A DNA stretch of 60,924 nt from Bacteroidales bacterium UBA4363 (GTDB lineage: Bacteria > Bacteroidota > Bacteroidia > Bacteroidales > Paludibacteraceae). Location of the stretch: NCBI GenBank assembly GCA_002393965.1, contig DGSL01000018.1, positions 1 through 60,924 on the forward strand, in the 5' to 3' direction. The position numbers and the translations under genes were made by a program. Positions 1 to 60,924 of this stretch are shown piece by piece. The notes below the pieces were generated by a model. That model saw only the letters and a list, made by a program, of their open reading frames with translations, ran no database searches and was not told the origin of the DNA. Position 1 is the first letter of the stretch. Each line of letters starts with the position of its first letter.

Positions 1-136
1 CACCTACAGAAGCATCATAAGTATGAATTTCACCTCCTTCCTGGAACAAATCGTTCACATCGTTAGCATCTATTTTGACGATACTATTGCGTGAGTCAAG
101 CACCTCACTAATTAACAATTCGGCATTTGTATTCAT
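1..136 (-). CDS. Unknown protein, N-terminal part only (cut by window edge)
   Basis: An open frame starts with ATG at 134-136 and runs off the left edge, giving about 45 residues beginning MNTNAELLISEVLDSRN. It starts one base after the stop codon of the gene at 138-764, so the two are very likely cotranscribed and translationally coupled. The visible part is hydrophilic and has no signal peptide or recognisable motif. Family unknown. Confidence 0.55.
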   Translation of the reverse strand, partial: MNTNAELLISEVLDSRNSIVKIDANDVNDLFQEGGEIHTYDASVG

Positions 137-137
137 T

Positions 138-764
138 CTATTTGAGGATTTCAATGTTGATTTCTGTCTCGAACTCACGCACATAGATGAAGTCTGTAAT
201 TGCGAACTCCATGTGTTCAAAGAGGTTGTGGAAGGCTCTTGTAAGGTGCAAATCCTTAGTGAGTTCTCTGTCGAGTCCCTCATTCCAATTATTATAACCC
301 TCATCCATTCCAATGAAGCTTTCAAATGATTCGTCATCGCGAGGAATGGAGAGTCTCATCAGCGACACGCCATCGTTATATAACCTATTCCAACCAGCGT
401 CACAGATAGCATTCCATAAATCCTGCCTGTCATCACCTTGGACGGGATGAAGTTTCGGGTAGCAGCAGCTGAAATAACATTTAGCCTCAATCTCGGCACC
501 CTTGAAATCCGCATTGTCTTTGATGCTGTCCCAGATACGATGCGTCCTGTCATATAGTTCCCGCAGAGCTGCAGTCAGAACATCATTGAATGCGATGATG
601 TCTGGGAGGATTTCTTCCTGATGGGCAAGAACTCGTTTGTTTATCATGTCCTTTCGTAAGGACAACAAACATTTGCAGTCTGGATAATCACATGGGGATT
701 TGTCGTACTTCCATAGAATCTCATTCTCAATGCATTGAATGTCGTAATCGTGTATATCAACCAT
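138..764 (-). CDS. Hypothetical protein, 208 aa
   Basis: Soluble protein with no signal peptide or membrane segment. I do not recognise the family. An N-terminal cluster of cysteines (CDYPDCKC, about residues 25-32) and a second pair (CYFSCC, about residues 97-102) could bind a metal, but this is only a guess. The C-terminal third is acidic. It is the first gene after hairpin element H1, whose near end lies 33 nt before the ATG, and it is followed after one base by the partial gene at 1-136. Context suggests an accessory or defence role. Confidence 0.6.
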   Translation of the reverse strand: MVDIHDYDIQCIENEILWKYDKSPCDYPDCKCLLSLRKDMINKRVLAHQEEILPDIIAFNDVLTAALRELYDRTHRIWDSIKDNADFKGAEIEAKCYFSCCYPKLHPVQGDDRQDLWNAICDAGWNRLYNDGVSLMRLSIPRDDESFESFIGMDEGYNNWNEGLDRELTKDLHLTRAFHNLFEHMEFAITDFIYVREFETEINIEILK

Positions 765-796
765 AGTTCACATTATTTTTGTGCAAAGAAAACAAA

Positions 797-823
797 GACC
801 TCCACCAACTGGTGGCAGAGGTC
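797..823 (-). repeat. Hairpin element H1
   Basis: 27-nt element. On the minus strand the arms pair over 11 positions around a 5-nt loop, with two G-U wobbles. The same two pairs would be C-A and A-C mismatches in plus-strand RNA, so the structure is kept only in the direction in which the genes are transcribed. It is followed by the T-rich stretch TTTGTTTTCTTTGCA and then, 33 nt after the hairpin, by the ATG of the gene at 138-764. It lies about 70 nt after the stop of the DnaE-like gene. It could be an intrinsic terminator, a leader structure or a module boundary. Confidence 0.8.
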
Positions 824-892
824 AAAGGAAAAATCATTATCAATAGAATTTTTGCGAAATATCTACATGCTGAACTACAAATAATAATGGAA

Positions 893-3355
893 TTAGTCTG
901 TATTATACTTCTCGAAGACTTGTTTGAACTCTTCTGGATAATTGGCTTTCAAATAAGCCATCTGATAGGCCAGCCAAGTGTAGCAAACAGCATGAGACTT
1001 TTGGTAAGTGTACATACCTTTAGCCTCCATTTCATTCCATAACTTTTCAAGGGCATTCTTTTTGTGTCCGTTCTTTATGCCACCTTCTATGAATTTAGGC
1101 TTCAGAACAGAAAGCACATCCATTTTCCTTTTACCGAGAGCATGTCTTAGCAAGTCACTCTCACCCCAACTAAAACCAGCGATCAAACGAGAAAGATTCA
1201 TTATCTGTTCTGGATAAACAATGATACCATATGTATTCTGAAGGTACTTTTCCATACAAGGGATGATGTACTTTATTACTTTCTTTGATTTTTTGTGCTT
1301 GACGAGTGTTGGTATATCTGTTGGTATATCTTCCATCGACTCCGGTCGATACATACAGTTCAAAATGACCAAATCCTCAAAACATGTAGGATGAAGTTTT
1401 TGCAAGTATTTTTGCATCTCTTTTGAACTGAACAGAAACACGTCATCGGTTTGGCCTGTTTGGAAAAGTTCCATCGTCTTCTCATCATCAATCGGAATCG
1501 TTTCAATATCGAAATCCTTATCATAGTGAACTTTGACACTCGCACATATATCCCTCATATGGGAAAGTGTTTCAAGACCAAGGAAATCAAATTTTATAAG
1601 ACCAGACGACTCCACATTCCATCCATCGTATTGAGTACAATTCACTATTTGTTCATTACCCTTTAAATCTTTTATGGAACAAGTTGAAATAGGTGCCCAA
1701 TTAGACACTGGCTCGTCAGCAACAACAAACCCACAAGCATGGACACCTAATCCACAGACCTTCCTCTCTAACACAGCCACATTTGCAATTGCGTCACGCA
1801 AACTTGGACCAGCCTTTCGAATAGCTTTTCTTATCTCTGGTTCATATTTGATGTAATTCTTTATAGAAAGCCAAGAATAACCTGATAGGATTTCTTTAAT
1901 AGCCAGAGTCTCAGGAGTATGCATTTGGTTTGCCCTTGCTACCGTATTGAATGCATTAGCTGTTGAGAATGCGCGGAAAGAAACTACATGAGCGCAGCAT
2001 TCCTTGCCATATTTTTGTTGAAGCCATTCAAGGATACGTTCTCTTCCTTCCCAGTCGAAGTCGATATCAATGTCTGGGAACAACGTGCCTTCTGGACTTA
2101 GGAAACGTTCAAAAAGTAAATCATGCTTCAATGGGTCAATCTTAGTAATGCCTAAGCAATAACATACGAGGCTGCCAGCGGCTGATCCGCGTCCAGGACC
2201 GACCCATACTCCAAGCTCAGATTGGGCAGTATTGACTACATCTTGTAGAAAGAGGAAATAGCCAGAAGCAGTTCTCTGCTTGATGATTTGCAGTTCAAAC
2301 TTCAGCCTATCAGAAACATCTTCAGGAAGCGATTCTCCATATATCTGTTTTGCTTTAGCAAAAGAAAGGTATTCCAGATAGTTGTCCTCCTTTTCCCTTC
2401 TCTCATTCCCGAACCCATCAGGAATGCTAATAGCAGGAACAATGGGAGCATGGCGTATGTCATAGGATTCAACCTTGTCAAAGATTTCCATTGTATTCTC
2501 CAATGCTTCAGGGACATCAGAGAACAACTCGCACATTTCTTTTCTGCTTTTCAACCAGCGGGATTGAAGTGTATCTGTTTTAGCAAATTCATCCACAGTC
2601 TTTCCTGTAGCATAGCATTGCTGGATATTGTAAACTGCCAAATCCTTAGGAGCAATATAACGAACATCATTGGTGGCTACAACCTTCACACCATATTCTT
2701 TCGCTTTCTGAGTTAGAACAGCATTAACCTTTTGCTGTTCAAGCATCAAGTCACTCGGAGTGTCGCTCTTTAAGTCATAATCAGCTGTACGCTGTAATTC
2801 CAGATAATAATCCTCCCCAAAAGTCTGCTGATACCATTTGATAGTCGCATCAAGCCCTGCAATGTCATCGCTTACTACATGGGAATATACTTCGCTGCCA
2901 ATACCACCTGAGAGGACGACCAGTCCTTCATGGTGTTTCTCCAAATCCGCACGGTCTGTTCGAGGGCTTCCATAGAAACCGTCAGTCCATGAATTGCTTA
3001 CAATCTTAATGAGGTTCTTATAGCCTGTCAAATTCTTGGCAAGAACAGTCAGATGGAACCCTTCCAAATCCTCGTGACCATCTTTTTTGTCCTTAGATCC
3101 ATTCTTAGCCACATATAGCTCACACCCAATAATAGGTTTGAAAGGCTTCTTGCCGTTCTCTTGTCTTTCTTTGTTGATTTGGCTGACATCGTCGAAAAAC
3201 TCCATGATACCAAACATATTGCCATTATCAGTAATAGCAATGCCTGGCATTCTGTCTTTGATGGCTGCATCCACCAATTTCCTGATACTTGCACATCCAT
3301 CATTTATTGAATAATGGGAATGTACATTCAAATGTACGAATCTAAAAGCTTTCAT
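893..3355 (-). CDS. DnaE-like DNA polymerase III alpha subunit, short accessory form (820 aa)
   Basis: Family C DNA polymerase. The N-terminal PHP domain is visible (HLNVHSHYSINDG, near residue 8), and the palm carries PDIDIDFDWEGRERI near residue 427 and FDFLGLETLS near residue 586. These match the three catalytic aspartates of bacterial DnaE. The protein ends shortly after the fingers segment containing QKSHAVCYTWLAYQMAYLK, so it lacks the helix-hairpin-helix, clamp-binding, OB and tau-binding region. Usual DnaE is about 1,100-1,200 aa. It is the only gene between H2 and H1 and starts 39 nt after the H2 hairpin. It is unlikely to be the main replicase; a repair or conflict role is inferred. 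Confidence 0.85.
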   Translation of the reverse strand: MKAFRFVHLNVHSHYSINDGCASIRKLVDAAIKDRMPGIAITDNGNMFGIMEFFDDVSQINKERQENGKKPFKPIIGCELYVAKNGSKDKKDGHEDLEGFHLTVLAKNLTGYKNLIKIVSNSWTDGFYGSPRTDRADLEKHHEGLVVLSGGIGSEVYSHVVSDDIAGLDATIKWYQQTFGEDYYLELQRTADYDLKSDTPSDLMLEQQKVNAVLTQKAKEYGVKVVATNDVRYIAPKDLAVYNIQQCYATGKTVDEFAKTDTLQSRWLKSRKEMCELFSDVPEALENTMEIFDKVESYDIRHAPIVPAISIPDGFGNERREKEDNYLEYLSFAKAKQIYGESLPEDVSDRLKFELQIIKQRTASGYFLFLQDVVNTAQSELGVWVGPGRGSAAGSLVCYCLGITKIDPLKHDLLFERFLSPEGTLFPDIDIDFDWEGRERILEWLQQKYGKECCAHVVSFRAFSTANAFNTVARANQMHTPETLAIKEILSGYSWLSIKNYIKYEPEIRKAIRKAGPSLRDAIANVAVLERKVCGLGVHACGFVVADEPVSNWAPISTCSIKDLKGNEQIVNCTQYDGWNVESSGLIKFDFLGLETLSHMRDICASVKVHYDKDFDIETIPIDDEKTMELFQTGQTDDVFLFSSKEMQKYLQKLHPTCFEDLVILNCMYRPESMEDIPTDIPTLVKHKKSKKVIKYIIPCMEKYLQNTYGIIVYPEQIMNLSRLIAGFSWGESDLLRHALGKRKMDVLSVLKPKFIEGGIKNGHKKNALEKLWNEMEAKGMYTYQKSHAVCYTWLAYQMAYLKANYPEEFKQVFEKYNTD

Positions 3356-3394
3356 GTTATATCACTATTATTGTTTTTGTGCAAAGTAAATCTG

Positions 3395-3421
3395 AACTTA
3401 CGCCAATAGGTGGCATAGGCC
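3395..3421 (-). repeat. Hairpin element H2 (diverged copy)
   Basis: Diverged copy of the H element upstream of the DnaE-like gene. On the minus strand about 10 of 11 stem pairs survive. One pair that is C-G in the other copies is A-U here, a compensatory change, and three are G-U. The conserved downstream TTTACTTTGCAC follows, and the DnaE start lies 39 nt further on. Confidence 0.65.
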
Positions 3422-3541
3422 CGAAATAACAACTAAATATCATGTGTAATTATGATTCAAACTGTAGATTATTTGCTATGCCGTGATCTCCTCTATCAGT
3501 TGTTTAGCCCTTTGCTCAACAAATTACATTTAGCAATAGGA

Positions 3542-4303
3542 CTATTTTTTTCTAATAGAAACAGTGAATTCTATGATATGCTCCCAATACAATTCACGAA
3601 TCCTTTTGAGAATAATCCAGTCACTAATGAAAAGATTATAATATTCATGAAAAACCTTTGCCATCAAGACTCTGAGTACATACCCCTCTCTCGCATACTT
3701 TATGATGGTATCATCCATGAAATCAGCTGGATATTCTTTTATGACACCTGTATGAATGTTGCTGAAACGATATGGTGCAGTTGAGCGTTTCCAACGATTC
3801 CAGTCATTTGCGTATTCACTTTTCTGTTTTTCTAATACCCTCTTTGCAAGAGAGGGCATGTTGAATGTGAATATGTCGTTAGGGCTTACATAACCCATAT
3901 CCAAGTATGGTAAAGAAGAATGTTTCTTCATAAAATCTTCACATGTTGTGATATCTATATGATATAGGTTATTACCAACAAGAACTGACATGAGATATAG
4001 TAGCAACAAGTCATAGGCCGACCATCCGTGCCATACAATAACTTTCTCGTAATGTGTATAATCCTTTGTTATGAATTCCTTTAATTGGTTGAAAATGACT
4101 ATTTTTTCTTGTAATTCCAAACTATCGAGAGACATTGCAGACAGCATTAGTTCTGTGTCCGAGAAATCCTTTGGAATATAATTGCATGAAAAATCGACTG
4201 GAAGATAAATAACCTCATCCTCTATCCCCATCCCGTAAAAGGCTTGTTTCAGAGTCCCTCTGTAACAAGCAGAACTGACCACGTGAAGAGTTCTTTCTTT
4301 CAT
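3542..4303 (-). CDS. DUF1835-like protein, 253 aa
   Basis: The N-terminus (LHVVSSACYRGTLKQAF, from residue 6) resembles the start of DUF1835 proteins, where a short strand is followed by a small-residue turn and a helix. A later segment (VIVWHGWSAYDLLLLYL, near residue 90) matches the family's conserved WxGxxAxDxL region. The biochemical function of the family is unknown to me. No signal peptide or membrane span. It stands alone between H3 and H2, with its ATG 69 nt after the H3 hairpin. I am moderately sure of the family and cannot state a function. Confidence 0.6.
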   Translation of the reverse strand: MKERTLHVVSSACYRGTLKQAFYGMGIEDEVIYLPVDFSCNYIPKDFSDTELMLSAMSLDSLELQEKIVIFNQLKEFITKDYTHYEKVIVWHGWSAYDLLLLYLMSVLVGNNLYHIDITTCEDFMKKHSSLPYLDMGYVSPNDIFTFNMPSLAKRVLEKQKSEYANDWNRWKRSTAPYRFSNIHTGVIKEYPADFMDDTIIKYAREGYVLRVLMAKVFHEYYNLFISDWIILKRIRELYWEHIIEFTVSIRKK

Positions 4304-4372
4304 TTTAGTTTGATTTTAATTTTTGTACACCAATAGCTGTTAATATAAGATTTATGCTGCAAAGGAAACAAA

Positions 4373-4399
4373 GACCTCTGCCAATTTGTGGCAGAGGTC
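4373..4399 (-). repeat. Hairpin element H3
   Basis: Perfect 11-bp inverted repeat (GACCTCTGCCA and its complement) around a 5-nt loop, followed on the minus strand by TTTGTTTCCTTTGCA. It lies 69 nt upstream of the DUF1835-like gene and about 67 nt after the stop of the gene at 4467-5327. Confidence 0.8.
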
Positions 4400-4466
4400 T
4401 GAGGGAAATGAAATTTCTTTTGAAATTTATGCGGTTGAGATTTTACAGTAATATCTTCGCAAAAGA

Positions 4467-5327
4467 CTATTTGTTATCTGTGCAACTCTTCCTATGCGAA
4501 TTCATGAAATCAGGATGATTTTTTAGAAACTTACTGTATGCGGTAATCAATCCGTTGTAGTCGAATCCTGAATAACTAAGATGATATGAATTGATGGCTA
4601 CTTTGTTATTTTTCTTGTCATAATAAATCCATTCACCCGTCTCTTCTTTTGAATCTTGTTCAAAATTGTATCCTATTTCATTAAGGAAATTGAGGATATG
4701 ACTCCCTGTTGGTTCTATCGACTCAGAATATCCACAACAAAAGAAGATGTCTGCATTTAAATTATGAATTTGCTGTTTCAATTTTTTTTTATCATTATCA
4801 ATTGCTTTCTTTAAGATGTCGTTAGGACATTTGTCCTCTCCCACTTCCTTTTTGCAATTAATTCGAGCAAAAGCATGTTTGTAAGAAAAGGAGAGTACCT
4901 CTTCATCATTGAAATCTAGCATGGGACGACATGCCTCTGAATTCAAAACACCATACAAGGAGTAAACTAAATTTTTGAAAAAAGATAGTTTGTGTAAACG
5001 AGGGGTCTCCAAATCGCTTCTTGGATTTATAAAAGATTCACTCCGCACATCCCAAGCAACATCATATCCTGTATTTTGGTCTTTCGTCAAATACAAAACA
5101 CGTAAGGGCTCTTTGTCCCAAACTGCGTTTTCTTTTTCTTTATTTTCACTTCGCTTCCATCTATGTTTATCTTTGTCCCAGACAATCTCTCCCATAAACA
5201 TTATACCATCATTAGCAAAATAGTCACCAAGATTAGGGCACTTGGGATATAAATGCTGATTTTCTTTTACATACTTTTTTCGCCATTCATTAAGGATGCG
5301 TTCGTTTTCTGCTACATAGTCTTTCAA
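4467..5327 (-). CDS. Uracil-DNA glycosylase-fold-like protein, 286 aa
   Basis: The layout resembles the UDG superfamily. An early strand and turn (LRVLYLTKDQNTGYD, about residues 75-90) stands where motif 1 of these enzymes lies. A central strand (DIFFCCGYSES, about residue 193) and a C-terminal strand with histidine (VAINSYHLSYSG, about residue 248) stand where motif 2 (HPS) lies. The same order appears in the proteins at 8651-9469 and 10275-11060, which diverge strongly elsewhere. If the fold is right, it could recognise or excise damaged or modified bases, but catalytic residues are not clear. Its stop is about 67 nt before H3. Confidence 0.5.
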   Translation of the reverse strand: MKDYVAENERILNEWRKKYVKENQHLYPKCPNLGDYFANDGIMFMGEIVWDKDKHRWKRSENKEKENAVWDKEPLRVLYLTKDQNTGYDVAWDVRSESFINPRSDLETPRLHKLSFFKNLVYSLYGVLNSEACRPMLDFNDEEVLSFSYKHAFARINCKKEVGEDKCPNDILKKAIDNDKKKLKQQIHNLNADIFFCCGYSESIEPTGSHILNFLNEIGYNFEQDSKEETGEWIYYDKKNNKVAINSYHLSYSGFDYNGLITAYSKFLKNHPDFMNSHRKSCTDNK

Positions 5328-5366
5328 AACACAAACGTTTTAACTGATAGTTTCTATATTCAACTT

Positions 5367-5466
5367 TTACAATATTTCTCTTGCTATCCATGCACATGCC
5401 TCTGCATCGGCAAGTGCGTGATGATGGTTTTCTAACATATAAGCACAGGCGGCGACACTATGCTGT
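5367..5466 (-). pseudogene. 3' fragment of a DnaQ-like exonuclease gene
   Basis: Reading the minus strand, the last roughly 31 codons match the C-terminus of the intact DnaQ-like genes at 11853 and 19807: VAACAYMLENHHHALADAE followed by ACAWIAREIL and a stop. The HHALADAEA motif with the catalytic histidine and aspartate is intact, but homology ends upstream just before the repeat at 5483. The 5' part of this gene appears to have been replaced by the leucine-rich repeat module. It lies directly upstream, in transcription order, of the UDG-like gene at 4467-5327. Confidence 0.75.
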
Positions 5467-5482
5467 CGTCCGCTTCTCTGAT

Positions 5483-5535
5483 AAAAAATGTACTTTTCGT
5501 TTTGAAAACGTGTACTTTTCGTTTTGGGGATTATA
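5483..5535. repeat. Repeat element, left copy, bounding the LRR/FISUMP module
   Basis: A segment containing TGTACTTTTCGTTTT twice in tandem, separated by 7 nt, and ending GGGGATTATA. A second, nearly identical copy lies at 8356-8407 in the same orientation. Together the copies enclose the LRR and FISUMP genes and abut a truncated DnaQ-like gene. The tandem 15-mer could be a protein-binding site; the pair of elements looks like a module boundary. Confidence 0.75.
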
Positions 5536-5570
5536 ATAGTTTTTTGTCTTGATAATATCTGATAGGGAAA

Positions 5571-7262
5571 CTATTCCACTTTGTCTCCGTTCAGGAAATA
5601 TCTCGTGCCGTCCTTCTCGATATAGATTATTCCGTTGCGGTCAATGATTTTCTTCACTTCTCTCTTTTCTGCTGTGGCTTCATTCACGCCAGTGGCAGGA
5701 ATGGCCTGTTTGTTTGTGAATTTCTTCCATTCATCTGCTGCTTTGTATGCATCAATGCTTCCTGCTGGCACATACAAAGGAATGTTGTAATCTGACACAA
5801 TATTATTAGTTGATGAATAATACGGAGGGTTTGTTGCTTCTACTGTCATGCTCGTCAGTCCTATGCATTCATAGAATGCGCTACCTCCAATGCTTGTGAC
5901 GCTGTTCGGGATGGTGACGCTTGTCAGTCCTGTGCAGCCCTGGAACGCCCGATATCCAATGCTTGTCACGCTATTCGGGATGGTGATGTTTGTCAGTCCT
6001 GTGCAGTAGCGGAACACGCTACTTCCAATGCTTGTTACGCTGTTCGGAATGGTGATGTTTGTCAGTCCTGTGCATTCATAGAACGCGCTACCTCCAATGC
6101 TTGTGACGCTATTCGGGATGGTGATGCTTGTCAGTCCTGTGCAGCCTTTGAACGCCCCTTCTCCAATGCTTGTCACGCTGTTAGGAATCGTTATGCTTCC
6201 CATTTTTCCTTCTGGGCATTTTATTAATGTCTTCTTGTCTTTGCTGTACAAAACTCCGTCTATTGAAGCGTAGTTTAAGTTGTCTTCCGCGACATAAATG
6301 CTTGTCAGTCCTGTGCAGCCTCTGAACGCCAGTTCTCCAATGCTTGTGACGCTATTCGGGATGGTGATGTTTGTCAGTCCTGTGCAGCCATCGAACGCCA
6401 GTTCTCCAATGCTTGTGACGCTGTTCGGAATGGTGATGCTTGTCAGCCCTGTGCAGCGATTGAACGCGCTACCTCCAATGCTTGTGACGCTGTTCGGGAT
6501 GGTGACGCTTGTCAGTCCTGTGCAGCCATAGAACGCCAAATCTCCAATGCTTGTCACGCTGTTCGGAATGGTGATGCTTGTCAGCCCTGTGCAGCGATTG
6601 AACGCGCTACCTCCAATGCTTGTGACGCTGTTCGGGATGGTGATGTTTGTCAGTCCTGTGCACAAACAGAACGTAGCGTGTCCAATGCTTGTCACGCTGT
6701 TCGGAATGGTGATGCTTGTCAGTCCTTCGCAGAACTCGAACGCCATATCTCCAATGCTTGTGACGCTGTTCGGGATGGTGACGCTTGTCAGTCCTGTGCA
6801 GCCATCGAACGCCCGATCTCCAATGCTTGTGACGCTGTTCGGGATGGTGACGCTTGTCAGTCCTTCGCAGCCATCGAACGCCCCTTTTCCAATGCTTGTC
6901 ACGCTGTTCGGGATGGTGACGCTTGTCAGTCCTTTGCAGATATAAAACGCCGAATCTGCAATGCTTGTCACGCTGTTTGGGATGGTGATGTTTGTCAGTC
7001 CTGTGCAATGCCAGAACGCAGATTTTCCAATGCTTGTCACGCCATTGTTTATTACAACATTTTTGATGGATGAACGATAAGCATACCATGGAACTTGTGA
7101 AGTATTATAATAATCTTCCATCGCTCCCGTTCCGCTGATAGTAAGTGTGCCTGTTGAACTTACGAAAGAGTAAGTCACATTCTCGCCGCAGCTGCCGCTT
7201 TTATCTGCCCATGCGAGGGTTGTGGCACATATTGCCACAATTAGTGTAAATAACTTTTTCAT
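5571..7262 (-). CDS. BspA-like leucine-rich repeat surface protein, 563 aa
   Basis: An N-terminal signal peptide (MKKLFTLIVAICATTLAWA) is followed by a short region and about 16 copies of the 23-residue BspA/TpLRR repeat. Fifteen of them carry IPNSVTSIG followed by AF and a CTG-type cysteine turn. One non-repeat insert lies near the middle (YVAEDNLNYASIDGVLYSKD). The C-terminal domain ends RYFLNGDKVE. These proteins are secreted or cell-surface adhesins of oral and gut Bacteroidales. The repeats are almost identical at DNA level, so unequal recombination is expected. It lies in a module bounded by repeats at 5483 and 8356 and does not fit the DNA-processing theme around it. Confidence 0.9.
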   Translation of the reverse strand: MKKLFTLIVAICATTLAWADKSGSCGENVTYSFVSSTGTLTISGTGAMEDYYNTSQVPWYAYRSSIKNVVINNGVTSIGKSAFWHCTGLTNITIPNSVTSIADSAFYICKGLTSVTIPNSVTSIGKGAFDGCEGLTSVTIPNSVTSIGDRAFDGCTGLTSVTIPNSVTSIGDMAFEFCEGLTSITIPNSVTSIGHATFCLCTGLTNITIPNSVTSIGGSAFNRCTGLTSITIPNSVTSIGDLAFYGCTGLTSVTIPNSVTSIGGSAFNRCTGLTSITIPNSVTSIGELAFDGCTGLTNITIPNSVTSIGELAFRGCTGLTSIYVAEDNLNYASIDGVLYSKDKKTLIKCPEGKMGSITIPNSVTSIGEGAFKGCTGLTSITIPNSVTSIGGSAFYECTGLTNITIPNSVTSIGSSVFRYCTGLTNITIPNSVTSIGYRAFQGCTGLTSVTIPNSVTSIGGSAFYECIGLTSMTVEATNPPYYSSTNNIVSDYNIPLYVPAGSIDAYKAADEWKKFTNKQAIPATGVNEATAEKREVKKIIDRNGIIYIEKDGTRYFLNGDKVE

Positions 7263-7480
7263 TCTCTTTTGTTTTTGTTTGTTTTGATTTTTCTGCCGGT
7301 TCCTATTAATGTTGGTTTATAGACATAAAAAATGCGTGGAACTTTGTCGCTCTATTTGCATTTCGAGGTTCTGGACTGACCCTGTAAACCAAATATACAC
7401 GAACAAAAGCCCACGCTGGAACGTGAGCGTTCATTGCTTGACTTGGTTTACATTTTGAAATTGTACAGATTCCGAAAAAT

Positions 7481-7506
7481 GCGTGAAATCTTTCACGCCT
7501 TTTTTA
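7481..7506 (-). terminator. Terminator after the FISUMP gene
   Basis: GCGTGAAA and TTTCACGC form an 8-bp stem about 20 nt after the stop of the gene at 7525-8247, followed on the minus strand by ATTTTT. On the plus strand it is followed by CTTTTTT, so it may work both ways. The rest of 7263-7480 holds the BspA upstream region and a weak hairpin near 7415, and no gene. Confidence 0.55.
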
Positions 7507-7524
7507 TTATCTGTCAATTTACAT

Positions 7525-8247
7525 TCACTCCCCTGGAATAACGGCACGTACAGAATAACCGTTTTCGCGGAAACCGCCGTCGTAGTTGCTCGCGTTGTCT
7601 GATGTAAACATGACGACACACGCGTGTTCCGATCCGCTGGGATCCAGCGACGAGGACCAATAGAGGCCGTAAGGCCCAGCGTCGTCGAGGAGGGCACCAT
7701 TGAAGCCGCGTTCGCCAGCAGCAGGCAGAAAAATGTGGGCATCATCCAAAGAATAAGAAGCAGATGGCTTTTTATATTCGTTATCCCATACTGAACCCTT
7801 ATCAGCTTCCGCCTTTGCTTTATAAACAATACATCCTGCCACTCCACTACCATTATAGTCTTCTGTCCACTCCCAGTAGCACTCATTGCGAAGTTCCATT
7901 TGTTGCACCATTGTCGGCATCATCCACTTGCCGCCCCAGTTGACGTATGCGGCGTCATCCTCAAGGTCGAGAGTGGTCTTGTAGTCTACGAAACCGTTTT
8001 CGCCATCTCTGCGGACTGTATTGTATTTTGTGAGCTTGAAAGTTTCGTGTTCGTGCGACTTGTACTTATAATTGAGAAAACTATATCCTTCTTTGGGTTT
8101 CACCTCGCCCCAAGCAAAATAATCGCCAATTTCTTCCGGCTTAGTTGCACCGATGTTGCAAGTCGCCCACTTAGTCCCTGTAGGCAAACCGAGGTCAACC
8201 CATTCGTGACCGTTTTCTGTACCAATAAAATTCTTCATGTCATTCAT
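7525..8247 (-). CDS. FISUMP / C-type-lectin-like domain protein, 240 aa
   Basis: The protein opens with GHEWVDLGLPTGTKWATCN, a hallmark of the Fibrobacter major paralogous (FISUMP) domain common in Bacteroidetes. It ends with WSSS and a C-terminal GYSVRAVIPGE, typical of this formylglycine-enzyme or lectin-like fold. No signal peptide is visible from this start, which is unusual for a family that is often secreted, so it may be a domain-only or truncated copy. The function is unknown; ligand binding is typical of the fold. Related folds are targets of diversity-generating retroelements, but no reverse transcriptase is in the window. It is in the same repeat-bounded module as the BspA-like gene. 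Confidence 0.7.
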   Translation of the reverse strand: MNDMKNFIGTENGHEWVDLGLPTGTKWATCNIGATKPEEIGDYFAWGEVKPKEGYSFLNYKYKSHEHETFKLTKYNTVRRDGENGFVDYKTTLDLEDDAAYVNWGGKWMMPTMVQQMELRNECYWEWTEDYNGSGVAGCIVYKAKAEADKGSVWDNEYKKPSASYSLDDAHIFLPAAGERGFNGALLDDAGPYGLYWSSSLDPSGSEHACVVMFTSDNASNYDGGFRENGYSVRAVIPGE

Positions 8248-8355
8248 TTTTTTGATTTTTGATTAGTAAATATATGAATTAATTATAATCCTCAAACATT
8301 GCGCACAAAAAAGGCAGAGTTCCGCCACTTACCGATTCGCTGCCTTCCTTTTTTT
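8248..8355. other. Gene-free upstream region with a terminator-like hairpin
   Basis: Between the FISUMP start and the right-hand repeat. AAGGCAG (about 8318) pairs with CTGCCTT (about 8340) around a long loop and has T or A runs on both sides, so it could be a weak bidirectional terminator. No gene is seen. Confidence 0.35.
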
Positions 8356-8407
8356 TAAAATGTACTTTTCGTTTTAAAAACGTGTACTTTTCGTTTTGGC
8401 GATTATA
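8356..8407. repeat. Repeat element, right copy, bounding the LRR/FISUMP module
   Basis: Nearly identical to 5483-5535 and in the same orientation. It again holds TGTACTTTTCGTTTT twice and ends GATTATA. With the left copy it encloses about 2.9 kb containing the BspA-like and FISUMP genes. Confidence 0.75.
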
Positions 8408-8471
8408 TTGCCATAATTTGAAAGTTTTTAGAGTTAATGAAATAATTGAATCACGATACAAAGAAAACAAA

Positions 8472-8498
8472 GACCTCTGCCAATTTGTGGCAGAGGTC
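8472..8498 (-). repeat. Hairpin element H4
   Basis: Perfect 11-bp stem identical to H3 (GACCTCTGCCA arms, 5-nt loop), followed on the minus strand by TTTGTTTTCTTTG. Unlike H1, H2, H3, H5 and H7 it is not close to a start codon. The LRR/FISUMP module now lies downstream of it, and a PLD gene fragment lies about 29 nt upstream in transcription order. Confidence 0.8.
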
Positions 8499-8526
8499 TG
8501 AAGAAAATGTACAAACTTTGATATTT

Positions 8527-8592
8527 TTATACGATTGGGTCGGTGCAGAAGTCCTTGCGCTTGCTCAGTCTTGCATAGTTTGTAATGTTTTT
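8527..8592 (-). pseudogene. 3' fragment of a PLD nuclease gene
   Basis: About 20 codons reading NITNYARLSKRKDFCTDPIV and a stop match the last residues of the intact PLD genes (KRRDFCTDPI). Only the cysteine-bearing tail remains; the HKD motif is gone. The spacing from fragment to H4 is the same as from the intact PLD gene at 15258 to H6, so this is the remnant of a third PLD-H unit. Confidence 0.7.
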
Positions 8593-8650
8593 TTGGGGTT
8601 TAGAACGCAGATTGGACTGACTCACACGGATTCTTTATTTCAATACAGAA

Positions 8651-9469
8651 TCATTCGGCAGAATTATTTAAAGATAAAATAAGATTGCCTAATTTTCTAG
8701 CCATATTTTCTTGATTTTCACCAAGGAACTTGAATCTGTTAGGATGAGAACTCCATACAATTTTTGTTTTTACTTCATTTGATAAGTAAACTGCTTGAAT
8801 AGATTCTTCGAAAAGACTTTCTTGCCATATATAGTTAAACCCATCCAAATAATAATCCGCGCCATTATCCCAATTTAGTATAACAACAAAATCTGGTTTA
8901 TAAGCTTTTATAATATGAGAAACATTATCAAACACTTTAGATTTTTTGCGTAGTAAATCTAATTTTCCCATATCAAAATCCTCTGCTGGCCGACCTTCAT
9001 TTTTTATTAGAGTTTGAGTTAACTCCATACAGTTTATGTTTCCGTAACCAATCTCTTTAAGAACTTCTTTATCACAATCTTCTATATGATTCAAATTTTT
9101 AATCTCTTTTGTTCTTATATAGAGATGTAACTTGTTAACAAAACTCCAAAAAGAACCAGCGTTATTACCCCAGTTTTTCAAACTCTTATCTACATCAACT
9201 GGTAATGTGTTTTCTGTAAGATAATTCTCTAATTCTCCATTTTCATAACTTTTTAACATTTTATCTCTTTCAGTCCACCAATAAGTATCCCTTCCAACAT
9301 AAAATATCTTTAATTGTGCTTTCTCATAATTTGGGAATGTGTAAGGGATGAACAAGCCATACGGGTAGCCACTTTCAAGATAGAGTTGTTTGTTTTCTTT
9401 AATAAACTCATTCAATAATGGTTTAAAGTAGTTTTCGTTTAACAAGTTTTTGCCTGATATGTTTTCCAT
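8651..9469 (-). CDS. Uracil-DNA glycosylase-fold-like protein, 272 aa
   Basis: It resembles the UDG fold by strand order. LKIFYVGRDTYWW (near residue 53) occupies the motif 1 position, PDFVVILNWDNGADY (near residue 190) is the central strand, and KIVWSSHPNRFKFLG (near residue 236) supplies the C-terminal strand with a histidine-proline pair as in motif 2. It is a different subfamily from 4467-5327 and 10275-11060. The catalytic status is unclear. It lies between a PLD gene (stop at 9584) and the PLD fragment at 8527. AT-rich, like the rest of the island. Confidence 0.5.
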   Translation of the reverse strand: MENISGKNLLNENYFKPLLNEFIKENKQLYLESGYPYGLFIPYTFPNYEKAQLKIFYVGRDTYWWTERDKMLKSYENGELENYLTENTLPVDVDKSLKNWGNNAGSFWSFVNKLHLYIRTKEIKNLNHIEDCDKEVLKEIGYGNINCMELTQTLIKNEGRPAEDFDMGKLDLLRKKSKVFDNVSHIIKAYKPDFVVILNWDNGADYYLDGFNYIWQESLFEESIQAVYLSNEVKTKIVWSSHPNRFKFLGENQENMARKLGNLILSLNNSAE

Positions 9470-9583
9470 AGCATATAGTTTTTAGTTATACAATACACTT
9501 CCCCAAATCTACATAATTCCTTCGTCAGTTTTTCACGCCCAAAACAACGGGACGGAGATCGCCGCCAAATTTATCGAAAAGAT

Positions 9584-10096
9584 TTATGTGATTGGGTCGG
9601 TGCAGAAATCTCTACGCTTGCATTTTTTGCAATGTTTTCCCATCCATACTTCATCGAACTGGTTCATTGCTTGTTCGACAATTTCTGTGTCATCTGTAAG
9701 GATGCCAGCTTCAAAATTGCGTTTATCAGCGCCTTTCATGCCGAGACCCGCACCTGTCAGGTTTGCACTACCGATATATACTTCTTTTCCGTCAAAGACA
9801 AGCATCTTGAAATGAACACGAGGACAAAGAACTCGCTCCAAGCGATCATAGAGCACTGGATATTTGTCAAAGTCTTCCCGAAAGTTCGGTCCTGGCTCTT
9901 TTGCGTGAATGAGTCTCACCTCCACACCACGCCGAATGAGTTGGGCGATAAGAGCAAGAAAAGGCTTCTTTTCTTTACCCACCTCCACATACAGGTCTTT
10001 AATGTCGGCAGTCCCAATCCAAAGCATATGCTTCACGGATTGAACCCGTGATAGCACCTCTTTGTAATGGTCGGAGTTGGAGATGTAGATGAGCAT
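9584..10096 (-). CDS. PLD-like nuclease, single HKD motif, 170 aa
   Basis: The phospholipase D superfamily motif HFKMLVFDGKEVYIGSANLT (near residue 96) contains the catalytic histidine, lysine and the GSxN pair. One HKD motif in a small protein is typical of Nuc-type endonucleases, which act as dimers. The tail CKKCKRRDFC could bind zinc. It is almost identical to the protein at 15258-15770. The two genes share long identical DNA blocks interrupted by a patch of mostly silent differences, which suggests gene conversion. Here it is not next to an H element. A role in cutting foreign DNA is inferred. Confidence 0.85.
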   Translation of the reverse strand: MLIYISNSDHYKEVLSRVQSVKHMLWIGTADIKDLYVEVGKEKKPFLALIAQLIRRGVEVRLIHAKEPGPNFREDFDKYPVLYDRLERVLCPRVHFKMLVFDGKEVYIGSANLTGAGLGMKGADKRNFEAGILTDDTEIVEQAMNQFDEVWMGKHCKKCKRRDFCTDPIT

Positions 10097-10274
10097 ATTT
10101 TTCAGATTTTATGTTTTATTCGCAATAGGAGAAAAAAAATAAAGTATTTACGCATCATCTAAGCATTTTAGGTGGCGGACAGGAACAACGGCATGGAGGA
10201 TTTTTTTGCGAGCGCGCTGGTAAAAAACTTATGTGATGCAGGGCCAATCCTATTTATGAGTTGTGGGCAATGAA

Positions 10275-11060
10275 TTAGTTCGACTGCAAGAATTCGCGGT
10301 AATTGTTTATGACATATTCATATATTCTCTGGTAAGATATTCCCCGAGCACTCGGATGGTATGAATTGAAAATAAATGTACCAGAATTCTTGTGGTACAC
10401 GATTTTGTCCTTTTGAGGTTCAGTGATTTCATCTTTTGGAAACATATCTTTTACTAAACCATATATGAGTTTGTTTGTGCAGACAATCATATTGGGATTC
10501 AGAATCTCAAGCTCTTTTTTGAGAAGACCACCGTAGGTTTGGAGATGCTGGTTGAGAACAGCGTCGGTGCAAACAGGACCGCCTGGGTACTTTTTGCATT
10601 CCACCAAGGCGAAAGGATGAGAATTTATCAACTTCTTGACATCCTTAATATTCGCCACAACATCACCGAACCACCAATCTGCTCCCTTTTCAACCATTGA
10701 CAATCCCCAAAGAAGGAAAGCAATAGGTTTGAGAATTGATTTGCTGACTCTTTTGCCATTGAATATCGGAGCAATGAGTTCCCTATTTCTTCTCTTGTTT
10801 TCCAACGCACCTGGATTGTCTTGCGGCATGTCTTTCAACCAATAGCGAATGTCTTCGTCCCATGTACTAACATCAAACTGATGCTGGTCTTTCAGGAGAA
10901 ATGCTACACGCTTGGGCGATGCCATCCATTTTTGAATGGTATCTTCTTCGGGTTCATCATTTTGATACATTATACCATCTTTGGTGAAATGTGTACCCAA
11001 TCGGTTTTTCCACTCCTTAAATAGAGTCTCTAATTCATCACCAATATTTATGTTACTCAT
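10275..11060 (-). CDS. Uracil-DNA glycosylase-fold-like protein, 261 aa
   Basis: The motif order matches the UDG fold: KRVAFLLKDQHQFD (near residue 49), LNPNMIVCTNKLIYG (near residue 190), then FIFNSYHPSARG (near residue 230), whose YHPS resembles motif 2 of family 4/5-like glycosylases. Cysteines CKKYPGGPVC lie near residue 155. If it is a glycosylase it would act on damaged or modified DNA bases. It starts just downstream of a terminator hairpin (11109-11138) that separates it from the small gene at 11146, and about 180 bp without a recognisable gene lie between it and the PLD gene. Confidence 0.5.
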   Translation of the reverse strand: MSNINIGDELETLFKEWKNRLGTHFTKDGIMYQNDEPEEDTIQKWMASPKRVAFLLKDQHQFDVSTWDEDIRYWLKDMPQDNPGALENKRRNRELIAPIFNGKRVSKSILKPIAFLLWGLSMVEKGADWWFGDVVANIKDVKKLINSHPFALVECKKYPGGPVCTDAVLNQHLQTYGGLLKKELEILNPNMIVCTNKLIYGLVKDMFPKDEITEPQKDKIVYHKNSGTFIFNSYHPSARGISYQRIYEYVINNYREFLQSN

Positions 11061-11108
11061 ATTACAATTATTTTAATGATTAAACAAATCTTACAATTTC
11101 CCAAAACA

Positions 11109-11138
11109 AAGGCAAAGCGCCCAAGAGCGCCTTGCCTT
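11109..11138 (-). terminator. Terminator hairpin between 11146 and 11060
   Basis: AAGGCAAAGCGC and GCGCCTTGCCTT pair over 12 positions around a 6-nt loop, with one pair that is a G-U wobble only on the minus strand. It is followed on the minus strand by TGTTTTGGG. The position directly after the small gene at 11146-11289 fits a terminator. It is not an H copy but has the same orientation and a similar downstream T-rich stretch. Confidence 0.55.
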
Positions 11139-11145
11139 TTGCAAC

Positions 11146-11289
11146 TTACTTTTTCGGCACGAAGGCATAGGTCTTGCCGTTGCCGCCGATTGATTTCGCT
11201 TCGCCGCCTAAAAGTCGCGCAGCGTTCTGCAACTCACCAAATGAGTTGTAGGTTTGAACGTTTCCGTTCGGGAAATTTAACTGATACAT
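11146..11289 (-). CDS. Small conserved-looking protein, 47 aa
   Basis: Short frame starting MYQLNFPNGNVQTYNSFGEL and ending KTYAFVPKK. Basic and glycine-rich, with no signal peptide. It starts 12 nt after the stop of the FtsZ-like fragment (11302), so the two were probably one operon. The evenly coding look and the hairpin terminator just after its stop argue that it is or was a real gene. Family unknown. Confidence 0.5.
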   Translation of the reverse strand: MYQLNFPNGNVQTYNSFGELQNAARLLGGEAKSIGGNGKTYAFVPKK

Positions 11290-11301
11290 AAATGTTTAGT
11301 A

Positions 11302-11661
11302 TTAGTTTGCCTCCACTTTACGGCTATCGGCATCTCCGTTTTTGTTCTGAATTTCTGATTCGTTTGGCCTTGCTTCTTTAATCAGGTTAATCAGGCGGTC
11401 GACTGCTTCAACCCTATAAGCCATCATCCCAATGCTAATTCCCGAATAAATGTCGCTTCGGTAAGCGTAAACAGCATCGGTGTTGGCGGCCAGATTCTGA
11501 AGGGTTTCAATGGCTTTGGCACATTTGGCGGCTCCATCCGAAACCTTTGGCAGTATGACCAGGCCGAAAACAGTGGCTCCCATCTGCCTTGCAACCCGTG
11601 CCACAAACGGCGCGCTTTTGGCCTCGGGTTCTTCACCCAAATCCACTTCTACAAATATTTT
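11302..11661 (-). pseudogene. 3' part of an FtsZ/tubulin-like GTPase gene
   Basis: The C-terminal part resembles FtsZ around and after its GTP-binding glycine loop. KIFVEVDLGEEPEAKSAP lines up with the MVFVTAGMGGGTGTGAAP region, followed by FVARVARQMGATVFGLVILP, which matches the helix and strand after it. The glycine-rich GTP loop is itself degenerate. The N-terminal nucleotide-binding half is absent, and the frame meets a stop just upstream, where it joins the 5' piece of a UDG-like gene. The open frame from GTG at 11646 is 114 aa. The assignment is by eye and moderate. Confidence 0.4.
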
Positions 11662-11830
11662 CCTGTTCCAACAATCTCTTTGCTATTTCTTCTTCATCAG
11701 AAACAAAATAATCATTATGCGGTTCTTTACCTATAATAAGAATATCAGCATTGGGATTGCCTTGCCCACAACATTCTTTACGATTTTTACAATCCTCCAA
11801 GAACTTTTCAAATAATTCTTCCCTATCCAT
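11633..11830 (-). pseudogene. 5' fragment of a UDG-like gene
   Basis: ATG at 11828-11830 opens a frame of 65 residues with cysteines near residues 13-20 and ADILIIGKEPHNDYFVSDEE, a good match to the motif 1 start of family 4-type uracil-DNA glycosylases. It breaks off after about 55 residues and runs into the FtsZ-like fragment, ending ENICRSGFG. The start lies 22 bp after the stop of the DnaQ-like gene at 11853. This is a recombination junction between two unrelated genes. Confidence 0.6.
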
Positions 11831-11852
11831 ATTGTGTATTGAATTTCGTTTT

Positions 11853-12344
11853 TTACAAAATTTCTCTCGCAATCCACGCACAAGCCTCTGCATCGGCAAG
11901 AGCGTGATGATGGTCTTCTAATTCATAACCACAGGCAGCAGCGACTGTCTGAAGTTGATGGTTTTCAAGTTCTGGCAATACTCGTCGTGAGACACATGGT
12001 GTGTCGTAGAACTCATAGTCAGGGTAGTCCATCTGATATACTCGAAACACAGCCTTCAGACACCCTTCGTCAAAAGGCTTGTTATGAGCTACGAGTGGTA
12101 AGTTCTCTATCAGAGGCTCTATCTGAGCCCATACTTTTGGGAATACTGGTGCATCCTCAGTATCTTCATGACAGAGACCATGAACCTCTGAACACCAGTA
12201 GTTATAATAGTTCGGCTCGGGTTGGATGAGAGAGTAGAACGAATCCACTATCTCACCATTTCGCACAATGACGATTCCTACAGAGCATACGCTGCTGCGC
12301 TCATTGTTAGCCGTTTCAAAATCTATAGCTGCAAAATCTTTCAT
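11853..12344 (-). CDS. DnaQ-like 3'-5' exonuclease, 163 aa
   Basis: DEDDh exonuclease. AAIDFETANNERSS at residue 5 supplies the first acidic pair, LVAHNKPFDEG (about residue 87) the second aspartate, and HHALADAEA (about residue 147) the catalytic histidine and last aspartate. The domain is complete and stands alone, as in the proofreading subunit or RNase T-type trimming enzymes. It is nearly identical to the gene at 19807-20298, with long identical DNA blocks. Upstream, after 3 nt, is a broken RavA-like gene; downstream is a broken UDG-like gene, so this copy sits at a rearranged place. Confidence 0.88.
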   Translation of the reverse strand: MKDFAAIDFETANNERSSVCSVGIVIVRNGEIVDSFYSLIQPEPNYYNYWCSEVHGLCHEDTEDAPVFPKVWAQIEPLIENLPLVAHNKPFDEGCLKAVFRVYQMDYPDYEFYDTPCVSRRVLPELENHQLQTVAAACGYELEDHHHALADAEACAWIAREIL

Positions 12345-12347
12345 TGA

Positions 12348-12566
12348 TTACCATAATAAATCGGTTATTTTTTCCCACTTTCCTTCCTTGAATGCGAGTT
12401 TCAAGCGATGAGCGACCAAACTTTTTGCTGTACCAGGAGGGCCAAGCAAAAAGATGCTTTCACTTGCAATAGCACTTAGTAATGCCATTGCTATGATATG
12501 TTCCTTCTCGTACACTCCTTCTGAAAGGAGTTTAAGCAGCGACTTTATTTGAACGTTTGGTGTCAT
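12348..12566 (-). pseudogene. 5' fragment of a MoxR/RavA-like AAA+ ATPase gene
   Basis: The 72 residues carry the N-terminal helix and Walker A loop of the MoxR family, RavA-type: SIFLLGPPGTAKSLVAHRLK near residue 40. The frame then leaves the family (EGKWEKITDLLW) and stops, 3 nt before the DnaQ-like start. Walker B, the sensors and the rest of the usual 350-500 residue protein are missing. Most likely the remains of a regulatory ATPase gene cut by recombination. Confidence 0.7.
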
Positions 12567-12642
12567 TGTGAAATAACCATTTATGATAATTCATTAAATG
12601 TCATTTTAACTATTTTATTTAGTATTTGTGAAATTTCAGTTT

Positions 12643-14301
12643 TTACATGCAAAAACCTATTTTCTTTGTCCCTTTGGTTTCCAGTCTTTCGCTGTCACAA
12701 TAAACGGTCAACTCTTCCACAATGTTCCCTGACTCACCATGGAGGATGTTTCCAATCGTATAATGTCTGGCAATATTTTCTATCTGACCGCCACTGAAAT
12801 CATACTTTGTGGCTAAAATTCGAACATCCTCTTCCTTCAGAACTGGTATCATTTCACGCCACATACTCATACGAGCCTCTGTGGTAGGTTTCTCGAACTT
12901 GATTTTATAGAGGAATCGTCGTTCAAAAGCTTTGTCCATGTTTTGTGCCAGATTGGTTGTGGCAATGAGGATTCCGTCTAGTGTTTCCATTTCTTGAAGA
13001 ATGATATTTTGGATAGAGTTCTCCATCTTGTCAATAGCTCTCTCGGCTCCCTCCTGACGTTTACCAATGATTGCATCAGCCTCGTTGAATAAGAGAATGG
13101 GGGTCATACGACACTCTTTTGCTTTAGCCCGATAATTGTCGAATACTTGCTTTATGTTCTTCTCGCTCTCGCCTACCCACATGCTCTTAATTTGGGATAT
13201 ATTGACTTGCATAATGTCACGACCCGTTTGTCTTGCAAGTTGTAACACAGTTTCGGTCTTGCCTGTTCCGGCAGAACCATAGAAGAGGCAAGTAAAGCCA
13301 CAACGGAACCCCGAGTCTTTCATGCGTGTTCGGATTTGTTTGTATTGTACGTCATCCAGTAGTCCGCCTAATTCTTCAATCTGGGAGCTTAATTTGTCGC
13401 CATAGAACAAACTCTTTGGTACTATTTCCTCGGACTTAATCATATCGCCACGTGCCTTGCTTTGATTCAAGGAGGAAAGGTTGAGTTCTGCAAACAATTG
13501 ACGTTTGGCTTCTACTGTCATATGGAAAGATTCCCTGTCAACAAATCCGTCGTCGTTGTTGTACTCTATCATCTTTTCTGTAAGAAGTATATGTTCTCCA
13601 TCATTAAGATATGACCTCATTCTGTTCCAGCAGCGTTTCTCATAAAGGAAATCGAGATCGCGGTACCTGATATTGTCATCATTGTTGTTCACAAAAAGAT
13701 GAGAGAAGAGAATCAGCATCATTGTATCAACCTCAGACATGTTGTAACTCCGTACCTTCTGAACATAAAGTAGCTGGCTGTTACAATTGAACAGATGCCT
13801 TATCTTTTCAACAGTAGCTTCATAAGTCAATTCGCCATCTTTCCGCAAATCAAACACATCCTCTATCTCTCCGAACAACTCCCGACATGAAAGGCCAGAA
13901 CAGTCTTTAGGAATGTACTTCTCATTGTTCTTAAAAGCCTCTACAACCTCTATGGGAACCCTATAGGTGATAGGGTTACCATCACGACTGCATCTGATTA
14001 GTTCTCTTTTTTCCAGAACATCAATCTCCTGCATATACCTAATTATTCTTGTTGTTCGACAATCCAGGAACTTGCCGAAGTCGCTTATGGTTATGCTGGT
14101 ATTATCACTGTTGTCTACAAACAGTGCCATCATCATACTCTGCTCCTTGGTGAGTTCCATCTTTTCAGCCACATATTTAATATATTTGTCAGCCTTACGA
14201 TAAAAGTCACTACTAAGCCCTGAACCCTTTGCTTTTTCCACAATCTGCTCAACTGCTGTGAGCAAATCAAGTTTCTTCCTTGCTGCCATTTTCTTATACA
14301 T
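12643..14301 (-). CDS. AAA+ ATPase with N-terminal winged-helix-like region, 552 aa
   Basis: The C-terminal AAA domain has Walker A GSAGTGKTE (near residue 340), Walker B ILLFNEADAI (near residue 400) and the arginine-finger region AFERRFLYKI, of the classic FtsH/Vps4 clade. Walker B has N where D is usual (FNEADA in place of FDEADA). The N-terminal 300 residues contain a helix-turn-helix-like segment (ITISDFGKFLDCRTTRIIRY). I use MYKK at 14301. The longer frame would translate through the H5 hairpin, which sits 40 nt upstream, and an inner ATG (MAARKK) at 14289 is possible. The substrate is unknown; remodelling of DNA-bound proteins is inferred. Confidence 0.8.
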   Translation of the reverse strand: MYKKMAARKKLDLLTAVEQIVEKAKGSGLSSDFYRKADKYIKYVAEKMELTKEQSMMMALFVDNSDNTSITISDFGKFLDCRTTRIIRYMQEIDVLEKRELIRCSRDGNPITYRVPIEVVEAFKNNEKYIPKDCSGLSCRELFGEIEDVFDLRKDGELTYEATVEKIRHLFNCNSQLLYVQKVRSYNMSEVDTMMLILFSHLFVNNNDDNIRYRDLDFLYEKRCWNRMRSYLNDGEHILLTEKMIEYNNDDGFVDRESFHMTVEAKRQLFAELNLSSLNQSKARGDMIKSEEIVPKSLFYGDKLSSQIEELGGLLDDVQYKQIRTRMKDSGFRCGFTCLFYGSAGTGKTETVLQLARQTGRDIMQVNISQIKSMWVGESEKNIKQVFDNYRAKAKECRMTPILLFNEADAIIGKRQEGAERAIDKMENSIQNIILQEMETLDGILIATTNLAQNMDKAFERRFLYKIKFEKPTTEARMSMWREMIPVLKEEDVRILATKYDFSGGQIENIARHYTIGNILHGESGNIVEELTVYCDSERLETKGTKKIGFCM

Positions 14302-14341
14302 TTTTGGTTCATGTGAAGTTTTATGGTGCAAAAAAAACAAA

Positions 14342-14368
14342 GACCTCCGCCAACTGGTGGCAGAGGTC
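14342..14368 (-). repeat. Hairpin element H5
   Basis: 11 stem pairs on the minus strand, one a G-U wobble that would be C-A in plus-strand RNA. It is followed by TTTGTTTTTTTTGCA and, 40 nt on, by the ATG of the AAA+ ATPase. It lies about 47 nt after the stop of the gene at 14416-14970. Identical to H6 over the 27 nt. Confidence 0.8.
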
Positions 14369-14415
14369 AAAAGAAAATTATATTATTTACTTAAATAAAA
14401 TGGATAATTTGAATT

Positions 14416-14970
14416 TCATGTCCAATTTATCCAAAACTCATCAAATATATCACTTCCGCTTGATTCTATTATTTTGTTATCTCCAAACATGGCTGAAGTC
14501 ATATCGTCCCACCCATATACTTCATATCCATAGCCTTTATATTCTTCGTTTTCCCAACTCTCTTTACATGAGAGAATCACATAATGTCTTTTAGACTCTT
14601 TGAAATGTTCATCAAGAAAATTATCAAAATAGATTTTGTATCGATTCAATTGGTCATCATGAAGGTGGGAATAATATTTGTTTTCTATGAGCACGTCATG
14701 ACTGACACCGTTAATAGTTGCTCTTACCCATAAATCAATCTTGGCTTCTTGTTTCCAAGTCTCAACAACTACATCGTCTTCAGGTTTTATCTTTTGTTGA
14801 ATGATTAAACCCAATAAACGTCTGCTATACATATAGAGCCTTTCTTTTCCGGTTTCACTGCTACACTCATTTTGCGCCCTTCTTAATGTCCAAGACACAA
14901 CATAGTCCATGATCGTCTCACAATGTCCATCTTTCCCTTCGGTAGAATCTACCATAAATCGTACTGCCAT
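14416..14970 (-). CDS. PD-(D/E)XK nuclease superfamily protein, 184 aa
   Basis: The motif KIDLWVRATINGVSHDVLIE (about residues 75-94), continued by NKYYSHLHDDQLNRYKIYF, gives the D...ExK active site and following QLxRY helix of the PDDEXK_4-type family. These are metal-dependent nuclease folds seen in restriction and defence loci. An N-terminal helix and a C-terminal acidic region complete a single domain. It is the only intact gene between H6 and H5, followed about 47 nt later by H5. The fragment at 15035 lies upstream. Confidence 0.75.
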   Translation of the reverse strand: MAVRFMVDSTEGKDGHCETIMDYVVSWTLRRAQNECSSETGKERLYMYSRRLLGLIIQQKIKPEDDVVVETWKQEAKIDLWVRATINGVSHDVLIENKYYSHLHDDQLNRYKIYFDNFLDEHFKESKRHYVILSCKESWENEEYKGYGYEVYGWDDMTSAMFGDNKIIESSGSDIFDEFWINWT

Positions 14971-15034
14971 AGGTTATCTGTTTTATAATTAATGATTATT
15001 GTCGGGGTATTATATCTCAAGGTAATGAAAATCT

Positions 15035-15200
15035 TTAGAATTTATTAAGTTCATTGATGAGAAATTCTATAATCATCCTTTCTTGTCCACTTTGTCTTAA
15101 GTATCTTGGATGATAACATCTATACGCTTTCGGTAATGAGGTATCTTTGAAAATAATCTGATTAAAGTTGTTTATATGTTTTATTTGTTCTGTTTGAAAA
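15035..15200 (-). pseudogene. 3' fragment of a UDG-like gene
   Basis: An open frame of about 55 codons runs from the edge of H6 to a stop at 15035-15037. It contains YRCYHPRYLRQSG and then IIEFLINELNKF, closely like the C-terminus of the UDG-like protein at 10275 (NSYHPSARG ... VINNYREFLQ). The break lies exactly where H6 starts, so the 5' part of this gene was replaced by an incoming PLD-H6 segment. Confidence 0.65.
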
Positions 15201-15201
15201 T

Positions 15202-15228
15202 GACCTCCGCCAACTGGTGGCAGAGGTC
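15202..15228 (-). repeat. Hairpin element H6
   Basis: Same 27 nt as H5. This copy lacks the downstream T-rich stretch: the conserved TTTGTTTTCTTTGCA is replaced by the start of a broken UDG-like gene (ATTTTCAAACAG). It sits 29 nt after the stop of the PLD gene at 15258. The sharp change at its edge marks a recombination point. Confidence 0.8.
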
Positions 15229-15257
15229 AAAGGAAAGTGAACTTTTATCGAAAAGAT

Positions 15258-15770
15258 TTATGCGATTGGGTCTGTGCAGAAATCTCTACGCTTGCATTTT
15301 TTGCAATGTTTTCCCATCCATACTTCATCGAACTGGTTCATTGCTTGTTCGACAATTTCTGTGTCATCTGTAAGGATGCCAGCTTCAAAATTGCGTTTAT
15401 CAGCGCCTTTCATGCCGAGACCCGCACCTGTCAGGTTGGCACTGCCAATATAAACCACCTTCCCATCGAAAACAATCATCTTGAAATGCACACGCGGACA
15501 AAGCACACGCTCCAAGCGATCATAGAGCACTGGATATTTGTCAAAGTCTTCCCGAAAGTTCGGTCCTGGCTCTTTTGCGTGAATGAGTCTCACCTCCACA
15601 CCACGCCGAATGAGTTGGGCGATAAGAGCAAGAAAAGGCTTCTTCTCTTTGCCCACCTCGACATAAACGTCTTTTATGTCAGCCGTTCCAATCCAAAGCA
15701 TGTGCTTCACGGATTGCACCCGTGAAAGCACCTCTTTGTAATGGGCGGAGTTGGAGATAAAGATGAGCAT
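15258..15770 (-). CDS. PLD-like nuclease, single HKD motif, 170 aa (last gene of Nmad operon)
   Basis: Near-duplicate of the protein at 9584-10096. The HKD motif HFKMIVFDGKVVYIGSANLT and the C-terminal cysteine pairs are intact, so it is probably an active dimeric nuclease. It starts 4 nt after the stop of the DUF262 gene at 15775 and is the last gene of the eight-gene operon, followed by H6. The position suggests that it is an effector of that operon. The copies differ by only a few residues although a central DNA patch of about 84 bp carries about 16 substitutions. Confidence 0.87.
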   Translation of the reverse strand: MLIFISNSAHYKEVLSRVQSVKHMLWIGTADIKDVYVEVGKEKKPFLALIAQLIRRGVEVRLIHAKEPGPNFREDFDKYPVLYDRLERVLCPRVHFKMIVFDGKVVYIGSANLTGAGLGMKGADKRNFEAGILTDDTEIVEQAMNQFDEVWMGKHCKKCKRRDFCTDPIA

Positions 15771-15774
15771 AGAG

Positions 15775-18069
15775 CTACTCTTCTAATGTGGATTCACAAA
15801 TCTTTTCATTGCACTCTAAACAAACCGATTTGTCTGTGTCTGGGAATGCTTGAGCGATAAGGCAATCAAGTTTATGAAGAAAAGATTCTTTCGTTTCTTT
15901 CTCATCAATAGAAAAATAGAAATTGTTTTCTGGAGTGTCAGAGTTTTCTTGATTTTTTAGTTTTTTCCCTTCCCAATTATCGTTCATTAGACATACAGTG
16001 TTGTTTGAGTAGTATATAAAATAATACTGCTGCTTGTATTGGAAAAAAATATTTGAGCCATATAAGAAATTTGTTCCAGGAACTTTATCCTCATTGTTAA
16101 GCATAATCATATCATTAATCAGGACTCTATCTCTAATGCCCGAATCCAAAAAGACACCTTTTGCACTAGGATAAATCGCTTTGTGTCCGTGATATTGATA
16201 AATCCAAGATTTTGGAATTTTCTGTATTACAAAATCTAACAATTTAGTATTAGACAATTGATAAATGGTGTTTTGTGCAAAATCTTGTGAAGGTTTGCAT
16301 TCCAAAATATTTCTTTCTCCTACCATTAATTGGTATATAGGTCTTACTATATTATCATTTAATAAGTAATAACGCCAAGCCTCATCATTATTATTAAATA
16401 CACCTTTACTATTATGCCATAATAACTTCCAAAAATTTTCAGGAGAGAAACGGCTGATTAATGCTTTCAAAAGTTCTGCATTGTCAAAGGCTTTGTTCAT
16501 TGCCGACATATTAGGCTCTAAAATTTCTTTAAAATATGCTTTTGCATTGTTCCATTTACGATTAAAGACATCCTCCCCCCAATCATCTCCAATACTCTCT
16601 TTGGTAAACAAGAAACGAATAGCTCCTTTGAAAAAGGCGTATTTCTCAGCTTCGATGATGATTTCTTCCCAAGTTTTTCCATCCGAGCGTTGTTCTCCGT
16701 TAAGGATTTGTTTGGCTTTGGCGATTTCTTCTTTCAATTGGTCTGATATATTATCTTTAAATTTATTGTTAGAAAGACTTTCATAGAAAGTAGCAATATT
16801 GTTTTCGTGCTTAAATTTATATATCTCTCCTGCACGTTTACAATACGTAACAAAGTTATCATATTCCGAAACGTAGTTTTCTGCCATATTCCAAGCAAAT
16901 CTCATTGCTGATTCGACACCATCAAACAAGATATATGTAAAAATGACTGACAATAATTTGTATTCAGATTTGTCAGACACTTTAATTGTGTCTTTACTCC
17001 AATAAGGTTTTATTGTCGGCGCAATTGTCAAGGCATACGCCAAAGCAGGGAAAGCATTATCTAATTTCAATACTTTTTCTATTGGCTCAAATTGGATATA
17101 GTCAGCGTAGTTTTTGTCATTTTCTTCTTTTTTGTTAATTACCTTCAGATTTTCCGCAATTGTTTTTTCCTCTGATTCTTGTCCAAAGGCAGCCCAATAT
17201 CCCGACAAGAAGCGGACTATGAACTTGGCTATATTTACATCATATTTACTTGGGTTATCTTTATCCCAAAACGCAATCGCCCAATCTCTGTCCATAAAGA
17301 ACTTCCACTTCTCTTTGAAACTATCCTTTGGCGCAGCATTGTTTTCAGGGAACCATTTCGTTTCTACTTTATTGGTATCACGTAACAACTTTTCAATTTT
17401 GGATTTCAAATTTTCAAAAGCAGTCAATGGTTTGCCACGAGAGTTCATTTTCAGATAAAGATTCTCGTTCAGACCGTTGGATTCCAAATCAAAGAAAAAG
17501 AAAGTAACCTTATTCAGATTTGGATAGTCAGTTATTTCCTTACATTTTTCGTGAATGGCATCTAACATATTCAACATTCCTTCCACGGTCGGGTCTTTTT
17601 CCCAATAATTCATAAACCAGGAAGAATCCTTTATAACATCGGATACTTTTTTGTCTTTTTGGACAGTCCATTCTTCACTTGTAATGCTTTTGCAAAAGTC
17701 TGATGCAGCACGCCGTGTGTCGTAAGAGAATTTGGACAAATTAAGTTCTGTATTTGTTTTCCCTGCTTTTTGACCATAAAGAAACAACAAGAAAAGCGTT
17801 GTCAATCGTTGCTGACCATCGACAGGAATGAAACAGTTCATTTCTTTGCCGTCGATAATTCTTTTCTCATTAGAACCAAACACAAGGTCAAAGTGAACAT
17901 CTTTGTCACTGAAAATGTCAGTCAGCAAATTGTTTCTGACATCAGTTGCTTTTTTGTCAGTACGTCCTTGGGCATAATCACGCTGAATCATTGGAACCAG
18001 TATTTTATCATATTGCTCCAATAAATTAGAAAAGGTATATTCTTGATAATTTGATGTATTATTGCTCAT
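15775..18069 (-). CDS. DUF262 protein (GmrS-like), 764 aa
   Basis: The N-terminal DUF262 domain shows the ParB/GmrS-type nucleotidase motifs: LVPMIQRDYAQGR near residue 22 and FIPVDGQQRLTTLFLLFL near residue 82. These are the IxxxQRxYxW and DGQQRLTT signatures of type IV restriction factors such as GmrSD and BrxU. A clear C-terminal HNH motif is not evident; the C-terminus is cysteine-bearing (CLECNEKIC). The start MSNNTSNYQ at 18069 overlaps the stop of the upstream DUF262 gene by 11 bp, which indicates coupled translation. The pair likely works as a complex on modified DNA. Confidence 0.85.
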   Translation of the reverse strand: MSNNTSNYQEYTFSNLLEQYDKILVPMIQRDYAQGRTDKKATDVRNNLLTDIFSDKDVHFDLVFGSNEKRIIDGKEMNCFIPVDGQQRLTTLFLLFLYGQKAGKTNTELNLSKFSYDTRRAASDFCKSITSEEWTVQKDKKVSDVIKDSSWFMNYWEKDPTVEGMLNMLDAIHEKCKEITDYPNLNKVTFFFFDLESNGLNENLYLKMNSRGKPLTAFENLKSKIEKLLRDTNKVETKWFPENNAAPKDSFKEKWKFFMDRDWAIAFWDKDNPSKYDVNIAKFIVRFLSGYWAAFGQESEEKTIAENLKVINKKEENDKNYADYIQFEPIEKVLKLDNAFPALAYALTIAPTIKPYWSKDTIKVSDKSEYKLLSVIFTYILFDGVESAMRFAWNMAENYVSEYDNFVTYCKRAGEIYKFKHENNIATFYESLSNNKFKDNISDQLKEEIAKAKQILNGEQRSDGKTWEEIIIEAEKYAFFKGAIRFLFTKESIGDDWGEDVFNRKWNNAKAYFKEILEPNMSAMNKAFDNAELLKALISRFSPENFWKLLWHNSKGVFNNNDEAWRYYLLNDNIVRPIYQLMVGERNILECKPSQDFAQNTIYQLSNTKLLDFVIQKIPKSWIYQYHGHKAIYPSAKGVFLDSGIRDRVLINDMIMLNNEDKVPGTNFLYGSNIFFQYKQQYYFIYYSNNTVCLMNDNWEGKKLKNQENSDTPENNFYFSIDEKETKESFLHKLDCLIAQAFPDTDKSVCLECNEKICESTLEE

Positions 18070-19786
18070 TGCTAAAGAAGTTTTTAATAGTTTGTTCAAG
18101 TTTCTTTTTGTATGACTCTCTGTCCTTTTCATCCCAAAATGCCATTTGTTCAGGATTGTCAGAATAGAACTTCATAAAGACATTCATACTGCAAGCAGGT
18201 ATGAAGCTGCCTTGCTGATAATACTCTTGAAGTTTCTGTCTTTTTTCAAAAAAGAATTTATTACCAATTCCTTTGTTGTCGTGTTCCGTTAGAAGTGTTA
18301 AATTTTGGACACCCATCAATTCATCACCAACAGCAATAAACTTAGCCTTTGCTTCTTCAATGATATTTTTATTTTCATCAAAAAGTTTTTTTAGATTTTC
18401 GTCTTTACTGAAGGGCTCAATAGCTTTTTTCAAGTCTTCCTTTGGATTCTGTGGCGAGATATGCTCAACATTCCAATTATATGCATGAAGGTTAGCGAAT
18501 GAAAACTTGACAGCCTCTTGTGGCCTTTCATTTAGAGTTGCGATATTGAACAGCAGTAGTAAATTGAAAACCTTGGCTTTATTATCATCATACCTTAATT
18601 GCATAAAACCATCAGGATGATCAATGTGATTCTTACATTCATCGACAAGCCATTTCTTGAATTCTTTTTTTGACTTTTCTTCGCAGAACTTCTTGTAGAT
18701 TTCGCATAATGTTTTTCCTCCATTTGCGGCTCTATGATAGCCGATGAGATTGTACATTACAGAATCATTGAACCATCCTTCCATAATATAGAATACTTTT
18801 CTAACCTTTTCCCATATTATCTTTGATTCCTTGTAAGAATCTTCGCTTTTATTTCCATTAATCAAATCATTGAAATAGAAGAATGTTCTAAGAGGTTCTT
18901 CAGTACGATATTTGTGATTGTGCTCACTCGACTCAAGCATTAAATCAAACAGCAGATTGATGCAAGATGAGGGTTTCTCTTTATTACCTGCAAGAAAATA
19001 CCAGAAATCATCCTGCCGCAACGTACGTTCTATTTGGTCAAACTCATCGGCAAGCAAACGTTGCTCTACTTCGCGGTGTACAATATCTTCCTTGCCCACT
19101 TTATTCAAAAACAGAGCTTTGATAAGTTCTGCATTCGTAAGAGCGATTTTTCCAGAATTGAGATTGTTGAAAATATCGTGTTCTTGCCCTTCGGAAACTT
19201 CTCCTACATTATAGAAGATAAATTTTGTTTGCTCCAAAATCTTATCGCAAAACTTCTTAGTGTCTATTTCAATATTCTTAGGATTAATCCAATTTTTTTC
19301 TTCATTAGTTCGTTTCTCTATATGAATCCACCTATCAATGAAATATTTTGCACTCGTCAAATGGTATAATTCGATATTATCATTCTTAATCTCATCGCTC
19401 GAATCGCACTTTTCAATGTATGACTCTCGCTCATATTCTATGGACGGACACCCTTTATTCTTCAATGCTTTTAAAATCAAATAAATGGTAGTTAAACGCT
19501 GCTGTCCATCAATGACAATCCATTCCCCTTTAAGTATTTTTTTTACTTCATCGATTGAATTAACCTGCTTTATTTCTGCTAGCAAATCCTTTTCCCGCTC
19601 TTTTACGACTAATGGTTGAAGACAATAGAAATCACCATCAACACCCTTGCTGAACTCCAAAATATCATTTAGCAAGTTTTCAATTTGCAAGTCCGTCCAA
19701 CGGTATCCCCTTTGATACGACGGTATAAAGAACTTCATTTCAAGAAGTTCGCTAACTGATTTTAATTCAATTTTATTTTCTGCCAT
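18059..19786 (-). CDS. DUF262-DUF1524 (GmrSD-like) protein with HNH nuclease domain, 575 aa
   Basis: N-terminal DUF262 with FIPSYQRGYRWTDLQIENLL (near residue 18) and WIVIDGQQRLTTIYLIL (near residue 90). C-terminal DUF1524 HNH domain with NVEHISPQNP (near residue 437) and QNLTLLTEHDNKGIGNK, the expected His-His-Asn arrangement. Fused GmrSD proteins use nucleotide hydrolysis to cut DNA with modified bases. I take MAENKIEL at 19786; a start 17 codons upstream would overlap the previous gene. It follows the DnaQ-like stop by 20 bp. It is likely the main DNA-cutting subunit of the operon. Confidence 0.88.
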   Translation of the reverse strand: MAENKIELKSVSELLEMKFFIPSYQRGYRWTDLQIENLLNDILEFSKGVDGDFYCLQPLVVKEREKDLLAEIKQVNSIDEVKKILKGEWIVIDGQQRLTTIYLILKALKNKGCPSIEYERESYIEKCDSSDEIKNDNIELYHLTSAKYFIDRWIHIEKRTNEEKNWINPKNIEIDTKKFCDKILEQTKFIFYNVGEVSEGQEHDIFNNLNSGKIALTNAELIKALFLNKVGKEDIVHREVEQRLLADEFDQIERTLRQDDFWYFLAGNKEKPSSCINLLFDLMLESSEHNHKYRTEEPLRTFFYFNDLINGNKSEDSYKESKIIWEKVRKVFYIMEGWFNDSVMYNLIGYHRAANGGKTLCEIYKKFCEEKSKKEFKKWLVDECKNHIDHPDGFMQLRYDDNKAKVFNLLLLFNIATLNERPQEAVKFSFANLHAYNWNVEHISPQNPKEDLKKAIEPFSKDENLKKLFDENKNIIEEAKAKFIAVGDELMGVQNLTLLTEHDNKGIGNKFFFEKRQKLQEYYQQGSFIPACSMNVFMKFYSDNPEQMAFWDEKDRESYKKKLEQTIKNFFSNEQ

Positions 19787-19806
19787 AATGATGTATCTTT
19801 TCTTTA

Positions 19807-20298
19807 TTATAGAATTTCTCTCGCTATCCACGCACAAGCCTCTGCATCTGCCAATGCGTGATGATGATCTTCCAACTCATATCCACAGGCTGCGGCCACT
19901 GTTTGAAGTTGGTGATTTTCTAAATCAGGGAGCACTCGTCGTGAAACACAAAGGGTATCGTAAAACTCATAGTCAGGATAATCCATCTGATATACTCGAA
20001 ACACAGCCTTCAGACACCCTTCGTCAAAAGGCTTATTATGAGCGACAAGCGGTAAACCCTCTATCAGAGGTTCTATTTGCGCCCATACTTTCGGGAATAC
20101 TGGTGCATCCTCAGTATCTTCATGACAGAGACCATGAACCTGAGAACACCAATAGTTATAATAGTTCGGCTCTGGTTGGATGAGAGAGTAGAACGTATCT
20201 ACAATCTCACCATTTCGTACAATGACGATACCTACAGAGCATACGCTGCTGCGCTCATTATTGGCTGTTTCAAAATCTATAGCTGCAAAGTCCTTCAT
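19807..20298 (-). CDS. DnaQ-like 3'-5' exonuclease, 163 aa (in Nmad operon)
   Basis: DEDDh exonuclease with all catalytic positions present: IDFETANNE at residue 7, AHNKPFDEG near 89, HHALADAEA near 147. It is almost identical to the copy at 11853-12344. In the operon it lies between Nmad3-like (15 bp upstream) and DUF262-HNH (20 bp downstream), so it is expressed with a putative modification module and a modification-dependent nuclease. It could trim ends made by the nucleases. The truncated copy at 5367 shows that this gene is a frequent partner in the island. Confidence 0.88.
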   Translation of the reverse strand: MKDFAAIDFETANNERSSVCSVGIVIVRNGEIVDTFYSLIQPEPNYYNYWCSQVHGLCHEDTEDAPVFPKVWAQIEPLIEGLPLVAHNKPFDEGCLKAVFRVYQMDYPDYEFYDTLCVSRRVLPDLENHQLQTVAAACGYELEDHHHALADAEACAWIAREIL

Positions 20299-20313
20299 AT
20301 TGCTCTTTATTAC

Positions 20314-21111
20314 TTACTGTATGATTCGTTTTACCCATTCTATTATTTGAGGTGTTGCGTCCATTACGAATTCTTGACCTCTTCCTGCCGACTTAAAACA
20401 GTCATTCAACCATGATTTTGTATTATATGAGATAGAAACGTCCTTAAAATAATCTGGTAGATCCCAATATCTACGAGACATTCCATCTTTTGTTAGTACA
20501 CGGTCACGCCGAAAATCAAGAACATCGCAACCACTTAGCGACGGTTGAATTGACAGCATATTTGTCGGAAGAAAAATCGCGTTTTGATGAGATGCCCATG
20601 CGTCATTATACATAAAGTGAGGATGATCTTTAAGGAAGTCTGGAACATTCTCTTTTCGACTTATAATTTCGCCTATTTGCATGTACCCATAAATGATATG
20701 TGCATCCAATCCATCTTTCTTGTATTGAAGATGCCCATCAATGATAACAGTTTCTCTAAACCAACCAAAAAAAAGGAATATATCTCCTACAGATACTTTC
20801 TGATTGCGTAAATGAGAAAGTGCCGCATTCATTTGACCAAAAGCCGGTTGCCAGTTTGGTTGTCTCTTTTTGGAGTCTATCCTTAAATCTGGGTCTAAAT
20901 GGCATTTGCTACATATGTTGCATTCTGTCCTGGGATTCAATGATGAAATAATATCATAATAGCTCTTGCCATTCCACTGAAGCAACGAGAACATGTTGGA
21001 GTCTTCCTCGTTGGGAATAGGCAGAGACAGTAACGTGCCGTCAGGCATTATAGGACTTGCTTGCTTCCCTGCTGAGGAATCAAATCCCTTTCTACTTAAT
21101 ATTACTTTCAT
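20314..21111 (-). CDS. Nmad3-like (nucleotide modification associated domain 3) protein, 265 aa
   Basis: The N-terminus MKVILSRKGFDSSAGKQASP with DGTLLSLPIPNEE just after is the signature I know from Nmad3 proteins, which are linked to phage and bacterial DNA base modification. A CxxC pair with a nearby cysteine (CNICSKC, near residue 66), FLFFGWFRE (near residue 115) and IIYGYMQIGEI (near residue 138) follow. The family is thought to make or recognise modified nucleotides; its chemistry is not known to me. The start overlaps the Nmad2-like stop by 4 bp (ATGA). Confidence 0.75.
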   Translation of the reverse strand: MKVILSRKGFDSSAGKQASPIMPDGTLLSLPIPNEEDSNMFSLLQWNGKSYYDIISSLNPRTECNICSKCHLDPDLRIDSKKRQPNWQPAFGQMNAALSHLRNQKVSVGDIFLFFGWFRETVIIDGHLQYKKDGLDAHIIYGYMQIGEIISRKENVPDFLKDHPHFMYNDAWASHQNAIFLPTNMLSIQPSLSGCDVLDFRRDRVLTKDGMSRRYWDLPDYFKDVSISYNTKSWLNDCFKSAGRGQEFVMDATPQIIEWVKRIIQ

Positions 21112-21707
21112 ATCTTACCTTTTATTATTACTCTTCTGTCATTTTTGATAAAGCGAATGAACCTGTCATAATCATCAAGTACAAGTTTCTTGCATCGAGG
21201 AACTGTTACATTAAATACATCCTTTTCTATGTCAATGGCATTATCAACACCATAATAATAGAATTCCTCACATATCAAAACGTATTTACCACTTAGGTCA
21301 TGTATTATATCTTCTTTAGTGTGGTTGCTGTTGCTAACTTGCTCATAGTCATTATAATCATTCGGATTTGCAAGTAATGGCTTGTATATATTATCTCCTG
21401 AATCATATAATGACTTCATTCCTTTTATTTCATGTGGGTATTTCTCTGGATATTGTAGCCAGTATTCTGCAAACGTGAGTTTCTTTTGGATTCTTGCCAA
21501 ATAGATAAGTTGGGGATGGTCAAAAGAGTATATTCTGTCATTTTTTCCATGAACCACCTTAGCTGTCCATCCGGAAATCCAATCCCCAACTTGAGAACAA
21601 CGTCTAATGGTTGGCTTACAGATAGCCAGAGTTAAAACTCCATGATGTGGATTGGGGGCACTTTCTGTGTCCCAAGTCATCTTATAACAGTACAGATAGT
21701 TCTTCAT
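21108..21707 (-). CDS. Nmad2-like (nucleotide modification associated domain 2) protein, 199 aa
   Basis: The stretch APNPHHGVLTLAICKPTIRR with VGDWISGW just after (residues 17-45) is the Nmad2 signature, typically written as APNxxxGxLTLAxCKPxIRR and GDWI. Further conserved-looking parts are LIYLARIQKKLTFAEYW (near residue 67) and YVLICEEFYYYG (near residue 142). The family is associated with nucleotide modification; the reaction is unknown. It sits 3 bp after the unknown gene at 21711 and overlaps Nmad3-like, so the two are surely coupled. Confidence 0.75.
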   Translation of the reverse strand: MKNYLYCYKMTWDTESAPNPHHGVLTLAICKPTIRRCSQVGDWISGWTAKVVHGKNDRIYSFDHPQLIYLARIQKKLTFAEYWLQYPEKYPHEIKGMKSLYDSGDNIYKPLLANPNDYNDYEQVSNSNHTKEDIIHDLSGKYVLICEEFYYYGVDNAIDIEKDVFNVTVPRCKKLVLDDYDRFIRFIKNDRRVIIKGKI

Positions 21708-21710
21708 TTT

Positions 21711-22757
21711 TTATATATTAGTCTCTTCCAATCCTAAAATGTTGCTAAAAATCCAAAAGGGCAAAACAACATTACGGATGTGAAATTCATACCACTCCCA
21801 AAAACACTTCGCCACTTTTATTTTCAAGTTGCCAGTAATATGGAACACACCTTTGAAATCGGCAAGCACGAATACTTCTTCAGGACAGCTGTGTGCATAG
21901 AGCAAGAATTCACTTATGGCATTCTTCAGACCATCTATAAAACCTGCTTTATCAGGCATACTTATCGCATAACACTTTTCATATTGGCAGCTTGGTGAAT
22001 TGTCTGCAAAAACGATGTAAGTGGGTTCCCCATCTAAATCATACGATTCGCGGTCACGGAGGTATGTTAATGTCATGTCGTCAGTAAACATTTCATCTAT
22101 TTCTTTATATGCCCAGGGTGCAGTTTTTTTCCTCTGGGGCCGCCCCCCAATGAAAGTTGGTGCATCCATCGCTAAGGATGCTCGTTCTCCTATTTTTTCA
22201 AACGATGGTCCACCCTGACAAAATCCATCTGCAGCCCATCTTACAAAGAAAGGATCAAACTCCTTAAACATAATCGGATTCACATCCACAAATGCGGTAC
22301 CTACCTTATGAACGACACCACTTTGATTAAACTGAATATCGCAATTATCCCCAATCATTCCAGGAATGTCAGTATTACCAAAATCAAAATATCTCACGAC
22401 AGACGTATAGCCTTGATACGTGACAACATCTCCAGTAAAGATTTCTTGTCCTATATCGTCTTTCAAGCGGGTTTCAACTCCTGCGAAGATGACAGGAACT
22501 GTTGACCACAGCGTATGCGACATTTGGTCGGGTTTATGGTATGGCGTATAATTAAGGTTCTTGGTTATGAGCATCATTACATCACCATTAAAATAGTAGT
22601 CGCCAAAATATGCATAGTCAAACCTACCCATAGGGTTGATGAACCGTACACGTCGGCTTAACAAAAAGTGCTTGAGGTCCTTACGCTCAATGATGTCACG
22701 ATAATAGACCCGGCAAAGGTCCTGAATTCCTCTGAAACTAAAATTGACATTATCCAT
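21711..22757 (-). CDS. Hypothetical protein, 348 aa (second gene of Nmad operon)
   Basis: I do not recognise this family. It starts 2 bp after the WYL gene stop and ends 3 bp before Nmad2-like. The segment IGQEIFTGDVVTYQGYTSVV (near residue 103) resembles the EIxxGDxV turn of YopX-like beta proteins, which may mean a small barrel. A C-terminal helical region (WEWYEFHIRNVVLPFWI) ends the protein. No signal peptide. Tight linkage suggests a partner of the Nmad proteins. Confidence 0.65.
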   Translation of the reverse strand: MDNVNFSFRGIQDLCRVYYRDIIERKDLKHFLLSRRVRFINPMGRFDYAYFGDYYFNGDVMMLITKNLNYTPYHKPDQMSHTLWSTVPVIFAGVETRLKDDIGQEIFTGDVVTYQGYTSVVRYFDFGNTDIPGMIGDNCDIQFNQSGVVHKVGTAFVDVNPIMFKEFDPFFVRWAADGFCQGGPSFEKIGERASLAMDAPTFIGGRPQRKKTAPWAYKEIDEMFTDDMTLTYLRDRESYDLDGEPTYIVFADNSPSCQYEKCYAISMPDKAGFIDGLKNAISEFLLYAHSCPEEVFVLADFKGVFHITGNLKIKVAKCFWEWYEFHIRNVVLPFWIFSNILGLEETNI

Positions 22758-22759
22758 AG

Positions 22760-23692
22760 TTAATCCTCCTTATATTTGTTCCACATTCTCTTTATCTTAC
22801 CTGCCATCTCTTTGCGGAGCCAGTAGGGTTCAAGTACCTCCATGTCTTCACCATTCCAAAGAAGTTCCTGCTGGAAATCGAACTCTGGACGGAGATTAAA
22901 GGTAAAGATGCTGTACTCTTCGTTGCGCTCTATCTCTTCCTGCGACTCGTGCATCTTCAGGTCACGGATGTAGTTGGCCTTTCCTGCTGATACTTTCAGT
23001 TTAACTGGTTGTATCTTCACAGACTGTTCGACAATGATTCCAAAGCAGCCGTCAAAGAAATCCTCTGCCGTCCAGTCCTTCGGCATTTCAAAAGTCTCAT
23101 CTGTTGCATGAAGATATTTGATCCGATCGAGGGAATAGATGCGTGGCCCTTTCTCATAATAATAGGAATAAGTGCTACGAGCCACCATGTACCAACGCTG
23201 CCGGAAAAGTTTTACACAATACGGCTGAACATCGTAGTTGTTCTCCTCATCCTTCCAATAACTGTGATAAGTCATGTTTAGCACCCGGTTTTCCTTCATG
23301 GCTTCGATGATGGGCTGAAGATAGTTCTGACCAGACGGAACGTATTCCAGAATAATACGGTCTTTGATGCTCTGGCTGTTTGCCAAGGCATTGCTCACAC
23401 AGAAAGTATTGTAGAGCCAGGAACGGAGTCCGTTCTTGCTAATATCCTCTTCATTCTCAATATAATATCGGTACTCGGCACGCCCTTCATTGGCGATGTC
23501 GATACCGAACATGTCATGGATGACATATCTCCAGTTGTCGAAGGTACGTTTGGGGATATCCTCACCTCTGCTAATGTCATCGCGAAGCCATAGCTCGTTC
23601 AGTTCTTTGAACGAGATCTTACGTTTGCGATAGATGGTCTCTATCACCCAGACGTATTTAGTTATCAAACTTTGTCCTCTTTCGTTGTCCAT
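22760..23692 (-). CDS. WYL-domain regulator, 310 aa
   Basis: An N-terminal winged-helix-like part (LITKYVWVIETIYRKRKISF, residues 8-27, then a second helix with WLRDD) is followed by a WYL domain with RQRWYMVARSTYS and RIYSLDRI (about residues 165-190). A C-terminal extension (LLWNGEDMEVLEPYWLRKEM) is typical of WYL regulators. WYL proteins sense nucleic-acid or nucleotide ligands and often control defence operons. I use MDNERGQ at 23692; a start at 23713 would lie closer to H7. It is the first gene of the operon, and H7 lies 31 nt upstream, so it may control this and other H-preceded genes. Confidence 0.85.
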   Translation of the reverse strand: MDNERGQSLITKYVWVIETIYRKRKISFKELNELWLRDDISRGEDIPKRTFDNWRYVIHDMFGIDIANEGRAEYRYYIENEEDISKNGLRSWLYNTFCVSNALANSQSIKDRIILEYVPSGQNYLQPIIEAMKENRVLNMTYHSYWKDEENNYDVQPYCVKLFRQRWYMVARSTYSYYYEKGPRIYSLDRIKYLHATDETFEMPKDWTAEDFFDGCFGIIVEQSVKIQPVKLKVSAGKANYIRDLKMHESQEEIERNEEYSIFTFNLRPEFDFQQELLWNGEDMEVLEPYWLRKEMAGKIKRMWNKYKED

Positions 23693-23723
23693 ATTTCTAT
23701 GATTTTTCTGCAAAAAAAAGACA

Positions 23724-23750
23724 AGGGTACGCCAAACTGTAGCAGAGGTT
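23724..23750 (-). repeat. Hairpin element H7 (most diverged copy)
   Basis: Degenerate copy upstream of the WYL operon. The inner five stem pairs survive on the minus strand (two as G-U), while the outer stem is lost. The downstream T-rich tract with TTTTTTTTGCAG is kept, and the ATG of the WYL gene follows 31 nt later. Confidence 0.55.
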
Positions 23751-23790
23751 TAGAGAATAATGAATTATTAACCACTTTTTTCTTCTATTT

Positions 23791-23905
23791 TTATTCGTTG
23801 AGTGTCTTCTCCAAATTATCTATAGAAGGAAGTGATGACTTCAGATTTTCAATTAACTCTTTTGTCTTATAGTCAGCCACGCCTAAAGATTTTTTCTGCC
23901 ATCTT
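23791..23905 (-). pseudogene. 3' remnant of an unknown gene
   Basis: A minus-strand frame of about 38 codons ending KSLGVADYKTKELIENLKSS, then LPSIDNLEKTLNE and a TAA stop. Its coding-like composition and its place just upstream of H7 parallel the gene ends upstream of the other H copies. An in-frame stop lies at the upstream side, so only the end survives. Family unknown. Confidence 0.45.
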
Positions 23906-23970
23906 TTTTATTTTATTCGGTGCAGAAGATAGCTATAAAATCCCTATTACCAAAGGAAAAGAATGTATAA

Positions 23971-24052
23971 TGCCGAAATTCTCAAAGAATTCCTGTTGGA
24001 AATTGCCAAAATTCTCAAAGGGCTGCATCTTTATATATGCCGAAATTCTCAA
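23971..24052. repeat. Three spaced copies of TGCCGAAATTCTCAA
   Basis: TGCC(G/A)AAATTCTCAA occurs at 23971, 24004 and 24038, that is, at steps of 33 and 34 bp, close to three helical turns. All three have the same orientation. Such spacing fits a set of protein-binding sites on one face of DNA. No matching gene is adjacent, so it may be what is left of a regulatory region at the island edge. Confidence 0.6.
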
Positions 24053-24185
24053 TACATCATAATCCAATCATGTGACAGACCTCAACTGAAAAAAGCATGT
24101 AATGTAGGCATAAAATATTCCTAGGAATGTTTACTATTCACTCCTTCCGTTACACAAGTCGCTGTACATCCTCCGCACAACGCCC

Positions 24186-24226
24186 AATCCGCACACTCTT
24201 CTCCCAGTGTGCGGATTTCTTTTTTG
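24186..24226 (+). terminator. Strong intrinsic terminator at the island/core border
   Basis: A perfect 12-bp stem (AATCCGCACACT and complement) with an 8-nt loop followed by TCTTTTTTG on the plus strand. No intact plus-strand gene lies upstream, so it probably ended a core gene lost when the island formed. Confidence 0.75.
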
Positions 24227-24315
24227 TCGACAGAGAGGTTGGAAGCGTCGGTGTAAGGTGACAATCGGAAAGGAACGTCTCCTCAAAAAAAAGATGGAAA
24301 AACAAAAAAAAAGCG

Positions 24316-24323
24316 TACATTTG
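24316..24323 (+). promoter_or_regulatory. -7 box of the alarmone operon promoter
   Basis: TACATTTG matches the Bacteroidetes -7 consensus TAnnTTTG exactly. Transcription would start a few bases downstream, inside the first codons of the longest frame (24328), which supports the ATG at 24376 as the true start. A -33 TTTG is not clear. Confidence 0.55.
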
Positions 24324-24375
24324 GGATATGTATCCGTACGCTTATCCGGACGCATTTATTAAGGAGAACAGGCAA

Positions 24376-24957
24376 ATGGGAAACCGTTATTTAGACTCAA
24401 CCTTCTTAGACAAGGCTATTCTGTATGCCGTAAAGGCGCATGCCAATACGGAACGTCGGGCAAAGGGATTTCCGTATATCATCCATCCGCTGGAGGCAAT
24501 GGCTATTACGGCTACGATGACCTCGGACCAGGAACTGCTGGCTGCGGCTGTCCTGCATGACACCGTGGAAGATACCTCCGTGACGGAGGACGACCTGAGG
24601 CGCGAGTTCGGCAACCGCGTGGCGGACTTGGTGAAGGTCGAAAGCGACGAGCCGGTCCCGGAAGCGGATGAGGCAAGCAGCTGGCACGCACGCAAGCAGG
24701 CAGCGATAGATCGCATCGCTGCGGCATCAAGGGACGGCAAGATGGTGGCTCTGGGTGATAAGCTGAGCAATATGCGAGCAATAGCCAGAGACTGGGAACG
24801 CCAGGGAGAATCCCTGTGGACACTGTTCCGTACGCATGACAAGTCGGAGCACGCATGGCATTACCGCGGACTGGCCAATTCTCTGAAGGATCTGTCGGGG
24901 ACTGAGGCTTATCAGGAGTTCGTCTCGCTGATCGAACGCGTGTTCGGTAAGGAATAA
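24376..24957 (+). CDS. HD-domain alarmone hydrolase-like protein (MESH1/SpoT-HD type), 193 aa
   Basis: A single RelA/SpoT-type HD domain. YIIHPLEAMAIT, AAVLHDTVEDTSV and LGDKLSNMRAIARDW contain the histidine, HD and DxxxN metal and substrate residues of (p)ppGpp hydrolases. No synthetase domain is fused. It likely removes the pyrophosphate from ppGpp-like molecules. I choose MGNRYLD at 24376, preceded by AAGGAG, because the -7 box at 24316 makes the upstream ATG at 24328 nearly leaderless. The next gene starts 17 bp after the stop. Confidence 0.85.
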   Translation: MGNRYLDSTFLDKAILYAVKAHANTERRAKGFPYIIHPLEAMAITATMTSDQELLAAAVLHDTVEDTSVTEDDLRREFGNRVADLVKVESDEPVPEADEASSWHARKQAAIDRIAAASRDGKMVALGDKLSNMRAIARDWERQGESLWTLFRTHDKSEHAWHYRGLANSLKDLSGTEAYQEFVSLIERVFGKE

Positions 24958-24974
24958 ATGGAAAGGAGAGAGAG

Positions 24975-27350
24975 ATGGACTGGAGGAAATACATCAATCG
25001 AATAGACATTCGGCGTTCCCTGACCAGGAAAATCTGTTTCTGGACACTCTTGATTGCCGCCGCTATCTTTGCGATGGTGTTCGGCGTGGGGGCGTGGTTC
25101 GCAACCCAGAAGATGTTGAAAGAGGGACACCAGAAGGCTAATCTGGAGCTCGATAAGTCAATCCTGTATATAGAAAAGGAACTGGATCTGATCGAGGCGT
25201 CGGCGCAGAACGTCGCTTTCCAGTTTCCAAAGGACTACCTGCCGTCGAAGGAAATCATAGTGTATATGTGCCGCCGCTATCTGGAGTGTAATCCCAATGT
25301 TCAGGGCATAGCCTTTGCCTTCGAACCGGAGTGCTATCCGGATGTGAAGGGCGGCTACTCGCCTTATCTGATGCGGTCCGGCGATTCGTTGCGTTATACG
25401 ATGCTCAGCGAGAAGTACAACTACTATGATCGGGAATGGTATGCCGAGACAAAACGTCAGGCAAAGCCTCGCTGGAGTAATCCTTTCCACGAGGTACACG
25501 GATCCGTCATCTGTAGTTATTGCGTGCCGCTTTACAATGCTCAGGGTAAGTTGCTCGGCGTTCTCGCCGTGGATATGGGACTGAAAGGACTGACGGAGAA
25601 GATAGAGAAGATTCGCCCGTACCCGTCCTCTCAACTGACCGTGATGGACCGTAACCTGGTGTTTATCGTACACCCGAACCGTGACTATATCCTCAGGGAA
25701 TCTGCCATGAGCCTGGTGGAGAAATCGAAAGGCATGTATGTTCCCAATGAGAGTGTCATGGTCAAGATGAAGCATAAGGAGCGCGGGTTCGACTCTTTCT
25801 ATTACAAGGACCGGGAGAAATATCTCTATTATTCGCCTATTCATCAGTCGGAATGGACGGTTGCGCTGGAATGTGATGCGGATGAAATCAAAGCCGACAT
25901 GAAGACCATCAAAGGGGAAATGTGGTTTAATACGGCGATCGGTCTGCTCATCATGCTCATTGTGATCGGACTGTTGATGCGTAGCCTGCTGCGTCCGCTG
26001 TGGCGATTCTCGGCTGCGGCGAAGAAGATAGCTCTGGGAAATTTCGATGTCTCACTGCCGGAGGTGAAGGACAGGAACGAACTGTGGCACCTGCGCCGGT
26101 CGATGAACTACATGCAGGAACACCTGAAACAGTACGTAGGGGAACTGACACACACCATGGAGGAGAAGGGCAAGATCGAGAGTGAGTTGCGTATCGCACA
26201 CGGCATACAGATGGCGATGCTTCCCAAGATATTCCCTCCTTATCCGGAACGTACGGATATGCATATTTACGGCACCCTGATTTCGGCCAAGGATGTCGGA
26301 GGGGACTTGTACGACTTCTTCATTCGTGACGAGAAACTGTTTTTCTGTATCGGTGACGTGAGCGGAAAGGGTATTCCGGCGAGCCTGGTGATGGCGGTGA
26401 CGCGCAGCCTCCTGCGCATGGTCGCCGCTAAGGAGGATCATGCGGTCGGAATCGTACAGGCACTGAATGAGTCGATGGCGGATATGAATTCGGAGAATAT
26501 GTTCGTCACGATGTTTGTCGGTGTGCTCAATCTGAAAACGGGTGAAGTGGAATACTGCAATGCCGGACATAACGCACCCTACATTCTCGGAGCCGAAGGA
26601 GTACGCCCTCTGGAGGTGGAACCGAACCTGCCCGTAGCCATCGAACCGAACATGACGTACCGTTCGCAGCATACCTATCTGAAGAAAGGGGAGAGTATCT
26701 TCCTCTATACGGACGGACTGACGGAGGCGGAGAACAAGGCGCACGAACTCTTTGGCGAGGAACGCCTCAAGCAGGAACTGGAACGGGTGAAGGAGACGTT
26801 GCCGGATGAACAGTTGAAGTCCCTGCTGGATAGCGTCCACCGCCATGCCGACGGAGCGGAACAGAGTGATGACCTGACCATGCTCTCTATCCAGTATCTC
26901 GGGGAGGGGCAGAAACCCTCTCATGAGGTAGTCCGACATGCGCTGACGCTGAGTAATAATATCCGCCAGGTGCCACTGTTGGGGACGTTTGTGGATGACA
27001 TAGCACGTGAGGCTGGCGTGAGCGAGGAGGGAACGACGCAGTTGAACCTCGCCATGGAGGAGGCGGTAGTCAACGTGATGAACTATGCCTATCCCGAAGG
27101 AGTTGTGGGCAAAATCAACCTGACGGCATTGTATGACGGCAATGACTTGACCTTCTGTATCGTCGATCACGGGAAACCTTTCGATCCGACGCAGGCGGAA
27201 GACATAGACACCACCAAGCCGCTCGAGGAACGTGGAATAGGAGGACTGGGCATCTTCCTGGTACGTCAGCTGATGGACGAACTGACCTACGAACGTAAGA
27301 ATGGCGAGAACCGACTGACTCTCGTGAAGCATTTGACCTCAAAAGGATAA
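24975..27350 (+). CDS. SpoIIE-family phosphatase with Cache, HAMP and RsbW-like kinase domains, 791 aa
   Basis: Membrane sensor. TM1 lies at about residues 19-43 and a periplasmic dCache sensor follows (CVPLYNAQGKLLGVLAVDMG near 190). TM2 is at about residues 317-335 (IGLLIMLIVIGLLMRSLL), then a HAMP linker. The PP2C/SpoIIE domain has SAKDVGGDLYDFF and GDVSGKGIPASLVMA (near 440-475). A HATPase_c domain has NLAMEEAVVNVMNYAYP (near 695) and GIGGLGIFLV. One protein therefore combines phosphatase and anti-sigma-type kinase activity of partner switching, with the STAS gene at 29112 as probable target. Confidence 0.9.
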   Translation: MDWRKYINRIDIRRSLTRKICFWTLLIAAAIFAMVFGVGAWFATQKMLKEGHQKANLELDKSILYIEKELDLIEASAQNVAFQFPKDYLPSKEIIVYMCRRYLECNPNVQGIAFAFEPECYPDVKGGYSPYLMRSGDSLRYTMLSEKYNYYDREWYAETKRQAKPRWSNPFHEVHGSVICSYCVPLYNAQGKLLGVLAVDMGLKGLTEKIEKIRPYPSSQLTVMDRNLVFIVHPNRDYILRESAMSLVEKSKGMYVPNESVMVKMKHKERGFDSFYYKDREKYLYYSPIHQSEWTVALECDADEIKADMKTIKGEMWFNTAIGLLIMLIVIGLLMRSLLRPLWRFSAAAKKIALGNFDVSLPEVKDRNELWHLRRSMNYMQEHLKQYVGELTHTMEEKGKIESELRIAHGIQMAMLPKIFPPYPERTDMHIYGTLISAKDVGGDLYDFFIRDEKLFFCIGDVSGKGIPASLVMAVTRSLLRMVAAKEDHAVGIVQALNESMADMNSENMFVTMFVGVLNLKTGEVEYCNAGHNAPYILGAEGVRPLEVEPNLPVAIEPNMTYRSQHTYLKKGESIFLYTDGLTEAENKAHELFGEERLKQELERVKETLPDEQLKSLLDSVHRHADGAEQSDDLTMLSIQYLGEGQKPSHEVVRHALTLSNNIRQVPLLGTFVDDIAREAGVSEEGTTQLNLAMEEAVVNVMNYAYPEGVVGKINLTALYDGNDLTFCIVDHGKPFDPTQAEDIDTTKPLEERGIGGLGIFLVRQLMDELTYERKNGENRLTLVKHLTSKG

Positions 27351-27357
27351 GAAAAAG

Positions 27358-28461
27358 ATGGCTGAAGAACTGAAATATGATTTGGATCTCCATTGTCAGA
27401 TGATCATGGACGACTACCGTGAGCGAAAGCCTCTGTACGAGAAGATGAAGGAAATCATCGTTCCGAGGCTGCTCACTCTGGTGAAGTCGAACGGACTGAT
27501 GGTGGATGCCGTGGAAGCACGGGTGAAGAAAGAGAAGAGCCTGGCGGGAAAGTTGGCCCTGAAGGGACATAAGTACGCCTCTCTGGACGATATCACGGAT
27601 ATATTGGGAGTGAGGGTGATCCTCTTCTATGCCGACGACGTGGACAAGGTGGCGGCGTATGTGGGGAAGGTGTTTGATGTCGATTGGGACAACTCGGTGG
27701 ATAAGCGCAAGATGCACGAACTGGACAGTTTCGGATACCTCTCGCTGCACTACGTCTGCCGTATCCCGAAGGAGATGTATGAGGATGCGGCACATCCGGA
27801 AATCAATGAGATACGCTTCGAGATTCAGATGCGCAGCGCCCTGCAACACGTCTGGGCAAGCATGGAGCACGATACGGGATATAAGAGCGATATCGAATGT
27901 CCGCGCGAATATCTCCGCATGCTGAGCCGACTGGCAGGGATGCTGGAGATGGCGGACGACGAGTTCGTGAGGATCAAGAACGGCATTGCGACCTACCGCC
28001 GTAAGGTGGAGTCGCTGATGCAGAAAGGAGAGTTCGAGTCAATCCCTTTGGACGGCGACGGCTTCAAGAGCTACCTCTCGCTGCGACCTTTTGACGCTCT
28101 GACCAACCGTATCGCCTCTATCAATCAGGCGGAGGTGCGCGAGATGCCGATGATGCCGATGCTGCCACTGCTGAAGGAAATGGGAATGCAGACCATTGGC
28201 GATCTGGAACGCTTCCTCCGCGAGAACGAAGAGGATGCCTATAACCTCGCTCTCAACCAACTGGCTGATACCGATATCGACATCCTCGCCTCGACCGTCT
28301 CGCTGCAGAACCTGATTATCGTCGCACATCTGAAGAACGGTGGTGGAAAACGGGCCCTGAAGCATGTCTATGACGTACTGAACGGGGAGTCGCCTCACAA
28401 TGAACGACTGGCAGAGATGCAGTATGACGTGGCAAGGAAGTTGGCATTCATGAATAAGTAA
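27358..28461 (+). CDS. RelA/SpoT-domain alarmone synthetase-like protein, 367 aa
   Basis: The synthetase domain (about residues 45-190) shows ITDILGVRVILFYADDVD, SFGYLSLHYV and EIQMRSALQHVWASMEHDTG, matching the G-loop and ExQxRxxxxxWAxxEH motifs of small (p)ppGpp synthetases. A C-terminal helical region with a helix-hairpin-helix-like segment (MGMQTIGDLERFLREN) follows. It starts 7 bp after the phosphatase stop. Together with the hydrolase at 24376 it would form a complete alarmone make-and-break pair in one operon. Confidence 0.85.
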   Translation: MAEELKYDLDLHCQMIMDDYRERKPLYEKMKEIIVPRLLTLVKSNGLMVDAVEARVKKEKSLAGKLALKGHKYASLDDITDILGVRVILFYADDVDKVAAYVGKVFDVDWDNSVDKRKMHELDSFGYLSLHYVCRIPKEMYEDAAHPEINEIRFEIQMRSALQHVWASMEHDTGYKSDIECPREYLRMLSRLAGMLEMADDEFVRIKNGIATYRRKVESLMQKGEFESIPLDGDGFKSYLSLRPFDALTNRIASINQAEVREMPMMPMLPLLKEMGMQTIGDLERFLRENEEDAYNLALNQLADTDIDILASTVSLQNLIIVAHLKNGGGKRALKHVYDVLNGESPHNERLAEMQYDVARKLAFMNK

Positions 28462-28482
28462 ACATAAAAAGAATAGATCAAG

Positions 28483-29115
28483 ATGAATTTATCGCAGAAG
28501 TATGTCATTACGATTAACCGCGAAGCGGGATCTGGAGGCAGGACTATCGGACGAAAACTGGCGGAACGGTTGGACGTGAACTTTTACGACAAGGCGCTGA
28601 TACACTCTTTGGAAGAGAAGTTCCAACTGTCCGAGACAGAGATAGAACGTCTGAAAGCAAAAAAGACCAGTTGGTGGAAGGAACTGACGGATTTCTACAC
28701 CCGCCGTTACGAGGTGTCTCAGTATGGAGACGAGGAAAAAGTGGCAACGACGGAAACGCTGTATCGTGCCGAGACGGAAATCCTGAAAGCGCTTGTGAGT
28801 GAGTCTTCAGGAGTCATTATGGGACGCATGGGGTTCCACATATTCAGACAGGAACCGAATAAGGTTCGTGTGATGATTATAAACGCGAAGGAAAACCGTA
28901 TCCGTCGTTTTGTTACTAAACAGAACCTGACGGAGGCACAGGCTGAAGCCGCCTTGAACCGTATTGATGAGGCTCGGGAGACCTATACCCGTCGTTTTGC
29001 GGGCGTGAGTCGCTACGACGCACGAAACTACGACCTGGTGCTCAATGTCGCCGGCATGACGGAGGACGATGCCGTGGAAATCATATTGAAATACATAAAA
29101 AGTACAGAGAAATGA
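28483..29115 (+). CDS. Cytidylate kinase-like family protein, 210 aa
   Basis: NREAGSGGRTIGRKLAE (from residue 11) is the P-loop of the cytidylate-kinase-like family (Cytidylate_kin2), followed by YDKALIHSL and, further on, VIMGRMGFHIF and VMIINAKENRIRRF as in the family. It probably phosphorylates a nucleotide or small molecule; the substrate is unknown. In Bacteroidetes such proteins often sit near sensor phosphatases. The stop overlaps the STAS start by 4 bp (ATGA). Confidence 0.8.
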   Translation: MNLSQKYVITINREAGSGGRTIGRKLAERLDVNFYDKALIHSLEEKFQLSETEIERLKAKKTSWWKELTDFYTRRYEVSQYGDEEKVATTETLYRAETEILKALVSESSGVIMGRMGFHIFRQEPNKVRVMIINAKENRIRRFVTKQNLTEAQAEAALNRIDEARETYTRRFAGVSRYDARNYDLVLNVAGMTEDDAVEIILKYIKSTEK

Positions 29116-29417
29116 CCATAGAGTTCAAAGAAAGTGAGAAGGAATTATACGTCGGACTGACAGGACGACTCGATACGGCGGCAGCAGCCGAGGTCTCCGG
29201 AGAGTTTGAACGCATCGCTAAGAGTGCAGACCGCACCATTGTGTTGGACTGCACGAACCTGGAATACATCTCCTCGTCGGGCTTGCGACTCTTTCTGACA
29301 CTCCGGAAGGAGGCGTCTGCAAAGGGTGGAAAGGTGATTGTCCGTAAGATCAACGACAGCATCCGTAACGTGTTCACGATGACGGGATTCTACAGTCTCT
29401 TCGAAATGGAGGACTGA
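29112..29417 (+). CDS. STAS-domain anti-sigma factor antagonist, 101 aa
   Basis: Single STAS domain. LTGRLDTAAAAEVSGEF and DCTNLEYISSSGLRLFLTLR contain the conserved SSSGLR turn whose serine is phosphorylated by RsbW/SpoIIAB-type kinases. It would be phosphorylated by the kinase domain, and dephosphorylated by the PP2C domain, of the protein at 24975. It is the last gene of the operon and is followed by a terminator. Confidence 0.88.
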   Translation: MTIEFKESEKELYVGLTGRLDTAAAAEVSGEFERIAKSADRTIVLDCTNLEYISSSGLRLFLTLRKEASAKGGKVIVRKINDSIRNVFTMTGFYSLFEMED

Positions 29418-29442
29418 AAGAAATAAAGACATTTTCCCATAC

Positions 29443-29485
29443 GAAGCAGGAAGCTCGGGACTATCTGTCTCGGGCTTCCTGCTTC
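29443..29485 (+). terminator. Terminator of the alarmone operon
   Basis: GAAGCAGGAAGC pairs with GCTTCCTGCTTC around an 19-nt loop, followed by CGGTTGTTT. The T tract is weak, but the position 25 nt after the STAS stop fits. The region 29486-29681 shows nothing else clear. Confidence 0.55.
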
Positions 29486-29681
29486 CGGTTGTTTATATGC
29501 CATCTGTCATGGGACAGTCTTTCGCCGATGTCTCTCCGGATTTCACGGGAGAAAAAAACAGATTTCTCTCTTTTTCGCACTGCGTTGCCAGGACTGCACA
29601 CCTGTCTGTTTTATTAGCGAACAGGTTCATAGACAACAATAACGATGTTATTAAGCAGTGTTACATAACATGCGCTTTTTT

Positions 29682-29713
29682 TTTGGAAGGTTTGGGAAAA
29701 GTACCTAATATTG
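29682..29713 (+). promoter_or_regulatory. Promoter of the lipoprotein gene
   Basis: TTTG at 29682-29685 and TAATATTG at 29706-29713, spaced 20 bp, fit the Bacteroidetes -33/-7 pattern with one mismatch. The ATG lies 57 nt downstream. Confidence 0.45.
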
Positions 29714-29770
29714 ACATCAGAATATAAAGACATGCTTTCTTGAGGTGTCTGTCGTAAAAATAGGAAGACT

Positions 29771-31492
29771 ATGAAAACAAAGGTACTTTTTCTTTCATTA
29801 CTTGGCATTGTAATGATGCTTATTGCTTGTCAGGATGAGGACAATAAGCTTCCCAAAGTGGAGAATTCAGAGGTGGTAGGCACTTGGTATACCGTATGTG
29901 AGAGTGCCGGCACCTTCCCATCAACCTTTACCGGCGTTGAAGGTCTCCCATACTCCAACATAGGTTACTATTATGTCTTGAATAGCGACAAGACGGGATG
30001 GTGCGCTACGCTGTATTTTGAGGATGGAGTTCCTGAGCCGATATATATTGTAGGTGGACGCTATGCGTCGTTTACTTACTACTCCCTCTCCGACGGGACT
30101 ATCTCTATCAAGTTTGACGAAGCAAACGCATCCTGGGCGGAATTTTTTAAAAACTGGAAAGTACGATATGACGATTCCCATGTTTTCGTTAACCCCGACG
30201 AACAGGAAATCCGTCTGGATAGGGTTGACCAGAATGAGAAGAATATGATAGAGAGCTGGGTGGCAGATTATAACGGAGGAAGCAGTTTATCAGCCGAGGA
30301 CAATAAGACTATAATAGAGAATTCGGGCACGCCTTTTTCTAAGACCTACACTTTCACCCTCAACAACAAAATTGACCAGTACAATCCCAGTGGAAAGGAG
30401 GACTGGCTGAAAGGGAACGGATCCATAGATTTGGAATTCAGAGTGTGCCCCGTTTATCTTCAGTCGTCCAATGGAGTCAACGCCGGCGATTACTATGTTG
30501 TCAAATGCGATGTCACTCCACATAACAATTCTCTCTGGGCTCCTTACAAGGAAAACCATTTCTGGTCACAAATCCGCATTTACGGATATTGGTTCAAAGA
30601 TCTTGAACTGAATGTAAGTATCGTTAACGAAGACGGCACCCCGATCAACTCAGGTTACGTTACCTATTTTGCGCGTCCTATCCCAGAAAATGCCAACGAC
30701 AGCCAAAGTTACACCGATGGTAAGACGGTTTCCATTGGTGGTACTTTGAGTGGAGGTGCCAGCCAGGCTCAGGGACTACATGCAGAAGGAGGCTTCTCGA
30801 TAGGAGCATCATGGACAAGTTCCACAAGTTATGAGCTCACAACCATCAACTCAACTCTTGACTCCTCTTTGCCGGACAAGGTTAAGTACACCTATGAGTC
30901 CAAAAACGTGCATCTCGAAGACGACTGGGGCAAACTCGATAAGAATTTCCCTCCCGCTTGCCGCACCGAGTTCACTGGCCACAGTTTCTGGGTATGGCAT
31001 ATCCCATATGACCAGACTGGCAACAACGGCGTCAAGGACGGTCTAAACAAGAAGTTCCGTATCAAAGCTTCAGTAAAAGCACATTACAGCTCTTGGTATC
31101 ACTGGCGAAGTGCATCCGAGTTCGACGGCAACCGTGTCGATTATGAAGTGTCCTTCGATACGGGCGATGGATTCCTGCTCCCGATGCCTAACCGCGTACC
31201 TTGGGGATTTATAGCTCTGAAGAACGCAACCAAATACGAGATGGCACACGTCAAGATGGTTAGCAAAACTTCAGGCGAGACGTCAATGACCGTACCTGGC
31301 TCATTCTCTAAGGATCAAGTTGCAAAAGGGGCTCTTCCTGAAGGCAACTATACCATCACCTACGACCTTATGAATCCTAATACAAACGTAGTCGTAAGCA
31401 GTTGGATAATAGACAATGTGACGGTTCACCAGGGAAAAGACGAGGAATCGGCAACCGTCACATATTCCACTACCGACGCAAAACGTAAGTAA
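29771..31492 (+). CDS. Large unknown lipoprotein, 573 aa
   Basis: A lipoprotein signal peptide (MKTKVLFLSLLGIVMMLIAC, with the cysteine of LIAC as lipid site) is followed by an N-terminal beta domain (VVGTWYTVCESAG ... GRYASFTYYSLSDG) that resembles lipocalin-like DUFs of Bacteroidetes. A longer beta-rich part (residues 150-450) and an immunoglobulin-like tail end the protein. There are no catalytic motifs. It stands alone between its own promoter and the 80-bp repeat array. A cell-surface binding protein is likely; the ligand is unknown. Confidence 0.7.
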   Translation: MKTKVLFLSLLGIVMMLIACQDEDNKLPKVENSEVVGTWYTVCESAGTFPSTFTGVEGLPYSNIGYYYVLNSDKTGWCATLYFEDGVPEPIYIVGGRYASFTYYSLSDGTISIKFDEANASWAEFFKNWKVRYDDSHVFVNPDEQEIRLDRVDQNEKNMIESWVADYNGGSSLSAEDNKTIIENSGTPFSKTYTFTLNNKIDQYNPSGKEDWLKGNGSIDLEFRVCPVYLQSSNGVNAGDYYVVKCDVTPHNNSLWAPYKENHFWSQIRIYGYWFKDLELNVSIVNEDGTPINSGYVTYFARPIPENANDSQSYTDGKTVSIGGTLSGGASQAQGLHAEGGFSIGASWTSSTSYELTTINSTLDSSLPDKVKYTYESKNVHLEDDWGKLDKNFPPACRTEFTGHSFWVWHIPYDQTGNNGVKDGLNKKFRIKASVKAHYSSWYHWRSASEFDGNRVDYEVSFDTGDGFLLPMPNRVPWGFIALKNATKYEMAHVKMVSKTSGETSMTVPGSFSKDQVAKGALPEGNYTITYDLMNPNTNVVVSSWIIDNVTVHQGKDEESATVTYSTTDAKRK

Positions 31493-31737
31493 CTGTATTT
31501 GATCCGACAATGTTCTCCATAAGGATTTTTAACTCATGAACAAACGCATCAATTTTGCCATTTGATGCAAAGTAGAGTATACATTTTGATGCTAAGAGAT
31601 GTTAATCCAATTTTGCGATTTTGAAGGGTAAACTTACAATTTGAAACCCCGATTTTTCGCGTTGTTTTCGGTTGTTTATATGTCATTTTTTATGGGAACC
31701 TTTTCGTTAAGCCGAAAGCAGAAGCCAAAATTATTTG
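31493..31737. other. Gene-free region after the lipoprotein gene
   Basis: AT-rich, with no frame that looks coding. Short repeated words (TTTTGATGC, TTTTGCGATTTTGAAG) occur but no clear hairpin. Nothing else seen before the tandem repeats. Confidence 0.4.
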
Positions 31738-32108
31738 GGTTATGCTGAGGCGAGAAAAGGACTATTGAAAATGAACCTTTTTTGAAAGCCAAATGAGCAG
31801 AGGTCGAGTTTACTCGAACTATGCCATGGCTCAAAAAAGGTCTATTGAAGATGAACCTTTTTTGAAAGCCAAATGAGCAGAGCTTGAGTTTACTCGAACT
31901 ATGCCATGGCTCAAAAAAGGTCTATTGAAGATGAACCTTTTTTGAAAGCCAGATGAGCAGAGGTCGAGTTTACTCGAACTATGCCATGGCTCAAAAAAGG
32001 TCTATTGAAGATGAACCTTTTTTGAAAGTCATATGAGCAGAGGTCGAGTTTACTCGAACTATGCCATGGCTCAAAAAAGGCCTATTGAAAATGAGCATTT
32101 ATGCTCTC
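31738..32108. repeat. Tandem array of an 80-bp unit (about 4.5 copies)
   Basis: The word ATGAACCTTTTTTGAAAG starts at 31771, 31851, 31931 and 32011, with a diverged start at 32091, so the period is exactly 80 bp. The central units are nearly identical and the outer ones decay. Each unit holds GAGTTTACTC as a short palindrome and AAAAGG...CCTTTT, able to form a hairpin. The period is not a multiple of three and no frame runs through it, so it is not coding. It lies between the lipoprotein gene and the convergent Lrp gene. Confidence 0.85.
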
Positions 32109-32281
32109 ATCGTACCCTAATAGTATTCAAAGTATCTGTGTATCAGTACAAAAGCACCTTGTTAAATCTTTACATCGCCATGAACAATGAGGTGTTTGGC
32201 CTTGTCGGAGCTTTTGTGCTTAAGTAAATGTCTTTTTTTTCAGTGTAAAAGAGCTTCTTCCAATCTTTACAGTGAAAAGGC

Positions 32282-32794
32282 TTACTTCTTCGTTTCGTCG
32301 CAGTCGGCAGGAAATTCGTTCCAAGCTTCCTCGTCAAAGACACGGAGCTGGCGCTTGAAAACCTCGTCCAGGGAGGTCTGGAACATCTCGGTCGTGAGAA
32401 TCCCCTGAATAGGGGCTATGCGGTCGAGGATGAGGTGGAGAAGGTGTCTGTTGTCGCGTGCATATACTTTGATGAATAGGGCGTACTTCCCCGTAGCATA
32501 GTGGCACTCGACTACTTCCGGGATTTTCTCAATGGCTTTAACGACCTCTGGCATGAAACTTAGGTCGTTGAGCACAACACCCAGTAGCGCACAGGTCTTG
32601 TAACCCATCTTGTAGGTGTCGATGACAAACTCGCTGCCTTTGATTACTCCTACATGGAGCAGTTTCTGTATTCGTTGGTGGATGGCGGCTCCGCTGACAC
32701 CACATTCACGTGCCACTTCGAGAAACGGAATACGGGCATTGTCCACTACCATACTCAGGATCTTCCGGTCCAATTCGTCCAGTTGAAAAGCCAT
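32282..32794 (-). CDS. Lrp/AsnC-family transcription regulator, 170 aa
   Basis: LDELDRKILSMVVDNARIPF opens the N-terminal helix-turn-helix, with VARECGVSGAAIHQRIQKL as the recognition part. The C-terminal RAM domain has GVIKGSEFVIDTYKMGYKT and HYATGKYALFIKVYAR. These regulators bind amino acids as octamers. The M20 amidohydrolase at 32850 is upstream in the same direction, 55 bp away, and could be in the same unit or a target. Confidence 0.88.
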   Translation of the reverse strand: MAFQLDELDRKILSMVVDNARIPFLEVARECGVSGAAIHQRIQKLLHVGVIKGSEFVIDTYKMGYKTCALLGVVLNDLSFMPEVVKAIEKIPEVVECHYATGKYALFIKVYARDNRHLLHLILDRIAPIQGILTTEMFQTSLDEVFKRQLRVFDEEAWNEFPADCDETKK

Positions 32795-32849
32795 AGCGCA
32801 GAAGGTTATATATGTCTCAAATGTAACAAAAAAACATCAAATAAAAAAC

Positions 32850-34067
32850 TCACTCCATCAGGCTACGCAGGGCCATCCAGCCCATGGCTCCCACGGAGGT
32901 CAGAAAGGCTTCCTCGTCAATCAGGAACGTGGCGGTGTGCTGTCCGCCACAGGTGGGGTTGGCGTTGCCCAGCACCCCAAATCGGAAAAAGGTGGAAGGG
33001 TAGGCTTGGGAGAAGAAACCAAAATCCTCGCTCGTCATCTTGCGGGCCATCTCGCCTACGTGTGCAACCCCGAGATACTCCTCGGCGAAGCCTCTCATGC
33101 GACGGGTTACGTCTGGGTTGTTGAATACGGCTGGATAACCGTTCATCTTTTTCATGGTACAACTGCAGCCGTAGGCCTCAGCCGTCTTCTGCGCAATGCG
33201 CAATACGGTTTCCCGTGCCTGTTTGCGCCACTGTTCGTCGGTCGTGCGTAGGGTGCCGGATAGGTGTACCTCGTCGGGTATGATATTGGTATAGCCGTCA
33301 GCAATGAAACGACCGAACGAGACGACGGTTGGTGAAAAGGGGTTGCTGAGGCGCGAAACAACCTGTTGCAACGAGACGATGATCTGCGCTGCGCAGAGTA
33401 CGGTGTCGTTGACGAGATGAGGTCTTGCTCCATGACCACCCTTGCCGGAGACGGTCAGGTGCAGCTCATCCGCACTGGACATGACCTGGCCCTCTCCGAA
33501 TACGACATCACCGACACGGTGGTCGGGTGAGGAGTGCTGTCCGACGATGAACTCGGGTTGGAGACGATCGAACACGCCGTCGTCAAGCATGAGAGAGGCC
33601 CCGCCTGGATCCTGCTCCTCTCCGGGTTGAAAGATGAACAGCACCGTACCGTTCAGACGCTCGGGAAAATGGTTTCGGACGGATAGGAGAACCCGGATGA
33701 TACCCAGAAGGGACGCCATGTGAGAATCATGACCACAGGCATGCATGAGACCTGGTGTTTGCGAAGCAAATGGCAGGCCAGTCTCCTCTTGGATAGGCAA
33801 TGCATCCATGTCAGCTCTTAGGGCAAAGCAACGCGCAGATGCATTGCCGAACGTTACTCGGGCGAGGATGCCGTCGCCGCCGATGTCCTTTCGGAAGGGG
33901 ACACCCATCGCCGTGAGCTCACGACAGATGCGAGATGCTGTCTCTTTCTCGTGGAAGGAAATCTCCGGATGGGCATGCAGTTCGTGGTAGATGGCACATA
34001 CGTAATCCTGCACTTCGGAGACTTGTTTGTGGAAGAAATCGTTCAAAAAATCCAGATTCTGCTTCAT
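32850..34067 (-). CDS. M20-family amidohydrolase (N-acyl amino acid hydrolase type), 405 aa
   Basis: ALRADMDALPIQEETG, HACGHDSHMASLLG, FQPGEEQDPGGASLMLDDG and a dimerisation domain with GKGGHGARPH are the hallmarks of M20D amidohydrolases (HipO/AmhX type). The final metal ligand region is MTSEDFGFFSQAYPSTFFR. It removes acyl groups from amino acids, needs two metal ions and is cytosolic (no signal peptide). Length is normal for the family. Followed by an Lrp regulator gene. Confidence 0.92.
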   Translation of the reverse strand: MKQNLDFLNDFFHKQVSEVQDYVCAIYHELHAHPEISFHEKETASRICRELTAMGVPFRKDIGGDGILARVTFGNASARCFALRADMDALPIQEETGLPFASQTPGLMHACGHDSHMASLLGIIRVLLSVRNHFPERLNGTVLFIFQPGEEQDPGGASLMLDDGVFDRLQPEFIVGQHSSPDHRVGDVVFGEGQVMSSADELHLTVSGKGGHGARPHLVNDTVLCAAQIIVSLQQVVSRLSNPFSPTVVSFGRFIADGYTNIIPDEVHLSGTLRTTDEQWRKQARETVLRIAQKTAEAYGCSCTMKKMNGYPAVFNNPDVTRRMRGFAEEYLGVAHVGEMARKMTSEDFGFFSQAYPSTFFRFGVLGNANPTCGGQHTATFLIDEEAFLTSVGAMGWMALRSLME

Positions 34068-34134
34068 TTGGCAATAAATTTGCTTGACAAAGATAGCAAA
34101 AGGGATATTGATTTTCTTTCTGAGGAATAATTTT

Positions 34135-34142
34135 TATCTTTG
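34135..34142 (+). promoter_or_regulatory. -7 box before the DUF1573 genes
   Basis: TATCTTTG matches TAnnTTTG, 32 bp before the ATG at 34175. A -33 TTTG is replaced by TTTT at about the right spacing. Confidence 0.5.
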
Positions 34143-34174
34143 CGCAATTTCTTCAATAAAAGGGACTATTTGAT

Positions 34175-34561
34175 ATGAAAAAGAGCTTGTTCTTACTTAC
34201 ATTTGTTTTTCTGTCAACTCTTCTGATGGCTCAGAGCAATGACATCGCATTTGCAGAATCATCACACGACTTCGGTTCCATCAAAGAGGAAGCTGGAAAG
34301 GTTTCGCACGTCTTTTCGTTTACGAACAAGGGCACCGCACCGATTATCCTGACTGATGTAACCACTTCATGTGGCTGTACGGCCCGCGAGTATACTCGTG
34401 AACCAATTGCACCGGGAGCTCAGGGAACGGTCACGGTTACCTATAATCCTGTCGGACGGCCGGGACCCTTCCTGAAGACGATAACCGTCAAAGCTAATAA
34501 AGAACGTAAGGTGTTGACCATAAAGGGAAATGTAGTACCGAAATCAAAGTCAACCAAATAA
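34175..34561 (+). CDS. DUF1573 protein, 128 aa
   Basis: Secreted protein with signal peptide MKKSLFLLTFVFLSTLLMAQ and one DUF1573 domain of immunoglobulin type: ESSHDFGSIKEEAGKVSHVF, then TSCGCTAREYTREPIAPGAQ and VTYNPVGRPGPFLKTI. The CGCT cysteines are a family hallmark. Function unknown, probably in the cell envelope. 15 bp before a second DUF1573 gene, so likely one operon. Confidence 0.9.
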   Translation: MKKSLFLLTFVFLSTLLMAQSNDIAFAESSHDFGSIKEEAGKVSHVFSFTNKGTAPIILTDVTTSCGCTAREYTREPIAPGAQGTVTVTYNPVGRPGPFLKTITVKANKERKVLTIKGNVVPKSKSTK

Positions 34562-34576
34562 ATAAAATCATAACCG

Positions 34577-35659
34577 ATGAAGAAAACTGTAACAGCATTG
34601 TGTGTGCTTCTGCTGGTCGTTAGTCAGGCGGTGGCACAGAACACCGCGCCAGCGAATAACGGCGCACAGGCAGAGATTGAGTTTGACGAGATGTCGTATG
34701 ACTTCGGTACCGTCAAGGAAGAAAGCAACTCGGTCACTCATGAGTTTTTCTTTACAAATACCGGAAAGGCGGATCTGATACTGAGTTCAGTCCGGGCTTC
34801 CTGTGGATGTACTACGCCGAAGTGGGACCGTGAACCGGTCAAACCGGGAGAACGAGGATCAATCCTTGTTCGCTATTCGACCTCCGGACGCCCTGGTGCC
34901 TTTACTAAAACCATTACGGTCAAGTCGAATGCTCCTGCGGAAAAACGCCTGACTATAAAGGGAACGGTTACGCCGAAGGGTCAGAAGATAGAGTCGGCAT
35001 ATCCGGTTGTCAAGGGCTCTATTCGAGTGAAAAATGAAAATATCAATTTCGGCGACGTCAATAATACAGAGACAGTTACTGTCAAATACCCAGTAGCGAA
35101 TGCAACGAACAAAGAACAGACCGTGACCTTCGTCAACCTGCCAAGCTACATCAGCGTTGCTCCTAAACGGCTGACGGCAAACGAATGGACGAACCTGGAT
35201 GTTACTTTCGATGGAGCAAAGGCCAAAGACTGGGGGGCAAAGCGCACGGATATCTCTTTCGTGACGACAGAGAATAAGACTCCTCAAATGCTGCACACGA
35301 CGGCCAATATCAAGGAGAAGTTCACCAAGGAGGATGAGGCTAACGCTCCTATTATCGTCGTGACGGAAAAGATGGACGCCGGGGACGTTGCTGTCAACGG
35401 AACGAAGAAGTTCGTCTTGACCATCTCCAACAGAGGACAGCGTCCGCTTTACCTGCGCAAAATCAGCAGCGGATCGGATGACCTGGTTGTGAAGACCCCA
35501 ACCAAGGGAATCGCTCCGGGCAAGTCGCTTGCGGTCAAGGTGAAAATCAATGCTAAGGGACAGGCAACCAATGCGAAGGTGTCGCGTGTGCTGAGTGTCA
35601 TCAACAACGACCCTGTCCACCCAGTGAAGAATGTGAAGGTGGAGTATCGTGTCAACTAA
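34577..35659 (+). CDS. DUF1573 protein with extra C-terminal domains, 360 aa
   Basis: A signal peptide (MKKTVTALCVLLLVVSQAVA) is followed by a DUF1573 domain (SYDFGTVKEESNSVTHEFFF, ASCGCTTPKWDREPVKPGER) and two further beta domains of similar type (NINFGDVNNTETVTVKY near 155; VTEKMDAGDVAVNGTKKFVL near 260). It is an elongated version of the upstream protein and most likely a duplication followed by extension. Envelope location is expected. Confidence 0.9.
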   Translation: MKKTVTALCVLLLVVSQAVAQNTAPANNGAQAEIEFDEMSYDFGTVKEESNSVTHEFFFTNTGKADLILSSVRASCGCTTPKWDREPVKPGERGSILVRYSTSGRPGAFTKTITVKSNAPAEKRLTIKGTVTPKGQKIESAYPVVKGSIRVKNENINFGDVNNTETVTVKYPVANATNKEQTVTFVNLPSYISVAPKRLTANEWTNLDVTFDGAKAKDWGAKRTDISFVTTENKTPQMLHTTANIKEKFTKEDEANAPIIVVTEKMDAGDVAVNGTKKFVLTISNRGQRPLYLRKISSGSDDLVVKTPTKGIAPGKSLAVKVKINAKGQATNAKVSRVLSVINNDPVHPVKNVKVEYRVN

Positions 35660-35704
35660 AGAAATGCAGTGATACGAACATAACCATAAAATCTAAAGAG
35701 AGGA

Positions 35705-35741
35705 CAGGAAAGCGCATGGCGTTTTCCTGCCTTCTTTTTTT
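35705..35741 (+). terminator. Terminator after the DUF1573 pair
   Basis: CAGGAAA pairs with TTTCCTG, and CGC with GCG inside, followed by CTTCTTTTTTT. It lies about 45 nt after the DUF1573 stop and just before tatD. Confidence 0.65.
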
Positions 35742-35756
35742 AATGAAAAAAAGACC

Positions 35757-36533
35757 ATGATTATAGACACGCATTGTCACTTGTTTGAGCCGGAATATGA
35801 CGAGGACCGAGACGAGATGATGTCAAGAGCCCGAGCGGCGGGAGTGGAACATTTTGTTCTGCCGAACATCAACGTAGAGTCTATTGAACGGTTGCACCGC
35901 ATGGCGGAGAACGACCCGGAGCATTGTCATGCTGCAATGGGACTTCACCCGACAGAGTTGACAGAACACGCGACGGAGAATCTGGAAGTGATTCATGCTC
36001 ATCTCCAGAGTCGCTCTTATTGTGCGGTCGGGGAGATAGGTTTGGACTATTACTGGGATGATAGCGGGAAAGACCTGCAGATACGTGTTTTCGAGCAACA
36101 GATGGAATGGGCAAAAGCAATGAATCTTCCAGTACTTGTACACTCACGGAATGCCTTTGAGGATACACTGAACTGTATTCGCAATATGCGATGCGAACGT
36201 GGCATCTGGCATTGTTTTGGAGGAACAAGGAAAGAAGCGGAACTGATCCTCTCGGAGGGAGACTTCTGTTTGGGAATAGGAGGAGTAGTGACCTATAAGA
36301 AAGCAGGATTGCCGGAAGAACTCTCTGGAATTCCGCTGGACTCAATTGTATTGGAGACCGATTCACCGTATTTGACGCCTGTTCCCTACCGGGGAAAACG
36401 AAATGAACCTTCTTATTTGACTTTTGTAATCCGCAAGTTATCAGAAATTTATAAAAAAGATGAGGCGGAAATAGTAAAAAAAACGTCAGAAAATGCCGAG
36501 AAAGTCTTAAAAATATTACCTTTGCGAGCATGA
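35757..36533 (+). CDS. TatD-family metal-dependent hydrolase, 258 aa
   Basis: The opening IDTHCHLFEPEYDEDRDEM gives the HxH metal site. GEIGLDYYWD (near residue 92), LPVLVHSRNAFEDTL and IWHCFGGTRKE hold further metal ligands, and VLETDSPYLTP (near 200) the last aspartate. TatD proteins are DNases with a role in DNA repair or RNA quality control. No signal peptide. Normal length. Confidence 0.92.
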   Translation: MIIDTHCHLFEPEYDEDRDEMMSRARAAGVEHFVLPNINVESIERLHRMAENDPEHCHAAMGLHPTELTEHATENLEVIHAHLQSRSYCAVGEIGLDYYWDDSGKDLQIRVFEQQMEWAKAMNLPVLVHSRNAFEDTLNCIRNMRCERGIWHCFGGTRKEAELILSEGDFCLGIGGVVTYKKAGLPEELSGIPLDSIVLETDSPYLTPVPYRGKRNEPSYLTFVIRKLSEIYKKDEAEIVKKTSENAEKVLKILPLRA

Positions 36534-36649
36534 AGTAGAAAAGCGGTACCGTAACCGTCCACTTGAATGGACCCCTGCTTTGAACAGAATAACGAGAAGC
36601 AGTTTCCGCAGAAAGGGAAAATAGAAAAGGATGCCGTAAAACAACTAAA

Positions 36650-36737
36650 GGAGAGATGCTCGAGTGGCTGAAGAGGCACGCCTGGAAAGCGTGTATACGC
36701 CAAAAGCGTATCCGGGGTTCGAATCCCCGTCTCTCCG
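36650..36737 (+). tRNA. tRNA-Ser (anticodon GGA)
   Basis: Acceptor GGAGAGA pairs with TCTCTCC, discriminator G at 36737, D arm with GAGTGGCTGAAGAGGC, anticodon loop CTGGAAA in stem CACGC/GCGTG. A long variable arm (TATACGCCAAAAGCGTAT) is the sign of a class II serine tRNA, and the T arm is GGGGTTCGAATCCCC. CCA is not encoded. Confidence 0.95.
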
Positions 36738-36798
36738 CAAAAAAAACTAATAAGAAAATAGAATAAACAAATAGTATTAACTTAACATTCTGACAAAA

Positions 36799-37623
36799 AT
36801 GAAAAAAGTCATTGCAATCATTACCGTTTTGGGTCTTTTTGCCTTCGGTATGTCCAACGTTGCTGCTCAGGCTCCAAAGGACAGTGCGGCAGCAGCAGCT
36901 ACAGAGGCAGTTGACAGTGCAGCAGCACCTGCAGCAGAAGCAGCAGCAGAGGCAGTAGCTGAAGAGGCTCCAGCAGAAGATGCAGGAATTCACAAAGTAT
37001 TGAAGCAGAAATTCATCGAAGGTGGTGCTGGCTTCATGGCATTGGTTGCCTTCTGTTTGATTTTCGGCTTGGCATTGGCTATAGAGCGTATTATCTACCT
37101 GAGTCTTGCTTCTGTTGATACCAAACAATTGGTGGCAGACGTTGAGAAAGCAATCAACGAGGGTGGCGTTGAGAAAGCAAAAGAAGTATGCCGCAATACC
37201 CGTGGTCCGGTAGCTTCGATTTTCTATCAGGGTCTTTCCCGTTATGATGAGGGTATTGACGTTGTAGAAAAGACGGTTACATCCTATGGTGGCGTTCAGG
37301 CTGGTCTTCTCGAAAAGAACCTTTCTTGGATCGGACTTTTCATCGCTTTGGCTCCTATGTTGGGATTCATGGGAACGGTTATCGGTATGATCCAGGCGTT
37401 CGACAAGATCCAGCAGGTAGGAGACATCTCCGCAACGGTTGTAGCAGGCGGTATCAAGGTTGCCTTGTTGACCACTGTAACGGGTCTTATCGTTGCCGTT
37501 ATTCTCCAGTTGTTCTACAACTTCATCCTCTCGAAGATTGAGTCTATTACGAATGACATGGAAGACGCGTCTATCTCTCTGCTTGACGTTGTTGTAAAAT
37601 ACAACAAGGAGCAAAAGGCGTAA
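36799..37623 (+). CDS. exbB: MotA/TolQ/ExbB proton channel protein, 274 aa
   Basis: An N-terminal hydrophobic segment (MKKVIAIITVLGLFAFGMSN) and an alanine-glutamate-rich linker are followed by the TolQ/ExbB core. TM1 lies near residues 78-97 (FMALVAFCLIFGLALAIERI), and the conserved cytoplasmic and membrane part has GLFIALAPMLGFMGTVIGMI and VAGGIKVALLTTVTGLIVAV. It forms the proton channel that energises TonB- or Tol-type outer membrane processes with the ExbD proteins downstream. Confidence 0.9.
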   Translation: MKKVIAIITVLGLFAFGMSNVAAQAPKDSAAAAATEAVDSAAAPAAEAAAEAVAEEAPAEDAGIHKVLKQKFIEGGAGFMALVAFCLIFGLALAIERIIYLSLASVDTKQLVADVEKAINEGGVEKAKEVCRNTRGPVASIFYQGLSRYDEGIDVVEKTVTSYGGVQAGLLEKNLSWIGLFIALAPMLGFMGTVIGMIQAFDKIQQVGDISATVVAGGIKVALLTTVTGLIVAVILQLFYNFILSKIESITNDMEDASISLLDVVVKYNKEQKA

Positions 37624-37691
37624 TCCGTACACCTCATCCTCCCTCATCCCTGGAAATGGGATATAGACAAATCTTTTAAATTTAGAGTATC

Positions 37692-38159
37692 ATGGAGAAA
37701 ATTTCAAAATATGTACTTTGGGTATTGCTTGCCCTGTCGGTCGTATTGGTGTTCCTGTTCTATGCTGTAACGGGTGATGATACGATAGATGTTGCCGGAG
37801 ACTCCTTCTCTGTGCCTACGTTTACGAATCCGGTACTATTTTGGTCCTATATACTTGTTGCCTTTGTATCAATCGCCACGATTGTTGCTGTGGTCAAGCA
37901 ATATATGATCAAATTCAAAAACGACAAGACTTCTGCAATCCGCTCTCTTCTGTATGCGGCTGGCTTGATTGTCCTTCTTCTTATTACCTTCTTGATCGGA
38001 AGCGGAGAGAAACTGGATATCATCGGCTATGAAGGAACAGACAATGTCGGATTCTGGGCTCAGTTCACGGACATGTGCCTCTACACCGTCTATGTGCTTT
38101 CTGCTATTGCATTTTTAGGCATTGTAGCCTCCTTTGCAATCAAGTTTATCAAGAAGTAA
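37692..38159 (+). CDS. Integral membrane protein of the exbBD operon, 155 aa
   Basis: Four hydrophobic segments: residues 7-25, 50-69, 88-105 and 130-150 (for example VLWVLLALSVVLVFLFYAV). The family is unknown to me, but such a protein is regularly seen between ExbB and the first ExbD in Bacteroidetes. It starts 68 bp after exbB and ends 24 bp before exbD, so it belongs to the operon. A role in assembling the energy-transduction complex is inferred. Confidence 0.75.
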   Translation: MEKISKYVLWVLLALSVVLVFLFYAVTGDDTIDVAGDSFSVPTFTNPVLFWSYILVAFVSIATIVAVVKQYMIKFKNDKTSAIRSLLYAAGLIVLLLITFLIGSGEKLDIIGYEGTDNVGFWAQFTDMCLYTVYVLSAIAFLGIVASFAIKFIKK

Positions 38160-38183
38160 ATTAATAACGAGGGGAATTAAGAT

Positions 38184-38765
38184 ATGGCAAAGAGAAAAGT
38201 TCCTGGCATCAACGCCAGTTCTATGGCCGATATATCGTTCCTGCTGTTGATCTTCTTTCTGGTCACGACGTCCATGAATGTAAACAGCGGATTGTCGAGA
38301 CGTCTTCCTCCACCACTGCCACCGGGGCAGAAGCAACCTGACGTTGAGGTGAACAGACGGAACGTACTTGTCATCCTCATCAATAGTCAGAATCAGATTC
38401 TGGCGGGAAATAACGTGGTTGCTATTCAGGAGTTGAAGCAGACAGTGAAGGATTTCATTACGAATCCGACGAACGATCCGACTCTTCCGGTGATTACACC
38501 GGTGAAGTTCCCGGAAATTGGAGTAGTCAATGTGGCAAAAGATCATGTGATTTCTCTCCAAAATGACCGTGGAACAGACTATCAGGCATACATAGAAGTG
38601 CAGAATGAGTTGGTCGCTGCCTATAACGAGTTGCGTGATGAATTGGCTCTCAATAAATTTGGGGCTCATTACAACGCTTGTACTCAGCAACAGCAGGATA
38701 TCATTTCGGATGTATATCCTATGAAGATTTCGGAAGCGGAACCTAAAAACTATGGAGGGCAATAA
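38184..38765 (+). CDS. exbD: ExbD/TolR-family protein, 193 aa
   Basis: Short cytoplasmic start, then a single TM with the conserved aspartate region (SMADISFLLLIFFLVTTSMN, residues 14-33), then a periplasmic TolR-like domain (NVLVILINSQNQILAGNNVV). It includes a longer periplasmic loop than Proteobacterial ExbD. It couples proton flow in the ExbB channel to TonB. 2 bp before the second exbD. Confidence 0.9.
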   Translation: MAKRKVPGINASSMADISFLLLIFFLVTTSMNVNSGLSRRLPPPLPPGQKQPDVEVNRRNVLVILINSQNQILAGNNVVAIQELKQTVKDFITNPTNDPTLPVITPVKFPEIGVVNVAKDHVISLQNDRGTDYQAYIEVQNELVAAYNELRDELALNKFGAHYNACTQQQQDIISDVYPMKISEAEPKNYGGQ

Positions 38766-38767
38766 AC

Positions 38768-39241
38768 ATGTCAAGATTCAGAAAAGACGGAGGTCGTGAA
38801 CTTCCAGAGATCAGCACGGCATCGCTGCCTGACATTATCTTCATGTTGTTGTTCTTCTTTATGGCAACGACATCTATGAAGGAGGTGACCTACATGGTCA
38901 GCATCCGTGTGCCTGAAGCAACGGAACTTACCAAACTGGAGAAGAAATCGCTGGTGCGTTACGTATACGTAGGTCAGCCACGTCAGGATCTGATCGCTAA
39001 ATACGGATCGGAGACACGTCTGCAGTTGGATGATGCTTTTGCTGATGTCAGCCAGTTGGAAGAGTATGTAACTCAGGAGCGTGGGACGATCACGGGTGAC
39101 GATCCTAACCAGATGGTTATTTCGATCAAAGCTGACCGAGATACGAAGATGGGTATCATCACGGATATTAAGCAGGCACTGCGTCGAGCATATGCACTGA
39201 AGATCAATTATTCGGCTAGCGAACGAGGAAAGTCCTATTAA
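38768..39241 (+). CDS. exbD: ExbD/TolR-family protein, second copy, 157 aa
   Basis: TM segment TASLPDIIFMLLFFFMATTS (residues 18-37) contains the conserved aspartate, followed by the periplasmic domain (SIKADRDTKMGIITDIKQAL). Adjacent ExbD pairs are normal in Bacteroidetes and may form a heterodimeric unit inside the ExbB pentamer. Ends the operon; a terminator follows. Confidence 0.9.
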   Translation: MSRFRKDGGRELPEISTASLPDIIFMLLFFFMATTSMKEVTYMVSIRVPEATELTKLEKKSLVRYVYVGQPRQDLIAKYGSETRLQLDDAFADVSQLEEYVTQERGTITGDDPNQMVISIKADRDTKMGIITDIKQALRRAYALKINYSASERGKSY

Positions 39242-39267
39242 GAAAGACTTTGCTTAGTAGATATAAA

Positions 39268-39306
39268 AAAAGAGGGATGAGGCTGTGGTCTCATCCCTCT
39301 TTTTGT
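39268..39306 (+). terminator. Terminator of the exbBD operon
   Basis: AAAGAGGGATGAG pairs with CTCATCCCTCTTT around an 8-nt loop, followed by TTTTTG on the plus strand. Confidence 0.85.
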
Positions 39307-39309
39307 CTT

Positions 39310-39768
39310 ATGTTCCGATTCTCTTACGAGTACTGGCGGAGATGGATAGATATAAGAGGCTGTTGTCTGAATAAATAAGTGGATAGAGAGATAGGGTATA
39401 CAGGTGAAAGTTGGGGACTTGAGTGAAGCAGTGATGAAATGAGATAATGAACGCCGTTCGGAAGAAAGAGAAAGTCTGAGTCAAATATGTTTAATCAAAA
39501 GGTGTAGTGTTGAAAAGGGTAGCAAAAAAACAGTGACAAAGGATGTGAGTCGAAAAAGTTTGTTCGATTGAATGTCATGAAAGGGTAGGAACATAGAGAA
39601 ATGAAATAGTAGAGGAAAGAAGGAAGGAACTCTATAAAGTCATGAAAACAGAGAGGAAAGATGATGATGTAGAGGACAGGGTGGGAAAGAAGGAGAGGAT
39701 ATGAAAAAAGCGAGAAGAACTAGGTAGTTCATCCCGCTTTGAATGTGTGATTCGAATAATATGCCTGT
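39310..39768. other. Gene-free, purine-rich region
   Basis: About 450 bp without a convincing frame. The plus strand is strikingly rich in G and A (many GAAAGA, GGAAG words) between about 39,400 and 39,720. No hairpin with a T tract was seen. It lies between the exbBD terminator and the end of the small membrane protein gene. Confidence 0.45.
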
Positions 39769-39948
39769 TTATTCTTTCAGGCGTTTGTTGATAATCGTGT
39801 AGAGTACGATGCCTATGATAATGATGATTCCTGCCACCGAAAGAACGATGTTGTTGTCCGGCAATACCTTGAAGGAATGCAAAACCAGGATAAGGACACC
39901 GATGAGAACGACGATAGTGCCGCAAAGTTTTAACAAGAGATTGTTCAT
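39769..39948 (-). CDS. Small two-TM membrane protein, 59 aa
   Basis: ATG at 39946-39948. Two hydrophobic segments, residues 10-25 (CGTIVVLIGVLILVLH) and 36-53 (NIVLSVAGIIIIIGIVLY), separated by a short polar loop, then a basic end (NKRLKE). Coding is supported by the clean alternation of hydrophobic and polar parts. Such short inner-membrane proteins are common in Bacteroidales; the function is unknown. Confidence 0.65.
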   Translation of the reverse strand: MNNLLLKLCGTIVVLIGVLILVLHSFKVLPDNNIVLSVAGIIIIIGIVLYTIINKRLKE

Positions 39949-40068
39949 TGTATGAAAATTGTTTTATATTCGTATATCTTACAGGCACAAAAATAAAGAA
40001 TAATTTACTAAAAGCATATCAAACAGGTGAAAAAATATCAAGGAGAGACTGGTCATCCGCTTAGTGTC

Positions 40069-40581
40069 ATGCAATACTGCCCGAAATGCGGGCATGCTGG
40101 TTTTGTGGTAAATGATGAGCGTTCGAAGAAATGCGAGAAGTGCGGTTTTACGTTCTATTTGAACTGTGCTACAGCGGTGGCTGGGGTGATTATGAAGGGA
40201 GAATCTCTCCTGCTGACAAGGCGTGCAGAAGAGCCATACAAGGGAATGTGGGATTTGCCAGGTGGATTTGTCGAGTTTGACGAAACTCCGGAGGAAGCCC
40301 TGGTCAGGGAGGTGAAGGAGGAATTGTCGTTGAAAATCCGTGTGAAACACTACCTTTTTTCGCAGCCGAACGTGTATGCTTTCTCTTCGGTGGATGTCCG
40401 GACTACCGATTTGTTTTTTCGATGTGAGGTGGAAGGTTCGGAATCGTTTGTGCCATCGGACGACGTGTCGGAGGCTCGCTTTGTTCCGCTGAGGGAAATC
40501 GACGTGCAAAAAATAGGATTATCGTCTATCCGTAAGGCCGTTACTTTTCTGCAGAATCATAGGGAAATACTGGAAAAATAA
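40069..40581 (+). CDS. NUDIX hydrolase with N-terminal zinc ribbon, 170 aa
   Basis: Starts MQYCPKCGHAGF; four cysteines (CPKCG ... CEKCG) form a zinc ribbon as in NudC-like proteins. The NUDIX box reads GGFVEFDETPEEALVREVKE, with ELSL just after and the REVKEE glutamates as metal ligands. It hydrolyses a nucleoside diphosphate derivative; the substrate is unclear. I start at 40069 because the longer frame from GTG at 40027 adds 14 residues with no family features. Confidence 0.85.
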   Translation: MQYCPKCGHAGFVVNDERSKKCEKCGFTFYLNCATAVAGVIMKGESLLLTRRAEEPYKGMWDLPGGFVEFDETPEEALVREVKEELSLKIRVKHYLFSQPNVYAFSSVDVRTTDLFFRCEVEGSESFVPSDDVSEARFVPLREIDVQKIGLSSIRKAVTFLQNHREILEK

Positions 40582-40583
40582 CG

Positions 40584-40591
40584 TAAATTTG
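40584..40591 (+). promoter_or_regulatory. -7 box before the TPR gene
   Basis: TAAATTTG matches TAnnTTTG. It lies right after the NUDIX stop and 134 bp before the chosen ATG of the TPR gene, leaving a long leader. No clear -33 TTTG. Confidence 0.4.
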
Positions 40592-40725
40592 CGAGTTAAT
40601 ATGCCTGATGCGTTTCGTGTCGGAAACGGTGCGTGGCAACAGTCGGGTTTCGTGTACTTGATGTCTGTTTTCGGGATGACATCGTATCGTTATTGTTTAT
40701 GCTGACGAGCAATTTATATCGCACA

Positions 40726-43700
40726 ATGAAAAGAATCAAGATCCTGGCAATTGTTATCGTTTCTGTCGTGTCTGCCTATGGTCAGGAGACGTACACCTAT
40801 TCAAATCCGGACCGTGACTTTTATGAGGGGAAGGAACTGTATGTGCAGCAGAAATATTCGATAGCCGAACGTTATTTTGAGAATTTTATAGAAAACCGGA
40901 ATGCGGAGACTCATCCGGAGTTGTTGCAGGAGGCACATTACTATATGGCGAGTGGCGCTTATTCGATGCAGCGAGAGGACGCAGAGGCTCTTCTGAAACA
41001 GTATCTACGCAGTTATCCGCAATCGCCGTTCGAAGACAACTGTTACCTGATGCTGGGAAATATCGCCTTCCGTCAGCATCAGTACAACAAGGCGATGGAT
41101 TATTACGACCATGTGGAAGCCCGTCACCTTACGCAGGAGAAGAAAGCTGAACTGAAATTCAACAAAGGATATTCCTACCTTCAGAAGAAGGACTATAATC
41201 AGGCAAAGAACCAGTTTGCGAATGTGATGCATGGTTCGTCTAAGTATAAGGCATCGGCATCGTATTATCATGCGTATTGTAATTATGCGCAGGGAGATTA
41301 TGATGCTGCTTTGTCCAGTTTCCTATCGATAGAGGACGAACCGGAGTATGAAGGTTTCGTTCCGTATTACATTTCCCAAATTTACTATAAGAAAAAAGAC
41401 TATGACCGTCTGTTGCCTTATTGTGAGAAGATACTCTCGCGTGGGGCGAACAATCCTAATGATGCGGAGATATACCGTATATTGGGCGAGTGCGCATATC
41501 AGCAGGGTGACTATGCGAAGACGATTACTGCCATGAATCACTATGAGCGACTGAGCAAGAAGGTGGTGCGCAGTGACATGTATATCCTTGGAATGTCGTA
41601 TTTCAAAACTGAAAATTACGGGGATGCCGTCAATCGTCTGTCAAAGGTGACGAGCGAAAAGGACAGCCTTTCGCAGAACGCGTATCTGCACATAGGGCAC
41701 AGTTATGTTGCTTTAGGTCAGAAAGAGAATGCACGTATGGCGTATCTGTCGGCATCGCAGATGGAGTTCGACAAGGAGGCACGAGAGGAGGCAGCGTATA
41801 ACTATGCGCTGACTACCTACGAAACCACAGCTCCATTCGGAGAGTCGGTGAAGGCGTTCAATGAATTCCTGGAACAATATCCGAATTCACGATACAGGGA
41901 TGACGTGTATGAGCGCCTTGTGGCGGTCTATATGACGACAAAGAACTATGCGGCAGCCAGTGAATCGCTTGCAAAACTGTCGCGCCTGACGCCGGAGATG
42001 CAGGATGCGAAAGCCTATATCCTCTTTCAGTTGGGAACGGAAGACTTCGTGAAGGAGGATTATGTTTCTGCCATCGCTCACTTTAATGAGTCAGAGAAGG
42101 CTGGTTCTGCCAATTTTGACGTGGCACAGGTGCTGTACTGGCGGGGTGAGGCGTACTACCGTCAAAAAGACTACGTACGCTCTAGAAATGACTTCAAACA
42201 ATTCCTGAATGCTAAGGGTGCAAAGGAATTTGCAGACTATCATAAGGCGAATTACCATCTTGGCTACACCTATTTTGTCGAGAAGAAGTGGGCAGACGCT
42301 GAAATGTATTTCCTTCGCTATATCCAATCGGAACCGGAAACGAAGACCGACCTCTATGCGGATGCATTGAACAGGCTTGGTGACTGTTATTTCTCAACGC
42401 GAGACCTTGTCAATGCGGAGAAATACTACACTAAGTCAGCGGAGTATGCGGGTCCCAATGCTGACTATGCGACTTTCCAACGAGGTTATGTGCAGGGATT
42501 GCGCAAGAACTATACCAGCAAGATTGCTTGCTTGAAACGACTGGTGCGGGACTATCCGAAATCGGAGTATCAGGACGATGCGCGGTATGAGATAGGTCGT
42601 GCCCAGGTTTTGAGCAACCAACCGATGAGTGCAATCGAGTCGTATAAGGATCTGATTGCCCACTATCCGAACTCACCTTTGTCACGTAAGGCGGCTCTTG
42701 AGATCGGTATGTTGTATTACAATCAAGGAAAGGATGCCGAGGCAATTGAGTCCTATAAGCAGGTGGTGACGAACTATCCAAACAGTGTGGAGACAAAGAC
42801 GGCACTGGAGTCCATGGAGGGAATTTATGTCGAGCAGAATAATGTAAGTGAGTATTTTGACTACACGCGTTCCCTGGGAACGACTATTGTCACAACGGAT
42901 GCCAGCCGTGAGGATTCGTTGACGTACCTGGCGGCGGAGCGCCTGTATATGCGTGGTGATACGACTTCGTCAATTGCTGCTTTTGAGAACTACATAGCCC
43001 GTTTTTGCGGAACGTCGAATACGATTAATTGCCTGAACGCAAAATACTACTTGGCAGATTGCTATTATTCCCGTCACCGTGACGACGATGCCCGTCAACA
43101 GTATGCCGATTTGGTACAGAAACAGGGTAATCCGTATATGGAGACCTCGCTTGTGCGTTTGGCGCAGATTACGTATGACAAACAGGATTATGAAGCCTCG
43201 CTCAATGCGTTTGGAAAATTGAGAGAGATAGCACAGGATCCGGAGAATGTAACGATTGCCAAGGTAGGAGTGCTGCGTAGCAGTTATCTGGTGAATGATG
43301 CTGCCTCGACGATTGAGATCGGTGAGCAGTTGCTTGCGGACAGCAAGTCGGATGCAGAACTGAAGAGAGAGGCTCATTATTACGTGGCCAAGGCATATAT
43401 GCAAACGGGACAGGATGAGAACGCACTGCCACACTTGGAGTCGTTGGCGAAAGAGCCGAAGACGGCTTATGGTGCCGAATCGAAATACCTGGTAGCTGAC
43501 TATTGGTTCACGAACGGCAATGACAAGAAAGCAGAAAAAGAAATTACCGAATTCATTTCAAATGGTACACCATATCAGTATTGGTTGGCGCGTGCGTTTG
43601 TGTTGTTGTCAGACATCTATATCAAGAGAGGGGATGATTTCCAGGCGAAACAGTATTTGCTTTCGCTTCAAGCCAACTATACACGAGAGGATTCGATTCA

Positions 43701-43764
43701 GGACCTGATCAAAGAACGACTTGAGAATATCGCGGCTCGTGAGAGTGAAACAATAGAGAACTAA
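40726..43764 (+). CDS. Tetratricopeptide repeat protein, secreted, about 1,012 aa
   Basis: A signal peptide (MKRIKILAIVIVSVVSAYGQ) is followed by many TPR units through the whole length, such as AHYYMASGAYSMQREDAEAL, DNCYLMLGNIAFRQHQYNKA and AKYYLADCYYSRHRDDDARQ. The start at 40726 is chosen because the signal peptide begins there; the frame extends upstream from a GTG without family features. Such large TPR proteins work as scaffolds in the periplasm or at the outer membrane. The outer-membrane barrel gene follows by 16 bp, so the two probably form a complex. Confidence 0.88.
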   Translation: MKRIKILAIVIVSVVSAYGQETYTYSNPDRDFYEGKELYVQQKYSIAERYFENFIENRNAETHPELLQEAHYYMASGAYSMQREDAEALLKQYLRSYPQSPFEDNCYLMLGNIAFRQHQYNKAMDYYDHVEARHLTQEKKAELKFNKGYSYLQKKDYNQAKNQFANVMHGSSKYKASASYYHAYCNYAQGDYDAALSSFLSIEDEPEYEGFVPYYISQIYYKKKDYDRLLPYCEKILSRGANNPNDAEIYRILGECAYQQGDYAKTITAMNHYERLSKKVVRSDMYILGMSYFKTENYGDAVNRLSKVTSEKDSLSQNAYLHIGHSYVALGQKENARMAYLSASQMEFDKEAREEAAYNYALTTYETTAPFGESVKAFNEFLEQYPNSRYRDDVYERLVAVYMTTKNYAAASESLAKLSRLTPEMQDAKAYILFQLGTEDFVKEDYVSAIAHFNESEKAGSANFDVAQVLYWRGEAYYRQKDYVRSRNDFKQFLNAKGAKEFADYHKANYHLGYTYFVEKKWADAEMYFLRYIQSEPETKTDLYADALNRLGDCYFSTRDLVNAEKYYTKSAEYAGPNADYATFQRGYVQGLRKNYTSKIACLKRLVRDYPKSEYQDDARYEIGRAQVLSNQPMSAIESYKDLIAHYPNSPLSRKAALEIGMLYYNQGKDAEAIESYKQVVTNYPNSVETKTALESMEGIYVEQNNVSEYFDYTRSLGTTIVTTDASREDSLTYLAAERLYMRGDTTSSIAAFENYIARFCGTSNTINCLNAKYYLADCYYSRHRDDDARQQYADLVQKQGNPYMETSLVRLAQITYDKQDYEASLNAFGKLREIAQDPENVTIAKVGVLRSSYLVNDAASTIEIGEQLLADSKSDAELKREAHYYVAKAYMQTGQDENALPHLESLAKEPKTAYGAESKYLVADYWFTNGNDKKAEKEITEFISNGTPYQYWLARAFVLLSDIYIKRGDDFQAKQYLLSLQANYTREDSIQDLIKERLENIAARESETIEN

Positions 43765-43780
43765 ATCATAAGAGAGCAAG

Positions 43781-45475
43781 ATGCAATCCATCATGAAATA
43801 TATATACCCTTTTCTGCTATCCCTGCTGCCCCTGATATCATGGGCACAGAGTGAGGATTCTGTAGTCATCCGCAAAGACATAACGATAGAAAAGGCTTAT
43901 ACGCCGACCATACGTGATGCCGGCAAGATCAGCCAGATGCCATCGGTCAGTGAACCGGTGATCCATCAGGAACCAATCCGTTACTCTGACTATTCGGTAG
44001 CCATGGATCCTGAATATCAGGTGCGTACGTTGGAGGCAGCTCGTTTGAGAAATCCTCAGTACTATGATGACAAAAACGGTTATCTGCGTCTGGGGTTCGG
44101 AAATTGCTGGTCCACGTTGGGAGATCTGGTTCTTCCGATTGTTGACAAGCCGAAATATAGTTTCGGATTTGATGCGCATCATAAGGGAATGCTGAGTAAG
44201 CGACGTCATCATAAGTCGGATGTCGGTCTGGCCTTTGACCGTCATTTTACCAATGGTGATTTCTTCCTGAAGGGTTCTTATGGATACCGGGGATTCAACT
44301 ACTACGGTGATAATAAACTGTCGTCCGACCTGCTCTATTCGATACAGTCCGATGCGTTTCTGGGAAAAGATTTTTTCAAAAGCGAAGCCGGTATCCACAC
44401 CTTCGGCGCTTCTATAGGATATAAGACCTTCACCTCCACGGATCTCCTGAACCGAATCTCGGCCTCGCTTGACTACGACGGATTTCTACCAAATGCGGGA
44501 TTGACTGAGCATCGCGTGAATACCAGCCTGTTATACGACCGTCTGTTGGACGAGAACCACTGGGGTATCGGTTTCAATATGAAGAACTTTGCCTATGATG
44601 ACGGTCAGGTGGAGAGTCAGACAGTGCATCAGGACGGCTTCACGGTAGTGACACTGAATCCTTACTTCCAGTTTGAGCAGGAGCGATGGAACCTTCGTAT
44701 TGGCGTGAACGGCCGATTCTCGACAGAAGGGAAATCCTTTGCCCCGTCGGCAGACATAAAGGGAATTTTTGCGCTGGTTCCGCGTTTGTTCTTTGTATAT
44801 GGAGAGATAGGAGGAGATTACAAGACCAATTCCTTGGCCGAAATCGTGGAAACGAATCACTATGCAAACTTGAATACGAAGATAGATAATACGTACACTC
44901 CATTTGACTTGCGTGCCGGACTGAAATTCAAGTTGCTGTATAATTTGCTGACGGACCTATCGGTTCGTTATCGTAAGATAGAGGATCAGTACTTTTTCGT
45001 AAACGAAATCGTGGAACAGTCCGGTCAGTCTGGTTATGCCAACGTTTTCACACCAGTCTATTCCGATGCCTCGGTGTTCACACCCTCATTCCGTGTCACG
45101 TACAACTTCAATCAGATGCTGGATTTTCTTTTGCTGGCACAGTATAACAGTTGGGACGTGGATGAAAGGGGGATGGAAGCCTATAACATGCCGAGTTTCG
45201 AGTTCAATCTGGGGACGACACTTCATTTAGGGAAACGAATGGCCGCGAACTTGAATACGTATATAGCAACGGGTCGTGAAGCACGCAAACTGGACGGGGG
45301 AGAAAAGAACCTGAAGAATATTTATGATCTGAACTTGGGCTTTTTCTACACTCATTCCTCCAAGGTGTCTATGTTCATCAAGTTAAATAACATACTGCAT
45401 CAGCATTACGAGCAATACCTCGGCTATGAGGTCAACGGGTTTAACGGGCTGATAGGAATTTCCTATTCGTTCTGA
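43781..45475 (+). CDS. TonB-receptor-like outer membrane beta-barrel protein, 564 aa
   Basis: A signal peptide ([20 protein letters not shown], possibly starting at the second ATG at 43793) is followed by a short N-terminal part ([20 protein letters not shown]) known from Bacteroidetes barrels paired with TPR proteins. The rest is amphipathic strand after strand, ending [10 protein letters not shown] with a terminal phenylalanine typical of outer membrane barrels. No plug domain is evident. It likely works with the upstream TPR protein in the outer membrane. Confidence 0.8.
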
Positions 45476-45518
45476 TGCAGATAAGAAAGAAAACAAAAAA
45501 CCAACACCTATAATTTTT

Positions 45519-47039
45519 ATGAGAGAGAAGATAATTATCTTGGACTTCGGTTCGCAAACTACGCAGCTCATCGCTCGTCGCATCCGTGACCTGAATGAGT
45601 ATTGCGAGATTCTTCCCTACAACAAATTTCCGTTTGGAGACGAAGGTATCAAGGGCGTCATCCTATCTGGATCCCCATTCTCGGTGCATGACGAACAAGG
45701 GTTCAAGACGGACCTCAGCGCTATCCGCAACCATTATCCTTTGCTGGGAATCTGTTACGGAGCGCAATTCATTGCCTACACGTATGGAGGAAAGGTGGAA
45801 AAGGCAGGGTCGAGGGAATACGGTCGTGCCAACCTTCAGGGAGTAAAGGAAGGTGATCCATTGCTACATGGCGTGGATAACGGTGCGCAGGTTTGGATGT
45901 CGCATGGAGATACGATCACACAGCTGCCAAATGGAGCGGAGGTCATAGCGTCCACAGACAGTGTAACCAACGCAGCCTATCGTATCAGTGGAGAACAGAC
46001 TTGGGCCGTTCAGTTCCATCCGGAGGTGTTCCATTCGAAATGCGGAAATCAGATACTCTCCAATTTCTTGAATATCTGTGGCTGTTCACGCGACTGGGAT
46101 TCGGCTTCCTTCATCGACGAGACGGTAAAGAACTTGAAGGAGCAGTTGGGAGATGATAAAGTGATACTGGCATTGTCGGGTGGGGTTGACTCCTCCGTGA
46201 CGGCAGTTCTCCTGAACCGTGCTATCGGCCATAATCTGACTTGTGTGTTTGTTGATAACGGCTTGTTGCGAAAGAACGAGTTCACAGACGTCTTGAAGGA
46301 ATATGAGTCCTATGGGTTGAACGTTATCGGTGTCGATGCGAAAGAGAAATTCTATGCAGAACTCAAGGGTGTGACTGAACCGGAGAAGAAGCGTAAGATT
46401 ATCGGTAAGGGCTTCATTGATATCTTCAATGAAGAAGCAAAGAAACTGACAGATGTCAAATGGCTGGCACAGGGGACTATCTATCCGGACGTGATCGAGT
46501 CGCTCTCCATCACGGGTATGACTATCAAGTCGCATCATAATGTAGGAGGTCTGCCGAAAGAGATGCACCTGCAGTTGGTGGAGCCATTGCGCCTGTTATT
46601 CAAAGACGAAGTGCGCCGCGTCGGACGTGCTCTAGGCATGACATCGAACATCATCAACCGCCATCCGTTCCCAGGTCCGGGTCTTGGCATCCGAATCTTG
46701 GGAGAAGTGACGCCGGAGAAAGTACGTATACTGCAGGATGCGGACGATATTTATATACGAGGTCTGAAAGAATCTGGTCTGTATGATGATGTCTGGCAGG
46801 CAGGAACTATTCTTTTGCCTATTCGAAGTGTAGGGGTGATGGGAGATGAGCGCACGTATGAAAATACGGTCGCACTTCGAGCTGTCACGTCTGCCGATGC
46901 TATGACCGCTGACTGGGCACATCTGCCTTACGACTTCCTTGCAAAGGTTTCGAATGAAATCATCAACAAGGTGAAGGGTGTCAACCGCGTTGTCTATGAC
47001 ATCTCGTCCAAACCACCGGCAACGATTGAGTGGGAGTAA
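45519..47039 (+). CDS. guaA: GMP synthase (glutamine-hydrolysing)
   Basis: Class I glutamine amidotransferase domain with [20 protein letters not shown] (catalytic cysteine) and [20 protein letters not shown] (catalytic His and Glu). The ATP pyrophosphatase domain has [20 protein letters not shown], and the C-terminal dimerisation domain includes [20 protein letters not shown]. 506 aa, normal for the enzyme. It converts XMP to GMP with glutamine and ATP. Confidence 0.97.
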
Positions 47040-47050
47040 AAGACACTCAG

Positions 47051-47088
47051 AAGGCAGAACCAGGGAATTGGGTTCTGCCTTTTTTTTG
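47051..47088 (+). terminator. Terminator of guaA
   Basis: AAGGCAGAACC pairs with GGTTCTGCCTT around a 9-nt loop, followed by TTTTTTTG. Confidence 0.85.
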
Positions 47089-47120
47089 TTTACAAAGTAA
47101 ATACAGCCAGATATCAGAGA

Positions 47121-47630
47121 ATGAAGACTATGGAAGAATTCAGAGAAATGAGACGTAAAAGGCAGCAAATGTTGGAAGAGGAAAGTATTTCTGTCCTGGA
47201 GCAATCTACATCCGGAACGCTTGCCTTGCTTGGAGACAATGGCTATCCCTATGCGGTGCCTGTCAGTTATGTCTATGCGGCAGGGTGTCTGTATTTCCAC
47301 AGTGCACTCTCAGGGCACAAGGTAGATGCGATCCGCCGGTGCGAGAAAGCATCGTTCTGTGTCGTTGAACGCGACGAGGTACGCCCTAAGGATTATACGA
47401 CAAGCTATCGCAGTGTAATCGTCTTTGGCCGCATTCATATTATTGAAGCGGAAGAGGAGAAAATGGCGGCTGCCCGTCTGCTAGGCAACAAGTATAACCC
47501 GGATGATGAAGAAGGTTTGCGACGAGAATTGGAGCATGGTTTTTCCCGGATGCTGATGATCCGACTCGAAGTGGAGCATCTGACAGGAAAGTCCTCTCCC
47601 GAACTTATCAGGGAAAGGAGACAGGAGTAG
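47121..47630 (+). CDS. Pyridoxamine 5'-phosphate oxidase-like flavoprotein (NimA type), 169 aa
   Basis: Split-barrel flavin-binding fold. GTLALLGDNGYPYAVPVSYV, LYFHSALSGHKVDAIRRCEK and SFCVVERDEVRPKDYTTSYR match the NimA/NimC-like family, with the histidine of FHSA near residue 59. These FMN proteins reduce small substrates; some give resistance to 5-nitroimidazoles, but presence alone does not show resistance. Followed by a bidirectional terminator. Confidence 0.85.
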   Translation: MKTMEEFREMRRKRQQMLEEESISVLEQSTSGTLALLGDNGYPYAVPVSYVYAAGCLYFHSALSGHKVDAIRRCEKASFCVVERDEVRPKDYTTSYRSVIVFGRIHIIEAEEEKMAAARLLGNKYNPDDEEGLRRELEHGFSRMLMIRLEVEHLTGKSSPELIRERRQE

Positions 47631-47643
47631 GGTATAGTCAAAA

Positions 47644-47678
47644 AAAAAAGTCCCGTTCAGAATTGAACGGGACTTTTT
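47644..47678. terminator. Bidirectional terminator between nimA-like and ompA-like genes
   Basis: AAAAAGTCCCGTTCA pairs with TGAACGGGACTTTTT around a 4-nt loop. A and T runs on both sides fit use by both converging genes. Confidence 0.88.
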
Positions 47679-47704
47679 TCTTATGATGAAAAAACAAATA
47701 TGGT

Positions 47705-48907
47705 TTATTTCTTCGTGTCGTTGAATGTTGCTACACGGTTGAATTCAACTTCTTCGAAAAGTTTGTCGGTAGCACCCATACCGATAGCAGAAAGACGGTC
47801 AGCAGCGATGCCGTACTTGTTGATAAGTGCGTTCTTTACTGCGTTAGCACGGTTCTGCGAAAGTTTCTGGTTGAGTTCCGGATTTCCTTCTGGTGAAGCA
47901 TAGCCGCGGATTTCAACTTTTGCATCCTTGTGGTTCTTCATGTAGTTAGCGATCAGAGAGATCGGAGCGTACTGATCTACAGCGATTGTGCTCTTACCTT
48001 GCTTGAAGAGAACGGTAGGTTGCAGGTTGGTCGTTGTTGCTACAGTCTTAGGCTGACGTTTGCACTGATCAAGGTCGTTCTGCAGAGAGTTGTTGATGTT
48101 GCGCAGGGAATCGATGGTCTTGTCCTTTGCCTTGTTCTGGTTGTTGAGGTTGTTGACCTTGCTGTTCAGCCCGTTGACTTTGCTGTCGAGGTCATTGATC
48201 TTGTTGTTGAGGCCATCAATTTCAGCCTGGTCGTAGAGACGAGCGGTCTTGAAATTGTGTGTGCCGTTTGAGTTGCCGAACTTATAGTTGAGTCCGACGA
48301 GGCACTGGAGAGCAGACTTGTTTACGTTGTAAGAAGGGTTGTTGTGTCCGCTCGGAGTGAGCATGAACTCGATGCCTGGCTCGATGTAGAGTTGCCAAGC
48401 CTTGTTCTGTCCGAGGTTGAAGGTGAAGTCGAGAGCGAGACGGTTGGTCATGGCGTTCTTGTAGTTGAACTGTTCGCGAGCGCTTTCGGTACCGTAGAAG
48501 TGCTCCCAGCCGATACCGTAAACACCGATAAGTTCAAATGTGCGTGGCTCACCGTTGTAACCACCGAACCAGTTGCTGAAGTTGGTTGTTCCGAATACGT
48601 TTACTTCAGAAGCGCTGACGAAGGTGCCGTTGCACTTGATTCCTTCGTAGTGAGGTCTGTCAGCAAAGCGCGCATTTCCCTCAACAGCGAAGCCGAATAC
48701 AGGGGTCAGCCAGCGTCCGATGCGCAGTCCAGCCTGAGGATCGAGGTTCTTGAATATTCTGGTGTGTGTGGTCTTGACAGCAGCACCGCCGTTGACGCCG
48801 ATGTACCAGTTGTCCCAGAATGTCTTACTGTTTTCCACAGTAGTCTGTGCCGTCAGTCCTTGTGCTGCGATGGCAACAGAAGCAATGAGTAGAAGTACTT
48901 TCTTCAT
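47705..48907 (-). CDS. OmpA-family outer membrane protein with coiled coil, 400 aa
   Basis: Signal peptide (MKKVLLLIASVAIAAQGLTA). An N-terminal eight-strand barrel-like part (residues 25-210, e.g. FDFTFNLGQNKAWQLYIEPG reversed on the barrel), a coiled coil of NKINDLDSKVNGLNSKVNNL type (near 215-270), and a C-terminal OmpA peptidoglycan-binding domain (VEIRGYASPEGNPELNQKLS, NRANAVKNALINKYGIAADR). A major porin-like envelope protein linking outer membrane and wall. Confidence 0.9.
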   Translation of the reverse strand: MKKVLLLIASVAIAAQGLTAQTTVENSKTFWDNWYIGVNGGAAVKTTHTRIFKNLDPQAGLRIGRWLTPVFGFAVEGNARFADRPHYEGIKCNGTFVSASEVNVFGTTNFSNWFGGYNGEPRTFELIGVYGIGWEHFYGTESAREQFNYKNAMTNRLALDFTFNLGQNKAWQLYIEPGIEFMLTPSGHNNPSYNVNKSALQCLVGLNYKFGNSNGTHNFKTARLYDQAEIDGLNNKINDLDSKVNGLNSKVNNLNNQNKAKDKTIDSLRNINNSLQNDLDQCKRQPKTVATTTNLQPTVLFKQGKSTIAVDQYAPISLIANYMKNHKDAKVEIRGYASPEGNPELNQKLSQNRANAVKNALINKYGIAADRLSAIGMGATDKLFEEVEFNRVATFNDTKK

Positions 48908-49130
48908 GGTTTTTTAAAATTGTTAGTTAATTGATCAGAAAATATTGTATTATTCATTTGATACAAGTGGATCTCTTTAAAAAAGAGAGATTCTATTATG
49001 AATGGCAAAAATAGTAAAATATGGTAAGTCGTTTTATTATTTATAAGTGTTTTTTTAGAAAAAACCTATAAAAATGATATTGAAATGTTGATGATCAGTG
49101 TGCTGACTCAAAAAAAAGTCTGTGCGTGTG
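48908..49130. other. Divergent intergenic region of ompA-like and rplM
   Basis: AT-rich, no gene. It should carry the upstream region of the ompA-like gene on its left side; a clear -33/-7 pair for that gene was not found. The rplM promoter begins at 49131. Confidence 0.45.
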
Positions 49131-49161
49131 TTTGTTGCTTTGTAAAAAGTTGCTACCTTTG
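49131..49161 (+). promoter_or_regulatory. Promoter of the rplM-rpsI operon
   Basis: TTTG at 49131-49134 and TACCTTTG at 49154-49161 with exactly 19 bp between them, a perfect fit to the Bacteroidetes -33/-7 consensus. Confidence 0.8.
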
Positions 49162-49169
49162 CCGTCCCA

Positions 49170-49289
49170 TTATTATCCAATAATAAAAGGAACTTGTGTG
49201 AAGTGGGACAGCTGAGGTGTTATTAGCCTTTCGCCTCTTGCAGAATGCGCTGAGCATGAGTGGTTTAATTTTTAAGTTAAAAGTTAAAA
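49170..49289 (+). ncRNA. Candidate ribosomal-protein leader before rplM
   Basis: About 120 nt of untranslated leader with structured-looking parts (GTGGGACAGCTGAGG, CCTTTCGCCTCTTGC, GCGCTGAGCATGAGTGG). Leaders before uL13 genes of Bacteroidia have been proposed, as I recall, and this position fits an autoregulatory site for uL13. No structure was computed. Confidence 0.4.
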
Positions 49290-49745
49290 GTGGATACATT
49301 AAGTTACAAGACCCTTTCTGTCAATAAGGAGACAGCCAAGAAGGAATGGGTTGTCGTAGATGCGACAGATCAGGTTTTAGGTCGTTTTGCGTCGAAGGTA
49401 GCGAAGCTTCTTCGTGGCAAGTACAAACCAAGTTTTACTCCTCACGTCGACTGTGGAGACAATGTCATCATTATCAATGCGGACAAGGTGAAGTTGACGG
49501 GTAAGAAGTGGACGGACAAGATTTATCTTTCGTACACGGGATATCCAGGTGGTCAGAGAGAAACAACACCGGAGCGCCTGTTCAAGCAGAATCCTGAGAA
49601 GTTGGTCCGTAAGGTCATTAAGGGCATGGTGCCAAAGACGAAGTTGGGTGCTGTGCAGATGAACAATCTCTATATTTATTCTGGAACTGAGCATGACAAA
49701 GCCGCTCAGCAGCCAAAAGTCATTGACATAAATAAGCTTAAGTAA
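49290..49745 (+). CDS. rplM: Ribosomal protein uL13
   Basis: 151 aa with GTG start. [40 protein letters not shown] and [20 protein letters not shown] are strongly conserved in uL13. Assembly protein of the 50S subunit. 2 bp before rpsI, the usual gene pair. Served by the promoter at 49131. Confidence 0.97.
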
Positions 49746-49747
49746 TC

Positions 49748-50134
49748 ATGGAAGTAGTAAATGCATTAGGAAGAAGAAAGTCTGCCGTAGCACGTATTTA
49801 TGTTAGTGACGGAAGCGGTAAGATTACCGTTAACGGTAGAGAATTTGAGCAGTATTTTCCAGAGGTACGTCTTCAGTATGTTATCAAGCAGCCGTTGGTT
49901 AAGCTTGATGCTGCAGAGAAATATGACATCAAGGTAAATCTTGACGGAGGAGGTTATACGGGTCAGGCCGAGGCCTTGCGTCTTGCCATTGCCCGTGCGT
50001 TGGTAAAGATCAATCCTGAAGACAAGGTATCCTTGAAGAAGGACGGATTCCTGACACGTGATGCACGTGAGGTAGAACGTAAGAAGCCAGGTCAGCCAAA
50101 GGCTCGCAAGCGCTTCCAGTTCAGCAAGCGTTAA
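49748..50134 (+). CDS. rpsI: Ribosomal protein uS9
   Basis: 128 aa. [20 protein letters not shown] at the start, [20 protein letters not shown] and the basic C-terminal [14 protein letters not shown] tail that reaches the P-site tRNA. Second gene of the operon with rplM. Confidence 0.97.
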
Positions 50135-50355
50135 TCAGGCATATCTGTTATTCGATTTCCAGTCTTTCTCCTTTCTCGGTGTGGGAAGGTTTTGAATTCC
50201 AACCGCGAAGAGGAGGGAAATGGAAAATTGGAGACAGGGAAAGAAAAGCTGAAAAGTTTAGTATCTAAACCAGTGGGATGTCTTCGTGCTGAGTTGGCCT
50301 ACCCATTGGCTGCTTAGAAAGAAATAAGTTAACAAGAACGTAAACAAACACGAAA
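50135..50355 (+). ncRNA. Candidate leader before rpsB
   Basis: 220 nt without a gene. CCTTTCTCGGTGTGGGAAGG and CCAGTGGG...CCCATTGG can pair and may be part of a leader regulated by uS2. No clear promoter of the TAnnTTTG type was found, so rpsB may also be read from rplM. No structure was computed. Confidence 0.35.
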
Positions 50356-51180
50356 ATGGCAAAAGTAGATTTTCAAGAATTATTGGATGCAGGATGTCAC
50401 TTCGGACATCTGAAGAGAAAGTGGAATCCAGCGATGGCTCCTTACATCTTCATGGAGAAGAACGGCATTCACATCATTGACCTTTATAAAACAGCTGCAA
50501 AGATTGACGAGGCAGCTGCGGCTATCAAGCAGATTGCCAAATCTGGTCGCAAGGTGCTGTTCGTAGCAACGAAGAAGCAGGCGAAGGAGATTGTAGCCGA
50601 GAAGGCATCTTCAGTTCAGATGCCGTACATTACGGAGCGTTGGGCAGGTGGTATGTTGACCAACTTCCCTACTATTCGCAAGGCGGTGAAGAAGATGACG
50701 AACATTGACAAGATGACGTCAGACGGTACCTTTGACAACGTTTCGAAGCGTGAGAAGTTGCAGATCGCCCGTCAGCGTGCCAAGTTGGAGAAGAACTTGG
50801 GTTCCATTGCAGACTTGACTCGCCTTCCATCGGCATTGTTTGTCGTTGACGTACTGAAGGAGAACATCGCGGTGAAGGAAGCGAAGCGTCTGGGTATTCC
50901 GGTATTCGGAATCGTGGATACGAACTCGGATCCTTCGAACATTGACTTCGTTATCCCAGCCAATGATGATGCTACGAAGTCGATTGAGGTGATTCTGAAC
51001 CAGATGGTGGCAGCTATCTCGGAAGGTCTTCAGGAGCGTAAGGAAGAAAAGGCATCTGATGATAATGAACAGGCTCCAGTTCAGAAGAAGTCGAGAGCTA
51101 CGAAGAAAGCCAAGAAAGAGGATGAAACGGAGTCGGAAACTGCTACGGCAGAGACGACGGAAGCAGAGTCTGCAGAGTAA
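50356..51180 (+). CDS. rpsB: Ribosomal protein uS2
   Basis: 274 aa. LLDAGCHFGHLKRKWNPAMA, VLFVATKKQAKEIVAEKASS, TERWAGGMLTNFPTIRKAVK and PVFGIVDTNSDPSNIDFVIP are typical of uS2. The C-terminal roughly 50 residues are an acidic, lysine- and glutamate-rich tail longer than in Proteobacteria, as in many Bacteroidetes. Upstream of tsf, the usual pair. Confidence 0.97.
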   Translation: MAKVDFQELLDAGCHFGHLKRKWNPAMAPYIFMEKNGIHIIDLYKTAAKIDEAAAAIKQIAKSGRKVLFVATKKQAKEIVAEKASSVQMPYITERWAGGMLTNFPTIRKAVKKMTNIDKMTSDGTFDNVSKREKLQIARQRAKLEKNLGSIADLTRLPSALFVVDVLKENIAVKEAKRLGIPVFGIVDTNSDPSNIDFVIPANDDATKSIEVILNQMVAAISEGLQERKEEKASDDNEQAPVQKKSRATKKAKKEDETESETATAETTEAESAE

Positions 51181-51204
51181 AATCATCCGCTGAAAATAGA
51201 CTGA

Positions 51205-51259
51205 AAAACGCTGCAGTGTTAGCTTCGTCCCGGAGACTGACAATGCAGCGTTATTTTTT
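51205..51259 (+). terminator. Terminator between rpsB and tsf
   Basis: AACGCTGCA pairs with TGCAGCGTT around a 28-nt loop, followed by ATTTTTTG. It separates rpsB and tsf, which are often cotranscribed, so it may be partial or tsf may have its own promoter. Confidence 0.65.
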
Positions 51260-51367
51260 GAATCCGTTCTTCTGTGGATGATCTCTCAAGTGCAGAGAGA
51301 ATCCAGAAGATGACGGACAAAGATCAGAGAAAAATCAAATCAAGAAAAATAATTAAAGACAGAAATT

Positions 51368-52186
51368 ATGGCAGTTACATTAGATGATATCAAGAAACTC
51401 CGCGAGATGACCAAGGCTGGTATCGCAGACTGTAAAAAGGCATTGACGGAGGCGAATGGAGACTTCGATGAGGCTATGAAACTCATCCGCGAGCGTGGTC
51501 AGGCTATTGCTGCAAAGCGCAGTGACCGTGAGGCTCAGGAGGGATGTGTTCTTGCAGGTACGAACGGTGAATTTGCGGCTATTGTTGCCGTGAAGTGTGA
51601 AACGGACTTCGTAGCCAAGAACGAGGACTTCGTAAATCTGACGAAGAAGGTTCTGGGTGCTGTATTGGAGAACCAGCCATCGGATATTGAGGCAGTCAAG
51701 GCTCTTCAGGTAGACGGGATGAGCATTGTTGACCTGATTGCAGAGCGTTCGGGTCAGACGGGTGAGAAGATGGAACTCGGAGCATACGAATACCTCAAGG
51801 GTGCGAGTGTCAGTGCATACAACCACCAGGGAAACATGCTTGCTTCGATCGTTGCGTTCAACGAGGCGGGTGTATCGGCAGAAGTATCCAAGAATATTGC
51901 ACTTCAGGTAGCCGGATATAGTCCTATTGCCATTGACGAGAATGACGTACCAGAGGAGATTAAAGAACGAGAGCTGGAGATCGGTCGTGAGAAAGCACGT
52001 CAGGAAGGAAAGCCAGAGGCTATTCTGGACCGTATCGCACAGGGCCGTCTGAGCAAGTTCTACAAGGAGTCAACCCTGCTTGCACAGGAGTTTACAATGG
52101 ATGAGAAGATCACCGTAGGTCAGTACCTGAAGGCTCAAGGGGCTACGGTGTCTGGATTCAAGCGTCTGACGTTGAATCAGGAGTAA
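51368..52186 (+). CDS. tsf: Elongation factor Ts
   Basis: 272 aa. KKLREMTKAGIADCKKALTE at the start (UBA-like domain with the conserved TGAGxxDCK motif as TKAGIADCK), then the core CETDFVAKNEDFVNLTKKVL. Guanine nucleotide exchange factor for EF-Tu. A terminator follows. Confidence 0.97.
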   Translation: MAVTLDDIKKLREMTKAGIADCKKALTEANGDFDEAMKLIRERGQAIAAKRSDREAQEGCVLAGTNGEFAAIVAVKCETDFVAKNEDFVNLTKKVLGAVLENQPSDIEAVKALQVDGMSIVDLIAERSGQTGEKMELGAYEYLKGASVSAYNHQGNMLASIVAFNEAGVSAEVSKNIALQVAGYSPIAIDENDVPEEIKERELEIGREKARQEGKPEAILDRIAQGRLSKFYKESTLLAQEFTMDEKITVGQYLKAQGATVSGFKRLTLNQE

Positions 52187-52209
52187 TAAAAAGTAAAATA
52201 AGTAATCTA

Positions 52210-52252
52210 AAGAAAGTCCCGGCAGGATACCTGCTGGGACTTTCTTTTTTTC
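52210..52252 (+). terminator. Terminator of tsf
   Basis: AAGAAAGTCCC with GCAG pairs with CTGC and GGGACTTTCTT around a short loop, followed by TTTTTTTCTT. Confidence 0.85.
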
Positions 52253-52380
52253 TTCAGCAGAAGTTCTGCATCAGTATATTTGGTGCGGATGGGGGTGGGC
52301 AGAACGGAGCGGTCGTTCGCACCAGCGCAGGATCAGAATGGAGTGGAAGAACGCAGAGGCAGCGTGTAATCAGAACAGAG

Positions 52381-52917
52381 TCAGAGGAAACGGGTTTGCC
52401 ATTCGAGGATGCGTTCGGTGGCCCGAGAGCCAAATTTCTTCAAGGAAAGCAGTACCTCTTGAGGAGTCCGCTCGTAATCTGGCCGGGATTTAGAGAAGAA
52501 CTTATCGGCATAGCAGATCAACTGTTCCTCGACGGAAACGGGGGAGAAATCCCGAAGAGGCAACGGAAGGTGTTGGTCGCGGATATCGGAGACGGTAATA
52601 CCAGTTCCGGTGTGCCGTTCGCAGACCAGAGCATGTCGTGGGAGGTCTAGTTCGCGAAGAAGTGCGGCACCGAGTATGCCGTGTCGGATATAGGGTTCAG
52701 AGCCGTGGCAGTCAATGTCTGGTGCATCGCACAGGTAGATGCCGATATCGTGCAGCATGGCGGCTTGTGAGATAAAGTCGAGATCGGGATGCAGTTCGGG
52801 ATGGAGACGTGCCATTTCGAGAGCTTTCCGTGTGACGCATCGGCTGTGTGTGAGTAAAATATTATAGGCCCTGGTATCGGGACGGTAGAATTTTTGCAGT
52901 ATCTTTATCGAATCCAT
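52381..52917 (-). CDS. HD-domain phosphohydrolase, 178 aa
   Basis: LTHSRCVTRKALEMARLHPE, AAMLHDIGIYLCDAPDIDCH (HD motif) and YIRHGILGAALLRELDLPRH place metal ligands as in small HD domains. ERHTGTGIT follows. It probably hydrolyses a nucleotide or related phosphate ester. It diverges from the NamZ-like gene with only 14 bp between the starts, so promoter elements overlap. Confidence 0.85.
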   Translation of the reverse strand: MDSIKILQKFYRPDTRAYNILLTHSRCVTRKALEMARLHPELHPDLDFISQAAMLHDIGIYLCDAPDIDCHGSEPYIRHGILGAALLRELDLPRHALVCERHTGTGITVSDIRDQHLPLPLRDFSPVSVEEQLICYADKFFSKSRPDYERTPQEVLLSLKKFGSRATERILEWQTRFL

Positions 52918-52931
52918 GGAAGTACAAAGAT

Positions 52932-54164
52932 ATGAATAAAAGCAAACTAATGATAGCCGTAGTGATGCTGGTACAATCAGTTTTTCTATGGGGTGCGAAT
53001 GTCAGAGTAGGAGCAGAGCGGATGGAGCAGTACCTTTCGGAGATAAAGGGAAAACGAGTTGCTCTTGTGGTCAATCAGACCTCTGTGGTCCATAACCGAG
53101 AGGGAGGCCGGGTTCATCTGCTGGACACACTATTGCGTCAGGGATTTGATGTCCGTAAGGTGTTTGCTCCGGAGCACGGTCTGCGAGGCGAAGAAGACGC
53201 AGGAGCAACAGTACAGTCGGGAGTGGACAGCCGTACAGGGGTGCGGGTGGTCTCGATTTACGGTCGGAATAAAAAGCCATCGGCGGAGCAATTGTCGGAC
53301 GTAGATGTCGTTGTCTTTGACATTCAGGATGTCGGCTGTCGGTTCTATACTTATATCAGTACGTTGCATTATGTCATGGAAGCCTGCGGAGAGAACGGCA
53401 AGAAGTTGTTGGTGCTGGACCGTCCCAATCCGAATGACTACGTAGACGGTCCGGTGTTGAGAGACAGCTCGTTGCGATCGTTTGTAGGCATGGATTTCAT
53501 TCCGTTGCTGCACGGCTGTACAGTAGGTGAGTTGTCACAGATGTTCAATCTGGAGGGCTGGTTGAGCAATGGTGTGGTCTGTGATGTGGAAGTTGTCACG
53601 GCGGAAGGTTGGCATCACGGTGAGCCGTGGCATCTGGAAATCAAGCCATCGCCTAACCTGCCGAATGATGATGCCATTCGTCTATATCCGTCGTTGTGTC
53701 TGTTTGAAGGGACGTGTGTGAGTGTGGGCAGGGGGACTGAAATGCCGTTTCAGGTATTAGGTCATCCTCAAACGGAGTTTGACGGCTTTTCGTTCGTTCC
53801 ATCGCCATTGAAAGGCATGGACAGCAATCCGATGTGGAATGGCGAGATGTGTAAGGGAATAGATCTGCGTCAAGACAGGGATACGCATGGATTCTCGCTG
53901 AAGTACCTGCAGATGTTCCATGGAAAGTTGGGGAGTTCGATGTTCAAATATCCGTCATTCTTTGACAAACTGGCAGGTACGCGGACGTTGCGCAAACAAT
54001 TGGGAGAAGGAAAGACGGAGGATGAGATTCGTCGGACGTGGGAATGTGACTTACAGGCTTATCGTAGGATTCGGAGTCGTTATCTGCTGTATGGAGAGCA
54101 GGATTCAGTTCTTTTGTGGCATACGGAAAATGACCACGAGGTCGAAAAGCGCAGATATGAGTAG
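52932..54164 (+). CDS. NamZ-like exo-beta-N-acetylmuramidase (DUF1343), 410 aa
   Basis: A signal peptide (MNKSKLMIAVVMLVQSVFLW, cleavage after WGA likely) is followed by KRVALVVNQTSVVHN, FAPEHGLRGEEDAGATVQSG, VVFDIQDVGCRFYTYISTLH and DRPNPNDYVDGP, the hallmarks of DUF1343/NamZ. These enzymes release N-acetylmuramic acid from peptidoglycan pieces. Exported to the periplasm. Its end overlaps the convergent gene at 54105 by 60 bp. Confidence 0.88.
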   Translation: MNKSKLMIAVVMLVQSVFLWGANVRVGAERMEQYLSEIKGKRVALVVNQTSVVHNREGGRVHLLDTLLRQGFDVRKVFAPEHGLRGEEDAGATVQSGVDSRTGVRVVSIYGRNKKPSAEQLSDVDVVVFDIQDVGCRFYTYISTLHYVMEACGENGKKLLVLDRPNPNDYVDGPVLRDSSLRSFVGMDFIPLLHGCTVGELSQMFNLEGWLSNGVVCDVEVVTAEGWHHGEPWHLEIKPSPNLPNDDAIRLYPSLCLFEGTCVSVGRGTEMPFQVLGHPQTEFDGFSFVPSPLKGMDSNPMWNGEMCKGIDLRQDRDTHGFSLKYLQMFHGKLGSSMFKYPSFFDKLAGTRTLRKQLGEGKTEDEIRRTWECDLQAYRRIRSRYLLYGEQDSVLLWHTENDHEVEKRRYE

Positions 54165-54494
54165 AGCGATGGCCCAGTAGTTGCGAACAGGAAAGAAAAA
54201 CATGAGCGCGGCAGATCCCAGGAGCAGGAAAGCAGCCAGAATCTGGATATTCTGCAGCCGTCGTTCTCTGAATTGTGTAGCCCTCTTGAACGTCAGAGCC
54301 TTGAGAGCGAACAGTCCGATGACGCCCAAAGCGAAGACGAAGACATCGGCATGGACGAGCAGCGCTTTGGGCATGGGAGCAAAGAGAAAGAGCTGTTGTA
54401 GTCTGTAGTAGAAGAAAACGTGCAGGATAATGCCGGCGAAAGTCAGGATGGCAGCGATGGAATACAGAATATTAAAGGAGAATCTGGAAATCAT
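54105..54494 (-). CDS. Membrane protein of unknown function, 129 aa
   Basis: Four hydrophobic segments (ILYSIAAILTFAGIILHVFF, LLVHADVFVFALGVIGLFAL, ILAAFLLLGSAALMFFF, YWAIALLISALFDLVVIF) suggest a four-TM inner membrane protein. Family unknown. It converges with the NamZ-like gene and overlaps its 3' end by 60 bp, so the last 20 codons are read from both strands. The gap 54495-54604 holds no gene. Confidence 0.7.
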   Translation of the reverse strand: MISRFSFNILYSIAAILTFAGIILHVFFYYRLQQLFLFAPMPKALLVHADVFVFALGVIGLFALKALTFKRATQFRERRLQNIQILAAFLLLGSAALMFFFPVRNYWAIALLISALFDLVVIFRMPQKN

Positions 54495-54604
54495 GTCAGT
54501 CTTAAATTAGGTTTTGACTCAGGTTATTTTCCAATAGACTTTTTTCTCGTCAAGTCTGGGTTTGCGTAAACATTCCTTTGGCCCTATAGCTAAAAAGGAG
54601 TCAT

Positions 54605-54928
54605 TCACTTTTCCGGTTCGGTTTGGATGATGAATACATCCTCATTGTCCTTGCGCATCATGTATTTCTCGCGAGCCATGCGTTCGAGTTGGTTCTTGTC
54701 GTTCTTGAACTTCTCGATTTGTCGGTCGGTGTCGGCAATTTTTCGTTCGTATTCCGTTTTTTCCTTTTCGAGTTGCGTAGTGTCACGGTTCAGCATAAAA
54801 ACATTGTAGAGACTGTGTTCGCTGATGAAGAGCACATAGACCACGACGAATGCCGCGATAGCGATATTGACAATCCATTTGGTATGTCGCAGAGGCTTGA
54901 GGAACCTATTCTTTGAGGAAACGTTCAT
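54605..54928 (-). CDS. FtsB/DivIC-like cell division protein, 107 aa
   Basis: A short cytoplasmic start, one TM (TKWIVNIAIAAFVVVYVLFI, residues 17-36), then a coiled coil (DTTQLEKEKTEYERKIADTD with RQIEKFKNDKNQLER after it) and REKYMMRKDNEDVFII, the usual end of the septum formation initiator family. I use MNVSSKN at 54928; the longer frame adds 11 residues without features. Divergent from dnaX. Confidence 0.85.
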   Translation of the reverse strand: MNVSSKNRFLKPLRHTKWIVNIAIAAFVVVYVLFISEHSLYNVFMLNRDTTQLEKEKTEYERKIADTDRQIEKFKNDKNQLERMAREKYMMRKDNEDVFIIQTEPEK

Positions 54929-55024
54929 GGTCGGAAATAATTTGCCGGAAAGGTGATGCAAAGATAACGAGAAATGGTGTATATTTGCGTACCGAGAAAG
55001 GAATAAAAAAAACTTTCAGCAGAG

Positions 55025-56134
55025 ATGGACAAGTTTATAGTATCAGCGCGAAAATACCGTCCGACGACCTTTCGGTCTGTTGTGGGTCAGTCGGCGTTAG
55101 TCTCGACGCTGAAGAATGCCATATCGAGTCAGCGTCTTGCCCATGCCTATCTGTTCTGTGGACCTCGCGGAGTGGGCAAGACATCGTGTGCGCGCATTTT
55201 CGCTAAGACGATAAACTGTTTTCATCTGACGTCGGATAATGAGGCGTGTAACGAATGTGAGAGCTGCCAGAGCTTCAATGAGCAGCGTTCGCTGAGCATT
55301 CATGAGTTGGATGCGGCGAGCAACAACTCGGTGGAGGACATCCGTCAGTTGATAGATGAGGTGCGTGTTCCGCCGCAGATAGGGAAGTACAGCGTATTCA
55401 TCATTGACGAGGTGCATATGTTGAGCATGGCAGCATTCAGTGCGTTCCTGAAGACGCTGGAGGAGCCGCCGTCGTATGCCATCTTCATCCTGGCGACGAC
55501 AGAGAAGCAGAAAATACCGGCAACAATCCTGTCGCGTTGTCAGGTCTATGACTTCAACCGCATCGGAATCCGTGACATCGTGTCGCATCTGCAGTACGTT
55601 GCGGACTCGGAGCAGATCAAGGCGGAGCCGGAGGCGCTGAACGTGATAGCGCAGAAGGCAGACGGTGGAATGCGTGACTCGTTGTCCATCTTCGACCAAG
55701 TGGCGAGTTTCTGTAACGGAAACGTAACGTACAAGGACGTCATAGAGAATCTGAACGTCCTGGACTATAACTACTATTTTCAGTTGGTGGATTCGATGCT
55801 TGGAGGCAACGTGCCACAAGCGATGCTGATTTTTGACGAAATTCTCTCGAAGGGATTCGAGGGTGGTCGGTTTGTTCAGGGTCTATGCAGTCATCTGCGT
55901 GACCTGATGGTCTGCAAGGATCCGCAGACGATACCGTTGCTGGAAGTAGGCTCAACGATAGCAGAAACCTATCAGCAACAAGCCCAGCGTTGTGATACAG
56001 AATTCCTTTACAAAGCGCTGGAGATATCCAACAGTTGTGACTTGAACTACCGATCGAGCAATAACAAGCGCCTGTTGGTTGAAATCCTGCTCATCCGGCT
56101 GTGTCAGTTGGGTGCAAAAAAAAAATCTGAGTGA
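55025..56134 (+). CDS. dnaX: DNA polymerase III gamma/tau, zero-frame short form (369 aa)
   Basis: SARKYRPTTFRSVVGQSALV opens the clamp-loader ATPase. Walker A is GPRGVGKTSCARIFAK (near residue 44), a zinc module has CNECESC (near 79), Walker B is VFIIDEVHML, and sensor 1 follows as ILATTEKQKIPATILSRCQV. The zero frame ends just after a run of ten A at 56116-56125 (LGAKKKSE then stop), giving a gamma-like protein of domains I-III. The long form continues in the +1 frame (see 56116-56843). Confidence 0.95.
   Translation: MDKFIVSARKYRPTTFRSVVGQSALVSTLKNAISSQRLAHAYLFCGPRGVGKTSCARIFAKTINCFHLTSDNEACNECESCQSFNEQRSLSIHELDAASNNSVEDIRQLIDEVRVPPQIGKYSVFIIDEVHMLSMAAFSAFLKTLEEPPSYAIFILATTEKQKIPATILSRCQVYDFNRIGIRDIVSHLQYVADSEQIKAEPEALNVIAQKADGGMRDSLSIFDQVASFCNGNVTYKDVIENLNVLDYNYYFQLVDSMLGGNVPQAMLIFDEILSKGFEGGRFVQGLCSHLRDLMVCKDPQTIPLLEVGSTIAETYQQQAQRCDTEFLYKALEISNSCDLNYRSSNNKRLLVEILLIRLCQLGAKKKSE
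56116..56125 (+). promoter_or_regulatory. A10 slippage site in dnaX
   Basis: Ten A in a row at the end of the conserved dnaX core. In the zero frame translation stops 7 nt after the run. The -1 frame also stops at once (TGA at 56128). Only a one-base loss (or two-base gain) joins the core to the long downstream frame. Slippage of RNA polymerase on A runs makes both forms of DnaX in Thermus; a homopolymer sequencing error is the simple alternative. Confidence 0.6.
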
Positions 56135-56843
56135 GAGTGAGGCTGAAGACCTGTGGAAACTGGACAGGTTCTTTCCGTTGTTGAAACAAAGCGAATCGGG
56201 AGTGCCGGCATCGTCGCATCCGTCGTCTTCTGTTGAAGACTCGGCGCCGTCGGTGCAGAGAAAGCCCGAAGTGTCCGCCTCTGTTCCGTCTGTCGAAACA
56301 AACTTGACAGAGACCGGAAAAGGGAATCTGGCACTGGGGAGCGTAGGGGAAGGTTCCCCTTCTCCGTCACCCCGTAGGAGACGGGTTGGAATCTCGATCC
56401 GTCATCCTCAAGAGACAGGTAAATCCGTATCGTCAGAAGAGTCAGTCGGAACGTCCTCTTCTCAGGCATCCAAAGAACTGGAGCAACCAGTCCTGCTGGA
56501 GGCATGGGTGCGCTATGCGGGTGCGGAGAGTGCCTCGGCGAACCTGAGTCGCACCATGCAGTGTGCATTGCCTCAGAAGAAGGAAGGAAACAGTTTTGAG
56601 GTGAAGGTCTCGAACCGATTCCAGGAGTCGGAACTGATCAACGAGTGGACGTCCCATCTCAAAGAATACATAGAGAAGGCGACCCAATGTCGTGAAGTAC
56701 ATATGGAAATCAAGGTTGAGGAACTGGAAGAGATGAAGGGTGAGGAATCCATCTTGACGAACAGCGAGGCATTCGAGAAAGAGAAAGAGAACAATCCGGC
56801 CTTGCGAGAATTGGCCAATCTGCTGGAATTGGAAAGCGAATGA
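56116..56843 (+). CDS. dnaX: dnaX tau-type C-terminal extension in +1 frame
   Basis: The frame continues for about 240 residues (KKNLSESEAEDLWKLDRFFP ... LRELANLLELESE). A proline- and serine-rich linker is followed by a conserved-looking domain (PVLLEAWVRYAGAESASANL, FEVKVSNRFQESELINEWTS, then ENNPALRELANLLELE) as in the C-terminus of Bacteroidetes DnaX. It has no sensible start codon at the join, so it is made by slippage or is one gene with a base error. The stop overlaps the M3 peptidase start (ATGA). Confidence 0.8.
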
Positions 56844-59011
56844 AAGAAATGAAATACAGTCAGCAGGCAAAACGAATCGGAACCGCCATGCGGTATCTGA
56901 TGGTTATCATGATCCTGTTGCAGTATCCCTTAATGATTATGGCAAACGAAAAAAAAACAGAAAAATCGGTCGGCAACGACCTGGCGTCGAATCCGTTCCT
57001 ACAACCTTACGACACCCCATTCGGGACCGTCCCCTTTGACCGTATCCGAACAGAAGACTACCTGCCGGCGCTGCGTGAGGGCATGCGCCGTCAGCAAGAA
57101 GAGATAGCGCAGATAGTCAGCAATCCGGAGGCACCGACCTTTGAGAATACGATAGTAGCCCTGGAGCGTTCGGGCAGTCTGCTGAGCCGTGTGGAGTATC
57201 CGTTCTACAACCTGCTGAGTGCGGACAGCAATGAGGAATTGGAAAAGATAGCGCAGGAAATAGCACCGGAGGAGAGTGAGCACAGCACATCAATCCTACT
57301 GAATGAAAAGTTATTCGCACGAATCAAGGTGGTGTGGGAACATCGGGAGTCGTTGAATCTGGACGTGGAGGATGCGAAACTGTTGGAAGACACGTACGAA
57401 TCTTTCGTCAACAACGGAGCCAACCTGCAGGGTGAGGACCGCGAGACGTACCGCAAACTGGTATCGGAACTGTCGGTGCTGACACTGAACTTCGGTCAGA
57501 ACTCGCTGAAGGCGAGCAACGCCTATGAACTGAACGTGACAGAACGGGAGCGTCTGGCAGGTCTGCCTGACTACGTCCTGCAGGCGGCGGAAGAGAAAGC
57601 CGCCCAAAAGGGTCAGCAAGGCTGGACGTTCGACCTGAGTTATCCGAGTTATTTCCCCTTCATGAAATTCGCCGCAGACCGTCGTCTGCGAGAGCAGATG
57701 TACCGGGCCTACAATACGAAGTCATTCGGAGGCGAGTTCGACAACATCGAGAATGTGCGAAAGATTGTCAATACGCGACTGTCGATTGCGCGTCTGCTGG
57801 GATGCGGCACGTATGCGGAATCGGTATTGCGCCGCAGGATGGCCAGTGAGCCGTCGAAGGTGTACGGTCTGCTGGACCAGTTGCTGGAAGCCTATCGTCC
57901 GAAAGCGGAGCAAGAGTTGAGGGAGGTGCAGGAATACGCACGGAGCAAAGGATTCACAGATACGCTGGAAGCCTGGGACTGGGCGTACTACAGCAATCTG
58001 CTGAAAGAGTCGCGGTACAGTATCAACGACTCGATCGTGAAGCCCTACTTCGAGTTGGAAAGAGTGAAGAAAGGTGTTTTCGGACTAGCCACGACGCTGT
58101 ACGGTCTTCGTTTCGTCCCGAACAAGACCATCCCGGTGTATCATCCGGAGGTGGAGACCTTTGAGGTGTATGACAGCGACGGACGATTCATGGCGATACT
58201 CTATACCGACTTTCATCCGCGCGAGGGTAAGCAGAGCGGAGCCTGGATGACGGAGATGAAACAGCAGTGGAAAGAAGACGGAGAGGATTCCCGTCCGCAC
58301 ATCTCACTGGTCATGAACTTCAGCAAGCCGACAGGAGGCAAGCCGGCACTGCTGACGTATGATGAATTGACGACCTTTCTCCATGAGTTCGGTCACTCGA
58401 TACACGGCATGTTGGCAGACGGAAAATACGCTAGTCTGACGGGTACGAACGTCTATCGTGACTTTGTGGAGATGCCATCGCAGTTGATGGAGAACTGGGC
58501 AGGTCAGAAGGAGTTTCTGGACCGTTTTGCCGCGCACTATGAGACGGGCGAGAAGATTCCGTCGGACCTTGTTGCCAAGATCAAGGCATCGGAGAACTTC
58601 AATGTGGGTTATGCGTGTCTCCGTCAGTTATCGTTCGGATATCTGGACATGGCATGGCACGACCGCAGTGAGCCGTTTGAGGGAGATGTTGAGGCCTTCG
58701 AGAAACAGGTGGGGAAGCGGACGCGCCTGTTGCCGGCGGTGGACGGTACCTGTATGAGTGTTCAGTTCGGTCATATCTTCAGTGGTGGCTATGCTGCGGG
58801 CTATTACGGCTATAAATGGGCGGAGGTACTGGATGCCGATGTGTTTTCGAAATTTCAGGAGAAAGGACTCTTTGACAAGGAGACAGCCACGCGTCTGCGC
58901 AGGGAAATACTCTCGAAGGGCGGCAGTGAGCACCCGATGGTGTTGTACAAGCGCTTCATGGGCAGAGAGCCGAGTATCGAAGCCTTGCTGAGGCGGAACG
59001 GAATCGAATGA
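56840..59011 (+). CDS. M3-family metallopeptidase (peptidyl-dipeptidase Dcp type), 723 aa
   Basis: A hydrophobic start (MRYLMVIMILLQYPLMIMAN) acts as a signal peptide. The core has LTYDELTTFLHEFGHSIHGM (zinc motif HEFGH, near residue 514), DFVEMPSQLMENW and GKRTRLLPAVDGTCMSVQFG near the end, as in Dcp oligopeptidases. It removes dipeptides from the C-terminus of peptides, most likely in the periplasm. 723 aa is normal. Translation is coupled to dnaX by an ATGA overlap. Confidence 0.92.
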   Translation: MKEMKYSQQAKRIGTAMRYLMVIMILLQYPLMIMANEKKTEKSVGNDLASNPFLQPYDTPFGTVPFDRIRTEDYLPALREGMRRQQEEIAQIVSNPEAPTFENTIVALERSGSLLSRVEYPFYNLLSADSNEELEKIAQEIAPEESEHSTSILLNEKLFARIKVVWEHRESLNLDVEDAKLLEDTYESFVNNGANLQGEDRETYRKLVSELSVLTLNFGQNSLKASNAYELNVTERERLAGLPDYVLQAAEEKAAQKGQQGWTFDLSYPSYFPFMKFAADRRLREQMYRAYNTKSFGGEFDNIENVRKIVNTRLSIARLLGCGTYAESVLRRRMASEPSKVYGLLDQLLEAYRPKAEQELREVQEYARSKGFTDTLEAWDWAYYSNLLKESRYSINDSIVKPYFELERVKKGVFGLATTLYGLRFVPNKTIPVYHPEVETFEVYDSDGRFMAILYTDFHPREGKQSGAWMTEMKQQWKEDGEDSRPHISLVMNFSKPTGGKPALLTYDELTTFLHEFGHSIHGMLADGKYASLTGTNVYRDFVEMPSQLMENWAGQKEFLDRFAAHYETGEKIPSDLVAKIKASENFNVGYACLRQLSFGYLDMAWHDRSEPFEGDVEAFEKQVGKRTRLLPAVDGTCMSVQFGHIFSGGYAAGYYGYKWAEVLDADVFSKFQEKGLFDKETATRLRREILSKGGSEHPMVLYKRFMGREPSIEALLRRNGIE

Positions 59012-59170
59012 GGGGGGAGTTTTAACAATCGAATATATCTATCCTCAAAACCCTGATTCAAAATGGCGGAGGGATCTATCGGAAGGAGACTATACCGAAT
59101 TCAAAACCCTCTATACACACAATCGGAAACCTGACGCTATCAGGCAACAATGGAAACTTAAGCAACAAGT

Positions 59171-59215
59171 AAAAATCAAGGACGCAGGTGGTTGAGGTCT
59201 GCGTCCTTGATTTTT
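59171..59215. terminator. Bidirectional terminator between the M3 peptidase and PreA-like genes
   Basis: AAAAATCAAGGACGCAG pairs with CTGCGTCCTTGATTTTT around an 11-nt loop. Both genes converge on it. The stretch 59012-59170 shows no gene. Confidence 0.88.
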
Positions 59216-59257
59216 ATTGAGTTATGTGGTCAGAAATAAGGAAGAAAGTGTGTGGTT

Positions 59258-60709
59258 TTAAGATTGCAAGGGAACTCGTCTGGATGTCTGGATGGCATCG
59301 ACGGGACAGATGAGGCGGCAGAGTTGGCATCCGACGCAGTGCTTGCCGATGAGGTGTGGCTGTCGTTGGCTGTCGAAACTGATAGCCTGATGTCCGCCGT
59401 CGGAGCAGGAGATGAAGCATCGTCCACATCCGATGCACCGGTCGTGAAGGAAGACGGGGTAGGTGACGGAAGAACGGTCGAGTTCGGAAGGAGTGGTAAA
59501 GAAGGGAATCTGTTCGCCGACCAGAGTATCGAGCCTTGAGATGTTGCGCTGAGCCATGTAGTTGCGCAGTCCGAGGATAAGGTCGTCGATGATGCGGTAT
59601 CCATATTGCATGACAGCGGTGCAAACCTGCAGGTTGGAGCAACCGAGCTGTATGAACTCGAGTGCGTCGCGCCATGTCTCGATGCCTCCGATGCCACTGA
59701 GAGGCACGTCTTTGAGTTCGGGATTCTGTGCCATCTCGAGGATGAGTCGTAGAGCGATGGGTTTGACGGTGTGTCCGGAGAGTCCGGAGACGGTCTTGAG
59801 TCCGGAGACGGAAGCCTGCTCACTCATGGTGACGGACTTAATGGTGTTGATGGCCGAGATGGCATCCGCCCCAGCCTGTGCTGCGGCAGTGGCTGGCAGA
59901 GTGATGTGGGTGATGTTGGGAGTCATCTTCGGAATGACGGGGATGGAGACGGAGTTGCAGACGGCAGAGGTAATGGCAGCTACGAGTTCGGGGCTCTGTC
60001 CGATATCACTACCCAGACCAGCCTGTCGCATCTGCGGGCAAGAGAAGTTGAGTTCAACGCCGTCGAGTCCTGCGCGTTCGGCCATGCGAGCGAGCTGGCA
60101 CCACTCCTCTTCAGTCTGTCCCATGATGGAAGCGATGATGACTTTGGACGGGAACTCGCGTTTGAGTCTATGGAGGGTGTCAAAATCCACGTCGGCAGGA
60201 TTCTCGCTGAGCTGTTCCATGTTGCGGAACGCGAGGAAAGGATAGTCCACGGCATCGAAACGAGGCGATACCTCGTGGATGTCCTGCAGGCTGATGGTCT
60301 TGAAAAAGACGCCTGCCCATCCGGCTTGAAGCGCGGAAGCTACCATGTCGTAGCCAGTGCAGACGGCAGATGAGGCAAGGAAGAAGGGGTTCTCGCAGGT
60401 AATGCCGCAGAAGTCGATGGAGAGATCCGGGAGATTGTTATTGTCGGAGGCGATGGGATCGAGAGAGGCGGCTATCTGTCGAATACGAATGGGGCGATCG
60501 GGGTGAATGCAAGCCTGTTCGGCTTTCAGGAGTTCGTCGTCTGCCCCTGCGACCCACCGGGAAGCGAGGTCGGAATTGCCGAAGCGGACGGCACGTATGG
60601 CTCGTGCGGGATCGGCATGGGAACATGCTGCGGAACACGGCGCATTGTGGCACAAAAGACAGCGGCGTGACTCGTCGTACGGCGAAAAGAGGTGAGAACG
60701 ATTGTTCAT
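59258..60709 (-). CDS. preA: PreA-like NAD-dependent dihydropyrimidine dehydrogenase subunit, about 483 aa
   Basis: N-terminal CLLCHNAPCSAACSHADPAR resembles the Fe-S segment of PreT/GltD. The central dihydroorotate-dehydrogenase-like FMN barrel has VELNFSCPQMRQAGLGSDIG and ISGIGGIETWRDALEFIQLG. The C-terminus has two 4Fe-4S motifs, CIGCGRCFISCSDGGHQAI and CVGCQLCRLICPVDAI. It reduces uracil and thymine with NADH. I use MNNRSHL at 60709; MHMNN at 60715 is as likely. A PreT gene is not in the window, so the N-terminal Fe-S segment may stand in for part of it. Confidence 0.88.
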   Translation of the reverse strand: MNNRSHLFSPYDESRRCLLCHNAPCSAACSHADPARAIRAVRFGNSDLASRWVAGADDELLKAEQACIHPDRPIRIRQIAASLDPIASDNNNLPDLSIDFCGITCENPFFLASSAVCTGYDMVASALQAGWAGVFFKTISLQDIHEVSPRFDAVDYPFLAFRNMEQLSENPADVDFDTLHRLKREFPSKVIIASIMGQTEEEWCQLARMAERAGLDGVELNFSCPQMRQAGLGSDIGQSPELVAAITSAVCNSVSIPVIPKMTPNITHITLPATAAAQAGADAISAINTIKSVTMSEQASVSGLKTVSGLSGHTVKPIALRLILEMAQNPELKDVPLSGIGGIETWRDALEFIQLGCSNLQVCTAVMQYGYRIIDDLILGLRNYMAQRNISRLDTLVGEQIPFFTTPSELDRSSVTYPVFLHDRCIGCGRCFISCSDGGHQAISFDSQRQPHLIGKHCVGCQLCRLICPVDAIQTSRRVPLQS

Positions 60710-60751
60710 ATGCATGTGGTATTTTGGTGAATAGAGCGTGTTCTCATGCAA

Positions 60752-60924
60752 TGTTTTTTTTGGGGGGAAGAGGTCTGGGCAGAGGGGAGTGTGGAGGTGT
60801 GGAAAAGCAATCGAAATATAGACATAAGCATCAATAAAAGAAAGAGACTGAGTAAAAAAAATAGTGGAGGAAGGATAAAAAGTAGTGGAATAGTAGTGGA
60901 GTAGTATTGGAGTAGTATTGGAGT
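60752..60924. repeat. Low-complexity purine-rich region with short tandem repeats
   Basis: After a G-rich patch, the end of the window repeats AGTAGTGGA and AGTAGTATTGG several times (60881-60924). No gene is seen; the array may continue past the edge. Confidence 0.5.

Follow-up and report, generated by a model that had tools for sequence, protein, structure and literature searches.

Repeats and genes of the island

The window, i.e. the whole stretch of 60,924 nucleotides that was analysed, contains a gene island with seven copies of an inverted repeat (H1 to H7) and a gene for a WYL regulator; their positions are reported in Table 1, along with those of the other genes and of the promoter elements adjoining the repeats. 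As judged from sequence, the units of the island are likely to consist of phage-defence-like genes. PADLOC and NCBIfam revealed partial resemblances to DrmC (PLD nuclease), IetA (AAA+ ATPase), HEC-06/Orf5/SspE (one GmrSD-type protein) and PDC-S48 (exonuclease); no complete known defence system was called in the island by these searches, and no BREX genes were recognised in it.

Table 1. Window coordinates of the island features; repeats are listed as candidate operators, -7 boxes as predicted promoter elements.
Feature	Position	Strand	Basis or remark
208-aa first gene behind H1	138..764	-	no Pfam or PADLOC match
-7 box, H1 promoter, TTNNTTTG type	784..791	-	motif at offset 5
H1, 11-5-11 inverted repeat	797..823	-	pattern match; -7 box at offset 5
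PHP-DnaE-like polymerase, 820 aa, behind H2	893..3355	-	without C-terminal part of DnaE
-7 box, H2 promoter	3382..3389	-	motif at offset 5
H2, diverged	3395..3421	-	half-site matrix
DUF1835/DUF3658 protein behind H3	3542..4303	-	domain search
-7 box, H3 promoter	4360..4367	-	motif at offset 5
H3, perfect arms	4373..4399	-	pattern match
240-aa gene behind H4	7525..8247	-	same arrangement in G342, 85% identity
-7 box, H4 promoter	8459..8466	-	motif at offset 5
H4, perfect arms	8472..8498	-	pattern match; PLD 3'-end remnant 34 nt upstream
AAA+ ATPase behind H5	12643..14301	-	weakly IetA-like by PADLOC
-7 box, H5 promoter	14329..14336	-	motif at offset 5
H5	14342..14368	-	pattern match
PDDEXK_4 gene downstream of H6	14416..14970	-	domain search
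H6, without -7 box	15202..15228	-	pattern match; PLD gene end 32 nt upstream
Genes behind the regulator: 348-aa protein, Nmad2, Nmad3, DEDDh exonuclease, two GmrSD-type, PLD nuclease	15258..22757	-
wHTH-WYL-WCX regulator, 310 aa, predicted binder of H1-H7	22760..23692	-	Pfam, model, fold match
-7 box, regulator (H7) promoter	23711..23718	-	motif at offset 5
H7, asymmetric, candidate operator of the regulator itself	23724..23750	-	adjoins regulator promoter

Each repeat is 27 bp long, with two 11-bp arms around a 5-bp spacer (11-5-11). The pattern GACCTCTGCCA-N5-TGGCAGAGGTC is matched with 0-2 mismatches by the copies at 797, 4373, 8472, 14342 and 15202, and by no sequence in 100 dinucleotide shuffles (chance expectation 0). 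H2 and H7 are genuine, though diverged, copies, recovered by a half-site matrix: all seven repeats score at least 19.7, on a matrix derived from these same seven copies, and shuffled DNA gave no match at 14 or above. The seven copies claimed in an earlier note on this DNA were therefore all found, and the first ATG, which it had placed 31-70 nt past five of them, lies at 32, 39, 69, 40 and 31 nt from H1, H2, H3, H5 and H7, respectively. The repeat is also present in seven viral contigs.

The candidate operator precedes similar genes in other genomes. Homologues of the 208-aa gene stand behind it in G329 and at 6/39 held-out non-regulator sites, the PHP-DnaE-like gene is found behind it in relatives too, and an AAA+ ATPase is the first gene behind 10/38 non-regulator sites of the first set.

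A promoter element at a fixed distance from the repeats

In six of the seven copies a Bacteroidota -7 box, T[AT]NNTTTG, starts exactly 5 nt past the repeat, a feature on which the earlier note was silent, as it was on H7 being the site of the regulator's own gene. H6 is not followed by a -7 box, and probably represents a degraded unit or a remnant.

The same register was observed in relatives. Of the 64 distinct sites in the first set, a total which keeps low-scoring matrix matches as boxless sites, some of them within coding sequences (e.g. G110:972), 48 have the box at offset 5 and at most two have it at any other offset; at six regulator-own sites of this set the box is one base away from the consensus. 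In held-out named genomes it is found at offset 5 in 100/108 sites (72 loci), and never in more than three at other offsets. For distant homologues, where 29 of 45 loci were usable, the 27-mer has 6.1 palindromic positions out of 11 when placed at offset 5, versus 2.1-3.8 at 39 other offsets.

The boxes of target and regulator-own sites start differently. Target boxes start with TT in 29/34 cases in the first set and in 30/39 in the held-out one; target sites were oriented by demanding T[AT] at offset 5, which kept any other second base out of the target counts. Regulator-own boxes start with TA (9), CA (4) or TT (1) in the first set (n=15), and with TA in 48/52 held-out cases, while upstream of 687 other genes TA is found 248 times versus 95 for TT. 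Target boxes are thus mostly TTNNTTTG rather than TANNTTTG, and the target promoters carry non-optimal -7 elements, as do DriD-type targets.

From the location of the -7 box, the 27-bp site would span approximately -44 to -18 and, lying 5 bp before the box, would overlap the -33 region. Inspection by eye of the H copies revealed no canonical -33 TTTG about 20 nt ahead of the -7 box; little weight is given to this, because, according to the available part of the report, another phylum member yielded no -33 element (PMC7366714). A sigma-70 promoter scan, uninformative for Bacteroidota, gave 55 matches versus 47.7 expected.

Evaluation of the repeat as an RNA element

The repeats had been described as hairpins conserved in minus-strand RNA, a description which did not hold: H7 forms only 5 Watson-Crick pairs out of 11, H2 forms 7, with 3 G-U and 1 C-A, and the excess of G-U pairs is limited to one position. 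On the minus strand H2 does have its A-U pair, as H1, H5 and H6 have their G-U pairs, but selection for that strand is unsupported elsewhere. In a set of 58 distinct non-regulator sites, position 7 accounts for 27 of 50 G-U pairs, and the other ten positions, with 23 G-U versus 25 C-A, have no strand preference; the held-out non-regulator sites give 36 G-U versus 12 C-A when positions are pooled. At regulator-own sites the hairpin is broken at positions 2, 3, 4 and 6, yet the sequence is conserved. Pairs do not covary across further copies, an outcome which the earlier note itself had named as contrary to its reading, and a scan against Rfam gave no family at gathering score. For these reasons (no covariation, no strand-specific G-U tolerance beyond position 7, no Rfam match) a structured RNA element was rejected.

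A role in termination was evaluated on similar grounds. A terminator consensus scan of positions 1-18000 gave 25 sites versus 11.6 expected, with H1, H3, H4 and H5 at the top of the list. These are the copies followed on the minus strand by the tail TTTGTTTTCTTTGCA, with one or two changes; this much of the earlier description stands, but relatives do not keep the T-rich tail: in them the 5 nt between repeat and -7 box vary while the box is conserved. A shared intrinsic terminator family was therefore rejected: stem and T-tract occur together in four copies only, and regulator-own sites form no hairpin. A leader or attenuator is similarly disfavoured by the position of the repeat which, being upstream of a conserved -7 box, would be absent from RNA started there. 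Taken as a whole, the proposal of a terminator or transcribed leader under minus-strand selection is considered extremely improbable, in spite of the pooled G-U counts and the rank of four copies among terminator-like sites. A double use, in which the operator would also terminate upstream read-through where arms are strong and the gap is T-rich, would fit H1, H3, H4 and H5, but is not general among relatives and appears unlikely.

Since regulator-own sites are conserved without a hairpin and the G-U bias is limited to one position, the repeats are better read as DNA sites.

The WYL regulator and its association with the sites

Pfam identified in the regulator a WYL (1.1e-13) and a WCX (9.3e-11) domain; the wHTH, missed by Pfam, is visible in the structure model (pLDDT 83.9). 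DriD is the top match of the fold search, and the identifiable matches among PDB sequences are DriD and PafBC, while BrxR and CapW gave no phmmer match at E 0.1. With Foldseek, E values range from 9e-6 to 6e-4 for BrxR and from 2e-6 to 2e-5 for CapW. Full-length fold alignments have rmsd of about 10 A, so that the regulator matches known folds domain by domain. Across 49 homologues, residues Q165-Y168 and D189-R190 do not vary. Protein searches returned 23 plasmid records, all below 60% identity, and 9 phage records, including one unannotated contig at 73%.

A copy of the site lies ahead of the regulator gene in 64 of 71 held-out homologues, counted where at least 90 nt were available upstream; in the other seven it is absent within the stretch examined. 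The exact pattern GCCA-N5-TGGC-N12-TWNNTTTG gave 48 matches in 22 genomes containing a close regulator homologue, 21 of which have at least one, and none in 22 genomes without a regulator homologue at E 1e-20; with up to one mismatch, it recovers H1-H5 and H7 in the own genome, six matches in all. Comparison of palindrome genomes with regulator genomes gave 15/23 against 9/335 (p=4.5e-15). Good palindromes were also found in G291, which has no close regulator homologue (best 44%), and in G314 and G322, which have none at E 1e-20; in G314, 88% complete, two of them are accompanied by a -7 box.

The fixed -7 register, the own site of the regulator and the co-occurrence of sites and regulator indicate that H1-H7 are very probably DNA operators of one WYL regulator, preferably an activator. 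A single shared element placing many island units under one control, as suggested earlier, is therefore retained, with a DNA operator as the mechanism. Each repeat would be a two-fold symmetric site for a regulator dimer, at a fixed 5 bp ahead of the -7 box. Through H7 the regulator would control the gene that encodes it and the ones that follow, including the exonuclease, the GmrSD pair and the PLD nuclease, and through H1-H5 the 208-aa, PHP-DnaE, DUF1835/3658, 240-aa and AAA+ units.

PLD gene ends next to the candidate operators

Of 39 non-regulator operators, 10 have the 3' end of a PLD nuclease gene on their upstream side at 31-42 nt, in two cases as a remnant, and the PLD and exonuclease genes are duplicated. 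Both observations suit the earlier proposal that the repeat marks a cassette boundary, i.e. a recombination site that moves units. The conserved feature is, however, the promoter register and not the junction, and the homology provided by a shared PLD end plus operator is enough for ordinary homologous exchange; the proposal is thus regarded as very unlikely.

Comparison with known regulators and sign of regulation

The comparisons given here follow the available parts of the cited reports. DriD, whose targets are poor promoters, binds pseudo-palindromic ATACGAC-N7-GTCGTAT sites, which overlap the -35 element and lie at one distance from -10 at five targets (PMC12340889). The wHTH-helical linker-WYL-WCX fold is common to both proteins, 7 bp separate the inner edges of the half-sites in both (TGCC-N7-GGCA here), and the sites described here similarly overlap -33 at a constant distance from -7. 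The two differ in sequence (about 20% identity), in the bases of the site, in the Bacteroidota -7 promoter and in the targets, here defence-like genes in one island. PafBC, a mycobacterial WYL activator which works by sigma adaptation, together with the housekeeping sigma, at a -26 motif, belongs to the same family and matches the regulator in sequence, but is a heterodimer, in which PafB reads the -26 motif and PafC meets sigma domain 4 (PMC11804915).

The other regulators compared are repressors. In E. fergusonii, BrxR binds an inverted repeat of 11 bp with a 5-bp spacer, in an island containing a second box and a GmrSD enzyme (PMC9122601), as here; in Acinetobacter its half-sites, separated by 5 nt, overlap -35 (PMC9122589). 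The 11-5-11 (or 10-5-10) geometry and the site ahead of the regulator's own gene are shared, whereas BrxR proteins repress BREX islands, from two reported sites versus seven here, and the site is placed differently with respect to the promoter in the two species. CapW, a homodimeric WYL repressor of CBASS, also has a promoter palindrome, which overlaps -10 in the CBASS promoter region that it represses (PMC9122588). RptR resembles the present case in repressing the own promoter of a defence island, but is a small regulator, not described as WYL in the available text, acting on three TAGCTA-core direct repeats (PMC12255303).

The same operators might therefore be used by a BrxR/CapW-like repressor, blocking RNA polymerase until released by a phage- or damage-derived ligand. 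In addition to the geometry, the combination of strong target sites and a weaker own site fits tight repression with autoregulation. This reading is possible but is not the favoured one: in fold and sequence the regulator is closer to DriD and PafBC, both activators; the strict 5-nt register, which distant homologues also keep, exceeds what blocking needs; and the target -7 boxes are off consensus. A DriD-like activator is moderately favoured. Its WYL domain would probably bind single-stranded DNA derived from DNA damage or phage replication, and the ligand-bound regulator would then dock beside sigma, helping RNA polymerase to use weak promoters in a DriD/PafBC-like manner. The fixed register strongly hints that the unusual promoter of Bacteroidota, too, is served by the DriD mechanism.

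Significance

No WYL regulon in Bacteroidota was found in the literature searched, and little is known of the joint switching of multi-system defence islands. The repeat serves as a tag by which units of such a regulon can be searched for in sequences, and ties unnamed genes (the 208-aa, DUF1835/3658 and truncated PHP-DnaE ones) to a damage/phage-type regulator; the choice between activator and repressor is reduced to a simple reporter question. If true, the register shared with distant homologues would reflect a general geometry of WYL activation for the Bacteroidota sigma factor.

It is tentatively proposed, with slightly less than even confidence, that in Bacteroidales the repeat and its promoter form a portable promoter-operator cartridge, read by a DriD-like activator sensing single-stranded DNA and placing swappable units of the whole island under one damage or phage switch. 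Any unit with the 27-bp site 5 bp before a weak -7 box would join the regulon, and homologous recombination at the operator and the PLD-gene end could exchange units. Such an island, if this is true, would replace its weapons and yet retain a single switch triggered by damage or phage.

Inverted repeats and the adjoining promoter box

The positions given for the seven repeats in the earlier note are correct. Five copies match a 27-bp inverted repeat, made of 11-nt arms around a 5-nt spacer, with at most 2 mismatches, while no match was found in 100 shuffles; H2 and H7 are diverged copies. Each of the seven, here read as DNA operators, has its gene downstream on the minus strand. Matches with at most 3 mismatches in the genome of origin (1.78 Mb, about 89% complete) are confined to this contig.

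In 6 of the 7 copies the motif T[AT]NNTTTG starts on the minus strand exactly 5 nt past the 27-mer. The -7 box consensus of the Bacteroidota sigma factor is TAnnTTTG (excerpt of PMC7366714), and the motif is, judging from its sequence, this box. The tail TTTGTTTTCTTTGCA, described in the earlier note as following the repeats, is present, and mostly corresponds to this -7 promoter.

The seven copies served to build a half-site matrix, with which a first set of 33 segments (719,896 bp), derived from the genome of origin and 31 others, was scanned. It detected 65 sites scoring at least 14, and none in shuffled DNA. The flank is absent from the matrix, and thus provides an independent test: 48 of the 64 distinct contexts have the box at offset 5, and any other offset from 0 to 49 has it at most twice. 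The 16 contexts lacking a consensus box at offset 5 include H6, six sites preceding regulator genes, where the box keeps the register but departs from the consensus by one base, two whose box lies at offset 4 or 6, and seven remaining sites, mostly low-scoring and some within genes.

A held-out set was collected by searching named genomes with the regulator protein. Among the 148 candidates listed, 80 loci were taken; 8 were contigs used before and were removed, leaving 72 (995,776 bp, some sharing a genome). These contain 108 sites, against none in shuffled DNA. The box lies at offset 5 in 100 distinct sites, every one of them oriented as the regulator gene; no other offset has more than 3 boxes.

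Relationship with the WYL regulator

H7 precedes the gene for a 310-aa protein with WYL and WCX domains, the putative binder of all seven repeats. Such an own site is found in 64 of the 71 held-out regulator genes whose upstream DNA extends for 90 nt or more, and is absent there in 7; in three of the latter (L188, L197, L198) an own-type site with box is located a few hundred nt further upstream.

The palindrome, with up to 3 mismatches, is present in 15 of 23 genomes having a regulator homologue of at least 60% identity (one, G326, counted through a homologue fragment on another contig), versus 9 of 335 others (p = 4.5e-15). Six of these nine contain a single 3-mismatch match each; convincing repeats without a close homologue occur in G291, G314 and G322. 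A whole-genome search for the pattern including the box returned 48 exact matches, spread over 21 of the 22 regulator genomes; the 22 genomes without a homologue at E 1e-20 gave none. Phylogeny is not fully controlled in this comparison, since those without a homologue are mostly from other genera. When one mismatch is allowed, regulator-less genomes also match, roughly as often as in the reversed-pattern control. In genomes with the regulator, several of the exact matches are found on different contigs, perhaps beside paralogues.

The exact sequence CCTCTGCCA-N5-TGGCNGAGG also occurs in seven viral contigs (L216-L222).

Literature on WYL proteins in Bacteroides and Bacteroidales, on operators and on defence islands, covered by titles and abstract beginnings and largely outside subscription papers, revealed no WYL regulon of this sort in Bacteroidota.

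DNA elements versus RNA hairpins

The repeats had been proposed to be hairpins conserved as minus-strand RNA, a reading best tested on the regulator's own sites, which have the form AACCTCTGCCA-N5-TGGCGTACCCT, with variants. Positions 2, 3, 4 and 6 are unpaired in the majority of the 61 distinct own sites, yet both halves are conserved; of the own-site pairs, 47 out of 198 (first set) and 128 out of 506 (held-out set) are plain mismatches. The 58 distinct sites at other genes, among which three held-out ones (L188, L197, L198) are own-type by sequence, show 50 G-U pairs. Position 7 accounts for 27 of these; elsewhere in the arms there are 23 G-U versus 25 C-A, so that neither strand is favoured. 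The held-out set by itself gives 36 G-U versus 12 C-A, at first sight in favour of RNA. The right half-site, however, takes either C or T at position 7, also in 48 of the 61 own sites, which form no hairpin. With the G-U excess confined to position 7 and own sites conserved though unpaired, conservation as RNA is not borne out. The A-U pair of H2, considered compensatory, is isolated: at position 6, 13 sites have T on the right and a single site has A on the left. As far as sequence comparison can tell, the repeats are DNA elements, and the RNA hairpin reading fails.

Distant homologues

Forty-five loci encode regulators of about 36-54% identity. A -7 box lies within 70 nt of the start in 29, and no usable box is present in 16. 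In the 29 loci, the 27-mer ending 5 nt before the box is palindromic at a mean of 6.1 of 11 positions, versus 2.1-3.8 at 39 other offsets; at least 7 palindromic positions are found in 16 of the 29 at offset 5, and in at most 3 at other offsets. The bases differ (e.g. AACATATGCCT-N5-TGGCACATGTT), but the geometry is kept, and often the core TGCC/GGCA. A looser search of these loci for additional copies with a box yielded 15 candidates, some likely due to chance.

In five loci (L118, L119, L124, L125, L130) an additional operator-like copy has, directly after its -7 box, a stretch of about 30 nt that forms a full or approximate inverted repeat, in several of them GCAGCGTGATTC...GAGTCACGCTGC. 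It would open the transcript, and may be a genuine leader hairpin or the start of a small RNA.

Genes behind the proposed operators and possible signs of exchange

The gene chain downstream of 21 own sites includes a DEDDh exonuclease in 15 and a GmrSD-type protein in 9, with variable genes between; three chains are empty (a simple gene caller was used). For the 38 other sites in the first set, an AAA+ gene comes first at 10 and PHP-DnaE at 5, of which three are short open frames. At 39 non-regulator sites of the held-out set the leading gene is DnaE-like in 7 (two weak, at 24% identity), of the 208-aa family in 6, AAA+ in 4 and a regulator in 1; in the remaining 21 it had no match, was truncated or could not be located. 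The polymerase in the window matches PHROG DNA polymerase families. PADLOC matches in the island are partial, and its content suggests a role in defence.

Features of the island, with positions in the window
Feature	Position	Strand	Remarks
27-bp inverted repeats H1-H7	797, 3395, 4373, 8472, 14342, 15202, 23724	-	
PHP-DnaE-like polymerase, 820 aa	893-3355	-	Ends where DnaE C-terminal domains would start; without C-terminal part
DEDDh exonuclease 3' end, third degenerate copy	5365-5453		Full copies at 11853, 19807
Paired short repeats around GTACTTTTCGTTTT	5485-5557 and 8357-8407		96% alike over 51 nt
BspA-type leucine-rich repeat gene, 69-nt units	5571-7262		Inside island
PLD 3'-end remnant	8526-8564		
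PLD nuclease gene, two copies	9584-10096 and 15258-15770		94% DNA identity over 300 nt
WYL regulator, 310 aa	22760-23692	-	

Ten of the 39 non-regulator operators, but none of the 21 own sites, have a PLD 3' end lying 31-42 nt upstream; two of these ends (at H4 and in G337) are remnants of only 13-15 codons. H6, which has no -7 box, directly follows a complete PLD copy. Both observations are consistent with exchange by homologous recombination at ends that units share. In an isolate of Parabacteroides distasonis the regulator is found at 92%, and an operator is followed by a gene, truncated at the locus end, that matches the AAA+ gene of the window at 96% over 211 residues; this similarity of regulator and AAA+ gene points to horizontal transfer.
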